Origin: Incurvaria masculella
Lineage: Eukaryota; Arthropoda; Insecta; Lepidoptera; Incurvariidae
Direction of reading: 5' to 3'
Assembly (NCBI GenBank): GCA_946894095.1
Contig: OX335643.1
Location: 6,187,036-6,251,035, forward strand
Length of the DNA stretch: 64,000 nt
Of the stretch, positions 1 to 64,000 are shown one piece after another (position 1 is the first letter of the stretch; the number at the start of each line of letters is the position of its first letter). Both the position numbers and the translations under genes were made by a program. The notes beneath the pieces were generated by a model that saw nothing but the letters and a program-made list of their open reading frames with translations, was not told where the DNA came from and did not search any database.

Positions 1-334
1 CGAATGCGTCTTCCTTATCGCTGCGCAGCTCCTCCGTGTCCGTTTCGACCCGTTCGATGCGATTGTAAAGATGATCTAGAGTCGCGCGCACGCTGGGGCA
101 ATCGGCCGGCGACTGCTCCCGTAGCGCGCTTAACTGTTGCCGAACTATGTTTATTTCCGACTGGGGGTCTTCGTCGGTTGTTAGTATATCTTCACTAGGG
201 AAAGTTTGGCCCAATGTTGACATCTGCTTCCTGAGGAGAGCAACTTTTTCGCTGGGTGTCTCACCCCGGATCCTAACCTCGTAGATCAAGGCTTCCTTGC
301 GCAGCAAGGTGAATGCAACCTTTCGGAGCCCCAT
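1..334 (-). pseudogene. Gag-like retroelement ORF, cut by the window edge
   Basis: Minus-strand reading from ATG at 334 is open to position 1 (111 codons): MGLRKVAFTLLRKEALIYEV, RIRGETPSEKVALLRKQM, and later a long acidic helix-rich part. It resembles gag proteins of insect LTR retroelements, which commonly have a YEVRIRG block. The class (Gypsy or BEL) is not certain. Whether the rest is intact cannot be seen. GC content is clearly higher than the flanking DNA. Confidence 0.55.
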
Positions 335-872
335 TATAACGCCGGTCCTAGTATCTAAACTCTCTACTAATACTAAACCGCGATATCTCTGAGTCTCTAC
401 TCCGAAATGTTAACCTGTGCACCAAAACGGACATGCAAGACACGGAAAAACTGTCGACTCACCAGACTTGGAGGCCTATGGCAAGTCGGATTACCTCATA
501 AACAAACACATGTCTAGCAAAAGAAAAGTCACAACAATTAATACAAGTTATTTCTACGGCTACAGAAATTATTGTGAATGGCCAGGATTATATAAATTAC
601 AATACTGAGCTGGGAAATTGAGCCATTAATTTTTTTTTTTATATATCACTGCGAATTTGGGGGGGTTAGTGTAGCCAAAGGTTTCGAACAAAAATGATTA
701 CTGAGAATTTAGGGGGGTATATGCCAAAATTTTTATTTTTTATTTTACAAGGGGACTCTACCACTCGCCATCTGCCAAGCGTTATTGAAGAGCCAGATAT
801 TCTCCATTAATTCTCAAATCCAAGCCCCACGTTGGGAACGCCAATGTCACAAGTTTTTCTAGCCTCGTGATA
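335..872. other. Non-coding spacer
   Basis: AT-rich sequence with homopolymer T and G runs (gggggg at about 660). No gene or recognised repeat. It may include the 5' untranslated part of the gag-bearing element to the left. Confidence 0.4.
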
Positions 873-2158
873 TATTGGTTGGGGAAAAAGTTTCTTCGCA
901 TTTTTTAAGAAAATTCAAAACATTTTTTAATATGGTTTATTTACATTTAACTAAAGTATGTAGGTACCATTTTGTTCGATAACTTTTTGCCATCTTGTAG
1001 GTAGGGACATGATCCCATTGCTATAGAAATATTGGGACTTCTGATCAATATACCGCGACAAGTGGTTTTGGCAGTCCTCTCGTGATGTTAACCTGACACT
1101 GCCTAAAGAATTCTGAAGAGACCTAAACAGGTGGAAATCTGAAGGTGCAAGGTCAGGACTATACGGCGGATGCATTAACACCTCCCAGCCAAACTCTCTT
1201 AGTTTTTGCTGAGTGGCTAAAGATGTGTGAGGTCTAGCGTTATCATGATGAAAAACCACACCCCTTCTGTTGATTAATTCCGGCCGCTTTCTCTCAACTT
1301 CTTGCTTTAATCTCATCAGTTGTTCGCAGTAGAGTTCAGAATCGATGGTCCTGCCTGGTGGTAACAGCTCATAATGAATAATGCCCTTCCAATCCCACCA
1401 CACACACAGCATCACCTTGTTGCGAGTTAACCCGGGTTTCGCCACAGTCTGTGAAGCTTGACCGGCCTTTGACCACGACCTTTTTCGCACGTTCTTGTCG
1501 TACGTGATCCACTTTTCATCACCAGTTATCAGCTTCTTCAAAAATGGTTCGGTTTCATTACGTCGTAATAAAGAATCACAAATGAGTACACGGTTCATTA
1601 GGTTTCTTTCAGTGAGCTCGTGAGGTACCCAAATATCGAGCTTTTTTGTGTACCCAGTTTTTTTCAAATGCGCCAAAACTGTTTTGTGGTCAATTCCTAG
1701 TTCTTCAGCTACGTCGTAACTACTGATATGCCGATCTTGCTCCACTTTTTCAAAAATGGCATCCATTTTATCCGTAATAGGGCGACCAGAGCGACGTGCA
1801 TCTTTGACATCAAAATTTCCGGATTGAAAACGCTTAAACCAAATTTGTGCTACTCTCACAGACACTGCACTAGGTCCATAAACATCGCAAATTTTTTTCG
1901 CGGCTTGCGTTGCATTTTTACCTTTTTTGTAGTAAAATTTTAAAATGTATCGAATTTCTTCATTAGATTCACTCATTTTGACAGTACGAAAAACAAATGA
2001 GAATCACACATTTTCCTAATTTGAATTTGGAATTATGTTCTTTAAAATTTAAACTTTCAATGATACCAAAACCAGCCAGATACAAATAGTATAGCCAAAG
2101 AGATTTTATTACAAGTTCATACATACTATAATGCGAAAAGACTTTTTCCCCGACCTAT
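873..2158 (-). mobile_element. Mariner-family DNA transposon, apparently complete
   Basis: About 1.29 kb with imperfect terminal inverted repeats: left TTGGTTGGGGAAAAAGTTTC from about 875; right end, reverse-complemented, TAGGTCGGGGAAAAAGTCTT. Both continue into TCGCAT. TA dinucleotides flank both ends, as expected for TA-targeting mariners. It encodes one uninterrupted transposase (951-1976). It lies about 5 kb beyond the 3' end of the Ig/SH3 gene. Confidence 0.88.
951..1976 (-). CDS. Mariner transposase, full length (341 aa)
   Basis: 341 codons, the usual mariner length. N-terminal paired helix-turn-helix DNA-binding part with RSGRPI (about residues 62-67), and the linker WVPHELTE (about 115-122). 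Catalytic triad: Asp in TGDEKWI, Asp in HHDNARPH, and a third Asp in YSPDLAPSDFHLF. There are 34 residues between the second and third Asp (DD34D). The C terminus is WQKVIEQNGTYIL. No stop or frameshift. It cuts and pastes its own element at TA sites. Subfamily not assigned with certainty. Intactness suggests recent arrival. Confidence 0.93.
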   Translation of the reverse strand: MSESNEEIRYILKFYYKKGKNATQAAKKICDVYGPSAVSVRVAQIWFKRFQSGNFDVKDARRSGRPITDKMDAIFEKVEQDRHISSYDVAEELGIDHKTVLAHLKKTGYTKKLDIWVPHELTERNLMNRVLICDSLLRRNETEPFLKKLITGDEKWITYDKNVRKRSWSKAGQASQTVAKPGLTRNKVMLCVWWDWKGIIHYELLPPGRTIDSELYCEQLMRLKQEVERKRPELINRRGVVFHHDNARPHTSLATQQKLREFGWEVLMHPPYSPDLAPSDFHLFRSLQNSLGSVRLTSREDCQNHLSRYIDQKSQYFYSNGIMSLPTRWQKVIEQNGTYIL

Positions 2159-3944
2159 TATGTGGAAAATATACTGTCCCTTCAATAAAACGCCATGGAA
2201 GCCGAAATGATTCTTTTAATTAGGGTTATTATTTCAACACTGAATTTAGGATGGCGAGGGAGTTGGAACGGTTCCACCTGATAATTTTCTTCTCTTGTCT
2301 CTTGCTTATCGGAGTCCTATGGTTGCTGCCATGTCTGGTTCTTCTCTCTCTCTGCGAGGATGGCGAGGGAAGTAGCAGAGAGGTGGCAGTTGAGGGGCCG
2401 CTTCAGTTGCTGACGCGGTCTGCCTGAAGTCCCTCTTGATGGACTTGAAGCCCAACAGTAGCTCCTGGATGGCCAGGAGCGCTCTCGAGCCTTTGCAAAG
2501 GCAACAGTGATGTCGAAACAGAATCGTTTATTCACAATTCACTGCTCTCGGGTCGAAACAAGGCTATATTAATTGCCAACAGAACTGCCACAGCTCTCAG
2601 TCAGCTGCTAATCAAAATTCTAAATTTTCTCATATCCCTCAGGGTTTTTTTCTTCACCTCCATGGTTTTTTGACGTTCCCTGAACAGCGGTTTCGAAGCA
2701 ATCGCTCTCGAACCATTTGATCTTCCTTTCTTTTCAAAGTATTCCTAACAAGTGTGAATTTAAAAAATGCTTATTTTTTTTAATTCGCGAGATACAGCCT
2801 CGATACCACTGGAGACCATGGACACTTGGCCAACACCTCAAAAACATATCGTGACAGTATGTATGTATGTATATTTCTTTGGCACGCCCTGGAGCCTAAA
2901 CGGCTTGATAGATTTTATATTTACAGGTGTCGTATTCGTCTTGATTTCGAGAGTGACACTTGGTATATCAAAATTATTAAAAAAAAACATGGCCGATTTT
3001 TGGTGCCAAATTATATGTTTTCAAATTTATTTTTCTTAACATCTATCGAGTGGAGTATCAAACTAAAGGGTTTTCTAAATGGTTTACAAAAAGGTATGCA
3101 ACTCATATGCTTAAATGTAATTTGAAATGAGAAATTCCAAAAAAACATAAAATTATACAACGTTACAAATTAATTCATATGATTTTTGTTAACGCAAGCG
3201 CGCTTATCACACCAACTCAGGTCATGTACCCTTGTTTTCACTACCTCCAGCTACCTGGAATCCGATAGTTTAGTTTCGGTTAAATTGCATATTTAAATTG
3301 CATAAGCGGGCGATAGTCAGATAGATTTTCCACATACTCGGTCGCCGCATAGACTGACATCACCATCATCGCTTCACCATCAGCGCACTACTGCAGCTGC
3401 AAAGCTCTTATGTGCATAATTCCGGTGTCAATGGGTGTCACGCTGGGGAAGGTCCGCTTGTTCCACAAAAGGCCCTACCGTACCCAGATACTGTGGTACC
3501 CAAAAGAAGTATCAATCTGAAAATATCTAAGCTTTTACCTTTACCAAACTACATTATCCATGAAGATGTTGTCAGCCCGCTGATAAGGACTTCTGTTACA
3601 TAGGATACATAAGATTTTATCTTCATCATAATATCGCTGATCTTACACCGGGCGTCGCGTCGTTGGGAACAGTTGGAAGGAAAAGCACGGCTTTTCCTTT
3701 TGGGAACAAGCGCGGAACCTATACATCTATATTATCTTTCTAACTATACTTGATTTTTTATTCTACTTAACAAATCAGGAGTTGATGTACAGATTGAACC
3801 CCGAACGTTATATTTTGATGCGCTTCGGGGGCAAGAAACAAAATAAGCGCAGGGTTTCGCCTTTAATCCTTAGTTGGGATGTAACTGTTCATATGATCCA
3901 AGGTAGTTTTCAATCAATCCAATAACTCTATTTGTTACAGCTCA
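2159..3944. other. Intergenic DNA without a recognised gene
   Basis: Low-complexity AT-rich sequence with a CT-rich/GC-richer stretch at 2290-2520 (two ggatggcgaggga copies). Short ORFs here have no recognisable domain. Probably old repeat remnants. Confidence 0.4.
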
Positions 3945-4255
3945 TGGTGTAGGAGCTAGAGAACATTTTAGAGGCCTTTCATACAAGAGGTTATGGGCTC
4001 AAATCCTCGCATCTGTTTTACACCACTTTATTTTGCGAGATGTTCATGGTTCGGAGCCCATGTAAAACTGTAGGTTACCTTACCCTATTAGGTGGCAGGG
4101 TTAAGCCCGCCTGGGTTATCATTGGACAGCCGTGCTTATGTATAAAGGAAGGTCCTGGTATGGCATCAATTTATTCCGGAATTTGGTGAATTAGGCTTAT
4201 ATCATGACGGCATTGCTATATTAGCCATCCATGTCAGGTTCCATAATTAAACCTA
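3945..4255 (+). mobile_element. SINE (tRNA-derived family with shared tail), degenerate
   Basis: Carries the family tail found many times in this window: a CATGTAAAACTGTAGGT block, AGGTGGCAGGGTTAAGCCCG, AAGGTCCTGG.ATGGCA, and ATTAGCCATCCATGTCAGGT. The head (gttatgggctcaaatcctcg) keeps a B-box-like GGCTCAAATCC. It ends near an A/T-rich tail. Confidence 0.65.
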
Positions 4256-4361
4256 ACCTTACTTTTGTTGGAATTAATTAACATGCAGATATTTAAATGA
4301 AAAAATCATGTTCTACGCAAACTAAAAATAATTTAAATAAAACAATTTTTTTTAAAATTTA

Positions 4362-5110
4362 AAAAACCCGACAGCGTAAAAAAATTTAATTTAAAATTGT
4401 CTTAGTAAAGGAACTGAAAAGAGAGAAACAAGTTGAAAAATTAAATATTTTTTGAGTTTGAATGATCATGGTTGACAGTGTTCACAAACGGACAGAGGCA
4501 AAAGATACCTTAACTATGATTTATATTTTTTATGAAATCGGTTATTGGTGTGCATATGCAAATTTCCTAATGATCGGTTGAGCACGCGAAACAAACAAAC
4601 TAACTTTTTTATTTATTATATGAAAGTTAGGAGATTATAACTTCTCTCAAAAAGTCATATTTTTGCTCTACCTATATCAATAAGAACATCGCTATTCATT
4701 AATAATGGAACGTATTGTGAATATTAGGCATCAAATAAATTAACTATGATTTATATTTTGTTATCAAATCCATCGAATGCGTACCTATGCAAATTTTATG
4801 ATGATTGGTGAGAACGAGATCGAGAAAAAACAATATCACTTAAGATATAAAATATGAAAGTTAGGACATTGAAACTTTCCCCACCACGTATTTTCTTGCT
4901 CCACCGATATAATCCATAAAATCGCTAGTCATTCATGATGTAACGTACCGTGGATATTTGATGCCTCCGACTGCGTTTTGGAACACTTTCAACCATGATA
5001 ATTTATGTATACTCAAAAAAAATATATTTTTTTAACTTTTTTATCTTTTTTGAGTTCCTTTACTAAGACAATTTTAAGTTACATTTTTATAACCTGTCGG
5101 GTTTTTTATA
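4362..5110. mobile_element. Non-autonomous DNA element with long terminal inverted repeats
   Basis: Left arm at about 4367-4440 (aacccgacagcg...ttgtcttagtaaaggaact) is repeated inverted at about 5050-5108 (agttcctttactaagacaa...cctgtcgggttt). The interior holds two diverged direct repeats beginning taactatgatttatatttt (about 4513 and 4741). No coding capacity. Superfamily not recognised. Confidence 0.65.
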
Positions 5111-6019
5111 TTATTAAATAATTTGTTTTTTACAAGCTTTTAATCAACTTTCGGGTATGGAATTTAAATTAAATTACTTGTATGTTCGATTTATTTGTCA
5201 GTTATTTTTCTTCTTCTTTTGCCGACAACATATTTGTTAATTTCGTGGAATGCAATGTTAATACGTATAGTATCTCATTTCTCATTACTGAAACTAGAAT
5301 CATAAGAAAACATTATCTGGAGAGTTCCGTTGGAAATAGACCGTTTTTGCAATCTTTTCTTTTGCACTTATCTATTAGATACTTACTTACTTATTAAAAA
5401 AACCCCTTAAGGCGCTAGGACTAGCCAACTACTCGCGCCATACAAATGCACTTTTTAACAAATGTAATAATATGTAGTGAAACGCTTCAGCAAATCCAAA
5501 TAGAACTCCGGACTGATAATGGATTGTTAATATTTTTTTATTCCATCATTTATTTAAATAATAATAAAAATAAAAAAGTTGATTTTTCTCATTAGAAATC
5601 TGAAAGTAATTCGATTTCTAGATATAAGCAAAAACAGCATATATGCATAAACAAAAAATTCCATTTGCTTTTAGATTTCTACATTTAGTCAAAAAAGTTC
5701 GAAAATGGACACCGTTTCCGCAATGTATTTTGTATAGAAAAAGGAAACATACATTAACGAAAATAATTCGATTTCTAGACAAGGAATCATATATTGTAAG
5801 AATGATACTTATAATCGTCAGACTTAGTTAGTTAACTTGGGGTGCCTCGTCTAACTTTGCGATTTGGCTAGTACCAGGCCCTTAAGTTAGAAAGCTTTTG
5901 AGCTGAGAGTTGTTTATTCGGTAACATTCGTAAGCTTGCTATCATTCTTGTCCATGTGCCGGCAGGTGGCGGCGCAAGCGTGTCTACAGCGCCTCAGTCT
6001 CGCCTCGCAAAGTTTTTTA
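5111..6019. other. Intergenic AT-rich DNA
   Basis: No gene or clear repeat boundaries recognised. A GC-richer patch at 5945-6015 (ggcaggtggcggcg) directly abuts the SINE tail at 6020. Confidence 0.35.
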
Positions 6020-6320
6020 TGTAACTGGAGATGGGTGGCTATAATACCAAACCTACTTTCATGATGTTAGCCCAACATACCTCAAAATAACTAGGTGCCT
6101 TACCAGGAACTTCCTTTTATTGCACAGCTATATTGAACTGAATTTGAACACACGGACAATTTTCATTGCCGCTTCAACCTTCGTTCATTCAATGCGATGG
6201 TACCAACGTGGGCGGGATTAACCCTCCCACCTAGTAAATAAGGAAGGGAACCTTAATTCCTTAGTCGGCGCTTACGACATGCACGGGAAGAAATCCAGTG
6301 GGCCCGATTATGTGTGTTTT
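6020..6320 (-). mobile_element. SINE tail, minus strand, degenerate
   Basis: Reverse complement of the shared SINE tail: ATGGGTGGCTATAATACC, CCAGGAACTTCC, GGACAATTTTCATTGCCGC, ATGCGATGGTACCAACGTGG, CCCTCCCACCTAGT. The head is not recognisable. Confidence 0.6.
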
Positions 6321-6981
6321 TACGTTACGGATGAAATCATGATATCATCATGAGTGTCATGAATACATTTCCGCCATCGGATTGGCTAGAGGAAATATTT
6401 TTAGTTCCCTGCTAGTATGTAAGTAGTATACAATATTAATTAAGAGCTTAAGTTTTATTTTGTGGCATTCGTTTTAGTTGATACAAGGAAGATAAGTAAA
6501 ATTGGTTGTAGTAGTAATATAATAAGTCTATGGGTTCCAGGAAAATGTAATTTTCAGGTAATCGAAATCAAATCAATCAGTTTTTTTTTAATAATCAATG
6601 TACACACAAACATATATCTAATATCAATATCTTAGGGAAAACAGTAGTATTTTTAAATAATATGTATTCTAAAGTATTTTCACTCCTTATAAGATATAAG
6701 TAATGCTTGCAGTTCACGGATAATGCATGAAAAAACATATCTTTTTGCCCCTCGGTTCTGAAATTATATACATGTTGAGCGACTCCTATTGTGTAATTAA
6801 TGAATTCTGAATATTAAAGTAAATTAAGTTAGATGCATTTTTTTATCCAAGGAATTCACTCATCACACATGTTTTGGATCTATTATTACAATAACAATGT
6901 ACTTATATATCAATATGTTAAATAATTAATAAACCTGAGCAGTCATTCGTCAAGGTCTTCGTGCATTGATTGAGGAGGATT

Positions 6982-7176
6982 CTAAGAAGTAGCCTGCTCG
7001 TCCCCTATGGGCGCGAGGAACCTGTGCTCCACCATCTCCAGTCTCTCGCTGATGTCATTCAGCTTGGAGCGCAGTTCCGACGTCGAGTTCGCGATGAGGT
7101 GTTTGATGTCCACAAGTTCCTCGTCTATAGATGATAGTGCGGCACAATCGACACAGCTGGTAGCAGGCTCTTCGTG
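6982..7176 (-). CDS. Exon 44: C-terminal CxxC and coiled-coil tail, stop codon
   Basis: 195 nt including TAG at 6984-6982, acceptor gttacag. 64 residues: [16 protein letters not shown], then heptad-like [16 protein letters not shown] and [19 protein letters not shown], ending IGDEQATS. The amphipathic helix and the Cys-x-x-Cys just before it look like an oligomerisation tail. It contains a sequon (NST). Duplicated at 57819-58013 with Glu-to-Lys and Ala-to-Thr changes. No convincing AATAAA was found close downstream. Confidence 0.83.
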   Translation of the reverse strand, partial: HEEPATSCVDCAALSSIDEELVDIKHLIANSTSELRSKLNDISERLEMVEHRFLAPIGDEQATS

Positions 7177-10100
7177 CTGTAACATTGAGAGAACATTTAG
7201 CAAGTGCACACGAAAATAAAACCAAATTAAAATAACTTAAATTTAATTTGAGGACCAGGAAGAATATCAAAATGCAGTTGGAAAGAAAGGACAGATCAAC
7301 CCCATTTATATCGTTGAGAACAACATGTCACATTGATTTTGACGATTATAATTGGTCTCAAAAATATCAATAGATGAACATACAATTACGCTAATAGAGT
7401 TTCTGCAATGTATGTATAGTCCTAGGATCACATACACATAAGTCTAAACTTAATAACAACTGCCATGCGCAGATACCTTAGACCCCAGCCACGTGAAAGT
7501 CTCTTTTCCGGCTATGCCGCATCAAAAACGGAACTTTTAAAACATAACGAATACATTTCACCAAAATCGAACTACGAGTTCGTGGCCTTTGCTGTGGAGA
7601 CTCTTGAAGTTTGGAGCCCAGACGCCAAAAGTCTAGTTAAAGAGGCGTCTGGGGACAAACGTGCGCCCAGTAATCTTAGGCAGAAGATCAGCCTAGCCAT
7701 TCAGCGGGGGAACGCGGCCTCCGTCATCGGCACGTTGCTAATTGCGCCGATCATGCACGAATATTTTAATGTTTAAGTAGCTAGATTTATCTCCTCTTTC
7801 TTTTTTTATTTCTATGTACTATAAATAAATTTTCTCTGCCATGTTAAATCTGTAGCTACCCAGGAAGCAGAGATAATTACTATACATCCCAAAACATATT
7901 TTTCTATAGAATCGATGGATCGGATGGAAAGCAATAATTATTTTATGAACACGGTATAAATTATAATACTGTTTGATTGTGCTTTTATATATTTAATTAT
8001 TTGGATATTATATAATTATTGGTGACCTTTTTGTGTTAAATCGTGTACGGTGGTACGGAACCCTTCGATGCGAGTCCGACTTGCACTTGGTGGGGTTTTT
8101 AAGAGAAAAAAAGGCTACGTGACCAAACAACATTACCGGCAGGTAAGAGAGTTGCACCGCTCTGACTGCAGCCAGTTTGTTGTCACTGTTCCTCACCTCG
8201 CAGGTGTACCAGCCCGCATCCTCCGGCTTCATGTTAGCAATCTGTGGAAGTTCATCAACATAATTAATGGAAAGACAACGGCTTTTTAATAGTTGTCCGG
8301 CAATTGAAAGCGCCTGAGAAGGAATGCCAGGGTTATGAGCATTGCAGGAGGAAAGCCGTTGAGCGGAGCAGGTTGGGTGCAGTCATGGGATTATTAAAAC
8401 AATAGACTAATCATGAAAACGCTCCCAACACAAACACCCGCGTTACTTACTTACCACTCATGAGTATGCATCAATTTTAAATTTGACAGAACTTTCAATT
8501 TGACAGCACAAAATATTTTGTATAAGATCTTACAATTTCACATCAGTGAAGTGAAATCCCAGAAACGAAGTCAACCACAGATTAAAATCCTTTAGGACCT
8601 TTCTGGATGTGTAGAACAAATACTGTGCGATGCACCGAAAAAAATTATCAGTTAATGTAAGTCTAATTCCAATAATAATAAATGTCTTGCAACGTAAAAA
8701 AAACTAAACTAAAACTAAGTAAAACAGTTACTCTAACTGAGTAAAAAGAGTAAGCCTCAAACATTAAATATTACTGTATCTTTCAATTGTTTTTTTAACT
8801 ATGGGAAATTAATGTTTTCTCTTACTGTTTACCTAACTGTGTGCAAACTGTTTCTAGCTTTAGCATTTTTTCCATTCTAACTTACGTCTTATATTCAGTG
8901 AAAAGGTAATGCCCAAGCCATTAAAATTCCCGTCCCTCTTGATACTGAATAGTTGCACGCCTAATTTTTAGTCAAACCGTTTAAAAATCATCTAACCTGT
9001 CACACGTGTTATTTTTACCAAGAGGTGTGCCAAGAGGTACTCTTCAATCGGTTAAAATAACTGTTTAGTACTAACTGTTTTTGCTCATTAATAGATACTT
9101 AATTAACTTAGACTAACATTAATAGTTATGATAAATACTCTACAATAAATGACTGAATTTGATCTGTGCTAAAACAGTCAACAGTTGTACAAATTATTTT
9201 TTTTAGTGGACTCGGGGAAAAGCTGATGGCATACCGAAGACCCACGAGAAAGTATGACGACAGCCATGTTAAAAAAATGGCACCCCTCTGTATGTTGTGA
9301 TATCATCTTAACCCACACCAACCATTTACATGTAATTTAAATCTTCCTACAAAACCTTATATTGACCTGCAGGATTGTTATTACGTTTGAATTGAGATAT
9401 TTTAATGGTTATGGTGCTGTCTCTACAACAAACACAAAAACAACAATCGTTGTTATTAATATTATGTCTGCCTACAGAACCAATACGGTGAAAACAAATA
9501 AATAAGTTAATGAATAAATAAGAAAAACAGCTAATCTGGTCAGCTAAGCTGTTTTTCTTATTTATTCATTAACTTATTTATTTGTTTTCACCGTATTGGT
9601 TCTGTAGGCAGACATAATAGAGATATTTTAATTAAAGAAACATTGCTGCGTGTAACACTCTTTGATACGTCCTTTTATTAAATATCTTGACCACTTCCAC
9701 TTGACATCAACTTGTTTCCGTAAGTTTTTCCGAATTCTTGAATAGACACAACACTACCGATTCTGGAGGCAAAATAAGCACATTACTACTATTTCCCAAA
9801 AAGTATCTCAGTTCACATATTAACTAATACTATTTCATTTGAGTTCGATACAATGTATGGGAACTGTTTGAACTGGCAATGTGCGTATTTTATCCTTCAG
9901 AATAACTCTCTACGGTCATATACCTACTTAAATGGGCTCTAAGAATAACTTACAACCGAAAATAATATTTTAAAAAACTGGAACACGTTGCGGCGCGAAC
10001 CACGAAACTTTGGCTCAGACAGCGACGCCTAGCGCGCTGCACTAAACAAGACTCAGGTGCCCGTTGCCGGAATAGTAATCACTTACAGTAAATGCATCAC

Positions 10101-13100
10101 TGAGACTTAAGATGCATCTGGTGACGTTTCTACGAGCTTAAAGTGTCTAATATGTATAAATTCGGATTCACCTTAGTCAAAACAATTTAACCACGGTAGT
10201 TTGATCCAATAACACTTACATATATTGGTAACGATTTTCTAGCCCATACAAACTTTCTCCTTTCGAAGATATTTGGAAATAATGAAAATGTTGTATCGGA
10301 TAATTTGAAACGTATGGACAAAGTGTGAAAACTGTGGTCAGTAATCGAAGCATCGACCGTGCCTTGCTTCGCTTTATTTTTTGTGACCGGACGAGAAAGT
10401 GTGATTCAAACCTTACCTCCATAGTTTGGGTTATCGGTGAATAGTCGGAGAGGATCTTGATGCGAGGGTTTCTGATCTTAAGGGAACCGTCACGAGAGAT
10501 CTGTACACCTTCCTTCGCCTGGTGACATCAACCATAATATTTATTAACGAAATGTAATCCTGAAAGTCTATTAAAACAAGTTCTTCATACATTTAACTAT
10601 ATCATATCACAGAAAATTTCGCATTTCAATGAATATTTAATTCAATCGATGTTTTATAATGAGCATACATAACAATACTACCAGATTATGTATTGTGTTA
10701 TGAAACTATGGATGGACATGGATGGCTAAACCCACACCTACTGTCATGACATTAGTTAGACCCATTACCTGGAAACTAAGTGCCGTGCCAGCGCGCTCTT
10801 AATATTCCACGGTTACATTGAACTTATTGAAAAACAAAGAAAGTATTCTTTGCCGATTAGACCATCATTCATTGAATCTCTTGGTGCGCCCTAACCCAGG
10901 CGGGATGAACTTTGAAAAGTGGAATGTAATGAAAAGGACCTACAGTTTTCAATTTGATGGAATCCCATCCATGCCTCTCAACTGTCCATCGGCAGAGCCG
11001 AAAACCAAGCCGAGAATCGGAGCACCCCCTTGTGGTTGACATTAGTCTCTTGAGATTGAACCTTTTCTCAAACATATTTCCCCTGCCGCACCGCCAGAAT
11101 ATGGAGCTGTCTGCTGGGGGGTGCCTTTCCTCATACCTATGGCCTGGCGTGATTTAAACAGGTATGGTAGCTCAGTGATAGTCCGCCAATCCACTGGTAT
11201 GGTCCAAAACCCGGCCAGGTAGTGTTGGTTAACGATTCGATTCGTTGTCACTGAACTACCGATCCTGACAAAAAAGTTAACGTTTCAATAGTTTCGAGTC
11301 CATAAGAAAGTAATTAACACTTACCCAGTTAACGTATGAATAGGTTGTGGGTTCGTTGACTACAGTGCATATTAACTTCACGACGTTACCGACTCTTTCC
11401 TGAGTGATTTTTGTAGTAGCATTAGAAGTGACACACTCTGTGAAAAAATAATATAATTTGATCATTTGGCGTGTCTTGAATGTAAAGTTTAATATTAATG
11501 CAAAACAATAGCGATACAGTATAAGAAACTGGCGTATCTGAGGAGCAACGAATGAGTTAATTATATAAGAAAATGCATAATATAAGTAAAGCCAGAGTTT
11601 TAAGTACATATGAAGAGATGTAGTCTGGAGAAGAAAAGGGAAACGTTAAGAGAACCGTTATCGAAGATAAACACTAAGCTTACCTGAGGATATCTCAGGA
11701 GCGCTGTCGCCGGCTGAGGCGATCTTGATGACAGCCTTGGGGTTGTACAGCCAGGACGTTTTGCACACTTCCACACTTAAATCACCATCGTGGTATACAG
11801 AAGAAATTCGTCCTATTTTTCCCAATGACTGAAAATATATTTTCGGAATTTGAAAAATCATAGATTAAGTAAAACAGATTGCCTGAGTGTATGTAACAAA
11901 TATATATGTATAATTGCATACTATTATGAAGCTCCACCAGATGTGTAAGCAGTGATGATAGAGCACAGACAGCATTATTATTTCACTTCCTCTAGTGACA
12001 TACATCTTATTATATGGGATATACGATTGCGGGTGTTACACAACTAATTTTAATTTCATTTTTGGTAACATTTTTGATAATAAGACTACACTAAGTTAAG
12101 TCACAAAGATCCGCGGATTCGAGCAACCCAGTAAACAGGAGAACAGATTAGGGCAACAAGCGAAGAACAAAAGAAACAGCAACCCTTAGTTTAAATTACT
12201 TATAACTAACAAAGTTCTTCTCGAGCCTACTACATACATTCGTGCATCTTCGATATCCCTGTCTCACTACCATACAGACTGCACACCAGCATACCGTTAT
12301 GAATTGCTAACTTAGCTGTAGGCGTTATCGCCCGTCTCTCTGTAATTCTATGAAACAATTTGGGATAGGAGACCACAAAAATATCTGTTGTCTGTGTAGT
12401 TGCCCATAAATAGGATTGATAATATAGGTAATTGCCAATCTAAAAGGTAATCCAGTTCATTGTTTCTGTGCAATATAAAGAAGATCCTGATATGGCACCT
12501 AGTTACCATAAGATGTGCTGATATCACGACACTTAAAACATCAATTTAAAAAAAAATGTATGCTCACACTGTTTATATCAGAACAAAAATATTTTTGAAT
12601 TTATAACACTGTCAGCAACAAAGCGTGACATAAAATTGTTTCATAAGATTTGATGAGTGTCGTTTTCTTAATAACTTGCCATTTTACTTTTAAGCGATAC
12701 ATTCGTTGGGAAAATGCAGTGTCCCATCCATAATAAACGGCCCAAAACACAACGAAAACAACAAAAATTTAACGAGTCTCTAAAATACTTTCCTAGGAAT
12801 TCTCTTACAATATAATTGACCAACATTATTTGCTCTTTCAAGAATACCTTTTCCATTTCATCGTTCCATCCCCCGTGATCTTCTTCTAGCTCCTTCACTT
12901 TCTCCTTGTCGCTGAGCACCCATACTAGGTCTCCTTCCTCGAACTTGTCATCAGTCACCGTGGCCTCTGTGGTGGTGCTGATGGCGGTAGGCAAATGGCG
13001 GACCTCGAGCTTCGCAGCTGCGATCGCTGCTACATGGCTGAATTTCGATATTCCGCACGTATACCAGCCCGCATCTTCAGGTTTCACATCCTCAATCTTC

Positions 13101-16100
13101 AAAGAGAGTATTTCTCAGATTAAAGAAACTGTATTTGTTTTTATATTTTTTTTACAAAATATTATGCTTGGTCTTAACGGAGGTATGGTCCAAACGTCAA
13201 CCAGGTATTCCATGATATATTTGGCGTTCAAAAGTAGATAACATTTTGTGGCCCGACTTAAAAAAAATCGTGTTACTTTTACATTTTTGTAAATACCTAT
13301 ATACAAAATGTATGGGCAGGTCGATATTTTAAAGTCGTATAACACAATTGTCTATACCTTTTTGCTCCAAATATGCTTAGGAATAAATGACCGGTTGACG
13401 TTTTGACAAATATCTTTAATTAATCGCTAGTTGATGAATATTTGCACAAGTTTAATATTTTAATTATTAATAAGTTTATAATTACGGATGAATAAACTAT
13501 TGATAAGTAAGACAAATGAATGCTTATATGATTTTAAAAAAATAAACAAAATAAAAACGTACATAGAAATTTTTCATTAATTTACCAATTTACCCCTCCC
13601 CCCCTCCCCAAGACATATATATGTGGGCTCTATTTTTTTAATTTTAATAACTATTAATGCAAATCATTTGACATAAACTTGTGTTAAAAACCATTTCGCT
13701 ATTCGTGTGTTTTCCACTCTCAGACTGTAAATAGAATTTCAGTGATTGGTTTAAATATTATTATAAATTAATTATTATTAAATGTACCTTAATTACAGAT
13801 TTCCGCGCTGAAAGTTGTACAGGGAGGGTGATGCGAGGATCCTCAATCTCTTTAACGGAATCACGAAACATTCGTCTGCCGTCCTTTTCCTGTTGATGAA
13901 AACCATGTGTTATTATAATGAAGGTAAATAAAATATTGATATGTACATACAAATCTAAGTTTGTGTATTGCATTCAGATATTAAAAGTTGCATTGCACCG
14001 TATTTTGGCCAGAGTCGGTTTGATTTTAGCTTCGATTTTTGTATCTGATTTTCAATATGTTTTTTACGTTCTTTCCAAATCTAAACTTAACTACTTTAAG
14101 TAATTTACAATGTCGGATGGGGTCAGTTTTTTCCGCAAAATCGCGCACTATTACGATAGAAAAAAAAATAAAATTAGTCAAATTTGTATGTTTCTAATGT
14201 GAACCAGTAAAACTGTAAAAACAATATCTTAATTAATTATAATAGATAAACATCTAATTTACGTTTTCAATAGTTGAAATAATGTTTGTAGCAGTAAATC
14301 ATACAACAATTCAATTCGGAACAAATTTCGGTTCGTGAGGATCAATTCTTTTCATACCTTAATTATGTTTTTGTTGAAAATATCAAAACATTTTGGGATT
14401 TTTTAAAATATGGTAGTAACCCTATCCTTTTCTCATTAACCTAAAGTTAAAACAGCGAAATCTATATTCAAGCAATGTAATCAGATCATTGAAATTTACA
14501 TAATTTACATCCGGATATTCATATCAAGCAGAAATCGTATCTACGATCTTCTGAGATAAAATATTTTCTACTTTAACACAAAGCTACCCATAAGTACCCC
14601 AAAGAAAAATTAGTTAGAAAACGTATATTACATTTTCTAACTAATTTTTCTTTCATTTAGTTAGTTCAATGTAATATCTCCGCTATCTAGTAGATTACCT
14701 AACGATCGCAAGTTCGAATACTGAGTCAGTCAACAAAATAACTGCTTACCCACAACACATGCGAGTCGACAGGTGGGTTCTCGACTGTGCAGGTGAATCT
14801 GACATTGTTGCCAGATCTCTCCTCGGAGATGCTGACAGTCGTGTTGGACTGAGTGCAGTCTGGTGGAATGAAAAATATTGATGTTACTTTACATTCAACC
14901 TTCCTCTAATAGTATTTCAATGCTGCTAGCAACATTTATAACCTAAATAGCTTCGGTACCCGGCTCCGCTTGGGTCAATGTCGTTTTGGACTGATGTCGG
15001 TCTGAATTATTTCCTGGATAAAAAGTACCCCAAAGGGCTGGTCCAAAAGGCTGGTTCAGGACCATGTAACACAGTCAGCCTCAACATCGAAAATGGTAAC
15101 CTATTCCGAACCTGACTGCTCCCAGAGATGCTGTACGTTGATAAAATACGCATTGGTCTTCAGCACAGCCACCTATACCGGTTTTAAAAAAAAAATATAT
15201 TTCGGGCGAGTGGTTCGCAAGTTATGAGAATTTAACACTCACTACTCACTCCTCTGGTAATGAAGCGTTATTAGTTTTGGCCTATAAGTTTTGAGTAGAA
15301 TCAGGCTAGACGTAGATACAAACCACATTTATGTGAATAGGGTAATTGCCTCCTAAGTAATAAGCATTTTATCCCACTGGTCGCACCTCTGGCAAATTAG
15401 CGTGATGCCAAGTAGTCCTAAAGTTGCAGGAAAAGCCATACTTCGGTTTGGTTAGCATCGAGATCGGATAAGTGGTAGCAAATGCCTAAATATGAGGGAT
15501 CGATGGTCCCTAACTTAATATCATATTTTTTTTTATCTAATAGCTATTAATTTCAATACAGAGAACGGACACAATGCAAAGGGTTGCGCCCTTTGTGTCG
15601 CGATGAGCCGCCACAAAGCCACAATATCTGCGCAATAAGAGTGTGTAAGTACATACTAGCACCTTCAGATAGGTATAGATAGGTACAATGCATTCGAAAT
15701 GCAGTATTTTAGCTATTAGATAAAAAACAAATTTGGATAAACAATAATTTTTTAAATTTTGTCCTACTTTTGAAAAAGAAACTAGACTGTTTGATTCATT
15801 ATCTGAAACTGTACTTCCTGCCTTCGAGTATTCCAATGGTTTTCTGTTCAACGTGTGTCATTCATGGGAAAAAGCCAAGATGCTGGTTATGGCATGCAAT
15901 ATTAAGAATGTATTTTAAGTAGTAAAGAAAGAAGAGAGTATCTAGGCATATTTTCGATCACTAATACTGGCCGTATTTCGTATTCTAGACATGCCTTACG
16001 AAATGCGTATTTTGCAGAGACAGCACATTCATACAACATATACAGACGCAACATTTGCAATATAAATAAAAAAAATAAAAAAAAAGATTCTGACGAATTG

Positions 16101-19100
16101 AGAACCTCCTTTTTGAAGTCGGTTAAAAAGAAAAGAAGAAGACTCGATGATGTAATATCATATGGTGATGGCGATTGTAGGGTGACAACTCGAAATGTAA
16201 TATTAAATACCTACCTACAAGGAAATATGTGGCGCGAACTATTTACGTCTACATCTTACCACCGATCTTACTGTGTATGATACCTAGAGAAGTATTAAAT
16301 TCAGATAGAAGAAAATAATAGAAATAATAAATTTACGCGTGGGTATCACTGGAGCACTGCTACCGGCCGGAGCAAGTTTGATGAGGGTATTGGGCTTATA
16401 CCACCATTGGGTGCCACATATACTGGTATAAACGTCTTTTACGCTGTCCTGCCTTAAAACTTTTCCAATTTTTCCCAGCGTCTGCGAAAAGGAACATTAT
16501 TGATATCCAGTTTTTAAATAACCATTCAACATTTTTGCTAACCTGGTATTATGATAATGCAAAATATCTAAGATAGTAAAAATTGATTTTATTCTCTTAC
16601 TTAAAATGTTTATGCAAATCAAGACTTAGGATGAAATCCAATAAAAGTAAGTGTATTTTGCTCTAAGACCAATTGAAGGCAAAGAACTAGAGAAAATTGA
16701 CACACATTTATTGTACAGACAATAACATTAATCTAGTCTTACCTATGGAACACCTGGACTCACCTGTCGCATTTCGTCGGGAAAATTCAAACTGCCAAAG
16801 CGCTTACGAACTGTAGCCTCGTTGAAGAGCACCTGCACCACATCTCCCTCGTGGAACTCTTCGTCCACAGCATCTGGCTTCGTCTCCGTGTCCAGGTGGA
16901 ATGTTTGAATCTCTATGCTCTCGTCTGGCAAGACACGCGCCTCGCCGACTTCAACCTTCACGACAGCGGTAGCAGCTAATTCGTCTTCTTTCTTTAGCTC
17001 GCAGGCGTACCAGCCCTCATCTTCAGACCGCAGATCTCTTATCTGCAGGAAGACAGACATGTGTTGATGAGACAATACAGGGCTTAGCCGTACGAACAAA
17101 TATTGTTGTACATTTGAAATATTAGCAAATTTAAGTTTCTATAGTAACTGTATTTACTTCGAGGAACGCACAGCTGAAAAAAATTATCAGTTGATCTTAC
17201 TGTAATTCTGATAATAACAGCGGTCTTGCAACGTTATTATCGGATTTCATTATAACAGTAAAATTACTGTTGCGATCATATTCTAAAATATTGTTTAGGT
17301 AGAATGTAAGTTCTATCTCCTGCTCGAAGGTCGCCCGAAGCTTCTATCAAAAGTTTTTCAATGTTTGTAGAAAGTGCGACTACGTCCTCGCTCCAAGACC
17401 GAAAGTTCATAGTTTGCCGCGCAATTACTATACTTGCGATATTTATGACTTTCGGCCTTTGTGGCAGCAAAACCTGCCTCTCTCTAAACCCTGTATGTGG
17501 CTTGGAGCAAAGGTGTTCACACAGATCGCGTGGCGGCCTTGTCTTGCTTCCACGGCAGGAGACTCATTAACTAAAATAACCTACTAATCATCATTACCAA
17601 ACATTTTCATTGGTGAAAAATAGTAATGGAATTTGATACAATATATTTATTTCTAATTAATAATATTTTCTAATGACATTTTTTATTCCCGTCCCAATAA
17701 ATCCAAGGGCTTTAAATCGCATCTCGAGATTATAAAAGTTTCACTGATCCTTTTACAATTCGTAATATTATCTCAAGTATATATCACCTTTACCTGTAGT
17801 CTGAAGGTTCTCGTAGATTCCGAATTCACTCTCACCCGGGGGTTCCACACAGAAACAGAGTCTTCAGATATTTGTCCATCTTTATTTACCTGATAATTAA
17901 ACAAATACAAGTTGAGAATTGAATAACTGTTATTTTCTTTAGAGAAAATAATGTCCGTACATTTTTCATCACAACTACATACTCGGGTGAAACCCTTCTC
18001 ACCCAAGTTCCATGATTAGTCTCACTGCTCACATGAAACACATTCAATTTTTTTTTTGTAATATGAACATTTATTACTATGGTATTTATGATAGGGTAAA
18101 TTCTGAAACCAAAGGGAGGTGGTTTAGATGCAATGACGAAACATTTTATTATTAAAATATAATCATGACAAAAAAATACGTCAAAAAATTCTGCATTTGG
18201 ATCACATAATATGTAGGTCGAACCTACTATTTCATATGCCATCGATTGCTTTCGACCTTCTCCTCTCAATCAAATAATTTAAAATAAATCAAATATGTTT
18301 AGTAATATGAAATTTGGGAGAATTTGAGATTTCATCAAGTTAACAAATGTAAAAGTTCTCATATCAATACGTGCTAAAGGCTTAAAACGATGTTTAAGAA
18401 ATCATCAATGTAATAAACCAGAGAAATCAGAATTAAGAAAGTTCGAATGGATTGATAGGTCATTTTCAGCGTCCTTTCTCATTTGCTCATTCACATTTGC
18501 CGCCAATTGATTGTAGGGCTCAAATGGCAGTGGGCTGCTCACGTCAGCCGAAGAGACGACGACCGTTGGAGTAACCGTGTCCTACACTGGCGACCGTGGA
18601 CAGGAAAACGGAGTGTGGGAAGACCACCCGACATCAAGTGCGTCGGCGGAAAGCAGTGGTTCCATACCACTGAGGGCCGGGAGGACTGGAGAAAAATGAG
18701 AGAGGCGTATGTCCAGCCGTGGACGCACACACGCTGACTGACTGACTGATTGTAGGGAGAGAATTGATCAAACGAACTTCAGACCCGTGGAACTCACCCA
18801 ATACACATGCGATTGGTAGGGCTTGTTGTTCACTGTACAGTCCAGGATCACATCATTGCCTACTCTCATCTGTACGATACTGACGGTGGCGTCCGAGCTC
18901 GCGCAATCTGATGGATTAAAACGTGTTTTATTTTAATAAGTAACCGAGTATTGCATGAATTAGAAACATGTATTTATAATAAAAAGAGAATGAATTAGAA
19001 ACATGTATTTATAATAAAAAGAGAATGAATTAGAAACATTTATTTATAATAACGCCTGTGTACGGTTCCTTTAGGAATCATTTACTCATATCATAACTTT

Positions 19101-22100
19101 TGATGTGTACGCATCTGTTCTGTAACAAAACTAACTATTTTGTTTCAGAAATTTAATAATCTTCAACAAACGGGTCGTTAAGCATACGCTCTCCTTCGGT
19201 ACAAAGTTCCGAAACATTATCTTGAATATCTTGACTAGCTATAAATCTTGTTTCACCATTGAAATTTGAATTTGTTTTAAATGCGGATTATATGTGTGGG
19301 TAGCGATAGCATTACACAGCAGGTCGGCTCAGCGGACATGTTGAAAATAACTTAATCAAACATGTTTCAAATCATTTAAAAAAATGTAACAATGTTTATT
19401 AATCTTTTTTCTACTAAATCAGAAACGTTATTATGGTCTCTTACTATTAAAATTTTAAACAAAAAAACAATTTGTCACAATATTGAATTAAATACTCGAA
19501 TGTGGTGTCAACATACATATCTACGAGACAAATAAATATACTTACTTAAAGATTTCTTCGGTGTACTACTTCCTGCTGATGATAGTTTGATGACCGCTTT
19601 GGGGTGGTAGTACCAGGTGTCACCACAAATTTCCACATATAGATCCTTGTCGCTGTCTATCCTCAGCACTTTTCCAATTTTCCCCAGCGTCTAAAGTAAC
19701 AAAACATTTAATAAAAGTATAATTCAATAAAAAATATTCGAGACGTTTATATGTTATTTTTGACATGGCATAATATTTTTTTTAAATAAAGGTATGCGTA
19801 TTTAAAAGTAAATATACTTTTCCGTACTGAGCATGTACGTCTCTTATTCCAAGGAATGTGATATGTATAATCGACCGTGAAGCGAGGAAACATTAATTAA
19901 AGAAAGGTCCCTGTAAAAAGAACGACTTTACGAATAGGCGGCGAAGGTATAGCAGTTTGGCGAAATTGGTTAGACGTAATACCCGCGAATGATATGTTTT
20001 GCTGGTTAGGGTCCAGCCTTGCAGTATATTCGTAAAGTAGTTCTTTTTACAGAGATCTTTCTTTAATTAATGTGTCCTTGCTTCACGGTCGATTATACAT
20101 ACATTAATGTCACATTCCTTAAATATTTAAAAATCGGTTTTGTTTTATCGTGAATATTGTGGAAATTAAAGGTAAGGCGGCTATACCCTCAAGAAAATAG
20201 TGCCATCAGAAACCAACTTACCTGATGCATACTGTCGACAAATCCGACGCGCCCTTCATGTAGCTCTCTAACTCTGGCCTCGTCGGAGAGCACCTGCACC
20301 ACGTCCCCCACCTCGAACTCTCCCCCCGCAACCCGTGTCTCCGTCACCGGGTGGGGCGAACTTGTCTCTTCGACTTTTACGACGCCGATGGCGACTACAT
20401 TTTCGTCGTCGTCAATAAGATCACAGGTGTACCAAGTCAGATCATCAGGCTTCACGTCGTGTATCTGTGTTAATGCATATTTTTAATTAATAACATAAAT
20501 GCGTTAACACTCAGGGCTTTTTTCACCTACTGCTGATTAACTTAATCTCCACGTATTAAGGACCTTTCTTAGCATCTTGCAATCAATACCATTACTAGAT
20601 GCAATCAATACCATTACTAGATAATCAGCACTTAAGTAATAAAGGCCCTTTAAGTGTCGATTAAAATAAATCAGTAGTGGTGAAAAAGGCACCAAATTTT
20701 TTTGTAATACTTTTATATTTGTTTGATGTTGATTTGGGTTACATTGAAGGTATAGTAATAACGCACAAGATATACAATACTGTTTACAAAATTATGTTCG
20801 TGATTTGAATGTTGTATATGTCTTAACTCGCTGGGAAAGTTCGTTAGTGCGATATAGATTTCATGTGTTTTTGAGATCTCGGACGTTCTAGCAGATAGCG
20901 CCATCTAGCGCCATGTTAATTCCTCCTATGCATATATTTGTTGCATTTGTGGCGTGTGAAACTAGCAGCTCTTAGTATAGAGCACTAGGACGCCACAGTA
21001 ATAAAGGCCCTTTAAGTGTCGATTAAAATAAATAAGCAATGGCGCGGAGCCTCGGCATTTGATACCTTGGGCGTGGTCTCGTACAAGATGGATGGGCAAC
21101 CGTTTTTAACATCTGAGGCTGGCCTTGGTTCGGATTCCACGTAACACTCTCGGTGTCCTTTACTACTTATGAGGTAGTAAGTAGGTCTAGCCTGGGTCGG
21201 TGATATCGCATTGAATGCATGAAGGTCGCAGCAGCAATTAATTCTTCATCCAGCTCAAAGTAGCCGTGAAATAAGGTATCATCTAGTTTCCATGTGGTGT
21301 ATTGGGCTTACATCTGAGTAACAGGTATAGGTGAATAAAAAATAAGCTTTAGGTTTTAGGCTATTGGCAGACCTTGCACTTCACCGACTTCAGAAACTAA
21401 CCTTAAAAATATATATTTATAATTTCCACATTACCTTCAGTGTGAAAACTCTGGATGAGCCTTCTATACGCTTGGTTACGTCGAATTCCGGTCTACGATA
21501 GGAATGTTCTGAGAAGATGACTCGGTCTCCCTTTAACTGGAACACAATTAATTTTGGTTAATCAATTCAAATATCCTTGTAACGATTTCGATATTGAGAA
21601 ATAATAAGGTTATAAATATCATTTTACAAAACACATAAATGTGCATCTATAAATTTTTAAATTGTACGTTTCATACCTTTGCATTTATTTTGAAGCACAC
21701 AAAAAAAAACTGCGAACGAAATCGCGTATTTTTGCTTATTTAGGTTAAGTTGAGTTAATTCAAAGTTTTTTTTGACTGTTTAAGTATTTACAACCATACA
21801 ATATACAACCACCTAAAATATGGTCGAGAGAGGCAATGGCTGTGCCCGGCGTGATGCTCGTGAACGGGTGTTGTTTGTGGGGACTGGCCTGCTCCAATTG
21901 GCAACATGTTAGTTGGTGGGGATAGTCTTTTCAAATAAAATTATATTTGTCATGAACTGTCGCATATGGCATGAATTGTATTTTTTTTTGTGAATTCATG
22001 TTAAATTAGTGTTTTACCTATGTTGTTGTTAAAAAAATTGACAAACACTTTTATAAATTAAGACTTAGGGCCGAGTGCACGAAAGAACAAAAAACCGGCC

Positions 22101-25100
22101 AAGTGCGAGTCGGACTCGCACACGAATGGTTCCGTACCATCGTACAAGATTTGCCCCAAAATAACACGTTTTTTGTATGGGGTCCCCCTTTAATTTTTAT
22201 TATTTTATAATATTACCTATTTGTTGTTATATCGGCAAAATAAATACATAATCTGTGAAAATTTCAGCTTCCTACCTGTTATGGTTCATGAGATACAGCC
22301 CTGTGACAGACGGACGGACGGACGGGCGAACGGACGGACAGCAGAGGCTTAGTAATAGGGTTCCGTTTTCACCCTTTGGGTACGGAACCCTAAAAATAAA
22401 AATCAGCGTCAACGTATGATTAAGCACGTCACTTTGTATGGACAGTATAGAAGAAACTCCATGCTGTTTACTAAAAGTGACGTGTTTGAGCATTGATTAA
22501 CTCGGCCGTCTTTTCGTGCAATCGGGGCTAAGAGGCCGTTGAAGAAAAAAACCGCGGAGGTTATTTCCAGTTCTTCTTCGCCGTGTTTTGTTTCGCTGAA
22601 CTGGCCAATGTTAAAATATGACAAATCCGATTGCAGTGTACTGTCTATGGATGATGAATAAACAATACAACAATACATAACATCACGCCGTTTCCCAGAA
22701 AGGGTAGGCAGATGTGATAGAGCCCGATGCGGTACGACCACAGCTTCTTCTATCACTTCATCGCCAGACATGCATTTCTTTATATGTTGCAGTTTCTTTA
22801 TTTCGTCCGATGTAAATTAAACTATCGGATTCGTATTTATTTTCTTTTTTCTGCCGGTTCGATTACGTCTGGCGAAGAAGATGGCTTACGCTCTACGATT
22901 ATATTTGCTACAAATTAGACCTTCACTTATTACATATTCTTTGCTTTTACGTCTTTGCGTATACGTCACATTTTTATAGAGAGCTTAATTTTCCGATGTT
23001 TGCGATGGAACGATTTTTTTACACAAAATTAGAATATTATATAGAAGTTAAATTATTATATTACAAAACTCACCAAGCGCACACCTGAACTTGAGTCTTT
23101 ATCAGTCATTGTGCATTTCAAGTTCACGCTGTCCCCTATTTTTGTTTGCCTGAAGTCGATTGTGGCGTTGCTGTAAACGCATTCTGAAAAAAAAACAATG
23201 TATTACACTGATACATGGAAACATACCATTTTATCTACAGATATACGTATTTTTTTCAAATTGTTTTCGGCAGTCTTGGCGCCGCGCTGAGTTTTGCGAG
23301 GTGAGGTGTATAAGGCCGACGTGGGAACCTAAGGGCTCTCGACACAGCTAACAATGCTATTTTGTCATAAAAATCGTTTTTCAATTACGGGTTCTTCGAA
23401 CCGGCCGCCTTCGAGCAACGAAATGGTGGAATTTGCTACTACTATCGCTGCTATTATTTGCACACTAAACCCTCACTAAGCGCAGTTGCAACAATCCACT
23501 CACAGACGAACTAGAACAGTTTTTTTTGTCTTAGCGAAACTGCTAATAATGTTATTATTTACATTCGGTTCGGAAATTAAAAGAATGAATATGAATTATT
23601 GCTAAAGTACAATATCATGTTTCATTATTCTTCGAATTAATACGTTTACAGGTTAACTGTTTTTTTATATTATTGCTACCATGCACTCTCTGACAAACAA
23701 GCTGCAGAGAATCAGATCACCTCCTTGTGGTTGATATTAGATTTTTGAATAAGAACCGTTTCTCAAACTCATTTATCTGCCGCACCGCCAGGATATGGAA
23801 CTGTCTGCCGATCGGTTTCTTTTCTATAACCTATAAGCTGGGAGTCTTCAAATATAATTTGAATAAGCTCGATAACTCAGCGATAGTCCTCAAATCCGCT
23901 GGTATGGTGCCTCGCTGAGCTTGGTTTCACGAGGTGAGGTGGATTTGGCTTTTCTGAGCACCTTTGGTCTCTCAGCATAGCCACCCATACTGGTTTTTCA
24001 TAAAGTAAGCTTGAAACCTAGATGATGTCAATCACAATAACTGCATTTGTGTTCGATACTTATACGGTCATTCGTTTTTTGCATAAAGAAGACCCAGACG
24101 GAGTTGACGTTAGCACTAGTTAAGCAGTGTTAATAATTTGTTAATTCTCAACAAGGAGGTATTTTATTTTTACAAATGTAATAGGATTATACGTCGAAAC
24201 AACATTGAATCAAGGACACTGTTATAAAATACAGAAACCTGCAAACATTTATTATAGGCATTATTTAAACGAGAAAGCAAAACAATAACGGAAATGACGT
24301 ACTTATAATAATAATCATAATATAATAAAGCTTATGATTCTGTACCACATTCCTGGTTGAAGAAGGTCTTAGAAATATATAAAATAGATAATAATCTTAT
24401 ACACTTTCTCAGCCAGTGTATGGATAATTGGCAAACAATAATCTCCACTAAAGGTTATGTTTCTGACCCAATACAGATTAAGGAGGGAATATTCCAGGGT
24501 GTTAGTCTTAGTCCACTCTGGTTCTGTTTAGCACTTAACCCCTTGAGCTTTTTACTGAACCAGACTGAATTAGGTTATCAACTGCAGAGAGGCGGACAAA
24601 AACAATCACACCTCTTCTACATGGATGACTTTAAACTGACAACAGCAAACGAGGAACATCTAGCCGAACTCCTAAACGTAACATCAACATTTAGTGATGG
24701 AGTTTGACCTTGATAAATGTGCAGTCATTCATGCTAGAAGAGGCGTTGTACAGAGCTCGCCTGATCTTATCATCACTGGCGAGCATGCAATTCGAGCCCT
24801 CTCCGCAGGAGACTCTTATAAATATCTAGGCCTCAATCACGGGGAGGCGAAAACAACTGTGAAAGAAAAGTTTTGGTCTCGCACAAAAACCATATTAATG
24901 AGCCATTTGGGTGGTGCGAACAAACTCTTAACTTTCAATGGTTGGGCAGTACCCGTGATTGGATACACCTTTGGCATAGTGCGTTGGTCTAAGACCGAGC
25001 TGGAGGCCTTGGATCGCAAAGTTCGCACAACTATGACCACTTTCCGTATGCACCACCAGCGGTCGTCGGTCATGAGGTTGTACATACCTCGGAAATTAGG

Positions 25101-28100
25101 AGGTAGAGGAATCCTTAACCTCAGAAACCTCTATAATTCCGAGGTGTGTGATCTTCGTGACTACTTTTTGACGGCTGCAGAAAACAACTGGCATATCGAC
25201 GTAGTGGAGTGCGATTCTAAGCTCACCCCGCTTAATCTGTCCGACACGAGCTTTACGATTCCGGTTTCAAGCACTACTGAGCGTGTGGAAGTATGGAGAG
25301 GCAAGGAACTGCATGGACGGTTTCTCCGGGTACTAGAGTCGCCAAACACGCATCTCTAGGATTCAGTCCAATGGATGCGGTTTAGTGACCTATTTGGAGA
25401 AACTGAAGGCTTCGTTTGTGCCATTCAGGACCTAATGATCGTCACGCGTAACTTTCGGAAGTATATAATGAAGGAGCAATACAAACCGATAAGACAATCA
25501 AGTGCAACAAGCCTGATATTGTCTTGGTCGATCCCAAGTCCAATGAGATCTTCCTCGTAGACACAACAATACCACATGACGAAAAACTCGACAGGGCCGA
25601 AAATAAAAAGCTAATAAAATATTTAGACCTGGCCCACGAGGTTACCGCCATTTGGCGTGCACGGAAAACCACCATCGTGCCAATTGTTATGTCTACGAAC
25701 GGCGTTGTTCCAAAGAATTTGGCCAAACAATTAGAAAAATTAGACATCGATATTGGGCTCCGATTCCAGATGCAGAAAGCGGTTCTGCTCTCGAATACGA
25801 GAATCGTTCGGCGGTTTCTGTCTCTGTAGCTCGGAGCGGCCTTATCTGATTTGTCCCAGGTGGGACCTCCCTAAGGTTAAATACAGTTTTAGGTTTATAT
25901 TTTTTAAGGCTACGATTTTGTATGTTTTTTATTATATAATATAAACCTAAAATTAGTTAAACAAATATATAATGTGAATAATAATAACAATAATAACTTT
26001 ATTTCATCAGACACGATGAAATAAATTTGAAATGATGAAATGTTTTCATCCGCCATAACCTTTTGAGAATATTGAACATTAAAACTGTGCGATTTGCAGT
26101 CAACAATACATAGGAAATAGTATCAGAAATACTATGTTTATTGGAGGTACATGTATCAAAAGTAGGAACTTTAGGAGAAATTCCCGGTGTTGATCAAATG
26201 GCGAAATTAAAATGTATCTACGTTGATATTTAAAACAGGGATAGGAATTGACTGAAAATTATGGAATCTAAGGCCGCGTTGGCTGATAATATGTTAGGTT
26301 CTCTTGAGCACGTTACAACAGCTTATTTCACTTTTCATTCCTTATATTACATTAATAATTATAAATAAATTATTTTTAACGGAATAAATTCGTTTGTAAA
26401 TAGGTAATAAGTTAACTTACCGGCTGGTATTTTAAATTTACTACTTCCTGCCGAGGCGAGTTTGATGACGGCATTGGGTTTGTAGTACCAAGTGTCACCG
26501 CAAATTTCCACGTAAAGGTCCTTGTCGCTGTCTATACTCAGCACTTTTCCTATTTTCCCCAACGTCTAAAATATAAATAAAAAGGTACTTCAACAATCGG
26601 ATATTGAGAACTACAAAAATACACTAACGTCATCGCGATTGCAAGTTCTGGCTTCCTTAAACCGAATCTGATTTTCGAGTTCCAAGCGGTTGCCTTAGCT
26701 AACTTTTGAGGTTTATGGAAATAGTGACCGATCTATTTCTTTGTCATAATATAGTAGAGCCTATGACCAACATTCGTGTCATGTTAATCCAGTTATTTAA
26801 CTTGGAGGCAAAGAAAGACGCTATATTGAAGAAACACCTCCATGATAAGAGATGCAGAACTAAATCACTATACATGCATTCGCGTATCATATTAGCTGGC
26901 AGTAGTAATTTCCTAATTATAATCTCCCTACCTCAGCTTTTCTTGTACGTAGAATTGTGTACAGTGAAAATTGCTTCAATAACCTGTGTAAATGGTCAAA
27001 ATATAAATGTACCTTCCGCATATCATCGACAAAGCCGACGCGCACTTCGTGTATCTCCCTCACTCTGTCCTCGTCGGAGAGCACCTGCACCACGTCCCCC
27101 ACCTCGAACTCTCCCCCCGCAGCCCGCGCCGTCTCTGTCTCCGGGCGGGGTGAACTCGTCTCTTCAGCTGCATTTAGACGCACGATGCAAACACACAATC
27201 TCAGAGAAGATTTTGGTCTAAGCGGTAAATGAAATATGCGACACTTTAATAAAACGGTGCATTTACGTGGACAGTTTAAACAAAGTAAAATATGATTATG
27301 GCTAGATTTTTAGTAGCTTAAAATTAAAAGTAAAAGCTTAGCTCTTTAAAACTCACTTGCATCCAATACCTTCACAGCGCCAGTGGCAGCCAATCCTTCG
27401 TGGTTCCTCGCCTCGCAGGTGTACCAGCCTGCATACTCGGGCTCCGTACTTTCGATCTGCCGAACAGTTCGATAGCTAATCTCATTCCGAAAAACTACTG
27501 GAGTGAGCAAATAGATTACATTTCAAATAGGATAAACAATATATATGTTTTTTGATAGATGGGAAAAAATGTTTTTACTAGATTTAAGATTGAATACTCA
27601 ATTGGTTTATTTAATATATATATATTTTTATATATGACACCATTTTTTTTCTCAATAAAATATTTTAAGAACATATGATTTGAAATTTAGAATTTTTACT
27701 AACCCTTTTACAAATAAATCCAGATCATCCTCTGAATAGTTAAACAATGTTGTGTGTTGTGTATTGACATGTAGTTGCGAATTCGAGAGACAGGTATAAA
27801 ATCTTTTGTAACTAATCAGAGGATGGCCGATCTATTGAAATAAGTTTATTAAAATAACTTTCTCTTAAACTCGTGACCTAAACTAAATGTTAAGCTGGAA
27901 TGTCGTAAGCATTTAAAAAAAATTAAAGACTAAGGATAAGTTTAGTTTGTTTACAATCCATCATGGTGTAACCTTACAATACAGGTGTATTGAAAGTAAA
28001 TGAAATGAAAATGAAAGTAAACAAAACTATAAATAAGGATTTACAATAATAGCAAGTCCTGGAAATCGGTAGCAATCATTATAGCAAAAATAAAGTACTG

Positions 28101-31100
28101 TTTTAGTTAAAAACTTACCCTGAATGTTTCAGTATAAGATGAATCTTCGGTTTTGATGCGGATGTGGTCGGGCTCAAACTCTACAGCCTCCTTAAACTGT
28201 TGACAAAAAATACAATTCAGAGAGTCGTTTCTCTATCAATTTCCCATACTACGGGCGATAACTGTTTAACGCTTCTTAATGTCTTACTAGGTTTTCGAAC
28301 ATTTGGATTAAAAAATATAACGTCGAAATCTACGTCCGTAATTTTTAATTTTTTTAATATGTATATTAAATTTTAAATACGGGACTATGATAGCATAGAT
28401 ATCCAAGCCGACGATCCACGCTAATTTACATAGATAATTTTTCATGTTAATAAGTTACCCATTTCAGGTTAAGGTATCCTTCAGGTTTGTTGTTGACTGT
28501 ACATTCAACTGTCACTGTGGTGCCGCTTCTCTCCTGTTTGGCGACGATCGTGGCGTCGGTGTGGACGCAGTCTGTACAAATAAACGAAATATTCGTTATT
28601 GTCATTTAAATAAATATTGTATTTTAACAATATAAATACACCAAACATATGTATATTTGTACGTGCCGAGGGGTTAGGGAGCTCGGAATAGTCACATATA
28701 CCCATGGAGGCGAAGAAATAACCTCCATGCATATACCTCACATCGCGAAACCATTCCAGGCACCATTTTCGTTGATTTGTGTGCTTTCCAGCTTGTCTAC
28801 ATTGCGTATATAGGCGCAGAATAAGGTATAGGTTCAGGCCTGGATTAAAGAGAAAGGGATAGCTTGCTCACATCACACCGGTGTTGAATAGGGATAATAA
28901 AGGTGGCGTTGCAATTCACATTACAGAATACCAATGAATCATCTTTTATTTATAATGAAATGACTTAATTAATAGTTAAACTCACGCCTACTTAGGCATA
29001 ATTTGGAATCAAGGCTACTCAATGACGTAGGCAGGTTTCCGCAGCAACACTGTATATTTTCGTAGATGTACAAGTGCGTTCTCGTTAATGGTTACCAGTG
29101 AATAGGTTGAAATGGACTGAGGTGGAAATGCGGTCGCGCGTCTTTTGTAACCGCGTTCAGCGAGCTTGTGTGCGTGCGTCGCCCGCCTGTGTGACCGCAA
29201 TATTCCTAAACCTTATGGAATAAGAACATGAAAAAAACATGTATAATTTTTAGCTAACGTTCTACCAATATAATTAAAAACATATTTTAGAAAATGATAT
29301 TTTTTGCATGAAAAACATTCTGAAATCAGGTCTCAAACATATTATTTTTCATGTTTGCTGCTGATATTGACATTGACAGATATTGTTTTAAATATCATTT
29401 TAAAGACCGTAACATAAGCTACCAATTCAGTTAAGGTTATGTATAACTTTTGTAAATGTCTTTAACGAAACAATAAAAAAAACCTGCACACATTTAGAAA
29501 GATTTATTCCGAGCTGCTCTAACTGAGCGACGTCGGGCTCTGGCTATGTCGCTTCAAACGCAAACATTGTTCAAAAATGTTAAGGTATAAGGATGCTCTT
29601 AAATATGAAGCCTACCTTTAGAAATCGATGGCCTGGTGTCACTGCTTCCTGACTCGATCTTGACGACTGCTTTAGGGTTATATACCCACGTATCTCCACA
29701 AACACGTACTTGAATATTTCCATTGGCTCGACTCTCTAAGATTTTTCCTATTTTCCCCAAAGCCTGCAAATAGAAAAGGTATTGTAAATTTTGTACCTAC
29801 ATACATGCATACGTTGAAGCCGCGCTTCCGGATGGGTAGGCAGAGATAATAGAACGGTATACGGTACGATCACAGCACAGCTCTTTCGCTTCATTTACAG
29901 ACATACATATTTTCATAATTGCTCTACGATTACGGGTGCTACGTACCTTAACTTTACGAAGAATTACATTGATTTGGTCGCGGTACGTTCTCCTAGCCCG
30001 CCTGGGCACGACACTTCCGCTCACTTTTGCTCTGTACAGTTGTTTCGTCATTCTTTCATCACTTATGCCATCTTAGCCTAAACTAAGTAATACCATTTTA
30101 TGTGCCTGACCTTAATCGAAATAACAAAAGTAACAATCTTGTACAAGCACATTTATTTTTATATAATAATATTAATTTTATTAATTTTCGGAACACCTAT
30201 ATTCCTAAAAGGGAAAAAGAGATATAATTTTAACGTAAGCGTTTCTTTACGAGTACGACATTGTGGTATTATTATTATTAATTTCATATTTATCTTTATG
30301 TTGGCTTGTATTGTTTTGCAAAATTACCATGGCTCTATACACCTGAATAAATATACTTTTTCGTACTAAGCAGGTACGACGTCGCTTATTCCAAGGAATG
30401 TGTTATGTACGTATGGATAATCGACGATGAAGCAAGGACACATTAATTGAATCTTAAACACTGTGTTAGTAGGAGGTATTCATTACGGGAGGAGGGACTG
30501 TAGGAGAATTCCAACGTTCGAATCCTGCTTCAGACGAATGCCCAGATCAAGGCGCACGAGGTTTATTTAGAGCACTATATTTATTATTCTGTGTCTCAAG
30601 CATACTTCAGCAGGACCGGCTGGTAAATATCTTCAGGCCCGTCTCAAGGTACAAAGAACTCAAGGTTAGAAGTGACCCAATGTCATTTTGGACTGATGTC
30701 GGGCTGAATTTTTTTATACAATTAATTTTATTTGTAAAATTACACGTACAAATCATATAATATAGCCGAACAGGGCGGTGTTGCCCAGCTACAGCACGGG
30801 TCGCATTTCTAAACCAAATCTCGTCAAATTTTGTGAGCAGGTTCGATAATTACACTGCCTTTTTTGTGGAAAATATTCAAAAATATCACAAACATTTTGT
30901 TTTCTGACATGATCTAAAGCGTTAGGTATGTACCAAGTGAGAAATATACGGGAAAAACATTTATTCAGTTTTAAGATATGCAAAGACAGACTCGTGAGGT
31001 GCCAACGGAACCCTATTACTAAGCCTCCATTGTCCGTCCGCCCGTCCGTCCTTCCGTCCGTCTGTCTATCACAGGGCTGTATCTCATGAACCTTAATAGG

Positions 31101-34100
31101 TGGGCAGCTGAAATTTTCACAGAGTGTGTATTTATTTTGCCGCTACAACAAAAAATAGGTCAAATTAAAAAAATAATTAAAGAGGGTCCCCATATAAAAA
31201 ACGTGATTTTTTGGTGTTAAATCATGTGCGATAGTACGGAACCCTTCGACTCCGACTCGCACTTGGCCGGTTTTTTTAATATGGATAGTACGGATTTGAT
31301 GACGGCAACGACAGCAACGGTACATGTGATAGCGTGTAGGATTCACATAAATGAGCAGTAAAGCATAATATTAAAGATAAATACCGGTTCCATTCCCCCC
31401 GTCCAGCCACCATGAGCATCTTCCAGTGCCGCCACTGTATCCTTGTCAGAGAGCACCTGCACGACGTCTCCCTCCGAGAATGTTCCGTCGTCCAGTTTCG
31501 TCGTCGGTTCTGCTGCTATCCAAAGTCAACATTATTGTCATACTTCGGATTGTGAGCGGTGAAAATGTTTCGATTCGATTAGTGTATCAGTATGGTATAC
31601 AGGTTGCCATTTGTCATAAAGCAAACCAGGTACCTACTCCTTGGCCTATTTGGAGCAAACAAGTTGGATACGGATACATTGAACCTTTTTAGGGTTCTGT
31701 ACCCAAAGGGTGAAAACGGAACCCTATTACTAAACCTCCGCTGTCCGTCTGTCCGTCCGCCCGCCCGTCTGTCACAGGGCTTTATGTCGTGATCCGTAAT
31801 AGGCAAGCAGCTGAAATTTTCAAGGAGTGTGTATTTATTTTGCCGCTATAACAACAAATAAGTAAAATAAAAAATAATAAAAATTAAAGAGCCCCATACA
31901 AAAAACGTGATTTTTTTGTGTTAAATCTTGTACGTTTCGTGTACGAGACCGACTCGCGCTTGGCCGGTACTAAACTTATTAAAACACTTTTAACAAAATG
32001 ATCCCGTGTGAACAGACCAATGAACGCAAGGAACACGCGGCGGCGGTGGGGGAGCGACAGCGCACAGAGCGGCAAAATCGCAACGTAGCGTCGGGTCGGG
32101 TCTCACTACCGTAGTATTTTGCACGCGAAAACGAATTTGATCAATAACTCCTTAAATAGGCCATATCCGATAAAACTTTACCAAACGTTTGAGGCTCCAA
32201 ATAAGTCAAGGAATCACTGGTTTGCTTTATGACCTAAAGCCATATAGCGATTGTTGCTGTCAGTTTTTGAGTGTCTGGTGAAATAAAGAACAAAATTAAT
32301 AACAAACATATGTCATTCCGTAGATAGAGTTAACTTTTCGCCCAATAAACCAATCTAAGTTTAATTAGCCGGAATCTTGGATGCCACAAACATTATATGA
32401 TTTTTTTTTATTCTAAAAGTTAATGCGAGTCTGCCTTAAACAATGCCTTTTTTCCAAACAGTTCACTATAGCTTTGCAAATTATCACATCAAAGGACACG
32501 ATTTAATAAAAAAAAACACAGGTACCATTTGTTTTTTAAGGAACCCGACATGGATGGCTGATACCATTCAAATACGGTCATTATATTAACCATATACACC
32601 ACATTTTAGAAAGGATCAAATCCTTTGAAGTAATTTCATACGGCAAACTAAAGGAAATTGTCGATATTTAATAAACTGGTTCAAATTTTCAAGTAAGTAT
32701 TCAAACGTTACCCGTACCTTCACTAAACAAAATGTTCGCAATGAAACTCAACACACCTGGACTAGACGAATGTACCCACCGTCCTTCAGCACCACAAAAT
32801 CGTGTTCTTAATTCAAAATTTTATTATCTCTTTGCGGTGAACAATTTCATTAGTGATGGTTTGGCTAATTCATGAAAACATGAAAATTTGAATAAGTTTA
32901 TTAAATTAACACTTTCCTTAAGTTTTTTGGGTAACCTTACTTTTCTCTAAATTAACGATTTCGATTGCCAGCTAGTTTTTTTTTAAATCCAATAATGCAG
33001 TTTAATTTCTTGTCAAAAGCAACTTGGCTTTTAGCCACACAGATACAGTGAATACGAGTTTTTCCTTCACCATGAAGGCTTCGAATTCACCAATTGAAAC
33101 TTACTTGAATCCCCTTTCTCCACTTTAAGCTCCACAGCTCTCGTCGCGTAGAGCTCTCCATCGGTCCTGACCTCACAGGTGTACCAGCCCGCATCTTCCG
33201 GTTCCACGTTGTGGATCTGCGGAAGAGAATTGCTTACATTTCAAAATGTTAACGCCTGTAATTTACTTTTGATTTTGAATTTATTTTTGTTTTTTTTTTT
33301 CGTAAATAACTGCGTTAAAAGCAGTTCGATTCTGCATATTTTTTTTTATCTCAAAATGTTTCACATTAAGCATTTAGTTTTCCATTCAATAAAAAAAATT
33401 ATAACATTTGATCATCTTTAATTTCATGTATTTAAACTTTTTGGTAGGTACTTACAACTAACATAGTTACTAATGCAATTATATAAATTAATGTAATTTA
33501 TATCAATTTAACCTATGACAACTTAACCATTCATACATATGTATCGATCTCAAAAAAAAAATAGGTACGCTATTCCTGGTCTAGCGTTTACGGTCTTCGT
33601 TTTGTTTGAACCAACGTTTTCAAGAATACCAATAGGCATTTATAACTTTCTTTCTTTCAAAATTCTTGTTTCAATTGAGCGGTATATATACCTGAATTCC
33701 GACGGCGTCCGATGAGAAGGTGAAAAATGAGGAGAAGGACGTTATGCGTGGGAATAGGTCATCCACCTTGTCATTAATGCAGACATCTCTGGTCCCCTTC
33801 ACCTGGTGATAAAAACATTTGATTATCAATCATGCATAATTTATATTAAAATACAAATAATATGCTACAATAATTTAGCATCACCAAGCATTACAAGGGA
33901 TATAACAAAAAAGAACTAACACGATTTAAATAAAATTAAACTAAATAAAATATCTCCTCATATGTTGATTCCTAGTTTTGCCCAGACCGCTTGCTGTCTT
34001 GCCCCGCTGAATAGCAAGTGTCGACGATATCTTTTTCGGGAATGTGGCGTGTGTATTATATCACGACGGTAGTTATGTGGGGGTTCCATACAACTAGGGG

Positions 34101-37100
34101 TCGAGTTACATACAAAAAAATCCTAAGATAGGGTGGACTCTAAAATCTCCGAGGTCCGTAAGCGTCTGGCATTTACGCTCCCAATGCAATGGAAATTTAT
34201 ATATATTTGGTAAAAAAATATCAAAACTTTAAGTTAAAAATATCCCTGTATAACCTTTTTTCTTTTTTTGTAAATCGATCCCGAATCAAACCACAGAGAA
34301 AATAGAATGCATTTGTGTCTTTTTAGGGTCATTTCAGTTCTTTATCTTTTCAAAAAACTATTAATGCAGACACAGTTAGTCTTTGCCTGATATTTATTCC
34401 GTACAAAATATCAAGTAAATTGGAAGACTGGTTATAAAATAATTAGCAAACTACCTATACCCATGCGCAATCGTATGATACCTGGAGCGCAAGGGGGTCC
34501 ATACGGGCTCAGCTCATTCAGTCAAACAATTGCTAGTCGTGATGCCTAGTCAGTTCTTACATAAGTTACCTCTTACCTTCCAAGACCTTACCTCTTACCT
34601 CTTAAGTTCGACTTAAGTGGCACTGCTCACCCAAAGGTACTTATTTTTCTTATTTTTTAGTGACCTATAGAATTTCTAGCGCGTTTGATGCACAGTGGCC
34701 GATTAATGTGTCTTATTACCCGACTGCGTAATAAGGAGAGCTATGTTTTTTATTTATGGTATATCATGCATGCCATCTGTAGGTCACTCATGAAATAAGT
34801 GTGATTTCGTTTTCTACATTTTATTTATTTAATCAATTAATTCGTATCCTGAAACCTGTAATTTCTTTATGCAATTAATAATTCATTCATTCATTTACTC
34901 TTACCATAACAAGCCCAAGAATGTAAACAAATGACAAACTTAATATAATTCAGAAATAAGAATCCTAACCCACAAATCCGTTTAAGTTAAAACTTAATCA
35001 AAAACTAAAGAAAAACAAATTTCCACGAATTACAATTGCAAAGCCAAATATATAGAAGCATCGATTCCCAGTAACAAGAAGTGTCAAAAGTCAGGTCAGA
35101 TAAATGTTTAAGCGGTAGGTAACATCATCAGTTACTTTGACTGATAATGACATATATTGATAGTAACCAGGGTGACAAGGCCTTGCTATATATCTCGAGT
35201 AAAGATGGACAGTTACTGTAGGTGGATTAATTTGGGACTTCGAATCTGATCCGTGTCGACAGCAATTTTATTTCTTAGATATACCACCATCTTACCAAGG
35301 TTGATTGTTCAAAGTTAATAAAGATGAATTCTCACGTACATACGCTATACATATATACTAGCCAATGCATATTTTTGTATGCGTTAAGTTCGAAAAACTA
35401 ATGGTATGACAACATACATAAAACATCTATAATTTCAGCCAATAAAATATTTTATAATGTTATATTTTTGGCATGGAAAAAAAGTCTGAAGTCAGGTCTC
35501 AAACGTATTCTTTTTCAAGTTTTCTGCTGATATTGACAGTAACATATATTGATTTAAATATTATTTTAAACAATATAACATTATGTACCAATTTAACAGG
35601 CGTACAAATAGTATCATTCTGCTCTCTTAACTGCTCCACCTCACTGCCGAGCTCTTGTTTAAAACTGGCATGAGGCTAACATGTTGATGTTAACATGAGG
35701 TGACATTGAGATAAGTAGTTCATATTCGAAGAATGTATTTGAATATCACTCACCCAGCGCACGTAAGAGTCTTTAGGCTTGGGGTCCACTGCGCAGGCCA
35801 GCTTTACGTCGCTCCGCACTTTATCCTCTCTGATTGTAACGGTGCTTTCGGATTTGGTGCAATCTGATAAAAAAACAAAATATTAAATCAATAAAAACAC
35901 ATTCCTTATCATTAGATGTTAAGTGATTCAGTATTTTTTAAATAATTGAGAAAAGGTATTCAAAAGATGAATGTTTCTGTTTAGCACTATTTTAAACATT
36001 TAATATGTATGTATGTATAATCGACCGTGAAGCAAGGACACATTCATTAAAGAAAGAACCATGAATAAGAATGAGTGCAGTGTTCTTGTTGTCCACTGCA
36101 CTAAAATGAGTATGCAATATGCAATAAAAAATATTTTGAATTTGAACCCTGTAAAAAGAACTATTTTACGAATATACTGCAAGGTTGGATCCGAACTTGA
36201 ACCCGAACCTCACCCGAAGTGAATCGTTAAATCGATGTATGTAGGTATAATCTGAAACAATGTGTTAGTAAAAGGCATTGATTACGGGAGGAGAGACTGT
36301 AGGAGAAATCCAAATTACTTTAATTAGCAGGTGGCGAAATTGGAAGACGCAATACCTGCGTATGGTATGTCTGGCCGGTTCGCGTCCAACCCTGCAATAT
36401 ATTCGTACAGTAGTTATTTTAACAGGGCTGTTTCTTTCATGTGTCCTTGCTTCACGGTCGATTATACATACTTACATATCACATTTCTTGGAATAAGCGA
36501 CGTACCTTCTTAGTACGAAAACCTATATTTACTCATTTTAAACATGTTTATTTCACGTTTATCTGAACTGTTACTATGTTCAGATGGCGGGGTTCACTTA
36601 TGTTATCAGTAAAACCTGACCTTAGCGCAAATATCGAGAAGTAACGTAACTGACTTGTTATGCACAATACGAGGAATTCCCCTATGCTCATCGTGGACTG
36701 ACATATTATGGAAACTAAGAAAGTTTTATATCGCAGTTGCAAGAGAAAGGAACTCTCCTCTGGATATTATTCTAATCAGATTTTTCACAGTTAGGTCACA
36801 TGTCATATATAATGGAAGTACGTCAGTTGACTAGGATATACATAATAGTAAGGCAGAAATGAAATTACCCGAGGATACCAGGGGTGTATAGGGACCGGCT
36901 GAGGAAAGCTTGGTGACTGCCTTGGCGCTGTAGAACCAGGTGTCGTCGCAGATAGCCACATTGAGGTCGCCATCGCTGTCTACGTACCTCACTCGTCCTA
37001 TCTTTCCCAGCGTCTTTAAAGTTCAGAGAAAGATGAACAATTTACGAGTGTGCAATATAATAAAAAATGGAGAAGGACTGAAGTATTTTGAATTTAAGAA

Positions 37101-40100
37101 TTTAAGTTGAGGGTCGCCTTCATAAAGTCCAAAAAGCAAAAGATGCAAAACCTAGAACATCCAAAAGTATGTATTTTTCGCGTGTATTATAAAATGCATA
37201 TAATATAATCCAACCTAACCTAACCTAACCTAATTGAAAGTATATGTATTCAAAGTGTTTTGGACGGTATGGGTTTTGGACCTTGTGCTTTTTGAACTTT
37301 ATGGTGCGTCTCCATTAAAAAATAGCTTCGTTAACAATTGCGTAATCACATTATAATTATTGGAAAAAAAAATATAACTTTAGGGGATTTTTCATTCGTT
37401 ATTTATTAAAACTATAGGTGTTACTTACTAAATGGCAAGGCTAATCCCGCCCGCCCAGGCGGTACCTCCGTAATGAATGAACGATGGCCGAACCGGCATT
37501 CAAAGTGGTTCGCGCCATCCGTCTGTTAACTCAACTGAATCCGAAATGACTGAATGCCAAGAATACACGCCCTGTTCACTAGACTTGCAATATAAGGAAG
37601 GTCCTGACGTGGCATCTAGTTCTCATGGGGTGTGTGGGCTAGTATTATGATATTAGATATGATGTTAACCATTCCGGTCCAGTTACATAAAAATCATTTA
37701 AAAGGAATGTATCAAGGAAAGCATTAAACACAGTCCAGATAGCAAGGGCGGTTGCCACAAGTTTGCTGATGTGATTTTAACTTGTTTCGTAAAATTTGCC
37801 GGAGCATGTTTGTTTCAATAATATTTTAAACTTGTTAAGTTAAGGATAAGCATTTAGTACATAGTTTGTTTAAACATTACTGTAAACTTATCATGTTACA
37901 TTTTCGTCAATAGATGGCGTTAGATTACTTATATATAACACTAGTGAATACACAAAAAGTGTTGCATAAATGTTTCGAAGTGATAATTTAATAACAGGTT
38001 CTCCCCGACACGCTCCGGCGCTTCACGCAACGTCCCTTAGTTGCACAACACACACACACACACACATAGTTTTTTAGGCTCGTGCGCCTTCTGCGACCGG
38101 CTATCCTTTTTAACGCCGACAGGCTAAAGGACATTAGGGGGGTGTTTTAGTGGGTAGGTGTGGCCTAGGGTTAGGTTAGACTCGCCAACCAGTCCCACAT
38201 AACCTGATTCCGGAATCAGGTATGCGTAAAGCATTTCACCTCCCCAGCCTCTTGCAGCCTCCGCTGGAATGCAAGGAGGTTTGAAAAAAAAAAAATTTAA
38301 TAACATCAACGAATTGTACGCAATTCGTTAAAAGAAAGGCTGGAAGAGCATAGCCTGCAAGCAAACAATGTTTTTTGACATCATTGAAGTTCTGATCAGA
38401 TCAGAACCTACAATTAAACATTTTACTACAAATTATATAATAGGATTTTTGTTGTGATAAACATTACACCAGGTGGTTATGTCAACATTGAAACTTCTTT
38501 GACTTGATGAACAGCATGCAATTTTGTCAGGTGTAAACTAGAAATTTTGATTTAAACTTGACGCAAGTGCACTCACTTGCCATGGCACATGTGTAGCAAA
38601 CCTTCTTGTTTGTCGCTTCGATCTTGTGGCACGTCGAAAACAAGTTTACATTGATGTCTGGGAGAGTATCTTAATAAGTGATTTATGATTAGAGGTTTAT
38701 AGAATATATCAATCGTTCGACATATTTTCAAAGATCTGCGTAGATACTTAAAACGAAAACTTACCGGTTCCATGCCCCCCGGGAATCCAATGCCATGACT
38801 ATGTAGTTTTTTGATCAAATCTTCGTCAAAGGTTATCTGTACCAGGTCCCCATCCTGAAACTCTGCAACCATGTAACATATTACTCAATACAAGGATATG
38901 CATTGCGTACATATATTTACCTATGTTCCCGAATACGGTTTGTTGCAAATAACTGTGACAATAAAGTAAGGTAAGTAAGGAAGGTAACGGTTGATAAAAT
39001 AAAACATATTTTGTTTAATGCTAAAACGTGTCTTTTTATCCCAATACGGTGCAAACATTATGGGATTACTATGATACATTAACTTGCCATGTGAACAGGC
39101 AAGTGATTGAATAATTCAGGCGTTTGGTCGCATTTGATTAAAATTAAATTCACCCATTAGAACGCACCCGCATGAAATGAAACTTAACGTCAGATGTAAC
39201 CACTAACTTGCCTGTTCACCGGACGAGTTAATTCACCAAGGTAGGCCTACTGAATGTAGACAATCCCTAGGGTTTTAAGGCTCTAGCTTAACACGCTGAA
39301 ATATATAAACCTAAACTTTAAAATTAAACTGGGTATGGCAGCATTTACGTTGGACACAAACGCGAAAAGCATACGAAAGTCCGAGTGGAAAACACTAAAC
39401 GTTACGTACTTTCTATCTGTTCTATTTTGTTAACCTCCAACGCGCTGACAGCCGCAAGCTCGTCAGTATCATCGTCCCGCAGCTCGCAGGTGTACCAGCC
39501 TACATCCTCAGGCTTCAAGTCCAAAATCTGTTGAAAGGCTCATTGTATATACATATGTACATCATTAATAACTGGTTATGATGCTGTCTCTACAGCAAAC
39601 ACAAAAAAACAACAACACTCTCCACCTCAAGGCAGAAATAATACAGTCATCGATAAATTAGAGTAGAGAAAGATTGCTTATACTAGTGTTTAATAGGGAT
39701 AATAAAATTCCATAGATGGCGTTGCGAAAAACATTCATTAAATTCGAACCATTGAATATCAATGTTTTTTTTTATTTACAATTACATTACTTAATTTATA
39801 GTTAATACATGTAACGTTTTTATCAGCCTACCTAGGCAAAATTTGGAAACAAGCTTAGTTCAATGACGGTGTTCTGGCAGTGACGGGAGATGGCGCTGGT
39901 TAGAAATTCCATAGAACCAGCGAAAATAGGCAGTTTATGTATAGGTACATATAGATGTAAAATTGTACGTAATACTACCTAAGTAATGCGTAGTATTTTT
40001 ATCTTTCTATTAACTCTGCTGGTTTCGCAAAATTTTATTAAGACTGTACCTGACGCTACGAAAATTCCATTTTTGGGTTATTTTTATCGTTATCTCAGCG

Positions 40101-43100
40101 TCGTGAGCTACGAATAAACCTAACACCCATACAAAATCTAATTATCAAACTGTTGACTATTCATTGCATGTATTTTTATTAATATTAATAATGGTTTATT
40201 GGCATATAAGCATATACATACACTGAAAGTTTTGTATCCATAGGGACCCGAACTAGTTTACACTGCGTGTCAGTATTATCTAGTGTATGAACGCAAGACG
40301 AATTTGATTCGTTGCTAATGTTATTTAAAAGGGATCGTTTTTTGATTAATGTATCTCTGCTTCTCGGTTGATTCGACGTACAAAGATATTACATTCATAG
40401 TTGAAAATAAAGTTTGTAAACCAGGTTTTCAAGTCGGCGGCGGCGGTTGAAACAATTCACGATAGAAATTATTTTTCTTATGTGTGGTCCAAGATCACAT
40501 ATTTATCCAGTAAATAAGAATAAAATTCATCAATTCCCTTAAAAAAAAATGACTTTGTAAATCAAAAACATACATTTCGCTTTCTTGTCAAGCAGCGTGC
40601 TCAATTCTGACGGGCATAAACTAATGCACCCTAACGAAAGTAGAATGCGTACGGTGGTCGCCATTATCGTTTGTTTTACTAACAGTTTTTACGTTGGTCT
40701 CAGTTCGAGCCTTAACCATTATAACAGTTGTTAGTTGTAGGGACAAAACCATAATCTGCTTCGGTTTTTTGATACGACATTTAATATTTTTACGTACCTC
40801 CTCCGTGTATGAATCATCTGTTCGGACTGTGAGACTTGCGTGTTTGAGCGGTTCAAGATCTTTCTTCTGCGAACAAAAGGGCATGTACATAAGTACCATA
40901 TTCAATTAAAGTTCAATTCAGCTTTCAATAAGTTACAGAATATTATTAAATGATCCAAAGGTCGAAGGTTCATGTCCTGCTTTCGACGAATATCACGACC
41001 ATAAACAAAATCTGATGACAATGCTTCAATGTAGATATCATTGGATATCCACAAATCAATTATTAGCTTACCCATGACAAGCTCGTTTCCACAGGCTTCC
41101 GGACAACTGAGCATTCCAGCTTCACCGATCTGCCAATTCTCTCTTGGCTCACGGTAACAATAGCAGCGGAACGCGTGCAATCTGGTGAAATAAAAATATT
41201 AAATAATATAATACATAATATATAAAAATATAATAAAAAGCTTGATCATGCAAAATAGAACTGCACTTTTTGGAATTCCGTAATCAGTAATCAGAAATCC
41301 TGAGTCTAGAAAACAGCTTTTATAGCGGTAATCAAAGCGATTTTCGTGACAAAAACCTTGATTAAACTGAAATACTGTGCTCCGGAAAAATTTCGTGAAA
41401 AAAATCGCCTTTGAAACCGCTACAAAAGCTGTTTTCAAGACTCAGGATTCCTGATTACGGAATTCCAGAAATAGGCCAGCTGTAGGTCCGTAACAAGGAA
41501 TTTGTATTGGTCCGGAATATTATTAAAGAATGTACAATTTGGGGTTCATTATTACATTACTCAAACTTATAAACTGAAGAAGCTTCTGAATATTAATAAC
41601 ATGGCACACTCATTACGAGATGGCGAAAAATATTAACCATACAGTATTAGGGCTGTTGCACAGATAGTCAATAGAAATACTTTTTACTCAGATATATTTT
41701 TACCGATATTTTTCGGTATTTTATAATAACTGTGGGGGGGGGGGGGGGGTAATAAATATTAGATATTAACTATATGCTTGTCATGGTGACACGACCTAAT
41801 ACTAAGGAACATTTGAAACGGGCTTTGCCATTCTCCTTGTCTACTCTTGTCCAGTATATTTAAACTAAACTAAACCATATACAAACAAGTTAACCGAATA
41901 TTTTTTTTGTTTTACAATTATTGGACTCATCTGTTTTCCGTTTTGAAAATAAAAAAGTGAACGGTCTGTGTTTATTTTTGTGGGTATCCAAAGTTTCAAA
42001 AGCGGTATTAGGTGTTTTTCCTTGGGTGCCGATTTCTAAAAGTCTGCTCCTAACGCAAGCCGCGTTAAGGAACGTTGTACCTACAATAATTTTAAAAAAA
42101 ATTACCCGTAGATACTGGCGGGGCTCCGGCACCGGTCGAGGCGAGCTTGGTGACGCCCTTAGCGCTGTAATACCAGTCGGTGCCGCAGATTTCCACATTG
42201 AGGTCTCCATCGTCATCTATGAAGTTCACGAGTCCGATTTTTCCTAAAGTCTTGATTTACAGAAAACAAAAAACTTTAAGTTAATGCTTGAGTTTGCAAC
42301 AGTAGGTTCAATATATTCACGGAAGCTTCGTTGTAGTTAGCACATAGCATCTGTTCCACAATATTTAAAGAATTAAAAGCAACTTTATAGCCATAGTTAA
42401 ATATACAAATACATTTATAGCAATGAACTTCATAGTCTGCTATGGAACAATTATTACTGTTTTCGATAGCACCTGATGAGCGGCTCGTAGCCTAGTGGCG
42501 CGGGGACTGGCCTAGCGAACCAGAGATTTGGGTTCAATTCTGACATGCACCACTTTATTTCTCTTTCCGAGTTCGAAAGTGAATTTCGCCACGAATGCGA
42601 GCTAGTAGCTGTGTGGTATTAGCCAGCTATGTCATGTCGTATAAAAAAACCCAGACTGATTTGATAATGAAAAAATGCAATTACTGTTTATCACCAAATC
42701 ACCTTTTCCATGCTGCCGACGTAGCCAATGCCATGGCTATGTAGTTCCCTTATCAAATCTTCGTCCAAGGTAATTTGCACCACGTCGCCCTTCACGATCT
42801 CTGTGAACATATTCTCGACTTTAATTATTGGGGAAAGTCTCTTCTTTGTAGTTGCATGATCTGACTCTAGCGAGGCGGGCCGAACCGAAAGTCTAGATCG
42901 GTGCGGGCATGTCAGATGGACGATCGGATTGCGCGAGCTGACGTGGCCTTTCCTTTTAGTAATCAAAGAGCGATGGCTACGTTTTAAATTTGTGTACCGT
43001 GGAGATATTTGAAATGTAATTTGTTTGGAGATTTAGACTATTCGATTTAAGTGCAACTTCAGATATTATTATATATTTTTTGAATTGGTAAGGATTTTTT

Positions 43101-46100
43101 AAATATTTTAAACTAGAAATGGGTTTCTAATACCACGCCAACTCTCGTGATAAGGTAATAAAAATCGCTTATTTGTCCGTTCCGAATATTACATTAAGAT
43201 TCACTTCAATGACTGCATTTTTTAAAATTAAATCTCAGTAATTAAATTTGCTTATATTATTTATTTATGTATGGAATGGAAAACTTATATATTTTCCATA
43301 AAATAAATTACTTGGCTTTAAACAATGAACATCATTGTTTAAACATTTATTGACTATTCAAAGGTTATTAATACTAATAAGGATTAAATATTTAGGTGTA
43401 AGGGTGATTGGGTTGGTGTCAAAGTTAGTGTGAGGGTGTGTTAAGTTGTGTGAGGAAAAGTGTGGGGTGTGAATATGTTTGCGAAAAATTGAGAAATCAA
43501 AATGTGTACTTGTATCAGCTTGGTCGACTTTGACTTCCACTGCGCCAGTCCCAATTACTTCATCGTGGTGTCTCACCTCACAGGTGTACCAGCCCGCATC
43601 TTCACGATTCACATTTTCGATCTGTGCGTTCAAATAAACTTCGTTAAAACAAATGGTCCAACATATTTGATTGATTAAACATTCTTTAATAATAAAATAA
43701 AATAATAATCGGAGATAGTAGCTTCTTTCTAAATCTTTCTTAAACCTAACCCAAATTGTATGAATAAAATTATGAAGTGATAAAAAGAGACAAACTAAAA
43801 GTTTTTCAACTTTTTTTTTTAGTTATTTTTATTATCTATTACCTTGCCCAGGATCACAAGCTAAAGATAAACCATACTCTCCGCGAATTTAATAATGTTT
43901 CCATACCTGAAGCGTGAAGGTTTCTGGGTCATCATGGCTGACCGTGATGCGAGGGGATGAGCCCTTGCTGACAGAATCACCATCAATGTGCACACCATCC
44001 TTCACCTGGTGGAAAAGATATTCAACAAATAAAAAAAATCGATAAACTACCATAGTCGAAACGAACATAAGAGAACATAATCAACTCAATATATTTTACG
44101 TTAAATTTTCTATGAAAGTAAGTTATAAAAATGCCGTATAAGCATAAAAAATTACTTTGTGGCAACAGTTGTTGAATCAAGGGTCGATTTTTCAATCCTC
44201 AGATAGTACTTATCGGACTGATAGTATACATTCACGTTGGTGAAAAGACGGATAGTTATTGCTTGAGAATTATATTTTCTATCACAATTGTCTTACTATA
44301 ATTTTGCTAATAAACGTATGGACTTACTATTTCGGATGGATAAGCAGAAGCATAAATAAATCCGTCGAATAGTTATCTGGCTGTGCATCTGACTATTGAA
44401 AAATCAGCCCTAAGAAATATTATGTGGTTATTTTTGTTGATATGTTTATTGTTTAGTTGTCTGTAATCTGTTATGTTGTCCGAAAAAAAAACATAATTTT
44501 CACATCTATATTAATACAAATACAGTGGAACTAACTGTAACTGACAGTTACGTATGCGCGGAGTTGTACGTGTCTATAGTACAGGAAGTTTACAATCTAG
44601 CTGCATCTACAAACACTCAGTACCTACCCACAGCTATAATATTCGCTGTGAGCTGACGTGGACGCGCTAAGCTTTCGAATTTCACTCTCATTGTCAACCC
44701 AGAGCGACATGCCGCTCACGTTAGGGTAATGTTTGTGAGAATTAGGGTCGGCCGCCGAGACGCCTGCCCGCAACGCGTCAATTCGGTGGTCAATAAAAGT
44801 AAAAATTTAAAAAACTTAACCTAAATTTACAGAGGCCTGAGCAATGAAAATTAATGCTAAGAAAGATTGAAAGAATATTCAATAAAGTTGAAAACGATAA
44901 AAATATAAAGGTTTTTGGCAGTGGTACTCACCCATTGTACACTAGCTGGTGGGATAATGTCATCCAGTGTGCATTCAAGTTTTAAATCGTTTCCAATTCT
45001 TCTTTGCTTGATGTGAAGGGTGGTTTGAGAACGTTCGCAATCTGACAACATTAAAAACATAATGAATGTTAAAAGGATGAATAACGAGCATAATATGTAG
45101 AAATTATCGTGAAAAAAATTCATTTTTTATTTTTAAAATTAAACTGCATTAACAATATTCTTCAAGTATCAAGCGTTTTATTGACTGTTTTTTTACATAC
45201 GTACTATTCGTATAGTCAAGTTCTTCAAAAACTGTTGTATTTTGAACTAAAAGGTTCATTCAGTCTTGGGTTGATTACAAAAAATATCACCACATAATCT
45301 TTATTATATCTATGTAGCATATCAGCTTAGTTAAATTTGGGAATAGAATTATACCTCTAAAATAATACTTTGTGATATCTCAGAACTGTTTTCGTTGGTC
45401 ATTTAATTTATTTAAACTTCTCGTAGAACTACAACAAACTACACAAAGTCACAGACTGATAGATGCCCGTTTACGATTAACTCCGAAAATAAGAACCCGC
45501 AAAAAACATCACTTTTTTTTCGTTCACATTTATGATATAAACACCTAGATTTAAAATAAATTTGCCAAATTTGCATTTTTGTAGAATAGAATAGACAAAT
45601 CAAATCAAACAATGATCTATACTTCCAAGGTAAGTAATAAATACGCATTGAATCGTTCTTTCAAACATCTAAAGTACACAAACTAAAAGTTTGGGAGTAC
45701 GTCTATTCCTCGTCTGCCATTTAGAAATACTAGATAGCAGATCACATTTAGGATCATATATAAATAGTTTTTGATATATAGAACTTACCCGAAGATACCT
45801 CCGGTCCACTCTCGCCGGCTGACGCAAGCTTGGTGACGACTTTCGTGCTGTAGAACCAGGTCGTATCGCAGATAGACACTTTGAGGTCGCCGTCTGAATC
45901 TATATAATTGACTTTTCCTATTTTCCCCAGGGTCTAGAATTTTCCAGAAAAAAAAGATTATTTATTTATTTACTTATTTTATATTTATTCATTTATTTGA
46001 TTATTTATTTATTTATTCATTTATTCATTTCTTTTAAATTGTACAATTTACACATATTTAATATACATATATAGTATAACCGAACTGGGCGGTGTCGCCC

Positions 46101-49100
46101 GTGTCTCGGCTAGTCCTTTTTTTTTTTAATAGCAAGCGGCATTATATTAACAAATAGACAAAAGTGTTGTAGCAATCAACTCAATATAAAGCGAGAAATG
46201 AATTTACGTTAGTAGATAAATTTATCGACGGTTTCGATTGAAATTCATAACCGACTGTAACTTCTGGAATTGTTGATACTAATAAGGTGTATTTTTTTCT
46301 AATGTAAGAATAGAGTAAGAAATAAATGAGAAGGTTCGAATAAGGCATGCTCCAATTTTTAATTTGCTCCAATATTAATTAAAGCTGTTGAAACAACAAA
46401 ATGAGGGACAGCCCTGCTTATCCACATTGTTTTTTTTTATATATTAGTAAGTAACGTACAAATGTTAATGTCTGTAATCATCAGCCTTGAAAAACTAATA
46501 GTAAATTAACAGTCCCACAATATGACTTAGGGATTTTTTGAAGTGGATCATTCAATTACCTGGGGGAAGCTAATGTAGTAAAACAATAAAAAATCTGATT
46601 CTATAAAGACATTAACCAATATCCTACTATGGACGAATAACTGTTTTCAATACCACCCAGACTGATTTGACAAAGAAAACATCAAAATCACTGTTTATCA
46701 TCAAATTACCTTTTCCATACCGCCGACGTAGCCGATGCCATGACTATGTAGTTCCCTTATCAAATCTTCGTCCATGGGTTTTTGTACCAGGTCCCCCGTC
46801 ACGATCTCTGCAATATTTTTCAAAATTAAGTATTGAGTAAAGTCACTACTTTATAGTTGCGTGATCTGACCTTGGCAAGGTGGAGCGAATCGAAAGTCTA
46901 GCTCGGTGCGAGCGACTGACGTTGGGTTTTAGCTAGCACAGCGCCGCGATCTTAGCTTTATTTAGTATATTAACATTTATATAGAAATGCATCCTTTAAT
47001 AGCGAATTAAATTACCAAATAACATAAAACAATATTTGACATCGATGGAATTCTATTTTGGAATTTGTAAGGAAATACATTTAACCTTAGTGGTTTTATG
47101 TGAACTAATACCACCCCTATTGTCATGAATTGAAAATAAACCTACCAACTATTAATGAAGGGTTCTACCATGTAATGTAGAATTGGATCCTCAAACGTCA
47201 AATCCCTAAGTGCGATATACACGGGAATCAATCCCAAACACCAATAAAAGAACATGTTATTGCCCATTCTGAATCAAAACCTACAATTCATCTTTGCAAA
47301 ACATATTTGTTTAATCTTTTTACAAGTTGTTTTATAATAATGAAGTTTAGTTTAATTAAGTAATAAAAATGTATGTGTACTTGTATCTTCTTGGTCGACT
47401 TCTACTTTCACTGCGGCAGTATCAATTAGATCACCGTGTTTTGTAACCTCACAGGTGTACCAGCCCGCATCTTCAGGCTTAAAATCTTCGATCTGTGAGT
47501 TCGAAACAAATTCGTTAAAACTAATGGTCCGACAAACTTCAATGAACTAACAAATCAGTACAAATAACGATTAAGAACTGAGAATAAGAGACGTAAGTAA
47601 AGATTTTTCGTTTTTTTCCTTAGTCGTTTCTGATGGCATAAAAAAACAATTTCAGTATCCTCAAAATGTTACACCAACTCAAGATTTACTATGTTGCAAG
47701 TATAACTCGAAATGACAATTGACAAGTTGCTGAAGAAGAACGTTAAGCAGGTTAACGTTAACAATATGTCCATACCTGCAGCGTGTAGGTTTCTGGGTCA
47801 TCTTCGCTGATTGTGATGCGAGAGGATGAACCCTTTCTAATAGACTCACCATCCTTCACCTGGGGAAAAAATAGAATTTAGCCAACAAATAAAATAATGC
47901 CAAAGTACTTTACTTAATCGAAACGAAAAAAATAATAATGATATTCTCAACTTAATGAAAACAGATGTATACGTTCCAACCAGAACACCAATGTTTTATT
48001 AATGAGTTTAAACTTGTACGTATGTTTAGGGGTGACAAGGAATATGAGGATGGACTACGTTGGAGGACATTGGAGCGGGAAGTTGTTACCCTCGTCGCAG
48101 TCCGCAAGTCAGGCCGTGGAAGCTAGCCGGTTGTCAGGAGCTGACTAGGAATGTGAACCAAAAGGCTTCAGACCAATTTTGAATTATTTTTATTTCTAGT
48201 TATAATGCTCTAATTGGAAGTAGATTGTATAACCTCAAAATAATGAGATGAAAAGAATGAGAGCTGTTTTGTCATATCCATATGATGAATCAACAAAAAA
48301 ATAGGAATGTTTTACCAGAAAGCCTAAAAACGAATAGAAATAGAGGTCTTAGTAATAAACGTAAATGTTAAGGATAACGGAAAAAATCTTTGAATGTTTA
48401 TCCAAAACGATACAAGTACGAAGGTTGTTGAGAGTAGTACTTACCCAACGTACGTCAGAAGATGGAATAGCATCATTCAATATGCATTCAAGATTCAAGT
48501 CGTCCCCAAGTCTTCTTTGTTTTACGTTAACGATGGATTGAGAACGCTCGCAATCTGAAAAAAAAAACCGCAAAAAAATATTTTAAAAACTACTACATTC
48601 GTTTTATTGCCTTTTAACTTTATACAAGAATAAAATAATGAATCGAATTGTCATGTTCTTCAAACAACATTGCGCAACATTATCAGAAGTTTCATCGAGT
48701 CTAAGGTACATTTAAAAATATATTCTAATAATAAATATAAAATATATATTAGTAGCACCGAGTTTGTCAAATAAGTTTGATTGGAGAATAGAATCAGACC
48801 CCTAAAACATACTTTCGGATATCTCAGAATGTTGTTTTCGTTGGATACTGAGTTCAAGGGTGAAATATAAATATGTGTGTTTACACCGTTCTGTTGAATA
48901 TGGGAAGCTAGACATCACGTTTAGGTAAACTCTTATTGATATATCGAACTTACTTGACGATATCTCCGGTCCGCTGTCGCCGGCCGACGCAAGCTTGGTG
49001 ACGGCCTTGGCACTGTAGAACCATGTTGTATCGCAGATAATCACCTTGAGGTCGCCGTCTGAATCTATGTACTTGACTTTTCCTATTTTTCCTAATGTCT

Positions 49101-52100
49101 AGAATAAAATGAGGCGTTTTGATAAAACATTTCGCAAGTGTAGTACCAATAAACTCAACAAAAATAAAGTTAGAACTGTCATCACGTTATAATATACATT
49201 CGTCGAGGTTAGGAAAATATATTTGATACCTATTCGTAATTTCTTAAATTGTTGAAAGAAGTTAAGTAGAAGTTATTTAAAGAAGAAGGAATAATTAAAA
49301 TAACTAATAGGAAGTTTAGAAGTAAGTTAATTCCGACAAATGTTAGAGCTGAATAATTAAACAAAACCAAGTATAGCTTTCATCACCCACATCCTGCGGC
49401 AAGAGGGGTGAATATCTATAAATACATGATTTAAGAAATAATCACACTTACTGGTTTCATGTCACCGTTGAACCCTATTCCGTGGCTATGCAGTTCTGTG
49501 ACCAAATCCTCGTCCGAGGAGATCTGCACGTAGTCCCCCGACGAGAACTCTGTCGCTGCGACCGGCCATGTTCCTGCTCCTGCGTGACGAGAGGTCCAAA
49601 TGAAAGTTATCCACGTTTAAATGGAAATTGGATTTTTTTAATGCCGACAGTGAATTTGTGTTTTATTATGCAACCTGACATTGATGGCTAATACCACACA
49701 ACTACCGTTATGGTATAAGTCCAATACACTTCATTCCCGAAGGGATTAGGTGCCATGCCAGGACCTTCCCTTTATGAGCACATTGAACTGGATGGAAAAC
49801 ACGGACAATTTTTCACTGCCGCTTCGACCATCTTTTCATCCAATGCGATGGTATTAACCCGGGCGGGTGTAAACCCGACCACCTAGTAGGGGAAGGGGAC
49901 CTACTGTTTTACACGGATTCCGAACCATGGAGAGGCTCACATTCGTGGCGACATCCACTTATCTAACTCAGAATGAGAAAGAAAGTGGTGCATGAACGGG
50001 GCGTGGATTTAAACCCAGACCTCTGGTATTCTAGTCCCCGCGCCACTAGGCTACGAGCCGCTCAAATTCCGCATTCGCTTCCCGTTCCGCGTTGAGCGAT
50101 GGTAGAAAAGGGACGTTGAGACAGCGTTATGCAGTTCTTAAGGCTGTCGTGAGGTCACAAGAAATGTAAGATTGCAAAATTTAAAGAAATGCTCTTTTTG
50201 TCCACTAGCCAAGGCACAATTTTGCACGGCGACTGCCATTAAAATAGCGAAATCTTCTTTCAGACGCTAAAATTTTCCAAAACGTTGTCAGATGTTAATC
50301 ACCTAGTAAAACATTAAGAGCATGGAAACAGTTATCGCCCGTAGTATGGGGAATTGATAGGGTAAGGACTTTGTTAATATGTGTATCCTAACTTTAAGCG
50401 GCTCGTAGCCTAGTGGCGCGGAGACTGGCCTAGCGTACCAGAGACCTGGGTTCAATACCGACATGCACCACTGTCTTTCTCTTTCCGAGTTCGATAAGTG
50501 CATTTCGTTACGAATGTGAGCTGCTCCATGGTTCGGAATCCATGTAAAACTGTAGGTCCCCTTCCCCTACTAGGTGGTAGGGTTAATGCCCGCCCGGGTT
50601 GGTACCATCGCATTGGATGAAAAGATGGTCGAAGCGGCAATGAAAAATTGTCCGTGTTTTCCATCCAGTTCAATGTAGCCGTGCTCATAAAGGGAAGGTC
50701 CTGGCATGGCACCAAATTCCTTCGGGAATGAGGTGTATTGGGCTAATATCATAACGGATGTTGTGTGGTATTAGCCATCCATGTCAGGTCGCATAAAAAA
50801 AAAAAAAAACTGGACATGGATGGCTAAACCACACACGATATTTAGTTTGACGGCTTACCGTGCGTATGAGCAGCGGACCGTGGTGCTTTCAGTAAACTGT
50901 CATAATAAATATTATAGTCATGTCCGCGTAAGTTTAAGTAAAACAGTGATATTACCACACATACTGTCATGACATTATTCCAATGCACCGCTGTCTCGAA
51001 GGAATTACTAGGTGATATGCCAGGACATTCCCTTTACGAGTAAGGCTACATTTAATTGCTTACGGACTTTTTCAATACCGCTTCCTTTCATACAATATGA
51101 TGGTACTTAGTCGGGTGGGCTTAACCCTATCACCTAGTTTCAATTGAAATTTCATTTAATTAAACTTTTTGGTAGTCAAACTATATTAAATTACGTCACA
51201 AAGATCGATGGACCAAAAAAAAACATTACTTATAGAGCAGTAAAGCTTCTTTGCGGGTTCTTCTTCACTGAGTTATTCGATCAATCAAATTTTGACATCG
51301 CTTTGTGTAGTTTGACTATCAAAAGTTGAATAAATAAATGAAATGAAAGTCATAAATGAAATAAATGAAATAAATGAAAGTCAACATATTATAAAGAAAA
51401 TAATTATAACAAATACTACCAGCGTAGGATCGTGTCGATTCTTACAATAATGCACCAGTCATGTAATGTATGTACTAGTAGGGGAAGGGGATGTACAGTT
51501 ACATGGATACTGAACTATGAAACAGCTCGCATTCATGGCAAAGTGCACTTGAAAAAGAAAGAAATTGGTGGATGAACGGGGGGAAATTCAACACATAACA
51601 TGTTGCGAGAGAAACGGACATAAGGTTTTCCAATGTGTGCCATAAAAGCGACATTTCGAAATTATTGTTTGATGGATTCTTTTATTTTTGCCTTTTCAAC
51701 TATGTAAGATCTTAAAATTTCAAACTATGAAATCAAATATATGAATAAACATTTGGAAAGAAAATAAATTAAAATCCATTAAGACAGAAAAATATGTAAA
51801 ACTGGACTTGAATACGCTGATGGGTGGACACGCTGACCTGTCCATCCTTCCCTTAAGCCACGCCCTTTAATAGCATTTTCATCACGTATGATATAAATAG
51901 AAGATACATTTTGATAATTTTATGTCTTTAATGGACCATTCATTTGGGTTTCAGCGACATCTTCAAGCATTGTAATAAGATTTTTAAAATAATCTGAAAA
52001 AGTATTGGTCGTGACATTCATCGGAAGCAGGATTTGAACCTGCGATCTTTGGATTACATGTCCACTGCCCTAAACCAAATGTAGATGTCGCTGAAACTCA

Positions 52101-52207
52101 AATTATTAAGATATTTTTTAACGCACAAACATTTTGTACACTTGCAACTTACCCCAGCAAAGAGTAGAGCAAAAAAATGCTGTAAAAAATAGCACAGGGA
52201 GCTCCAT
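6982..52207 (-). CDS. Whole gene (44 coding exons): secreted protein with nine tandem MIB-type SH3 + Ig modules and a C-terminal coiled coil
   Basis: Seen: 44 minus-strand exons with AG/GT borders and matching phases give 5535 nt, or 1844 residues. Order: signal peptide (about 1-18), then nine repeats of [SH3-like domain of about 90 residues + Ig domain of about 100 residues], then a 64-residue Cys-x-x-Cys/coiled-coil tail. The SH3 units read GDxVQxxxDExxVxxL...M.. then LGKIGxVxxxDxDxDLxVxxC..W.y..KaVxKLaSaG. This matches the Mind bomb SH3 repeat (SH3_15) of MIB1/MIB2. Modules 5 and 9 keep the MIB signature HGGW. Each Ig has the B-strand Cys (LxC) and the F-strand D.GWYTCE motif. No RING, ZZ or ankyrin repeats are present, so this is not Mind bomb itself. 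Inferred: a secreted, multivalent, probably oligomeric binding or adhesion protein. Ligand and process are unknown, and it is not assigned to a named gene. Transcript support cannot be checked here, and alternative splicing is possible. Confidence 0.82.
7465..7776 (+). pseudogene. Retroelement-tail-like ORF in the last intron, antisense (left copy)
   Basis: 103-codon plus-strand ORF with [38 protein letters not shown] and [11 protein letters not shown] recognise the FAVETLG.W ... [13 protein letters not shown] pattern from uncharacterised ORFs that occur beside reverse-transcriptase-type elements in animals, but the family is uncertain. No upstream coding region is present, so it is most likely an element remnant carried inside the intron between exons 43 and 44. 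The right copy is at 58326-58616. Confidence 0.5.
8008..8115 (+). repeat. Fragment of the GGCCAAGTGCGAGTCGG interspersed repeat
   Basis: Sequence ttttttgtgttaaat..gtgta, ggtacggaacccttcg, gcgagtccgacttgcacttgg matches the end of the repeat seen whole at 31000-31277. It is also in the duplicate (58865-58945), so it pre-dates the duplication. It sits just downstream of the exon 43 donor. Confidence 0.7.
8137..8241 (-). CDS. Exon 43: Ig domain 9, last third
   Basis: 105 nt, phase 0 to 0. [35 protein letters not shown]. Unlike the other last-third exons it ends in phase 0 and joins the tail exon instead of an SH3. Duplicated at 58979-59083. Confidence 0.83.
9400..9624. mobile_element. Palindromic insertion with target-site duplication
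   Basis: Arms 9461-9532 and 9547-9618 are perfect 72-bp inverted repeats around a 14-nt spacer. The insertion is flanked by gagatattttaat on both sides (about 9394-9406 and 9620-9632), and the duplicate locus (about 60700) has only one copy of that sequence and no insertion. Its left flank (ggttatggtgctgtctctac) recurs at about 39576. Confidence 0.8.
10417..10518 (-). CDS. Exon 42: Ig domain 9, middle third
   Basis: 102 nt, phase 0 to 0. [34 protein letters not shown]. Acceptor tcaccag, donor GTAAGG. Confidence 0.8.
10705..10918 (-). mobile_element. SINE tail, minus strand
   Basis: ATGGACATGGATGGCTAAA, CTGTCATGACATTAG, AGTGCCGTGCCAG, and CCCAGGCGGGATGAA blocks match the shared tail in reverse. 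Intronic (exons 41-42). Confidence 0.6.
10945..11235 (+). pseudogene. LINE 3' fragment (C terminus of reverse transcriptase ORF)
   Basis: Plus-strand remnant with HPLVVDI, a frameshift, then [14 protein letters not shown] coding (ctgccgcaccgccagaatatggagctgtctgc) and [13 protein letters not shown] tail (cgccaatccactggtatgg). The same element occurs at 23695-23930. Frameshifted and truncated. Confidence 0.55.
11325..11437 (-). CDS. Exon 41: Ig domain 9, first third
   Basis: 113 nt, phase 1 to 0. [28 protein letters not shown], ending YSYVNW. Carries the sequon NAT. Confidence 0.84.
11684..11828 (-). CDS. Exon 40: MIB-type SH3 domain 9, second half
   Basis: 145 nt, phase 0 to 1. [48 protein letters not shown]. 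Conserved Cys and Trp, and the MIB-like YNP. Confidence 0.85.
11840..12660. other. Intron 39-40, no further feature
   Basis: AT-rich intron DNA between exons 39 and 40. No repeat with clear borders was recognised; a short SINE-tail-like piece may lie at 12480-12530 (gatcctgatatggcacctag). Confidence 0.4.
12848..13096 (-). CDS. Exon 39: fused exon, Ig 8 last third + SH3 9 first half (HGGW form)
   Basis: 249 nt, phase 0 to 0, 83 residues. [30 protein letters not shown], a Thr-rich linker ([12 protein letters not shown]), then [19 protein letters not shown] and [13 protein letters not shown]. The HGGW motif makes this the most MIB-like first half. It has no counterpart in the downstream paralogue segment. 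Confidence 0.87.
13788..13889 (-). CDS. Exon 38: Ig domain 8, middle third
   Basis: 102 nt, phase 0 to 0. [34 protein letters not shown], donor GTACAT. Duplicated at 62559-62681. Confidence 0.8.
14750..14859 (-). CDS. Exon 37: Ig domain 8, first third
   Basis: 110 nt, phase 1 to 0. [27 protein letters not shown], ending DSHVLW. Carries the sequon NTT. A near-identical copy is at 63444-63553 in the adjacent paralogue. Confidence 0.85.
14930..15245 (+). repeat. Interspersed repeat (acccggctccgcttgggt type), left duplicate
   Basis: Starts near ggtacccggctccgcttggg and contains tgtcgttttggactgatgtc, also seen as a short fragment at 30672-30710 and as the right duplicate at 63645-63960. A 95-codon plus-strand ORF in the right copy is broken in this one. 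No domain recognised. Confidence 0.5.
15640..15860 (+). repeat. Interspersed repeat shared with 57160-57360
   Basis: gtacatactagcaccttcag, ataggtacaatgcattcgaaa and tacttcctgccttcg occur in the same order and direction at 57160-57360. Origin unknown. Confidence 0.55.
16085..16135 (+). repeat. Retroposon 3' tail motif
   Basis: gacgaattgagaacctcctttttgaagtcggttaaaaag is a tail commonly seen in lepidopteran retroposons. It is short, so only a fragment. Confidence 0.5.
16337..16481 (-). CDS. Exon 36: MIB-type SH3 domain 8, second half
   Basis: 145 nt, phase 0 to 1. [48 protein letters not shown]. Its donor, ACGC|GTAAAT, makes the junction residue His rather than Asp/Glu/Asn. Confidence 0.82.
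16764..17042 (-). CDS. Exon 35: fused exon, Ig 7 last third + SH3 8 first half
   Basis: 279 nt, phase 0 to 0, 93 residues. [33 protein letters not shown], an extended acidic linker ([21 protein letters not shown]), then [20 protein letters not shown] and NFPDEMRQ. The longest exon of the gene, with the longest Ig-to-SH3 linker. Confidence 0.86.
17794..17889 (-). CDS. Exon 34: Ig domain 7, middle third
   Basis: 96 nt, phase 0 to 0. [32 protein letters not shown]. Acceptor aattatcag, donor GTAAAG. Confidence 0.82.
18483..18745 (+). pseudogene. LINE (RTE-type) reverse-transcriptase C terminus, fragment
   Basis: Plus-strand coding remnant: [37 protein letters not shown], then [20 protein letters not shown] and VQPWTHTR. 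This is the familiar C-terminal end of lepidopteran endonuclease-reverse transcriptases. Truncated on the left, with small internal deletions. It lies in the intron between exons 33 and 34. Confidence 0.75.
18798..18907 (-). CDS. Exon 33: Ig domain 7, first third
   Basis: 110 nt, phase 1 to 0. [28 protein letters not shown], ending QSHVYW before GTGAGT. A LINE tail (18495-18735) lies only about 60 bp downstream in the intron. Confidence 0.84.
18955..19056 (+). repeat. 35-bp tandem repeat, about 2.8 copies
   Basis: Unit atgaattagaaacatg... of 35 bp starts at 18955, 18990 and 19025. The first two copies are identical. Intronic minisatellite. Confidence 0.9.
19546..19690 (-). CDS. Exon 32: MIB-type SH3 domain 7, second half
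   Basis: 145 nt, phase 0 to 1. [48 protein letters not shown]. Conserved Cys and Trp present. Confidence 0.85.
19820..20125. mobile_element. Fold-back element with tRNA-like centre
   Basis: Arms: ataatcgaccgtgaagcga...attaattaaagaaag (19865) and its inverse ctttctttaattaatgtgtccttgcttcacggtcgattat (20060-20100). The centre holds ggcgaaattggttagacg and gggtccagcc, like a leucine-type tRNA D-arm and T-arm. Related copies are at 30345, 36000 and 54640. Confidence 0.7.
20222..20464 (-). CDS. Exon 31: fused exon, Ig 6 last third + SH3 7 first half
   Basis: 243 nt, phase 0 to 0, 81 residues. [16 protein letters not shown] gives the Ig F strand, with Gly replaced by Thr. It continues without an intron through [11 protein letters not shown] into [19 protein letters not shown] and [16 protein letters not shown]. 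The intron that separates exons 26 and 27 at the equivalent point is absent. Confidence 0.86.
21045..21325 (+). mobile_element. SINE with 5S-like head and shared tail
   Basis: Head: gcctcggcatttgatacctt, ggatgggcaaccg (resembling the box C end of 5S rRNA), then ttcggattccacgtaacactc and a degenerate version of the shared SINE tail up to gtggtgtattgggctta. Compare 53282-53520. Confidence 0.5.
21435..21536 (-). CDS. Exon 30: Ig domain 6, middle third
   Basis: 102 nt, phase 0 to 0. [34 protein letters not shown]. Acceptor gttccag, donor GTAATG. Confidence 0.8.
22088..22397 (-). repeat. Interspersed repeat, GGCCAAGTGCGAGTCGG type, full copy
   Basis: Begins ccggccaagtgcgagtcgg, passes through gtatttattttgccgata-like and tcatgagatacagccctgtg (reverse sense), a cggacgga-rich stretch, and ends tttgggtacggaacccta. 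Other copies: 31000-31277, 31690-31968, 54290-54506. Abundant in Lepidoptera; class not certain to me. Confidence 0.75.
22408..22520. repeat. Hairpin repeat, AAAGTGACGTGTTT type
   Basis: Internal inverted repeat: aagcacgtcactttgtatgg ... actaaaagtgacgtgtttgag. Two further copies lie at 62105-62215 and 62290-62405. Non-coding. Confidence 0.65.
22683..22800 (+). repeat. Interspersed repeat shared with 29815-29960
   Basis: gggtaggcagatgtgataga, gcggtacgaccacag and ttcatcgccagacatgc match gggtaggcagagataataga, acggtacgatcacagc and cttcatttacagacatac at 29830-29910. Unknown class. Confidence 0.5.
23074..23183 (-). CDS. Exon 29: Ig domain 6, first third (strand-C Trp replaced by Leu)
   Basis: 110 nt, phase 1 to 0. 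[28 protein letters not shown], ending SSGVRL. The invariant strand-C Trp of the other eight copies is TTG (Leu) here, a one-base change from TGG. The donor GTGAGT is intact. Carries an N-glycosylation sequon (NAT). The preceding 3.2-kb intron holds a broken reverse transcriptase. Confidence 0.82.
23695..23935 (+). pseudogene. LINE 3' fragment (same family as 10945)
   Basis: [47 protein letters not shown]: the C terminus of a reverse transcriptase ORF, followed by a short 3' region. The intact reading is limited to about 60 codons. Intronic (exons 28-29). Confidence 0.65.
24318..25835 (+). pseudogene. Broken non-LTR reverse transcriptase
   Basis: Starts inside the RT domain at [13 protein letters not shown] (catalytic Asp of motif A) and continues to [20 protein letters not shown] and the active-site block LFYMDDFKL (about 24616). 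A frameshift near 24700, an in-frame TAG at 25357-25359 and a second frameshift near 25500 interrupt it. The last segment, [16 protein letters not shown] to [15 protein letters not shown], is the C terminus. YMDD-type RTs with this C terminus resemble R2/R4-like elements, but the clade is a guess. No N-terminal part. It lies in the intron between exons 28 and 29, antisense to the host gene, so it is not functional. Confidence 0.8.
25836..26340. other. Intron 28-29 remainder
   Basis: AT-rich DNA following the broken reverse transcriptase, with a short (aat)n-like stretch at 25975-26000. No other feature seen. Confidence 0.4.
26421..26565 (-). CDS. Exon 28: MIB-type SH3 domain 6, second half
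   Basis: 145 nt, phase 0 to 1. [48 protein letters not shown]. Nearly identical to exon 32, so modules 6 and 7 are close sisters. Confidence 0.85.
27013..27167 (-). CDS. Exon 27: MIB-type SH3 domain 6, first half
   Basis: 155 nt, phase 1 to 0. A Glu/Thr/Pro linker ([11 protein letters not shown]) is followed by [19 protein letters not shown] and [16 protein letters not shown]. It closely matches the second part of exon 31, but here an intron separates it from its Ig. Confidence 0.82.
27357..27456 (-). CDS. Exon 26: Ig domain 5, last third
   Basis: 100 nt, phase 0 to 1. [33 protein letters not shown]. Tyr replaces the usual Asp before Ala-Gly-Trp-Tyr. Confidence 0.83.
27540..28080. other. 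Intron 25-26, no further feature
   Basis: AT-rich, with a (ta)n run at 27612-27640. No repeat family or coding remnant recognised. Confidence 0.4.
28119..28196 (-). CDS. Exon 25: Ig domain 5, middle third
   Basis: 78 nt, phase 0 to 0: [26 protein letters not shown]. Acceptor gtcaacag, donor GTAAGT. Confidence 0.78.
28459..28571 (-). CDS. Exon 24: Ig domain 5, first third
   Basis: 113 nt, phase 1 to 0. [28 protein letters not shown], ending LNLKW. One residue longer than most. Confidence 0.83.
28860..29045 (+). repeat. Interspersed repeat shared with 39685-39900
   Basis: gttgaatagggataataaag, gttgcaattcacattac, aatgaaatgacttaatta and ctacttaggcataatttgga match in order at 39690-39860. Unknown class. 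Confidence 0.5.
29320..29480 (+). repeat. Interspersed repeat shared with 35470-35610
   Basis: ctgaaatcaggtctcaaac, ttgctgctgatattgaca and accaattcagttaagg match ctgaagtcaggtctcaaac, tctgctgatattgacagt and accaatttaacag. The two copies lie in different introns (23-24 and 19-20). Confidence 0.5.
29616..29763 (-). CDS. Exon 23: MIB-type SH3 domain 5, second half
   Basis: 148 nt, phase 0 to 1. [49 protein letters not shown]. It keeps the W.YNP form of MIB repeats. Three nucleotides longer than the other eight second-half exons. Confidence 0.84.
29815..30065 (+). repeat. Interspersed repeat (second copy of the 22683 family, longer)
   Basis: Begins gccgcgcttccggatgggta; continues with GC-richer sequence (cctagcccgcctgggcacg) than the flanking intron. 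The minus-strand 84-codon ORF has no domain I recognise. Confidence 0.45.
30345..30570. mobile_element. Fold-back element, partial copy
   Basis: ttttcgtactaagcaggtac, cttattccaaggaatgtg and ggataatcgacgatgaagca match one arm of the 36000-36515 element. The rest (gttcgaatcctgcttcagacg) is a tRNA-like B-box fused behind it. Confidence 0.6.
31000..31277 (+). repeat. Interspersed repeat, GGCCAAGTGCGAGTCGG type
   Basis: aacggaaccctattactaag, tccgtccgtccttccgtccg-like run, tatttattttgccgctaca, ending ccgactcgcacttggccgg. Opposite in direction to 22088-22397. Confidence 0.75.
31385..31515 (-). CDS. Exon 22: MIB-type SH3 domain 5, first half (HGGW form)
   Basis: 131 nt if the first of three in-frame AGs (tagCAGCAG) is used; the other two shorten it by one or two codons. 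[43 protein letters not shown]. The HGGW motif is the classic MIB-repeat signature. The exon lies between two same-direction copies of one interspersed repeat (31000-31277 and 31690-31968). Confidence 0.82.
31690..31968 (+). repeat. Interspersed repeat, GGCCAAGTGCGAGTCGG type, second copy beside exon 22
   Basis: agggttctgtacccaaaggg to cgactcgcgcttggccgg. Same direction as 31000-31277, with exon 22 between them. Confidence 0.75.
31970..33060. other. Intron 21-22 remainder
   Basis: GC-rich patch at 32020-32110 (gcggcggcggtgggggagcg), then AT-rich DNA. A short exon-like remnant lies at 32757-32810 (see findings). No complete element recognised. Confidence 0.4.
33105..33216 (-). CDS. Exon 21: Ig domain 4, last third
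   Basis: 112 nt, phase 0 to 1. [20 protein letters not shown], then [17 protein letters not shown]. Acceptor ccgcag, donor GTAAGT. Confidence 0.85.
33692..33802 (-). CDS. Exon 20: Ig domain 4, middle third (longest, extra Cys)
   Basis: 111 nt, phase 0 to 0, 37 residues: [37 protein letters not shown]. The longest middle exon, with a Phe/Ser-rich insert and an extra Cys not seen in the other eight. Confidence 0.78.
33803..35750. other. Intron 19-20, mostly featureless
   Basis: Nearly 2 kb of AT-rich intron. Apart from the repeat at 35470-35610 no coding remnant or bounded repeat was recognised. Confidence 0.4.
35754..35863 (-). CDS. Exon 19: Ig domain 4, first third
   Basis: 110 nt, phase 1 to 0. 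[27 protein letters not shown], ending DSYVRW before GTGAGT. Confidence 0.84.
36000..36515. mobile_element. Fold-back element with tRNA-like centre, interrupted copy
   Basis: Left arm ataatcgaccgtgaagcaag (36017) and right arm cttgcttcacggtcgattat (36447). The centre has ggtggcgaaattggaagacg and ggttcgcgtccaaccctgc. Ends ggaataagcgacgtacct and ttagtacgaaaacc. Intronic (exons 18-19). Confidence 0.65.
36869..37013 (-). CDS. Exon 18: MIB-type SH3 domain 4, second half
   Basis: 145 nt, phase 0 to 1. [45 protein letters not shown]. The intron upstream (37014-38764) carries a SINE tail, a LINE-like tail and microsatellites. Confidence 0.84.
37214..37236 (+). repeat. Short interstitial CCTAA (insect telomere-type) repeat
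   Basis: Four successive cctaa units. TTAGG is the usual insect telomeric repeat, but a run this short can arise by chance or from a retroposon tail. Confidence 0.7.
37425..37695 (+). mobile_element. SINE tail, plus strand, degenerate
   Basis: aaggctaatcccgcccgccc, acgatggccgaaccggca, ataaggaaggtcctgacgtg, ggggtgtgtgggctagta, ending gtccagttacataaa. Confidence 0.6.
38042..38066 (+). repeat. (CA)n microsatellite
   Basis: About ten CA units within acaacacacacacacaca. Confidence 0.9.
38125..38295 (+). mobile_element. Retroposon 3' end with poly-A
   Basis: ggcctagggttaggttagac, ctgattccggaatcaggtat, tgcgtaaagcatttcacctc, ending in about 13 A. A poly-A end indicates a retrotransposed LINE or SINE 3' terminus. 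Confidence 0.55.
38765..38862 (-). CDS. Exon 17: MIB-type SH3 domain 4, first half
   Basis: 98 nt, phase 1 to 0. [19 protein letters not shown], then [13 protein letters not shown]. The donor is GTAAGT-like (CCGGTAAG). Confidence 0.82.
39410..39527 (-). CDS. Exon 16: Ig domain 3, last third
   Basis: 118 nt, phase 0 to 1. [20 protein letters not shown], then [12 protein letters not shown]. Two residues longer than its counterparts, in an acidic F-G loop. Confidence 0.84.
39570..39660 (+). repeat. Repeat related to the left flank of the palindrome at 9400
   Basis: ggttatgatgctgtctctac, agcaaacacaaaaaaacaac, then ggcagaaataata. No long palindrome here. Confidence 0.5.
39685..39905 (+). repeat. 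Interspersed repeat shared with 28860-29045
   Basis: See the other copy. Here it includes gttgcgaaaaacattcatta and gcctacctaggcaaaatttg, followed by a GC-richer end (gacgggagatggcgctgg). Confidence 0.5.
40798..40866 (-). CDS. Exon 15: Ig domain 3, middle third (shortest)
   Basis: 69 nt, phase 0 to 0, 23 residues: [18 protein letters not shown] then SYTEE. The acceptor is ttcgcag and the donor GTACGT. It is the shortest of the nine middle exons and lacks the PRIT motif found in several others, so the C'-E region of this Ig is compact. Confidence 0.75.
40935..41010 (+). mobile_element. tRNA-like SINE head fragment
   Basis: atgatccaaaggtcgaaggt, tcatgtcctgctttcgacga, atatcacgacc: the same family as 51985-52085 (there minus strand), with a degraded B-box. 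Confidence 0.45.
41072..41181 (-). CDS. Exon 14: Ig domain 3, first third
   Basis: 110 nt, phase 1 to 0. [28 protein letters not shown], ending TSLSW. All three conserved positions are kept. Confidence 0.84.
41734..41749 (+). repeat. Poly-G tract, 16 G
   Basis: Sixteen consecutive G in AT-rich intron DNA. On the coding (minus) strand this is poly-C. Confidence 0.95.
42106..42250 (-). CDS. Exon 13: MIB-type SH3 domain 3, second half
   Basis: 145 nt, phase 0 to 1. [45 protein letters not shown]. Conserved Cys and Trp present. Confidence 0.85.
42477..42660 (+). mobile_element. SINE head with internally deleted tail
   Basis: gcggctcgtagcctagtggc (A-box tagcctagtgg), ggttcaattctgacatgcac (B-box-like), then a jump to gtgtggtattagccagctat and a short A-run. 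Confidence 0.7.
42703..42800 (-). CDS. Exon 12: MIB-type SH3 domain 3, first half
   Basis: 98 nt, phase 1 to 0. [19 protein letters not shown], then [13 protein letters not shown]. The intron just upstream is alignable with the intron upstream of exon 7. Confidence 0.82.
43510..43621 (-). CDS. Exon 11: Ig domain 2, last third
   Basis: 112 nt, phase 0 to 1. [16 protein letters not shown], then [18 protein letters not shown]. Canonical F-strand motif and GTACAC donor. Confidence 0.85.
43907..44005 (-). CDS. Exon 10: Ig domain 2, middle third
   Basis: 99 nt, phase 0 to 0. [33 protein letters not shown]. Compared with exon 5 it carries a five-residue insertion (HIDGD region). Confidence 0.82.
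44932..45041 (-). CDS. Exon 9: Ig domain 2, first third
   Basis: 110 nt, phase 1 to 0. [26 protein letters not shown], ending PPASVQW at the donor. Junction Cys, B-strand Cys and strand-C Trp are all present. Confidence 0.85.
45789..45933 (-). CDS. Exon 8: MIB-type SH3 domain 2, second half
   Basis: 145 nt, phase 0 to 1. [45 protein letters not shown]. The conserved Cys and Trp are present, and it is nearly identical to exon 3. Confidence 0.85.
45955..46045 (+). repeat. (TTTA)n-type low-complexity repeat
   Basis: tttatttatttatttactta and variants over about 80 bp. Confidence 0.85.
46710..46807 (-). CDS. Exon 7: MIB-type SH3 domain 2, first half
   Basis: 98 nt, phase 1 to 0, residues about 212-244. 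[19 protein letters not shown], then [13 protein letters not shown]. Same length as exons 12 and 17. Confidence 0.82.
46960..47370. other. Intron 6-7, no further feature
   Basis: The part next to exon 7 (46815-46960) is alignable with 42810-42960. The remainder is AT-rich without recognised repeats. Confidence 0.45.
47381..47492 (-). CDS. Exon 6: Ig domain 1, last third (strands E-G)
   Basis: 112 nt, phase 0 to 1, residues about 175-211. [16 protein letters not shown] holds the Asp-x-Gly-x-Tyr-x-Cys F-strand signature. It is followed by a charged linker ending VEVDQEDT. Confidence 0.85.
47776..47859 (-). CDS. Exon 5: Ig domain 1, middle third
   Basis: 84 nt, phase 0 to 0, residues about 147-174. 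[28 protein letters not shown] covers strands C' to E. The acceptor is ttccccag and the donor GTATGG. It is very similar to exon 10, pointing to a recent module duplication. Confidence 0.82.
48445..48554 (-). CDS. Exon 4: Ig domain 1, first third (strands A-C)
   Basis: 110 nt, phase 1 to 0, residues about 110-146. Starts with the junction Cys (NCERSQ), then the B-strand LNLEC, and ends at the strand-C Trp (SSDVRW) just before a GTAAGT donor. All nine first-third Ig exons end at this position. Confidence 0.85.
48954..49098 (-). CDS. Exon 3: MIB-type SH3 domain 1, second half
   Basis: Residues about 62-109, 145 nt, phase 0 to 1. [17 protein letters not shown] is followed by [15 protein letters not shown] and a LASAG tail. 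All nine second-half exons start with [T/S/A]LGKIG. Eight are 145 nt long and one is 148 nt. The Cys before the conserved Trp is not a feature I know from cytosolic MIB repeats. Confidence 0.85.
49452..49579 (-). CDS. Exon 2: MIB-type SH3 domain 1, first half
   Basis: Residues about 19-61, phase 1 to 0. After a short linker ([10 protein letters not shown]) the SH3 half reads [20 protein letters not shown] then IGFNGDMKP. It corresponds to the first strands of the SH3_15 fold. The acceptor is cacgcag and the donor GTAAGT. Cleavage of the signal peptide would leave this SH3 at the mature N terminus. Confidence 0.8.
49672..50070 (-). mobile_element. tRNA-derived SINE, complete copy, minus strand
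   Basis: Reads in reverse from the tail (cctgacattgatggctaata) to the head (cgccactaggctacgagccgct). The A-box is recognisable, and the B-box region is ggatttaaaccc. About 400 bp. Intron 1. Confidence 0.8.
50393..50800 (+). mobile_element. tRNA-derived SINE, complete copy, plus strand
   Basis: Head gcggctcgtagcctagtggc with A-box, ggttcaataccgacatgcac with B-box GGTTCAATACC, tail through ttggtaccatcgcattgg and ttagccatccatgtcaggtc, ending in a run of 14 A. Forms an inverted pair with 49672-50070. Confidence 0.85.
50810..51610 (-). mobile_element. SINE, minus strand, interrupted
   Basis: Tail pieces actggacatggatggctaaa (50810) and cacatactgtcatgacatta to cttaaccctatcacctagt (50955-51138), then, after about 330 bp of other AT-rich DNA, taggggaaggggatgtacag to attggtggatgaacgggg (51478-51585). 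Looks like one old SINE split by a later insertion. Confidence 0.55.
51965..52090 (-). mobile_element. tRNA-like SINE head in intron 1
   Basis: On the minus strand: ttagggcagtggacatgtaa, gatcgcaggttcaaatcctg, cttccgatgaatgtcacgac. A- and B-box-like motifs (GGTTCAAATCC) are good, but acceptor-stem pairing is not evident, so a SINE head is preferred over a tRNA gene. Confidence 0.6.
52153..52207 (-). CDS. Exon 1: start codon and signal peptide
   Basis: ATG at 52207. The 18 codons encode a short acidic start (MELP) followed by a hydrophobic, Phe-rich core ending in Ser-Thr-Leu-Cys-Trp-Gly, a typical cleavable signal peptide. The exon ends in phase 1 at a GTAAGT donor, matching the phase-1 acceptor of exon 2. 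It is too short to stand out as an ORF and was found by reading upstream of the first domain exon. Confidence 0.78.
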
Positions 52208-52249
52208 ATTCACAAGGCTTGCAATAGTTCTGCTATGCACAATCAAGTG

Positions 52250-52270
52250 TGAGTGACATTTATACCGTTG
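52250..52270 (-). promoter_or_regulatory. Candidate TATA box upstream of the signal-peptide exon
   Basis: Read on the minus strand, a TATAAAT hexamer-plus sits about 52265-52259, roughly 55 nt before the ATG at 52207. A start site 25-30 nt downstream would give a short 5' leader of about 30 nt. A GATAA motif lies at 52301-52305 on the plus strand. No obvious Inr was identified, so the exact start is unknown. If exon 1 is preceded by an untranslated exon, this call fails. Confidence 0.4.
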
Positions 52271-52734
52271 TATTGTTTACGTTCCATGTTCTTCGTGTGA
52301 GATAAAACTGAAGACCTCTGACTCTTCCAAGATTAGCGATTTTAACTGGTAAAACCAAAACTCCTTACAAATAGGACCACATCGCTTCCTTGAAAGTATA
52401 AATGCTTTGGAATAACCATGCATTCTCCTGAAAGCCAAGTGAATAAAAAAAATTTTTCGTAGTATTGAACAGGCCCTAAAAGTTGTCAAATTTTATTCAA
52501 AAAGATTTATTCACTCGAAAACGCTTCATTTCATGTCCATATGTTTTTATTTTTTGTGAATATCTGTATTTTTCATTAAAACAATTTTAAATGAAGTTGA
52601 AAAATACCAATTCCAGTCTAAAAGGAATATTAAATAAGAAAATAATACCTACGCGGGTAAATTTTGAGAATATATTTTAGAATTCAATATTTCAAAAACC
52701 TGTTAAAACGAAGTATATGTAAAATATAAAAAGT

Positions 52735-53060
52735 ATAATAAGAGGAAAAGAGAAAGTTGCCCAGCGAGCAATGGAGCGAGTCGTGCTGGGAATATCGCTA
52801 CGGGATATGGTGCACAACGAGGCAATCCGACGATGTACCAAAGTAGTCGATATTGGACACCGAGTGGCTAAGCTCAAGTGGCAGTGGGCTGGTCACATTA
52901 GCCGAAGAGACGACGACCGTTGGAGTAACCGTGTCCTACACTGGCGGCCGTGGACAGGAAAACGTCCGTACCGCTGGGGGCCGGGAGGACTGGAGGAAAA
53001 TGGAAATGTGTTCAATATTTTAGGTAAGGGCGTAAGAATTGAGTTCAGTGCGTAATCGGT
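52735..53060 (+). pseudogene. LINE (RTE-type) reverse-transcriptase C terminus, fragment
   Basis: Plus-strand: [72 protein letters not shown], then a short deletion. Same family as 18483-18745 but extends further upstream. It lies about 550 bp upstream of the Ig/SH3 gene start. Confidence 0.75.
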
Positions 53061-53281
53061 GTGGCGGCAGTACATGCCAATGACTTCGAGAGGATCTCAA
53101 AATCCATGATCAGCGAGCATGGAAGGACGGGAGTAGCGATCGAAACTCATTCGTATGGCGGCAGCGTAGCCACGAGTTAGTGGAAAACGTCTAACTGTAG
53201 TAAGTTCGCTCAGGGATTCGGAGCGCAGCTTGCTAGTTGCACCTAATAACTTCCTGTGAAGTTCTTACGTATATTCTGTCA

Positions 53282-53520
53282 GCCTCGGTAGCCCAGTAGT
53301 GCGACGCCTCGCGATTCGATAAGCTGGGTAAGCACCTCTGAGCGCGGTTGGGTTCTGGATGGGTGACCATTTTAAGAGTCTTGCCGTGGTTCGGATTCGA
53401 CGTAAAACTGTAGGTTCCCTTTCTTACTTACTAGGTGGTAGGGTCAATCCCGCTAATATCCGGCTAATATCTGACGGTCAGTTTAGTATTAGCCATCCAT
53501 GTCCAGTTACGGGGGAGTTA
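53282..53520 (+). mobile_element. SINE with 5S-like head and shared tail
   Basis: Head gcctcggtagcccagtagtg, gagcgcggttgggttctgga, tgggtgaccattttaagag, then ttcggattcgacgtaaaact and the common SINE tail (ctaggtggtagggtcaatcc ... ttagccatccatgtccagtt). Confidence 0.55.
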
Positions 53521-54289
53521 AAAAAATACGGGTTTGTACGTGTTTTGGAACCATCAAACAATACTATTATGTACTGTACTCTTATAGCAATGGTTACGAC
53601 AGGTATTTTTTTTACATAAATCATAAAAAGGCGGGCTTAATGCCGAAGGGCAGTCTCTACCCACCAACCTTTGGGATCTAGAGAGAGGTACATGGCGGCA
53701 GACAGAAATAATTCAGAGCATTTTAATGATACAGTTCTGGCAATTCACGAAGTCTAGCGGGCTTTACTTGTGGTAAACACATAACGCATAAATATCAAAG
53801 TGTGTGTGAGATCGAGCTGGGATATGGTTAGCATTTAAATAATAAATAATTAATGCTTTCATATGAATTGTCGCTCTTACGCACACTTTGTTAATAGCAA
53901 AAATGCTTGTTCAAACTGTTGAGCTCAATCGAATGATTGGTCTCAGATATACTTTTACCAACACCAGTTCTTGGTAGGAATTTTCACACCAATTTTCGGG
54001 AGAGCGCTTTGCGCTTATAACCTATTTCCTGTAGCCTCGTCAGTCCTCCGTTCTGTTTACGCTTAAGAGCATCTCGACGTCCCATCATACGGCGAATCAT
54101 AATTATATTGAAAAACGAAGCCTATTTTTACATCAAGCACTTCATAAACATCATTAAAATATTGTTTTATTGATAGCGAGCTAGCCGGAGCCCGGGTTAC
54201 ATATCTCAGAGACTCTTGTGTGGTTGCAACATTACTAAGAAAGATGATAACGGTATCTGAGCATGCTACTGAACAAAATTTGCACCTTT
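53521..54289. other. Intergenic spacer
   Basis: No gene recognised between the SINE and the next repeat. Mixed AT-rich DNA with short, domainless ORFs. Confidence 0.4.
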
Positions 54290-54506
54290 TTAGGGTTCCG
54301 TACCCAAAGGGTGTCAACTGAACCCTATTACTAAGCCTCCGCTGTCCGTCCGTCCATCCATCCGTTCGTCCGTCTGTCCATCCGTCTGTCACAGGGCTGT
54401 ATCTCATGAACTGTAATAGGTAGGCAGCCGCAATTTTCACAGAGTGTGTATGTATTTTGCCGCTATAACAACAAATAGGTAAAATAAAAAACATAAAAAA
54501 ATTTAA
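54290..54506 (+). repeat. Interspersed repeat, GGCCAAGTGCGAGTCGG type, 3'-truncated copy
   Basis: tagggttccgtacccaaagg, a tccgtccg-rich stretch, tcacagggctgtatctcatg, tttgccgctataacaacaaa. The final ccgactcgcacttggccgg part is missing. Confidence 0.75.
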
Positions 54507-54639
54507 GGGGGAGAACTCACGTTTGGTCTGGCATTTTCTAAACAATTTAATTTAGATATATTTTTTTTAAAATACAGTCATACTTTTCAAAATCTCTGAA
54601 CCGAACGTTCAATTTTTGCAGTCAATGTCCGCAACGCAG

Positions 54640-54895
54640 GTAAGGCGTTAAAGCGATGCTTGTATAATCTGAAACACTGTGTTAGTAGGAGGCGCTGATT
54701 ACGGAAGGAGGGAGGAGAGTTCCAAATGATGGTTATAAAGCAGGTGATGAAATTGGTAGACGCAATACCCGCGAATGATGTTTCGCTGGTTCGGGTCCAG
54801 CCTTGCAGTGTATTTATAAAGTCGTTATTTTTATAGGGTTCTTTATTTAATTAACCCTTGCTTTACGTTCGATTATACATACATACTTTCCTTGG
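54640..54895. mobile_element. Fold-back/tRNA-like element, partial copy
   Basis: gatgaaattggtagacgcaa, tacccgcgaatgatg, tggttcgggtccagccttgc, then cttgctttacgttcgattat. The left arm is largely missing. Confidence 0.6.
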
Positions 54896-55241
54896 GATTG
54901 ATTTAAGCCAATACGTATATGTCTTCAGCTCGAAAACTATAAGAAGTTGTAATGGGTCTTCCCTTCACAATAATAATTAATAATGCCGATCACCCGGCTG
55001 AATAATTTGTCTGCTGAAACATTATTTTAATGTTGGCTACGAAAACAATCTGATGGCGTCGAAAATTAACTAAGATGACCGAAATATCCTCATGCAATTT
55101 TTTACCAACATGATAGCATTTGTTCATTGCGACTCCGTTATTGGTGGGAAACCATACAATTTATACCCGTGTGTGGTTTAAGCGCAGCATAATGAGGTAA
55201 AACATAATATTCCTCACGACACCAATCCAATCTAGATAGCG

Positions 55242-55600
55242 TCATGAACTCGTGGTCTCTCGTAGTTCCGGGTCTCCCTGCGTCGAGACCCATCGCTTTT
55301 TAGCAAGCCCCCGTGACTCGCCCAGCGCAGGTCTGGATGCTAAAAGAGGTAACCTAGTGAGGTAACTGAACAGTAACCTAGTGACCTGGTGCGCCAGTGT
55401 TTTCTCGCATTCTTGGTCTTTCGGGTTGATTCGTGAGCGTGTCTTCCACTTCCCAAAACTTGTCTTGCGAAAGGGACTGTCCAGCCTGAAACGCACACTC
55501 CTCTTCTGGAGCGGGAATGGTGCGAACCGTACCCATGCCCACGTGGCCAAGCAGCGTCGGAATTGCTGCCAGGCCGTCCGCCTGTATGTAGCTTTAATTA
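55242..55600. other. GC-rich island of unknown origin
   Basis: Distinctly GC-richer than its surroundings. A 102-codon minus-strand ORF (55242-55550; MATWAWVRFAPFPL, DSPFRKTSFGKW, LASRPALGESRG) and an overlapping plus-strand ORF are both open, but I recognise no domain in either. Possibly a retroelement untranslated region. Confidence 0.4.
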
Positions 55601-55889
55601 ATTCCGCATTAAAAAGCCATATATACCTCTGCCCCGAGCAATAAGTTCACGTGTCCAGGTGTGTGGAAGTTAGGATCCGTCAACTGCAAATTTTCCGCCA
55701 AAGAAATAACGGCTGGCGACAATTGTTACATACACATGAGGTGTTTATTTAATAATCTACCATAATTCAATAACTGAAATAGAACTAATATTGCTCGAAT
55801 ATATTGTTATTCCATTTCATTTTTGGAGAAATTAAAAACATACATTCAGTTCAGTATCGTTAACAACTTTTGCGAAGAAATTATGCACC

Positions 55890-56005
55890 TTTTGGCAATA
55901 TAAGGAAGGTCCTGACATGGTTCCTAGTTCCCATGTGGTGTGTTAGGCCAAAATTGATGGTCAGTTTGGTATTGGCCATCCATGTCCAGTTACATCAAAA
56001 AAAAG
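55890..56005 (+). mobile_element. SINE tail fragment
   Basis: ataaggaaggtcctgacatg, catgtggtgtgttaggcc, tattggccatccatgtccag, then an A-rich end. Confidence 0.65.
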
Positions 56006-57155
56006 TTTCATCACAAACGTTGTTAACAATACTTCACATACCTACTTACTTGGCAGAAGTTGTTCTATTTCATATGCTGAATCAACCGTAAAAGGCCTGT
56101 AGACATCATAAATAAATATCTTAAATACAGTTATTTACCATGGTAACCCTTGGTTCCGTTGTTTGTAAAATATATTGGACTTTATCGACTTCTTCTATTT
56201 CCAGTTGTCCTCGTATTTTTTTTAACTTACTCCAAAAGCTGAACCCATTCTCCATTGCCTGTGATACTACCTTAGTTCAATCTTTGGTGAGTGAAAATGT
56301 TTTTTGTATATGTTATTATTTATTTTGGTACATTTAGGCTTTGTAGGCTGTTGATGAGCCGTGTAGACTGCTCCGTGCAATTGCTCCGACGTATATCTTG
56401 AAGGCGTGATAACAGCCGATTGCGTTCAGTTTAATAAGGACGTAAGTAAAACAACATTTAATTACAAATTTTGTTAAACATTGTAGAACATAAGTAAAGT
56501 AATTAATGTAAGAAAATATGTAACTCGATGGTCTAGATATAATTTAAAGGTAGAACTGTAAGTCTCTGGTGTTTTGGGTTCATGGTTTCATAAAAACAGT
56601 TTGAACACAGAGTATGAGCATCATATATTTACCTTTATAGGTTTCAAATATAGTTAGATCATCAATGATCTTTCATCTTTTTGAAATACCATAATAAGTA
56701 GTTGTTGTTTTTAAAAATAAAAACTTTTACTTACGTTCTTATGGACTGAATGCGATCAAGTGTTATCACGCCCTTAAGTTACTATCGGTTAGATCAATCG
56801 TTTCAGTGGTTATTTTCTTCATAGTTGTCCCGTATTCCTTTCTAGCAACATTGCATAAACTAGCGCTTCCGCAGTTAGATGGTTTAGAAATAACCCTTAT
56901 TTTTTCTCGAGCGAACATAATTTCATTTCTGTAGACTCACTTTATTTACTTAGAATTTCATCATCGAGTTATCTCTTACACATGCAACCGAAACTATGCA
57001 CGGTGATCAGAAAGCCTGTCGAACACCCGAAAGTTTACGATAATGAATCGGATAGGCTTGTTTTTAAAAAAAAAATTGGGCAACATTTTTTTTTATTTCA
57101 TTTTTTTTTCATTTAATAGGTTCAATAGCCCGTTGTGTAGCGTTTCACCATCAAA
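56006..57155. other. Intergenic spacer
   Basis: AT-rich, no gene or bounded repeat recognised. Poly-T tracts at 57085-57115. Confidence 0.4.
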
Positions 57156-57159
57156 ACGC

Positions 57160-57360
57160 AAGTAGATACTAGCAGCTTCAGATAGGTATATAGGTACAAT
57201 GAATTCGAAATACAGCATTGCAATTATTAGTTAAAATCTAAACTGAAATTATTTTTATTATTATGTCCGAATTTGGAAAAAAAAATTTACCTATTCGATT
57301 CAGTATCTAAAACTTTACTTCCTGCCTTCGGGTGTTTGACAGGTTTTCTCTTCACCTTGC
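57160..57360 (+). repeat. Interspersed repeat shared with 15640-15860
   Basis: gtagatactagcagcttcag, ataggtacaatgaattcgaa, tttacttcctgccttcggg. It lies outside the two aligned blocks of the segmental duplication. Confidence 0.5.
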
Positions 57361-57569
57361 AAAAAAAATAATTATTTTGTTAGATTGTGGGAAAAAGGTG
57401 TCAGAACACAGTTTTTTTTGCACCTCGTTTCTGAAATACATATGTACATATAGTAGTTTGTATATTAAGTTATATATTTGTATGGTAATGTAGATATTTA
57501 AATATAAAGGTTATAAAAAATAAGGAGAGATAAAAACAACTGTATATTAAATGCATTGTTTATTTTCAT

Positions 57570-57717
57570 GTACAGTCGTTTCGTCTGAAATCTATACACC
57601 GGAAATAGAGACAAATTTGAGGTCTCTTTCTGACATGCTGACGTCAACCATAGAGTAAAAGGGACTTAGGAATTCCTTCTCTTTCCAGTGTATACATTTG
57701 ATAGGAAACGACTGTAC
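57570..57717. mobile_element. Short fold-back element (MITE-like)
   Basis: gtacagtcgtttcgtctgaa and tctatacaccggaaa at the left are mirrored by tttccagtgtatacatttga and aggaaacgactgtac at the right. 148 bp, with no coding capacity. Located 100 bp beyond the 3' stop of the paralogue. Confidence 0.75.
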
Positions 57718-57818
57718 CGGACCTATTGTTACAGTAACATTTTTTGTATCCGTACGTGACAGAATTAATCAATCTGAGCAGTTATTATTCGACGTCTTCG
57801 TGCAGACATCGGAGGATT

Positions 57819-58013
57819 CTAAGAAGTAGCCTGCTCATCCCCTATGGGCGTGAGGAACCTGTGCTCCACCATCTCCAGTCTCTCGCTGATGTCATTCAGC
57901 TTGGAGCGCAGTTTTGACGTCGAGTTCGCGATGAGGTGTTTGATGTCAACAAGTTCCTCGTCTATAGATGATAGTGCGGCACAATCGACACAGCTGGTAG
58001 CAGGCTCTTCGTG
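57819..58013 (-). CDS. Paralogue exon: C-terminal CxxC/coiled-coil tail (copy of exon 44)
   Basis: 195 nt with stop, acceptor gttacag. Differs from exon 44 at only a few bases, two of them changing residues. A tttatt (AATAAA on the minus strand) at about 57559-57564, 255 nt past the stop, is a possible polyadenylation signal. It lies beside a short fold-back element. Confidence 0.82.
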   Translation of the reverse strand, partial: HEEPATSCVDCAALSSIDEELVDIKHLIANSTSKLRSKLNDISERLEMVEHRFLTPIGDEQATS

Positions 58014-61000
58014 CTGTAACATTGAGAGAACATTTAGCAAGTGCACACGAAAATAAAACCAAATTAAAATTACTTAAATTAATTTGAGGACCAGGAAGAA
58101 TATGAAAATGCAGTTGGAAAGAAAGACAGATCAACCCCATTTATATCGCTGAGAACAACATGTCACATTGATTTTGACGATTAAAATTGGTCTCAAAAAT
58201 ATCAATAGATAAACATACAATTACGCTAATAGAGTTTCTGCAATGTATGTAGTCCTAGGATCACATACACATAAGTCTAAACTTAATAACAACTGCCATG
58301 CGCAGATACCTTAGACCCCAGCCACGTGGAGGTTTCTTCTCGGGCGGCCGGCTATGCCACAGCAAAGACGGAACTTTTAAAACATAATGAATACATTTCA
58401 CCAAACCAGAACTACCAGTTCGTGGCCTTTGCTGTGGAGACTCTTGGAGTTTGGAGCCCAGACGCCGAAAGTCTAATTAAAGAGGCGTCTGGGGACAAAC
58501 GTGCGCCCAGTAATCTTAGGCAGAAGATCAGTCTAGCCATTCAGCAGGGGAACGCGGCCTCCGTCATCGGCACGTTACTAATTGCGCCGATCATGCACGA
58601 ATATTTTAATGTTTAAGTAGCTAGATTTATCTCCTCTTTCTTTTTTTATTTCTATGTACTATAAATACATTTTCTCTGCCATGTTAAATCTGTAGCTACC
58701 CAGGAAGCAGAGATAATTACTATACATCCCAAAACATATTTTTCTATAGAATCGACGGATCGGATGGAAAGCAATAATTATTTTATGAACACGGTATAAA
58801 TTATAATACTGTTTGATTGTGCTTTTATATATATTTAATTATTTGGATATTATATAATTATTGGTGACCTTTTTGTGTTAAATGGTGTACGGTGGTACGG
58901 AACCCTTCGATGCGAGTCCGACTTGCACTTGGTGGGTTTTTTAAGAGAAAAAAAGGCTACGTGACCAAACAACTTTACCGGCAGGTAAGAGAGTTGCACC
59001 GCTCCGACTGCAGCCAGTTTGTCGTCACTGTTCCTCAGCTCGCAGGTGTACCAGCCCGCATCCTCCGGCTTCATGTTAGTAATCTGTGGAAGTTCATCTA
59101 CATAATTAATGGAAAGACAACGGCTTTTAAATAGTTGTCCGGCAATTGAAAGTGCCTGAGAAGGAATGCCAGGGTTATGAGCATTGCAGGAGGAAAGCCG
59201 TTGAGCGGAGCAGGTTGGGTGCAGGCATGGGATTATTAAAACAATAGACTAATCATGAAAACACTCCCAATACAAACACCCGCTCTACTTACCACTCATG
59301 AGTATGCTGCTATTTTAAATTTGACAGAACTTTCAATTTGACAGCACAAAATATTTTGTATGAGATCTTACAATTTCACATCAGTGAAGTGAAATCACAG
59401 AAATGAAGTCAACCACAGATTAAAATCCTTTAGGGCCTTTATGGATGTGTAGAACATATACTGTGCGATGCACCGAAAAAAATAATCCGTTAATGTAAGT
59501 GTAATTACATTAATAAATAAATGTTTTGCAACGTAAAAAAAAAACAGCCAACTAAGTAAATCAGTTACTCTAACTGAGTAAAAAGAGTAAGCCTCAAACA
59601 TTAAATATTACTGTATCTTTCAATTGTTTTTTTAACTGTGGGAAATTACTGTTTTCTCTTACTGTTTACCTAAATGTGTGCAAACTGTTTCTAGCTTTAG
59701 CATTTTTTCCATTCTAACTTACGTCTTATTTTCAGTGAAAAGGTAATGCCCAAGCCATTAAAATTTCCGTCCTTCTTGATACTGAATAGTTGCACGCCTA
59801 ATTTGTAGTCAAACCGTTTAAAAATCATCTAACCTGTCACACGTGTCATTTTTACCAAGAGCTGTGCCAAGAGATACTCTTCAATCGGTTAAAATAACTG
59901 TTTAGTACTAACTGTTTTTGCTCATTAATAGATACTTAATTAACTTAGACTAACATTAATAGTTATGATAAATACTCTACAATAAATGACTGAATTTGAT
60001 CTGTGCTAAAACAGTCAACAGTTGTACAAATTATTTTTTTCACTGGACTCGGGGAAAAGCTGATGGCATACCGAAGACCCACGGGAAAGTATGACGATAG
60101 CCATGTTAAAAAAATGGCACCCCTCTGTATGTTGTGATATCATCTAAACCGACACAAACCATTTACATGTAATTTAAATCTTCCTACAATAACATTATAT
60201 TTCTTAATGTTTGTTGTTAAGCGGCTCGTAGCCTAGTGGCGCGGGGACTGGCCTAGCGTACCAGAGACCTGGGTTCAATACCGACATGCACCACTGTCTT
60301 TCTCTTTCCGAGTTCGACAAGTGCATTTCGTTACGAATGCGAGCTGCTCCATGGTTCGGAATCCATGTAAAACTGTAGGTCCCCTTCCCCTACTAGGTGG
60401 TAGGGTTTATGCCCGCCCGGGTTGGTACCATCGCATTGGATGAAAAGATGGTCGAAGCGGCAATGAAAAATTGTCCGTGTTTTCCATCCAGTTCAATGTA
60501 GCCGTGCTCATAAAGGGAAGGTCCTGGCATGGCACCAAATTCCTTCGGGAATGTGGTGTATTGGGCTAATATCATAACGGTAGTTGTGTGGTATTAGCCA
60601 TCCATGTCAGGTCGCATAAAAAATAAAAAAAATATTGACCACATGGAGGTGAAGAATCACCTCCATGATTGACCTGCATAATTGTTATTACGTTTGAATT
60701 GAGATATTTTAATTAAAGAAACATTACTGCGTGTAACACTCTTTGATACGTCCTTTTATTAAATATCTTGACCACTTCCACTTGACATTAACTTGTTTCC
60801 GGAAGTTTTTCCGAATTCTTGAATAGACACAACACTACGGATTCTGCAGGCAAAATAAGCACATTACTACTATTTCCCAATAAAATTCTCAGTTCACATA
60901 TTACTTTACTTTAAGTTCGATACAATGTATGGGAACTGGTTGAACTGGCAATGTGCGTATTTTATCCTTCAGAAAATCTCTCTAAGGTCTTATACCTACT

Positions 61001-63553
61001 AAAATGGGCTCTTAGAATAACCTACAACCGAAAATAATCTTCTCTGCTTATATAAAAGGGAACGTCTGTTCACATGTGAAAGGTAATATCCGTAACCACA
61101 GAACAGGTTCAGGTTCGAATCCTGGAAACTCAATTTTTTTTTGTTTTTTTTTATCTCGCAAATAATTTTTATGTTTTTTTACGTGATTATATAAAAGGGA
61201 ACGTCTGTCCACATGTGAAAGGTAATCTCCGTAACCACAGAACAGATCAAGATGCCGTTTGTACCGATTTACAGATTCGATCGCGGGGCTTGCTTTAGGA
61301 TACATACCATCACGCTAAAAATCCTAAAGGCTGAGCAATATCAATGAAATTACTTTCAAAAAAAAATATTACCAATTTTGTGACGCGTGGCGGCGCTACG
61401 TGCGGCGTCACTTTGCCCGCCCTCCAAATATCTCTAAAATAGAAAGGATTAACAATTTTCGCGACAAAAGCAAGAAGCCAGTTGGCATAGCGCGTATAAC
61501 CGACTGGTTCAAATATGTTTTGTTCGAGGGAGGGTTCAGGTTCAAATCCTGGAAACTCAATTTGTTTTTTGTTTTTTTTTTTATCTCGCATATATTTTTT
61601 TTGTTTTTTTACGTGATTATATAAAAGGGAACGTCTGTCCACATGTGAAAGGTAATCTCCGTAACCACAGAACAGATCAAGTTGCCGTTTGTACCGATTT
61701 ACAGATTCGATCGCGGGGCTTGCTTTAGGATACATACCATCACGCTAAATATCCTTAAGGCTGAGCAATATCAATGAAATGACTCTCAAACAAAATTAAT
61801 ACCAATTTTGTGGCGCATGGCGGCGCTACGTGCGGCGTCACTTTGCCCGCCTTCCAAATATCTCTGAAATAGAAAGTTGGCATAGCGCGTATAACCGACT
61901 GGTTCAAATATGTTTTGTTCGAGGGAGGGTTCAGGTTCGAATCCTGAGAACTTAATTAGTTTTTCTGTTTTTTTTATCTCGCATACAATTTTTATGTTTT
62001 TTTTACGTAATAGTTTAATGGCAAAACCTTTTTCGTAAGGAACAATTTTAAGTCATGGTAGTCAGTGCGAGAAATTTTGTTTCCGAGTCGGTTATTTGAT
62101 ACGAAGTACGGCTGAGTTAATCAATGTTCAAACACGTCACTTTGAGCGAACCGCATGGAGTTCCTTCAATACTGTCCATACAAAGTGACATGTTTAATCA
62201 TACGCTGACGTTGATTGTGATGCCATCTGTCGGCACAGTTAACATTGATTAGATTTCCATCACTAAACAGAACCACTTTTGAATTTAATTGTTCAAAAGA
62301 GAGGGATGAGTTAAACAATGTTCAAACACGTCACTTTTAGTTAACCGCATAGAGTTCCTTCCATATTGTCCATATAAAGTGACGTGTTTAAGTTGTTGTG
62401 ACGTCTTAATTTTGATTGTTTCCCCTTTCGTGCACTCATTGACATAAACTTGTGTTAAAAACCATTTCGCTATTCGTGTGTTTTCCACTCTCAGACTGTA
62501 AATAGCATTTCAGTGATTGGTTTAAATATTATTATAAATTAGTTATTATTAAATGTACCTTAATTTGTACAGATTTGTACAAATGTACATATTTCCCCAA
62601 TGTAAAATGTACAGGGAGGGTGATGCGAGGATCCTCAATCTCTTTAACGGAATCACGAAACATTCGTCTGCCATCCTTTTCCTGTTGATGAAAACCATGT
62701 GTTATTATAATGAAGGTAAATAAAATATTGATATGTACATACAAATTTAAGTTTGTGTATTGCATTCAGAGATTAAAAGTTGCATTGTACCGTATTTTGG
62801 CCAGAGTCGGTTTGATTTTAGCCTCGATTTTTGTATCTGATTTTCAATATGTTTTTTACGTTCTTTCCAAATCTAAACTTAACTACTTTAAGTAATTTAC
62901 AATGTCGGATGGGGTCAGTTTTTTCCGCGAAATCGCGCAATATTACGAAAGCAAAAAAAAGAAATAAGTCAAATTTGTATGTTTCTAATGTGAACCATTA
63001 AAACTGTAAAAAAATATCTTAATTAATTATAATAGATAAACATCTAATTTACGTTTTCAATAGTTGAAATAATGTTTTTAGCAGTAAATGATTTTTTTCA
63101 TACCTTAATTATGTTTTTGTTGAAAATATCAAAACATTTTGGGATTTTTTAAAATATGGTAGTAACACTATCCTTTTCTCATTAACCTAAAGTTAAAACA
63201 GCGAAATCTATATTCAAGCAATGTAATCAGATCATTGAAATTTACATACTTTTTAACCGGATATTCAAATCAAGCAGAATATTTTCTACTTTAACACTTA
63301 GCTATATTAACACTAAGAAATATACGTTTTCTAGTTAATTTTTCTTTCATTTAGTTAGTTCAATGTAATATCTCCGCTATCTAGTAGATTACCTAACGAT
63401 CGCAAGTTCGAATACTGAGTCAGTCAACAAAATAACTGCTTACCCAAAACACATGCGAGTGGACAGGTGGGTTCTCGACTGTGCAGGTGAATGTGGCAAT
63501 GTTGCCAGATCTCTCCTCGGAGATGCTGACAATCGTGTTGGACTGGGTGCAGT
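57819..63553 (-). CDS. Adjacent head-to-tail paralogue, 3' end only (four exons visible): hybrid Ig domain + coiled-coil tail
   Basis: Copies of exons 37, 38, 43 and 44 of the main gene lie in the same order and strand. Their phases (1-0, 0-0, 0-0, 0-stop) join in frame to give one Ig domain, whose first two thirds come from Ig 8 and last third from Ig 9, followed by the CxxC/coiled coil. Equivalents of exons 39-42 are absent: 9968-13668 of the main locus is replaced by 61038-62438, which is repeat DNA. No stops or frameshifts were seen in the four exons, so it may be a working gene with one module fewer. Its 5' part lies beyond position 64000. It could also be a truncated duplicate without a promoter, which the window cannot settle. 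Confidence 0.75.
58326..58616 (+). pseudogene. Retroelement-tail-like ORF (right copy)
   Basis: 96-codon version of the ORF at 7465-7776 with the same C-terminal pattern ([37 protein letters not shown]). The first part differs by small indels. It still lies antisense in the paralogue's last intron. Confidence 0.5.
58979..59083 (-). CDS. Paralogue exon: Ig last third (copy of exon 43)
   Basis: 105 nt, phase 0 to 0. [35 protein letters not shown]. Four conservative differences from exon 43, with intact splice sites. Confidence 0.82.
60219..60622 (+). mobile_element. tRNA-derived SINE, complete copy, private to the right duplicate
   Basis: Head gcggctcgtagcctagtggc, B-box ggttcaatacc, full tail to ttagccatccatgtcaggtc and an A-rich end. 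Absent from the equivalent place (about 9360) of the left duplicate. Confidence 0.88.
61040..62010 (+). repeat. Tandem array with tRNA-like segments
   Basis: The segment ataaaagggaacgtctgt recurs at 61052, 61191 and 61621 (the last two 430 bp apart). The segment agttggcatagcgcgtataa with ggttcaggttcgaatcctg (a perfect B-box GGTTCGAATCC) recurs at about 61480-61555 and 61880-61955. T-rich tracts follow each. Possibly a tandemly duplicated SINE. It fills the module deletion of the paralogue. Confidence 0.7.
62105..62405. repeat. Two hairpin repeats of the AAAGTGACGTGTTT type
   Basis: gttcaaacacgtcactttga ... acaaagtgacatgtttaat at 62128-62202 and gttcaaacacgtcactttta ... taaagtgacgtgtttaag at 62318-62392. 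Each is self-complementary at its ends. Confidence 0.65.
62559..62681 (-). CDS. Paralogue exon: Ig middle third (copy of exon 38, enlarged)
   Basis: 123 nt, phase 0 to 0. [17 protein letters not shown] and PRITLPV as in exon 38, then a diverged, longer end (HFTLGKYVHLYKSVQIK) and the same GTACAT donor. The length gain is 21 nt and keeps the frame. Confidence 0.75.
63444..63553 (-). CDS. Paralogue exon: Ig first third (copy of exon 37)
   Basis: 110 nt, phase 1 to 0. [27 protein letters not shown], ending DSHVFW before GTAAGC. The sequon of exon 37 (NTT) is lost (NTI). Junction Cys, B-strand Cys and Trp are kept. Confidence 0.82.
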
Positions 63554-63644
63554 CTGGTGGAATGAGAAATATTGATGTTACTTTATATTCAACCTTCCTC
63601 TACTAGTATTTCAATGCTGCTAGCAACATTTATAACCTAAATAG

Positions 63645-63960
63645 CTTCGGTACCCGGCTCCGCTCGGGTCAATGTCGTTTTGGACTGATGTCGTTCTGAA
63701 TAATTTCCTGGATAAAAAGTACCCCAAAGGGCTGGTCCAAAAGGCTGGTCCAGGACAGTGTATCCTTACTTACTTGAAGTTTTACGTGGACCCCCAATCA
63801 CAGCCAGCCTCAACATCGAAAATGGTAACCTATTCCGAACCTGACTGCTCCCAGAGATGCTGTACGTTGATAAAATACGCATTGGTATTCAGCACAGCCA
63901 ACTATACCGGTTTTACAAAAAAAATTCGGGCGAGTGGTTCGCAAGTTATGAGAATTTAAC
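63645..63960 (+). repeat. Interspersed repeat (acccggctccgctcgggt type), right duplicate
   Basis: Fuller copy of 14930-15245, with a 95-codon open frame (MSFWTDVVLNNFLDKKY ...). No domain recognised. The left copy is disrupted, so coding is doubtful. Confidence 0.5.
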
Positions 63961-64000
63961 ACTCACTACTCACCATTCTGGTAATGAAGCGTTATATTAT

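Follow-up and report, generated by a model that had tools for sequence, protein, structure and literature searches.

A nine-module gene alternating Mind bomb-type SH3 repeats with Ig domains in Incurvaria masculella, and its predicted secreted product

Exon structure and domain content of the gene

The window analysed here is a 64,000-nucleotide stretch of Incurvaria masculella DNA. Reading of the sequence places on its minus strand, which is the coding strand, a gene of 44 exons that begins with an ATG at 52207 and ends with a stop codon at 6982-6984. When joined, the exons form 5520 nt in one frame, with a single terminal stop, and encode 1839 aa; the sequence-only reading of this locus had given 1844 residues and no strand. 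GT-AG boundaries flank all 43 introns, which range from 189 to 3237 nt and follow a repeating phase pattern. The splice sites were chosen by hand with the domain pattern and the phases in view, the model being drawn from sequence only, and its least secure exons are IgB3, IgB4 and IgB6. The layout runs from a predicted signal peptide through nine modules, each an SH3_15 domain followed by an Ig domain, to a tail with a CVDC motif and a heptad-like stretch; without its signal, the mature protein would be an acidic chain of ~201 kDa with a pI of 4.8.

Exon 1 (52153..52207) supplies the start codon and the predicted signal peptide, ends at a phase-1 donor, and has a homologous exon in two paralogues. 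The domains that follow, all on the minus strand, are Pfam matches except where stated. SH3_15 no. 1 lies at 48954..49579 (exons 49452-49579 and 48954-49098) and Ig no. 1 at 47381..48554 (exons 48445-48554, 47776-47859 and 47381-47492). The second module comprises SH3_15 at 45789..46807 (46710-46807, 45789-45933) and Ig at 43510..45041 (44932-45041, 43907-44005, 43510-43621), the third SH3_15 at 42106..42800 (42703-42800, 42106-42250) and Ig at 39410..41181 (41072-41181, the weak exon 40798-40866, 39410-39527), and the fourth SH3_15 at 36869..38862 (38765-38862, 36869-37013) and Ig at 33105..35863 (35754-35863, the weak exon 33692-33802, 33105-33216). SH3_15 no. 5, which contains an HGGW motif, occupies 29616..31515 (31385-31515, 29616-29763) and is followed by Ig no. 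5 at 27357..28571 (28459-28571, 28119-28196, 27357-27456). SH3_15 no. 6 (26421..27167; exons 27013-27167 and 26421-26565) precedes an Ig domain at 20222..23183 that has no core tryptophan and falls under the Pfam cut-off; its exons are 23074-23183, the weak 21435-21530 and the first part of 20222-20464. The second part of that last exon, together with 19546-19690, forms SH3_15 no. 7 (19546..20464). Ig no. 7 (16764..18907) is read from 18798-18907, 17794-17889 and the first part of 16764-17042, and SH3_15 no. 8 (16337..17042) from the second part of 16764-17042 and exon 16337-16481. Likewise, Ig no. 8 (12848..14859) takes 14750-14859, 13797-13889 and the first part of 12848-13096, the second part of which joins 11684-11828 to make SH3_15 no. 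9 (11684..13096), an HGGW domain with the top MIB1 REP2 score of the nine. Ig no. 9 spans 8137..11437 (11325-11437, 10417-10518, 8137-8241), and the last exon (6982..7176) carries, as read from the sequence, the CVDC motif, the heptad-like tail and the stop codon.

Exon phases recur in a fixed order (SH3a 1-0, SH3b 0-1, IgA 1-0, IgB 0-0, IgC 0-1), indicating that the SH3 and the Ig are each a symmetric 1-1 unit; phase 0 marks the end of the last Ig and of the IgC exons fused to the next SH3. One study describes the 1-1 class as the phase class that exon shuffling in metazoans favours (PMC4284660). An internal intron interrupts the SH3 of every module. In modules 6, 7 and 8 a single exon holds both the end of the Ig and the start of the next SH3, so that the alternation is written inside single exons. 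The nine SH3-plus-Ig units that had been proposed are thus all present, but the idea of a separate three-exon Ig in each gives way in modules 6-8 to exons shared with the next SH3, and a tail exon is added.

Profile searches gave the domain assignments that the earlier reading had expected. SH3_15 matched nine stretches of the joined model (369.6 bits against a cut-off of 24, E 6.3e-113) and, scanned module by module, all nine at E < 0.01, the best at 1.4e-20 and module 1 at 49.6 bits. Several Ig families matched the joined model, and singly 8/9 Ig domains exceeded a Pfam gathering score; the exception, Ig6, has Leu in place of the core Trp, scores 25.1 against a V-set gathering score of 26, and looks degraded. 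Both Ig cysteines (B and F strands) are present in 9/9 domains. Among structures, the Ig parts match titin (2e-7), Dpr4 (4e-7), Dscam (5e-5), DIP-eta (0.007) and, weakly, hemolin (0.08). The 21 Pfam families found in the joined model at E up to 0.1 include no MIB_HERC2, ZZ, ankyrin or RING domain. Every one of the nine SH3s keeps LGKIG, one Cys and one Trp, and HGGW occurs in modules 5 and 9 only, as had been noted; the W.YNP motif, offered as part of the general pattern, is limited to those same two modules. The SH3 parts are not of the MIA type, which has two disulfides, since they match SH3_15 only and have one Cys each.

Elsewhere in the window, ten other open reading frames were compared with Pfam. 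One is a mariner-type transposase and another (43361-43822) is part of the gene itself; the other eight had no Pfam match above cut-off. The transposase, of mariner/Mos1 type, is an open frame of 349 residues at 951-2003 on the minus strand (Transposase_1 1.9e-26, HTH_48 2e-17). A 416-nt repeat at 50394-50809 is 98% identical to 60217-60632, with diverged relatives near 42479, 49662, 4034 and 6013, and probably represents an interspersed element of recent origin. A tRNA scan and an Rfam search at gathering scores found nothing in the window. Prokaryotic and viral origins were rejected: scans with one short pattern each picked out 182 stretches in genome_contigs and 17 in viral_contigs, none of which was confirmed, and phages likewise gave none.

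A cluster of paralogues

Searches of the genome (552 Mb, 31 contigs) returned at least 26 SH3_15 matches, which on contig C3 lie at 6.016-6.534 Mb and 7.43-7.46 Mb, and which otherwise comprise MIB1 and a MIB2-like gene; paralogue exons were read in 226 kb of the cluster DNA. The gene is therefore a member of a cluster. Immediately upstream in tandem is gene 2, whose 3' part falls in the window at 57819..63553 on the minus strand (Ig exons 63444-63553, 62589-62681 and 58979-59083; tail 57819-58013) and whose signal and SH3 exons lie outside it, the signal exon at C3:6259726. Gene 2 encodes a one-module protein of 272 aa, consisting of a signal, an SH3_1-like SH3, an Ig of IgA8-IgB8-IgC9 type and the tail. 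It looks as though it arose by internal deletion, an event that the frame-neutral module joints would permit. Window positions 57719-63995 are a tandem copy of the 3' end of the nine-module gene at 6876-15271, with an identity of 94.6% along 2.5 kb of alignment and of 86.5% along a further 1.7 kb; the copy lacks the stretch of IgC8, SH3_9, IgA9 and IgB9.

Further members include gene 3, a multi-module gene that reaches at least C3:6318896; a possible partial gene between C3:6149005 and a signal exon at 6168878; multi-module exons at C3:7422311-7442320; plus-strand exons at 6.50-6.52 Mb; and a divergent gene at about 7.4457-7.4540 Mb of C3, with a hydrophobic first-exon candidate, one SH3, an Ig and a tail. 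In this divergent paralogue the IgC frame at C3:7452312-7452467 continues into the apparent start of another Ig. Two SH3_15 matches of the 7.43-7.44 Mb gene (C3:7437400-7437549 and 7441349-7441462) contain TAG, which may reflect splice-site edges or decay.

Origin and divergence of the SH3 and Ig halves

The nearest solved structure to the SH3 part by sequence is the MIB1 REP region (4tse, 3e-31; 3e-39 in a profile search, with 4xi6 also at the top). SH3_9 is identical to MIB1 REP2 at 40/75 residues, and each of the nine obtains a better score with REP2 (125-219) than with REP1 (52-114). Inspection of the animal's own MIB1 gene (C5, 14.36 Mb), with MIB splice sites read from the sequence, shows that REP1 has no internal break and that REP2 is split in phase 0 between ATG GCA CCG and ACC CTG GGA AAA; the MIB2-like gene (C9) is apparently split at the same REP2 position. 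The SH3 exons of the window gene have an intron identical to that of MIB1 REP2 in both place and phase. Together with the Pfam and structure matches, this shared intron bears out the Mind bomb-type identity first suggested from sequence motifs.

The exon ends extend the comparison. Among 25 cluster SH3b exons collected by pattern matching (at least two further cluster SH3 matches, near 6161084 and 7460767, fell outside the pattern and were left out), 25/25 start after AG in phase 0, and the phase-1 GT stands at 145 nt in 20 and at 148 nt in five. The second REP2 exon of MIB1 has a candidate phase-1 GT exactly at 145 nt and another at 154. Joined at GTGTCAG/GC GAG CGG, the 145-nt end reads ...GNSS-GERLSALLKKLF; its donor, GTTCCC, is weak, making this exon end probable but short of proof. 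The first REP2 exon of MIB1 apparently starts in phase 0 rather than 1, so capture needed a new phase-1 start. Given the shared phase-0 REP2 intron and the candidate 145-nt exon end, the most likely source of the SH3 half is a MIB gene whose genomic exons were captured, and the phase-1 end of the second REP2 exon was probably retained in the captured unit. With a new phase-1 start, the SH3 would have become a symmetric 1-1 unit, free to combine with a 1-1 Ig unit and to multiply. Exon capture looks to have carried an intracellular domain into a secreted setting here, and the genome still contains the donor gene, whose intron testifies to the event.

Comparison of SH3b exons within the gene gave dN below dS in 28/28 pairs (module 5, which differs in length, was omitted, and three pairs were saturated in dS); modules 1 and 2, for example, gave 0.07 against 0.68, and the worst pair 0.59 against 0.83. 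For gene 3, where each window exon of modules 5-9 was set against its best match, dN/dS was 0.51 for Ig, 0.32 for SH3 and 0.09 for the tail; gene 3 has two module-9-like copies, the pairing of some module-8 and -9 exons is uncertain, and SH3a7 and SH3b7 (two of the ten SH3 rows) were paired with the gene 3 module-6 copy and kept in the totals. No dN/dS above 1 was found in this comparison. A chance array or a pseudogene is ruled out by the single frame across 43/43 GT-AG introns and by dN below dS both between modules and against gene 3. The gene 2 pair alone does not show constraint, as dN (0.039) is close to dS (0.046) over all shared exons; its differences are 17 nonsynonymous to 2 synonymous in Ig and 6 to 6 in SH3 plus tail (p 0.03; 0.07 without IgB). 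Overall, these values suggest a conserved SH3 and a modestly faster Ig, positive selection not being proven.

When modules are compared two by two, the SH3 halves resemble each other more than the Ig halves do in 33 of 36 cases. In a module tree with the two MIB1 repeats as outgroup and several weak forks, SH3_5 and SH3_9 fall nearest the MIB1 repeats, and modules 1-4 and 6-8 group; the Ig tree is mostly unresolved. Within 16764-27167, SH3_6 and SH3_7 are 81% identical (dS 0.53) and Ig_6 and Ig_7 35% (dS 2.1). Modules 1 and 2 are opposite in dS, at 1.05 for SH3 and 0.36 for Ig. The halves of these modules thus differ in age, which suggests gene conversion or separate exon duplication.

Predicted export, architecture and relation to known proteins

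SH3a1 has no in-frame Met after the preceding stop and must therefore follow another exon. Nine first-exon candidates lie between 49.6 and 57.8 kb, two of them with a strong hydrophobic core; the one at 50970 is more hydrophobic, but only the candidate at 52207 has a 6/6 donor fit. This exon is kept in two neighbouring paralogues, gene 2 (four codons shorter) and the paralogue to the left (six codons shorter), with length changes that stay in frame and the same GTAAGT donor, a pattern that supports the signal-peptide start proposed earlier; the divergent paralogue is also preceded by a hydrophobic first-exon candidate. The joined model contains no membrane-length hydrophobic stretch after the signal, and the product is predicted to leave the cell through the signal peptide. 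Its N-glycosylation sequons number only four, where shuffled sequences average 8.2 and 130 of 2000 shuffles were as low, so a typical secreted glycoprotein is not favoured.

Most of the cysteines, 36 of 41, fit a scheme of four per module, placed in the SH3, at the Ig start, and in the Ig B and F strands; of the remaining five, the signal peptide and the tail hold two each and the weak exon IgB4 one. Spacing is 28 residues from the SH3 Cys to the Ig-start Cys in 8/9 modules (29 in the other) and 22 residues from there to the B-strand Cys in 9/9. The SH3 Cys is also present in MIB1 REP2, indicating that it is older than export and is not by itself proof of a disulfide. We propose that it is bonded to the Ig-start Cys (residues 1642 and 1670 in module 9), which would make each SH3-Ig pair one rigid unit. 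In the tail, the heptad score of a stretch picked by eye was equalled by 86 of 20000 shuffles, and the CVDC/heptad region could link chains, placing many modules on one particle. The SH3 halves may stay alike as a shared scaffold or as a peptide-binding pocket, and the faster-changing Ig halves would carry specificity. MIB1 REP is described as binding the C-box, a short epitope of Jagged1/Delta tails (PMC11887331).

On balance, we favour the reading that the product is secreted, oligomeric and a multivalent binder, a nine-module SH3-Ig chain whose SH3 was captured from a MIB gene. It would most likely serve to recognise foreign surfaces or those of other cells, or for adhesion within a body fluid or matrix. 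More tentatively, a Mind bomb recognition domain lifted by exons, paired with Ig, locked by disulfides and grown into an oligomeric family with diversifying Ig halves might constitute an immune- or self-recognition system. The cluster points to a predicted family of secreted proteins whose role is open to direct testing.

A secreted structural protein of matrix or adhesion, in which the array would serve as an extended spacer or as a cross-linker with no recognition role, as in other matrix proteins built from repeats, seems to us rather unlikely. Nine near-regular modules ending in a CVDC/heptad tail, in a large acidic chain, would suit such a protein, and MIA, a secreted SH3 protein, works in matrix according to the accessible text of one article (PMC10453029); a one-module paralogue with the same tail is, however, odd for a pure spacer, and the clustering of the family, its varying module number and Ig halves less alike than the SH3s also speak against this reading. 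Still less probable is that the array represents several shorter genes or alternative products. The neighbouring gene does show that one module can stand between homologous first and last exons, and frame-neutral joints would let skipping or separate use stay in frame, yet scans of 6982-52207 gave one family signal exon and one tail exon, and the phases run continuously through the modules. That the signal exon is wrong and the product an intracellular Ig/SH3 scaffold, muscle- or ligase-like, is highly improbable: described SH3_15 proteins are of E3-ligase type in the text seen of one source (PMC11701565), titin is among the Ig matches and sequons are few, but SH3a1 needs an upstream exon, a hydrophobic GTAAGT exon is kept in two paralogues, and both Ig cysteines persist in 9/9 domains.

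Our preferred reading, a secreted multivalent binder, would place this among the multi-Ig proteins, joined here to a partner domain new to them. The literature searched, with most subscription papers outside it, contained no secreted or extracellular SH3_15-Ig protein; in the portion of a review that could be consulted, the MIB1 repeats are named and, elsewhere, another Ig protein. Entries for relatives may well be present in databases through automatic annotation. With Dpr4, Dscam, DIP-eta and hemolin the protein shares tandem Ig domains, here with no membrane-length segment. We know of no multi-Ig protein that pairs each Ig with an SH3. MIA and OTOR, as far as the consulted part of their description goes (PMC10453029), have an SH3-like fold that acts outside cells and disulfides, features predicted here too, but contain one SH3 per protein, whereas the present SH3s are SH3_15 only and have Ig partners. 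Arrays of SH3_15 are found in Arabidopsis KEG (seven) and zebrafish ftr97 (six), E3-ligase-type proteins with RING that share the presence of several SH3_15 domains per protein, and for which the excerpt available mentions neither Ig nor secretion (PMC11701565). The sequence-only reading, which knew the repeat from cytosolic MIB ligases only, was in this respect slightly narrow, although, on the same partial source, these additional carriers are still of E3-ligase type. The MIB1/2 REP region itself is closest, sharing the domain family (SH3_15, PF18346), the identity to REP2 seen in module 9 and the internal phase-0 intron; here, by contrast, the repeat stands behind a predicted signal peptide, alternates nine times with Ig, and is accompanied by no matched ligase domain. 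This combination suggests that the Mind bomb SH3 repeat may be a general binding module, beyond its role with Notch ligands.
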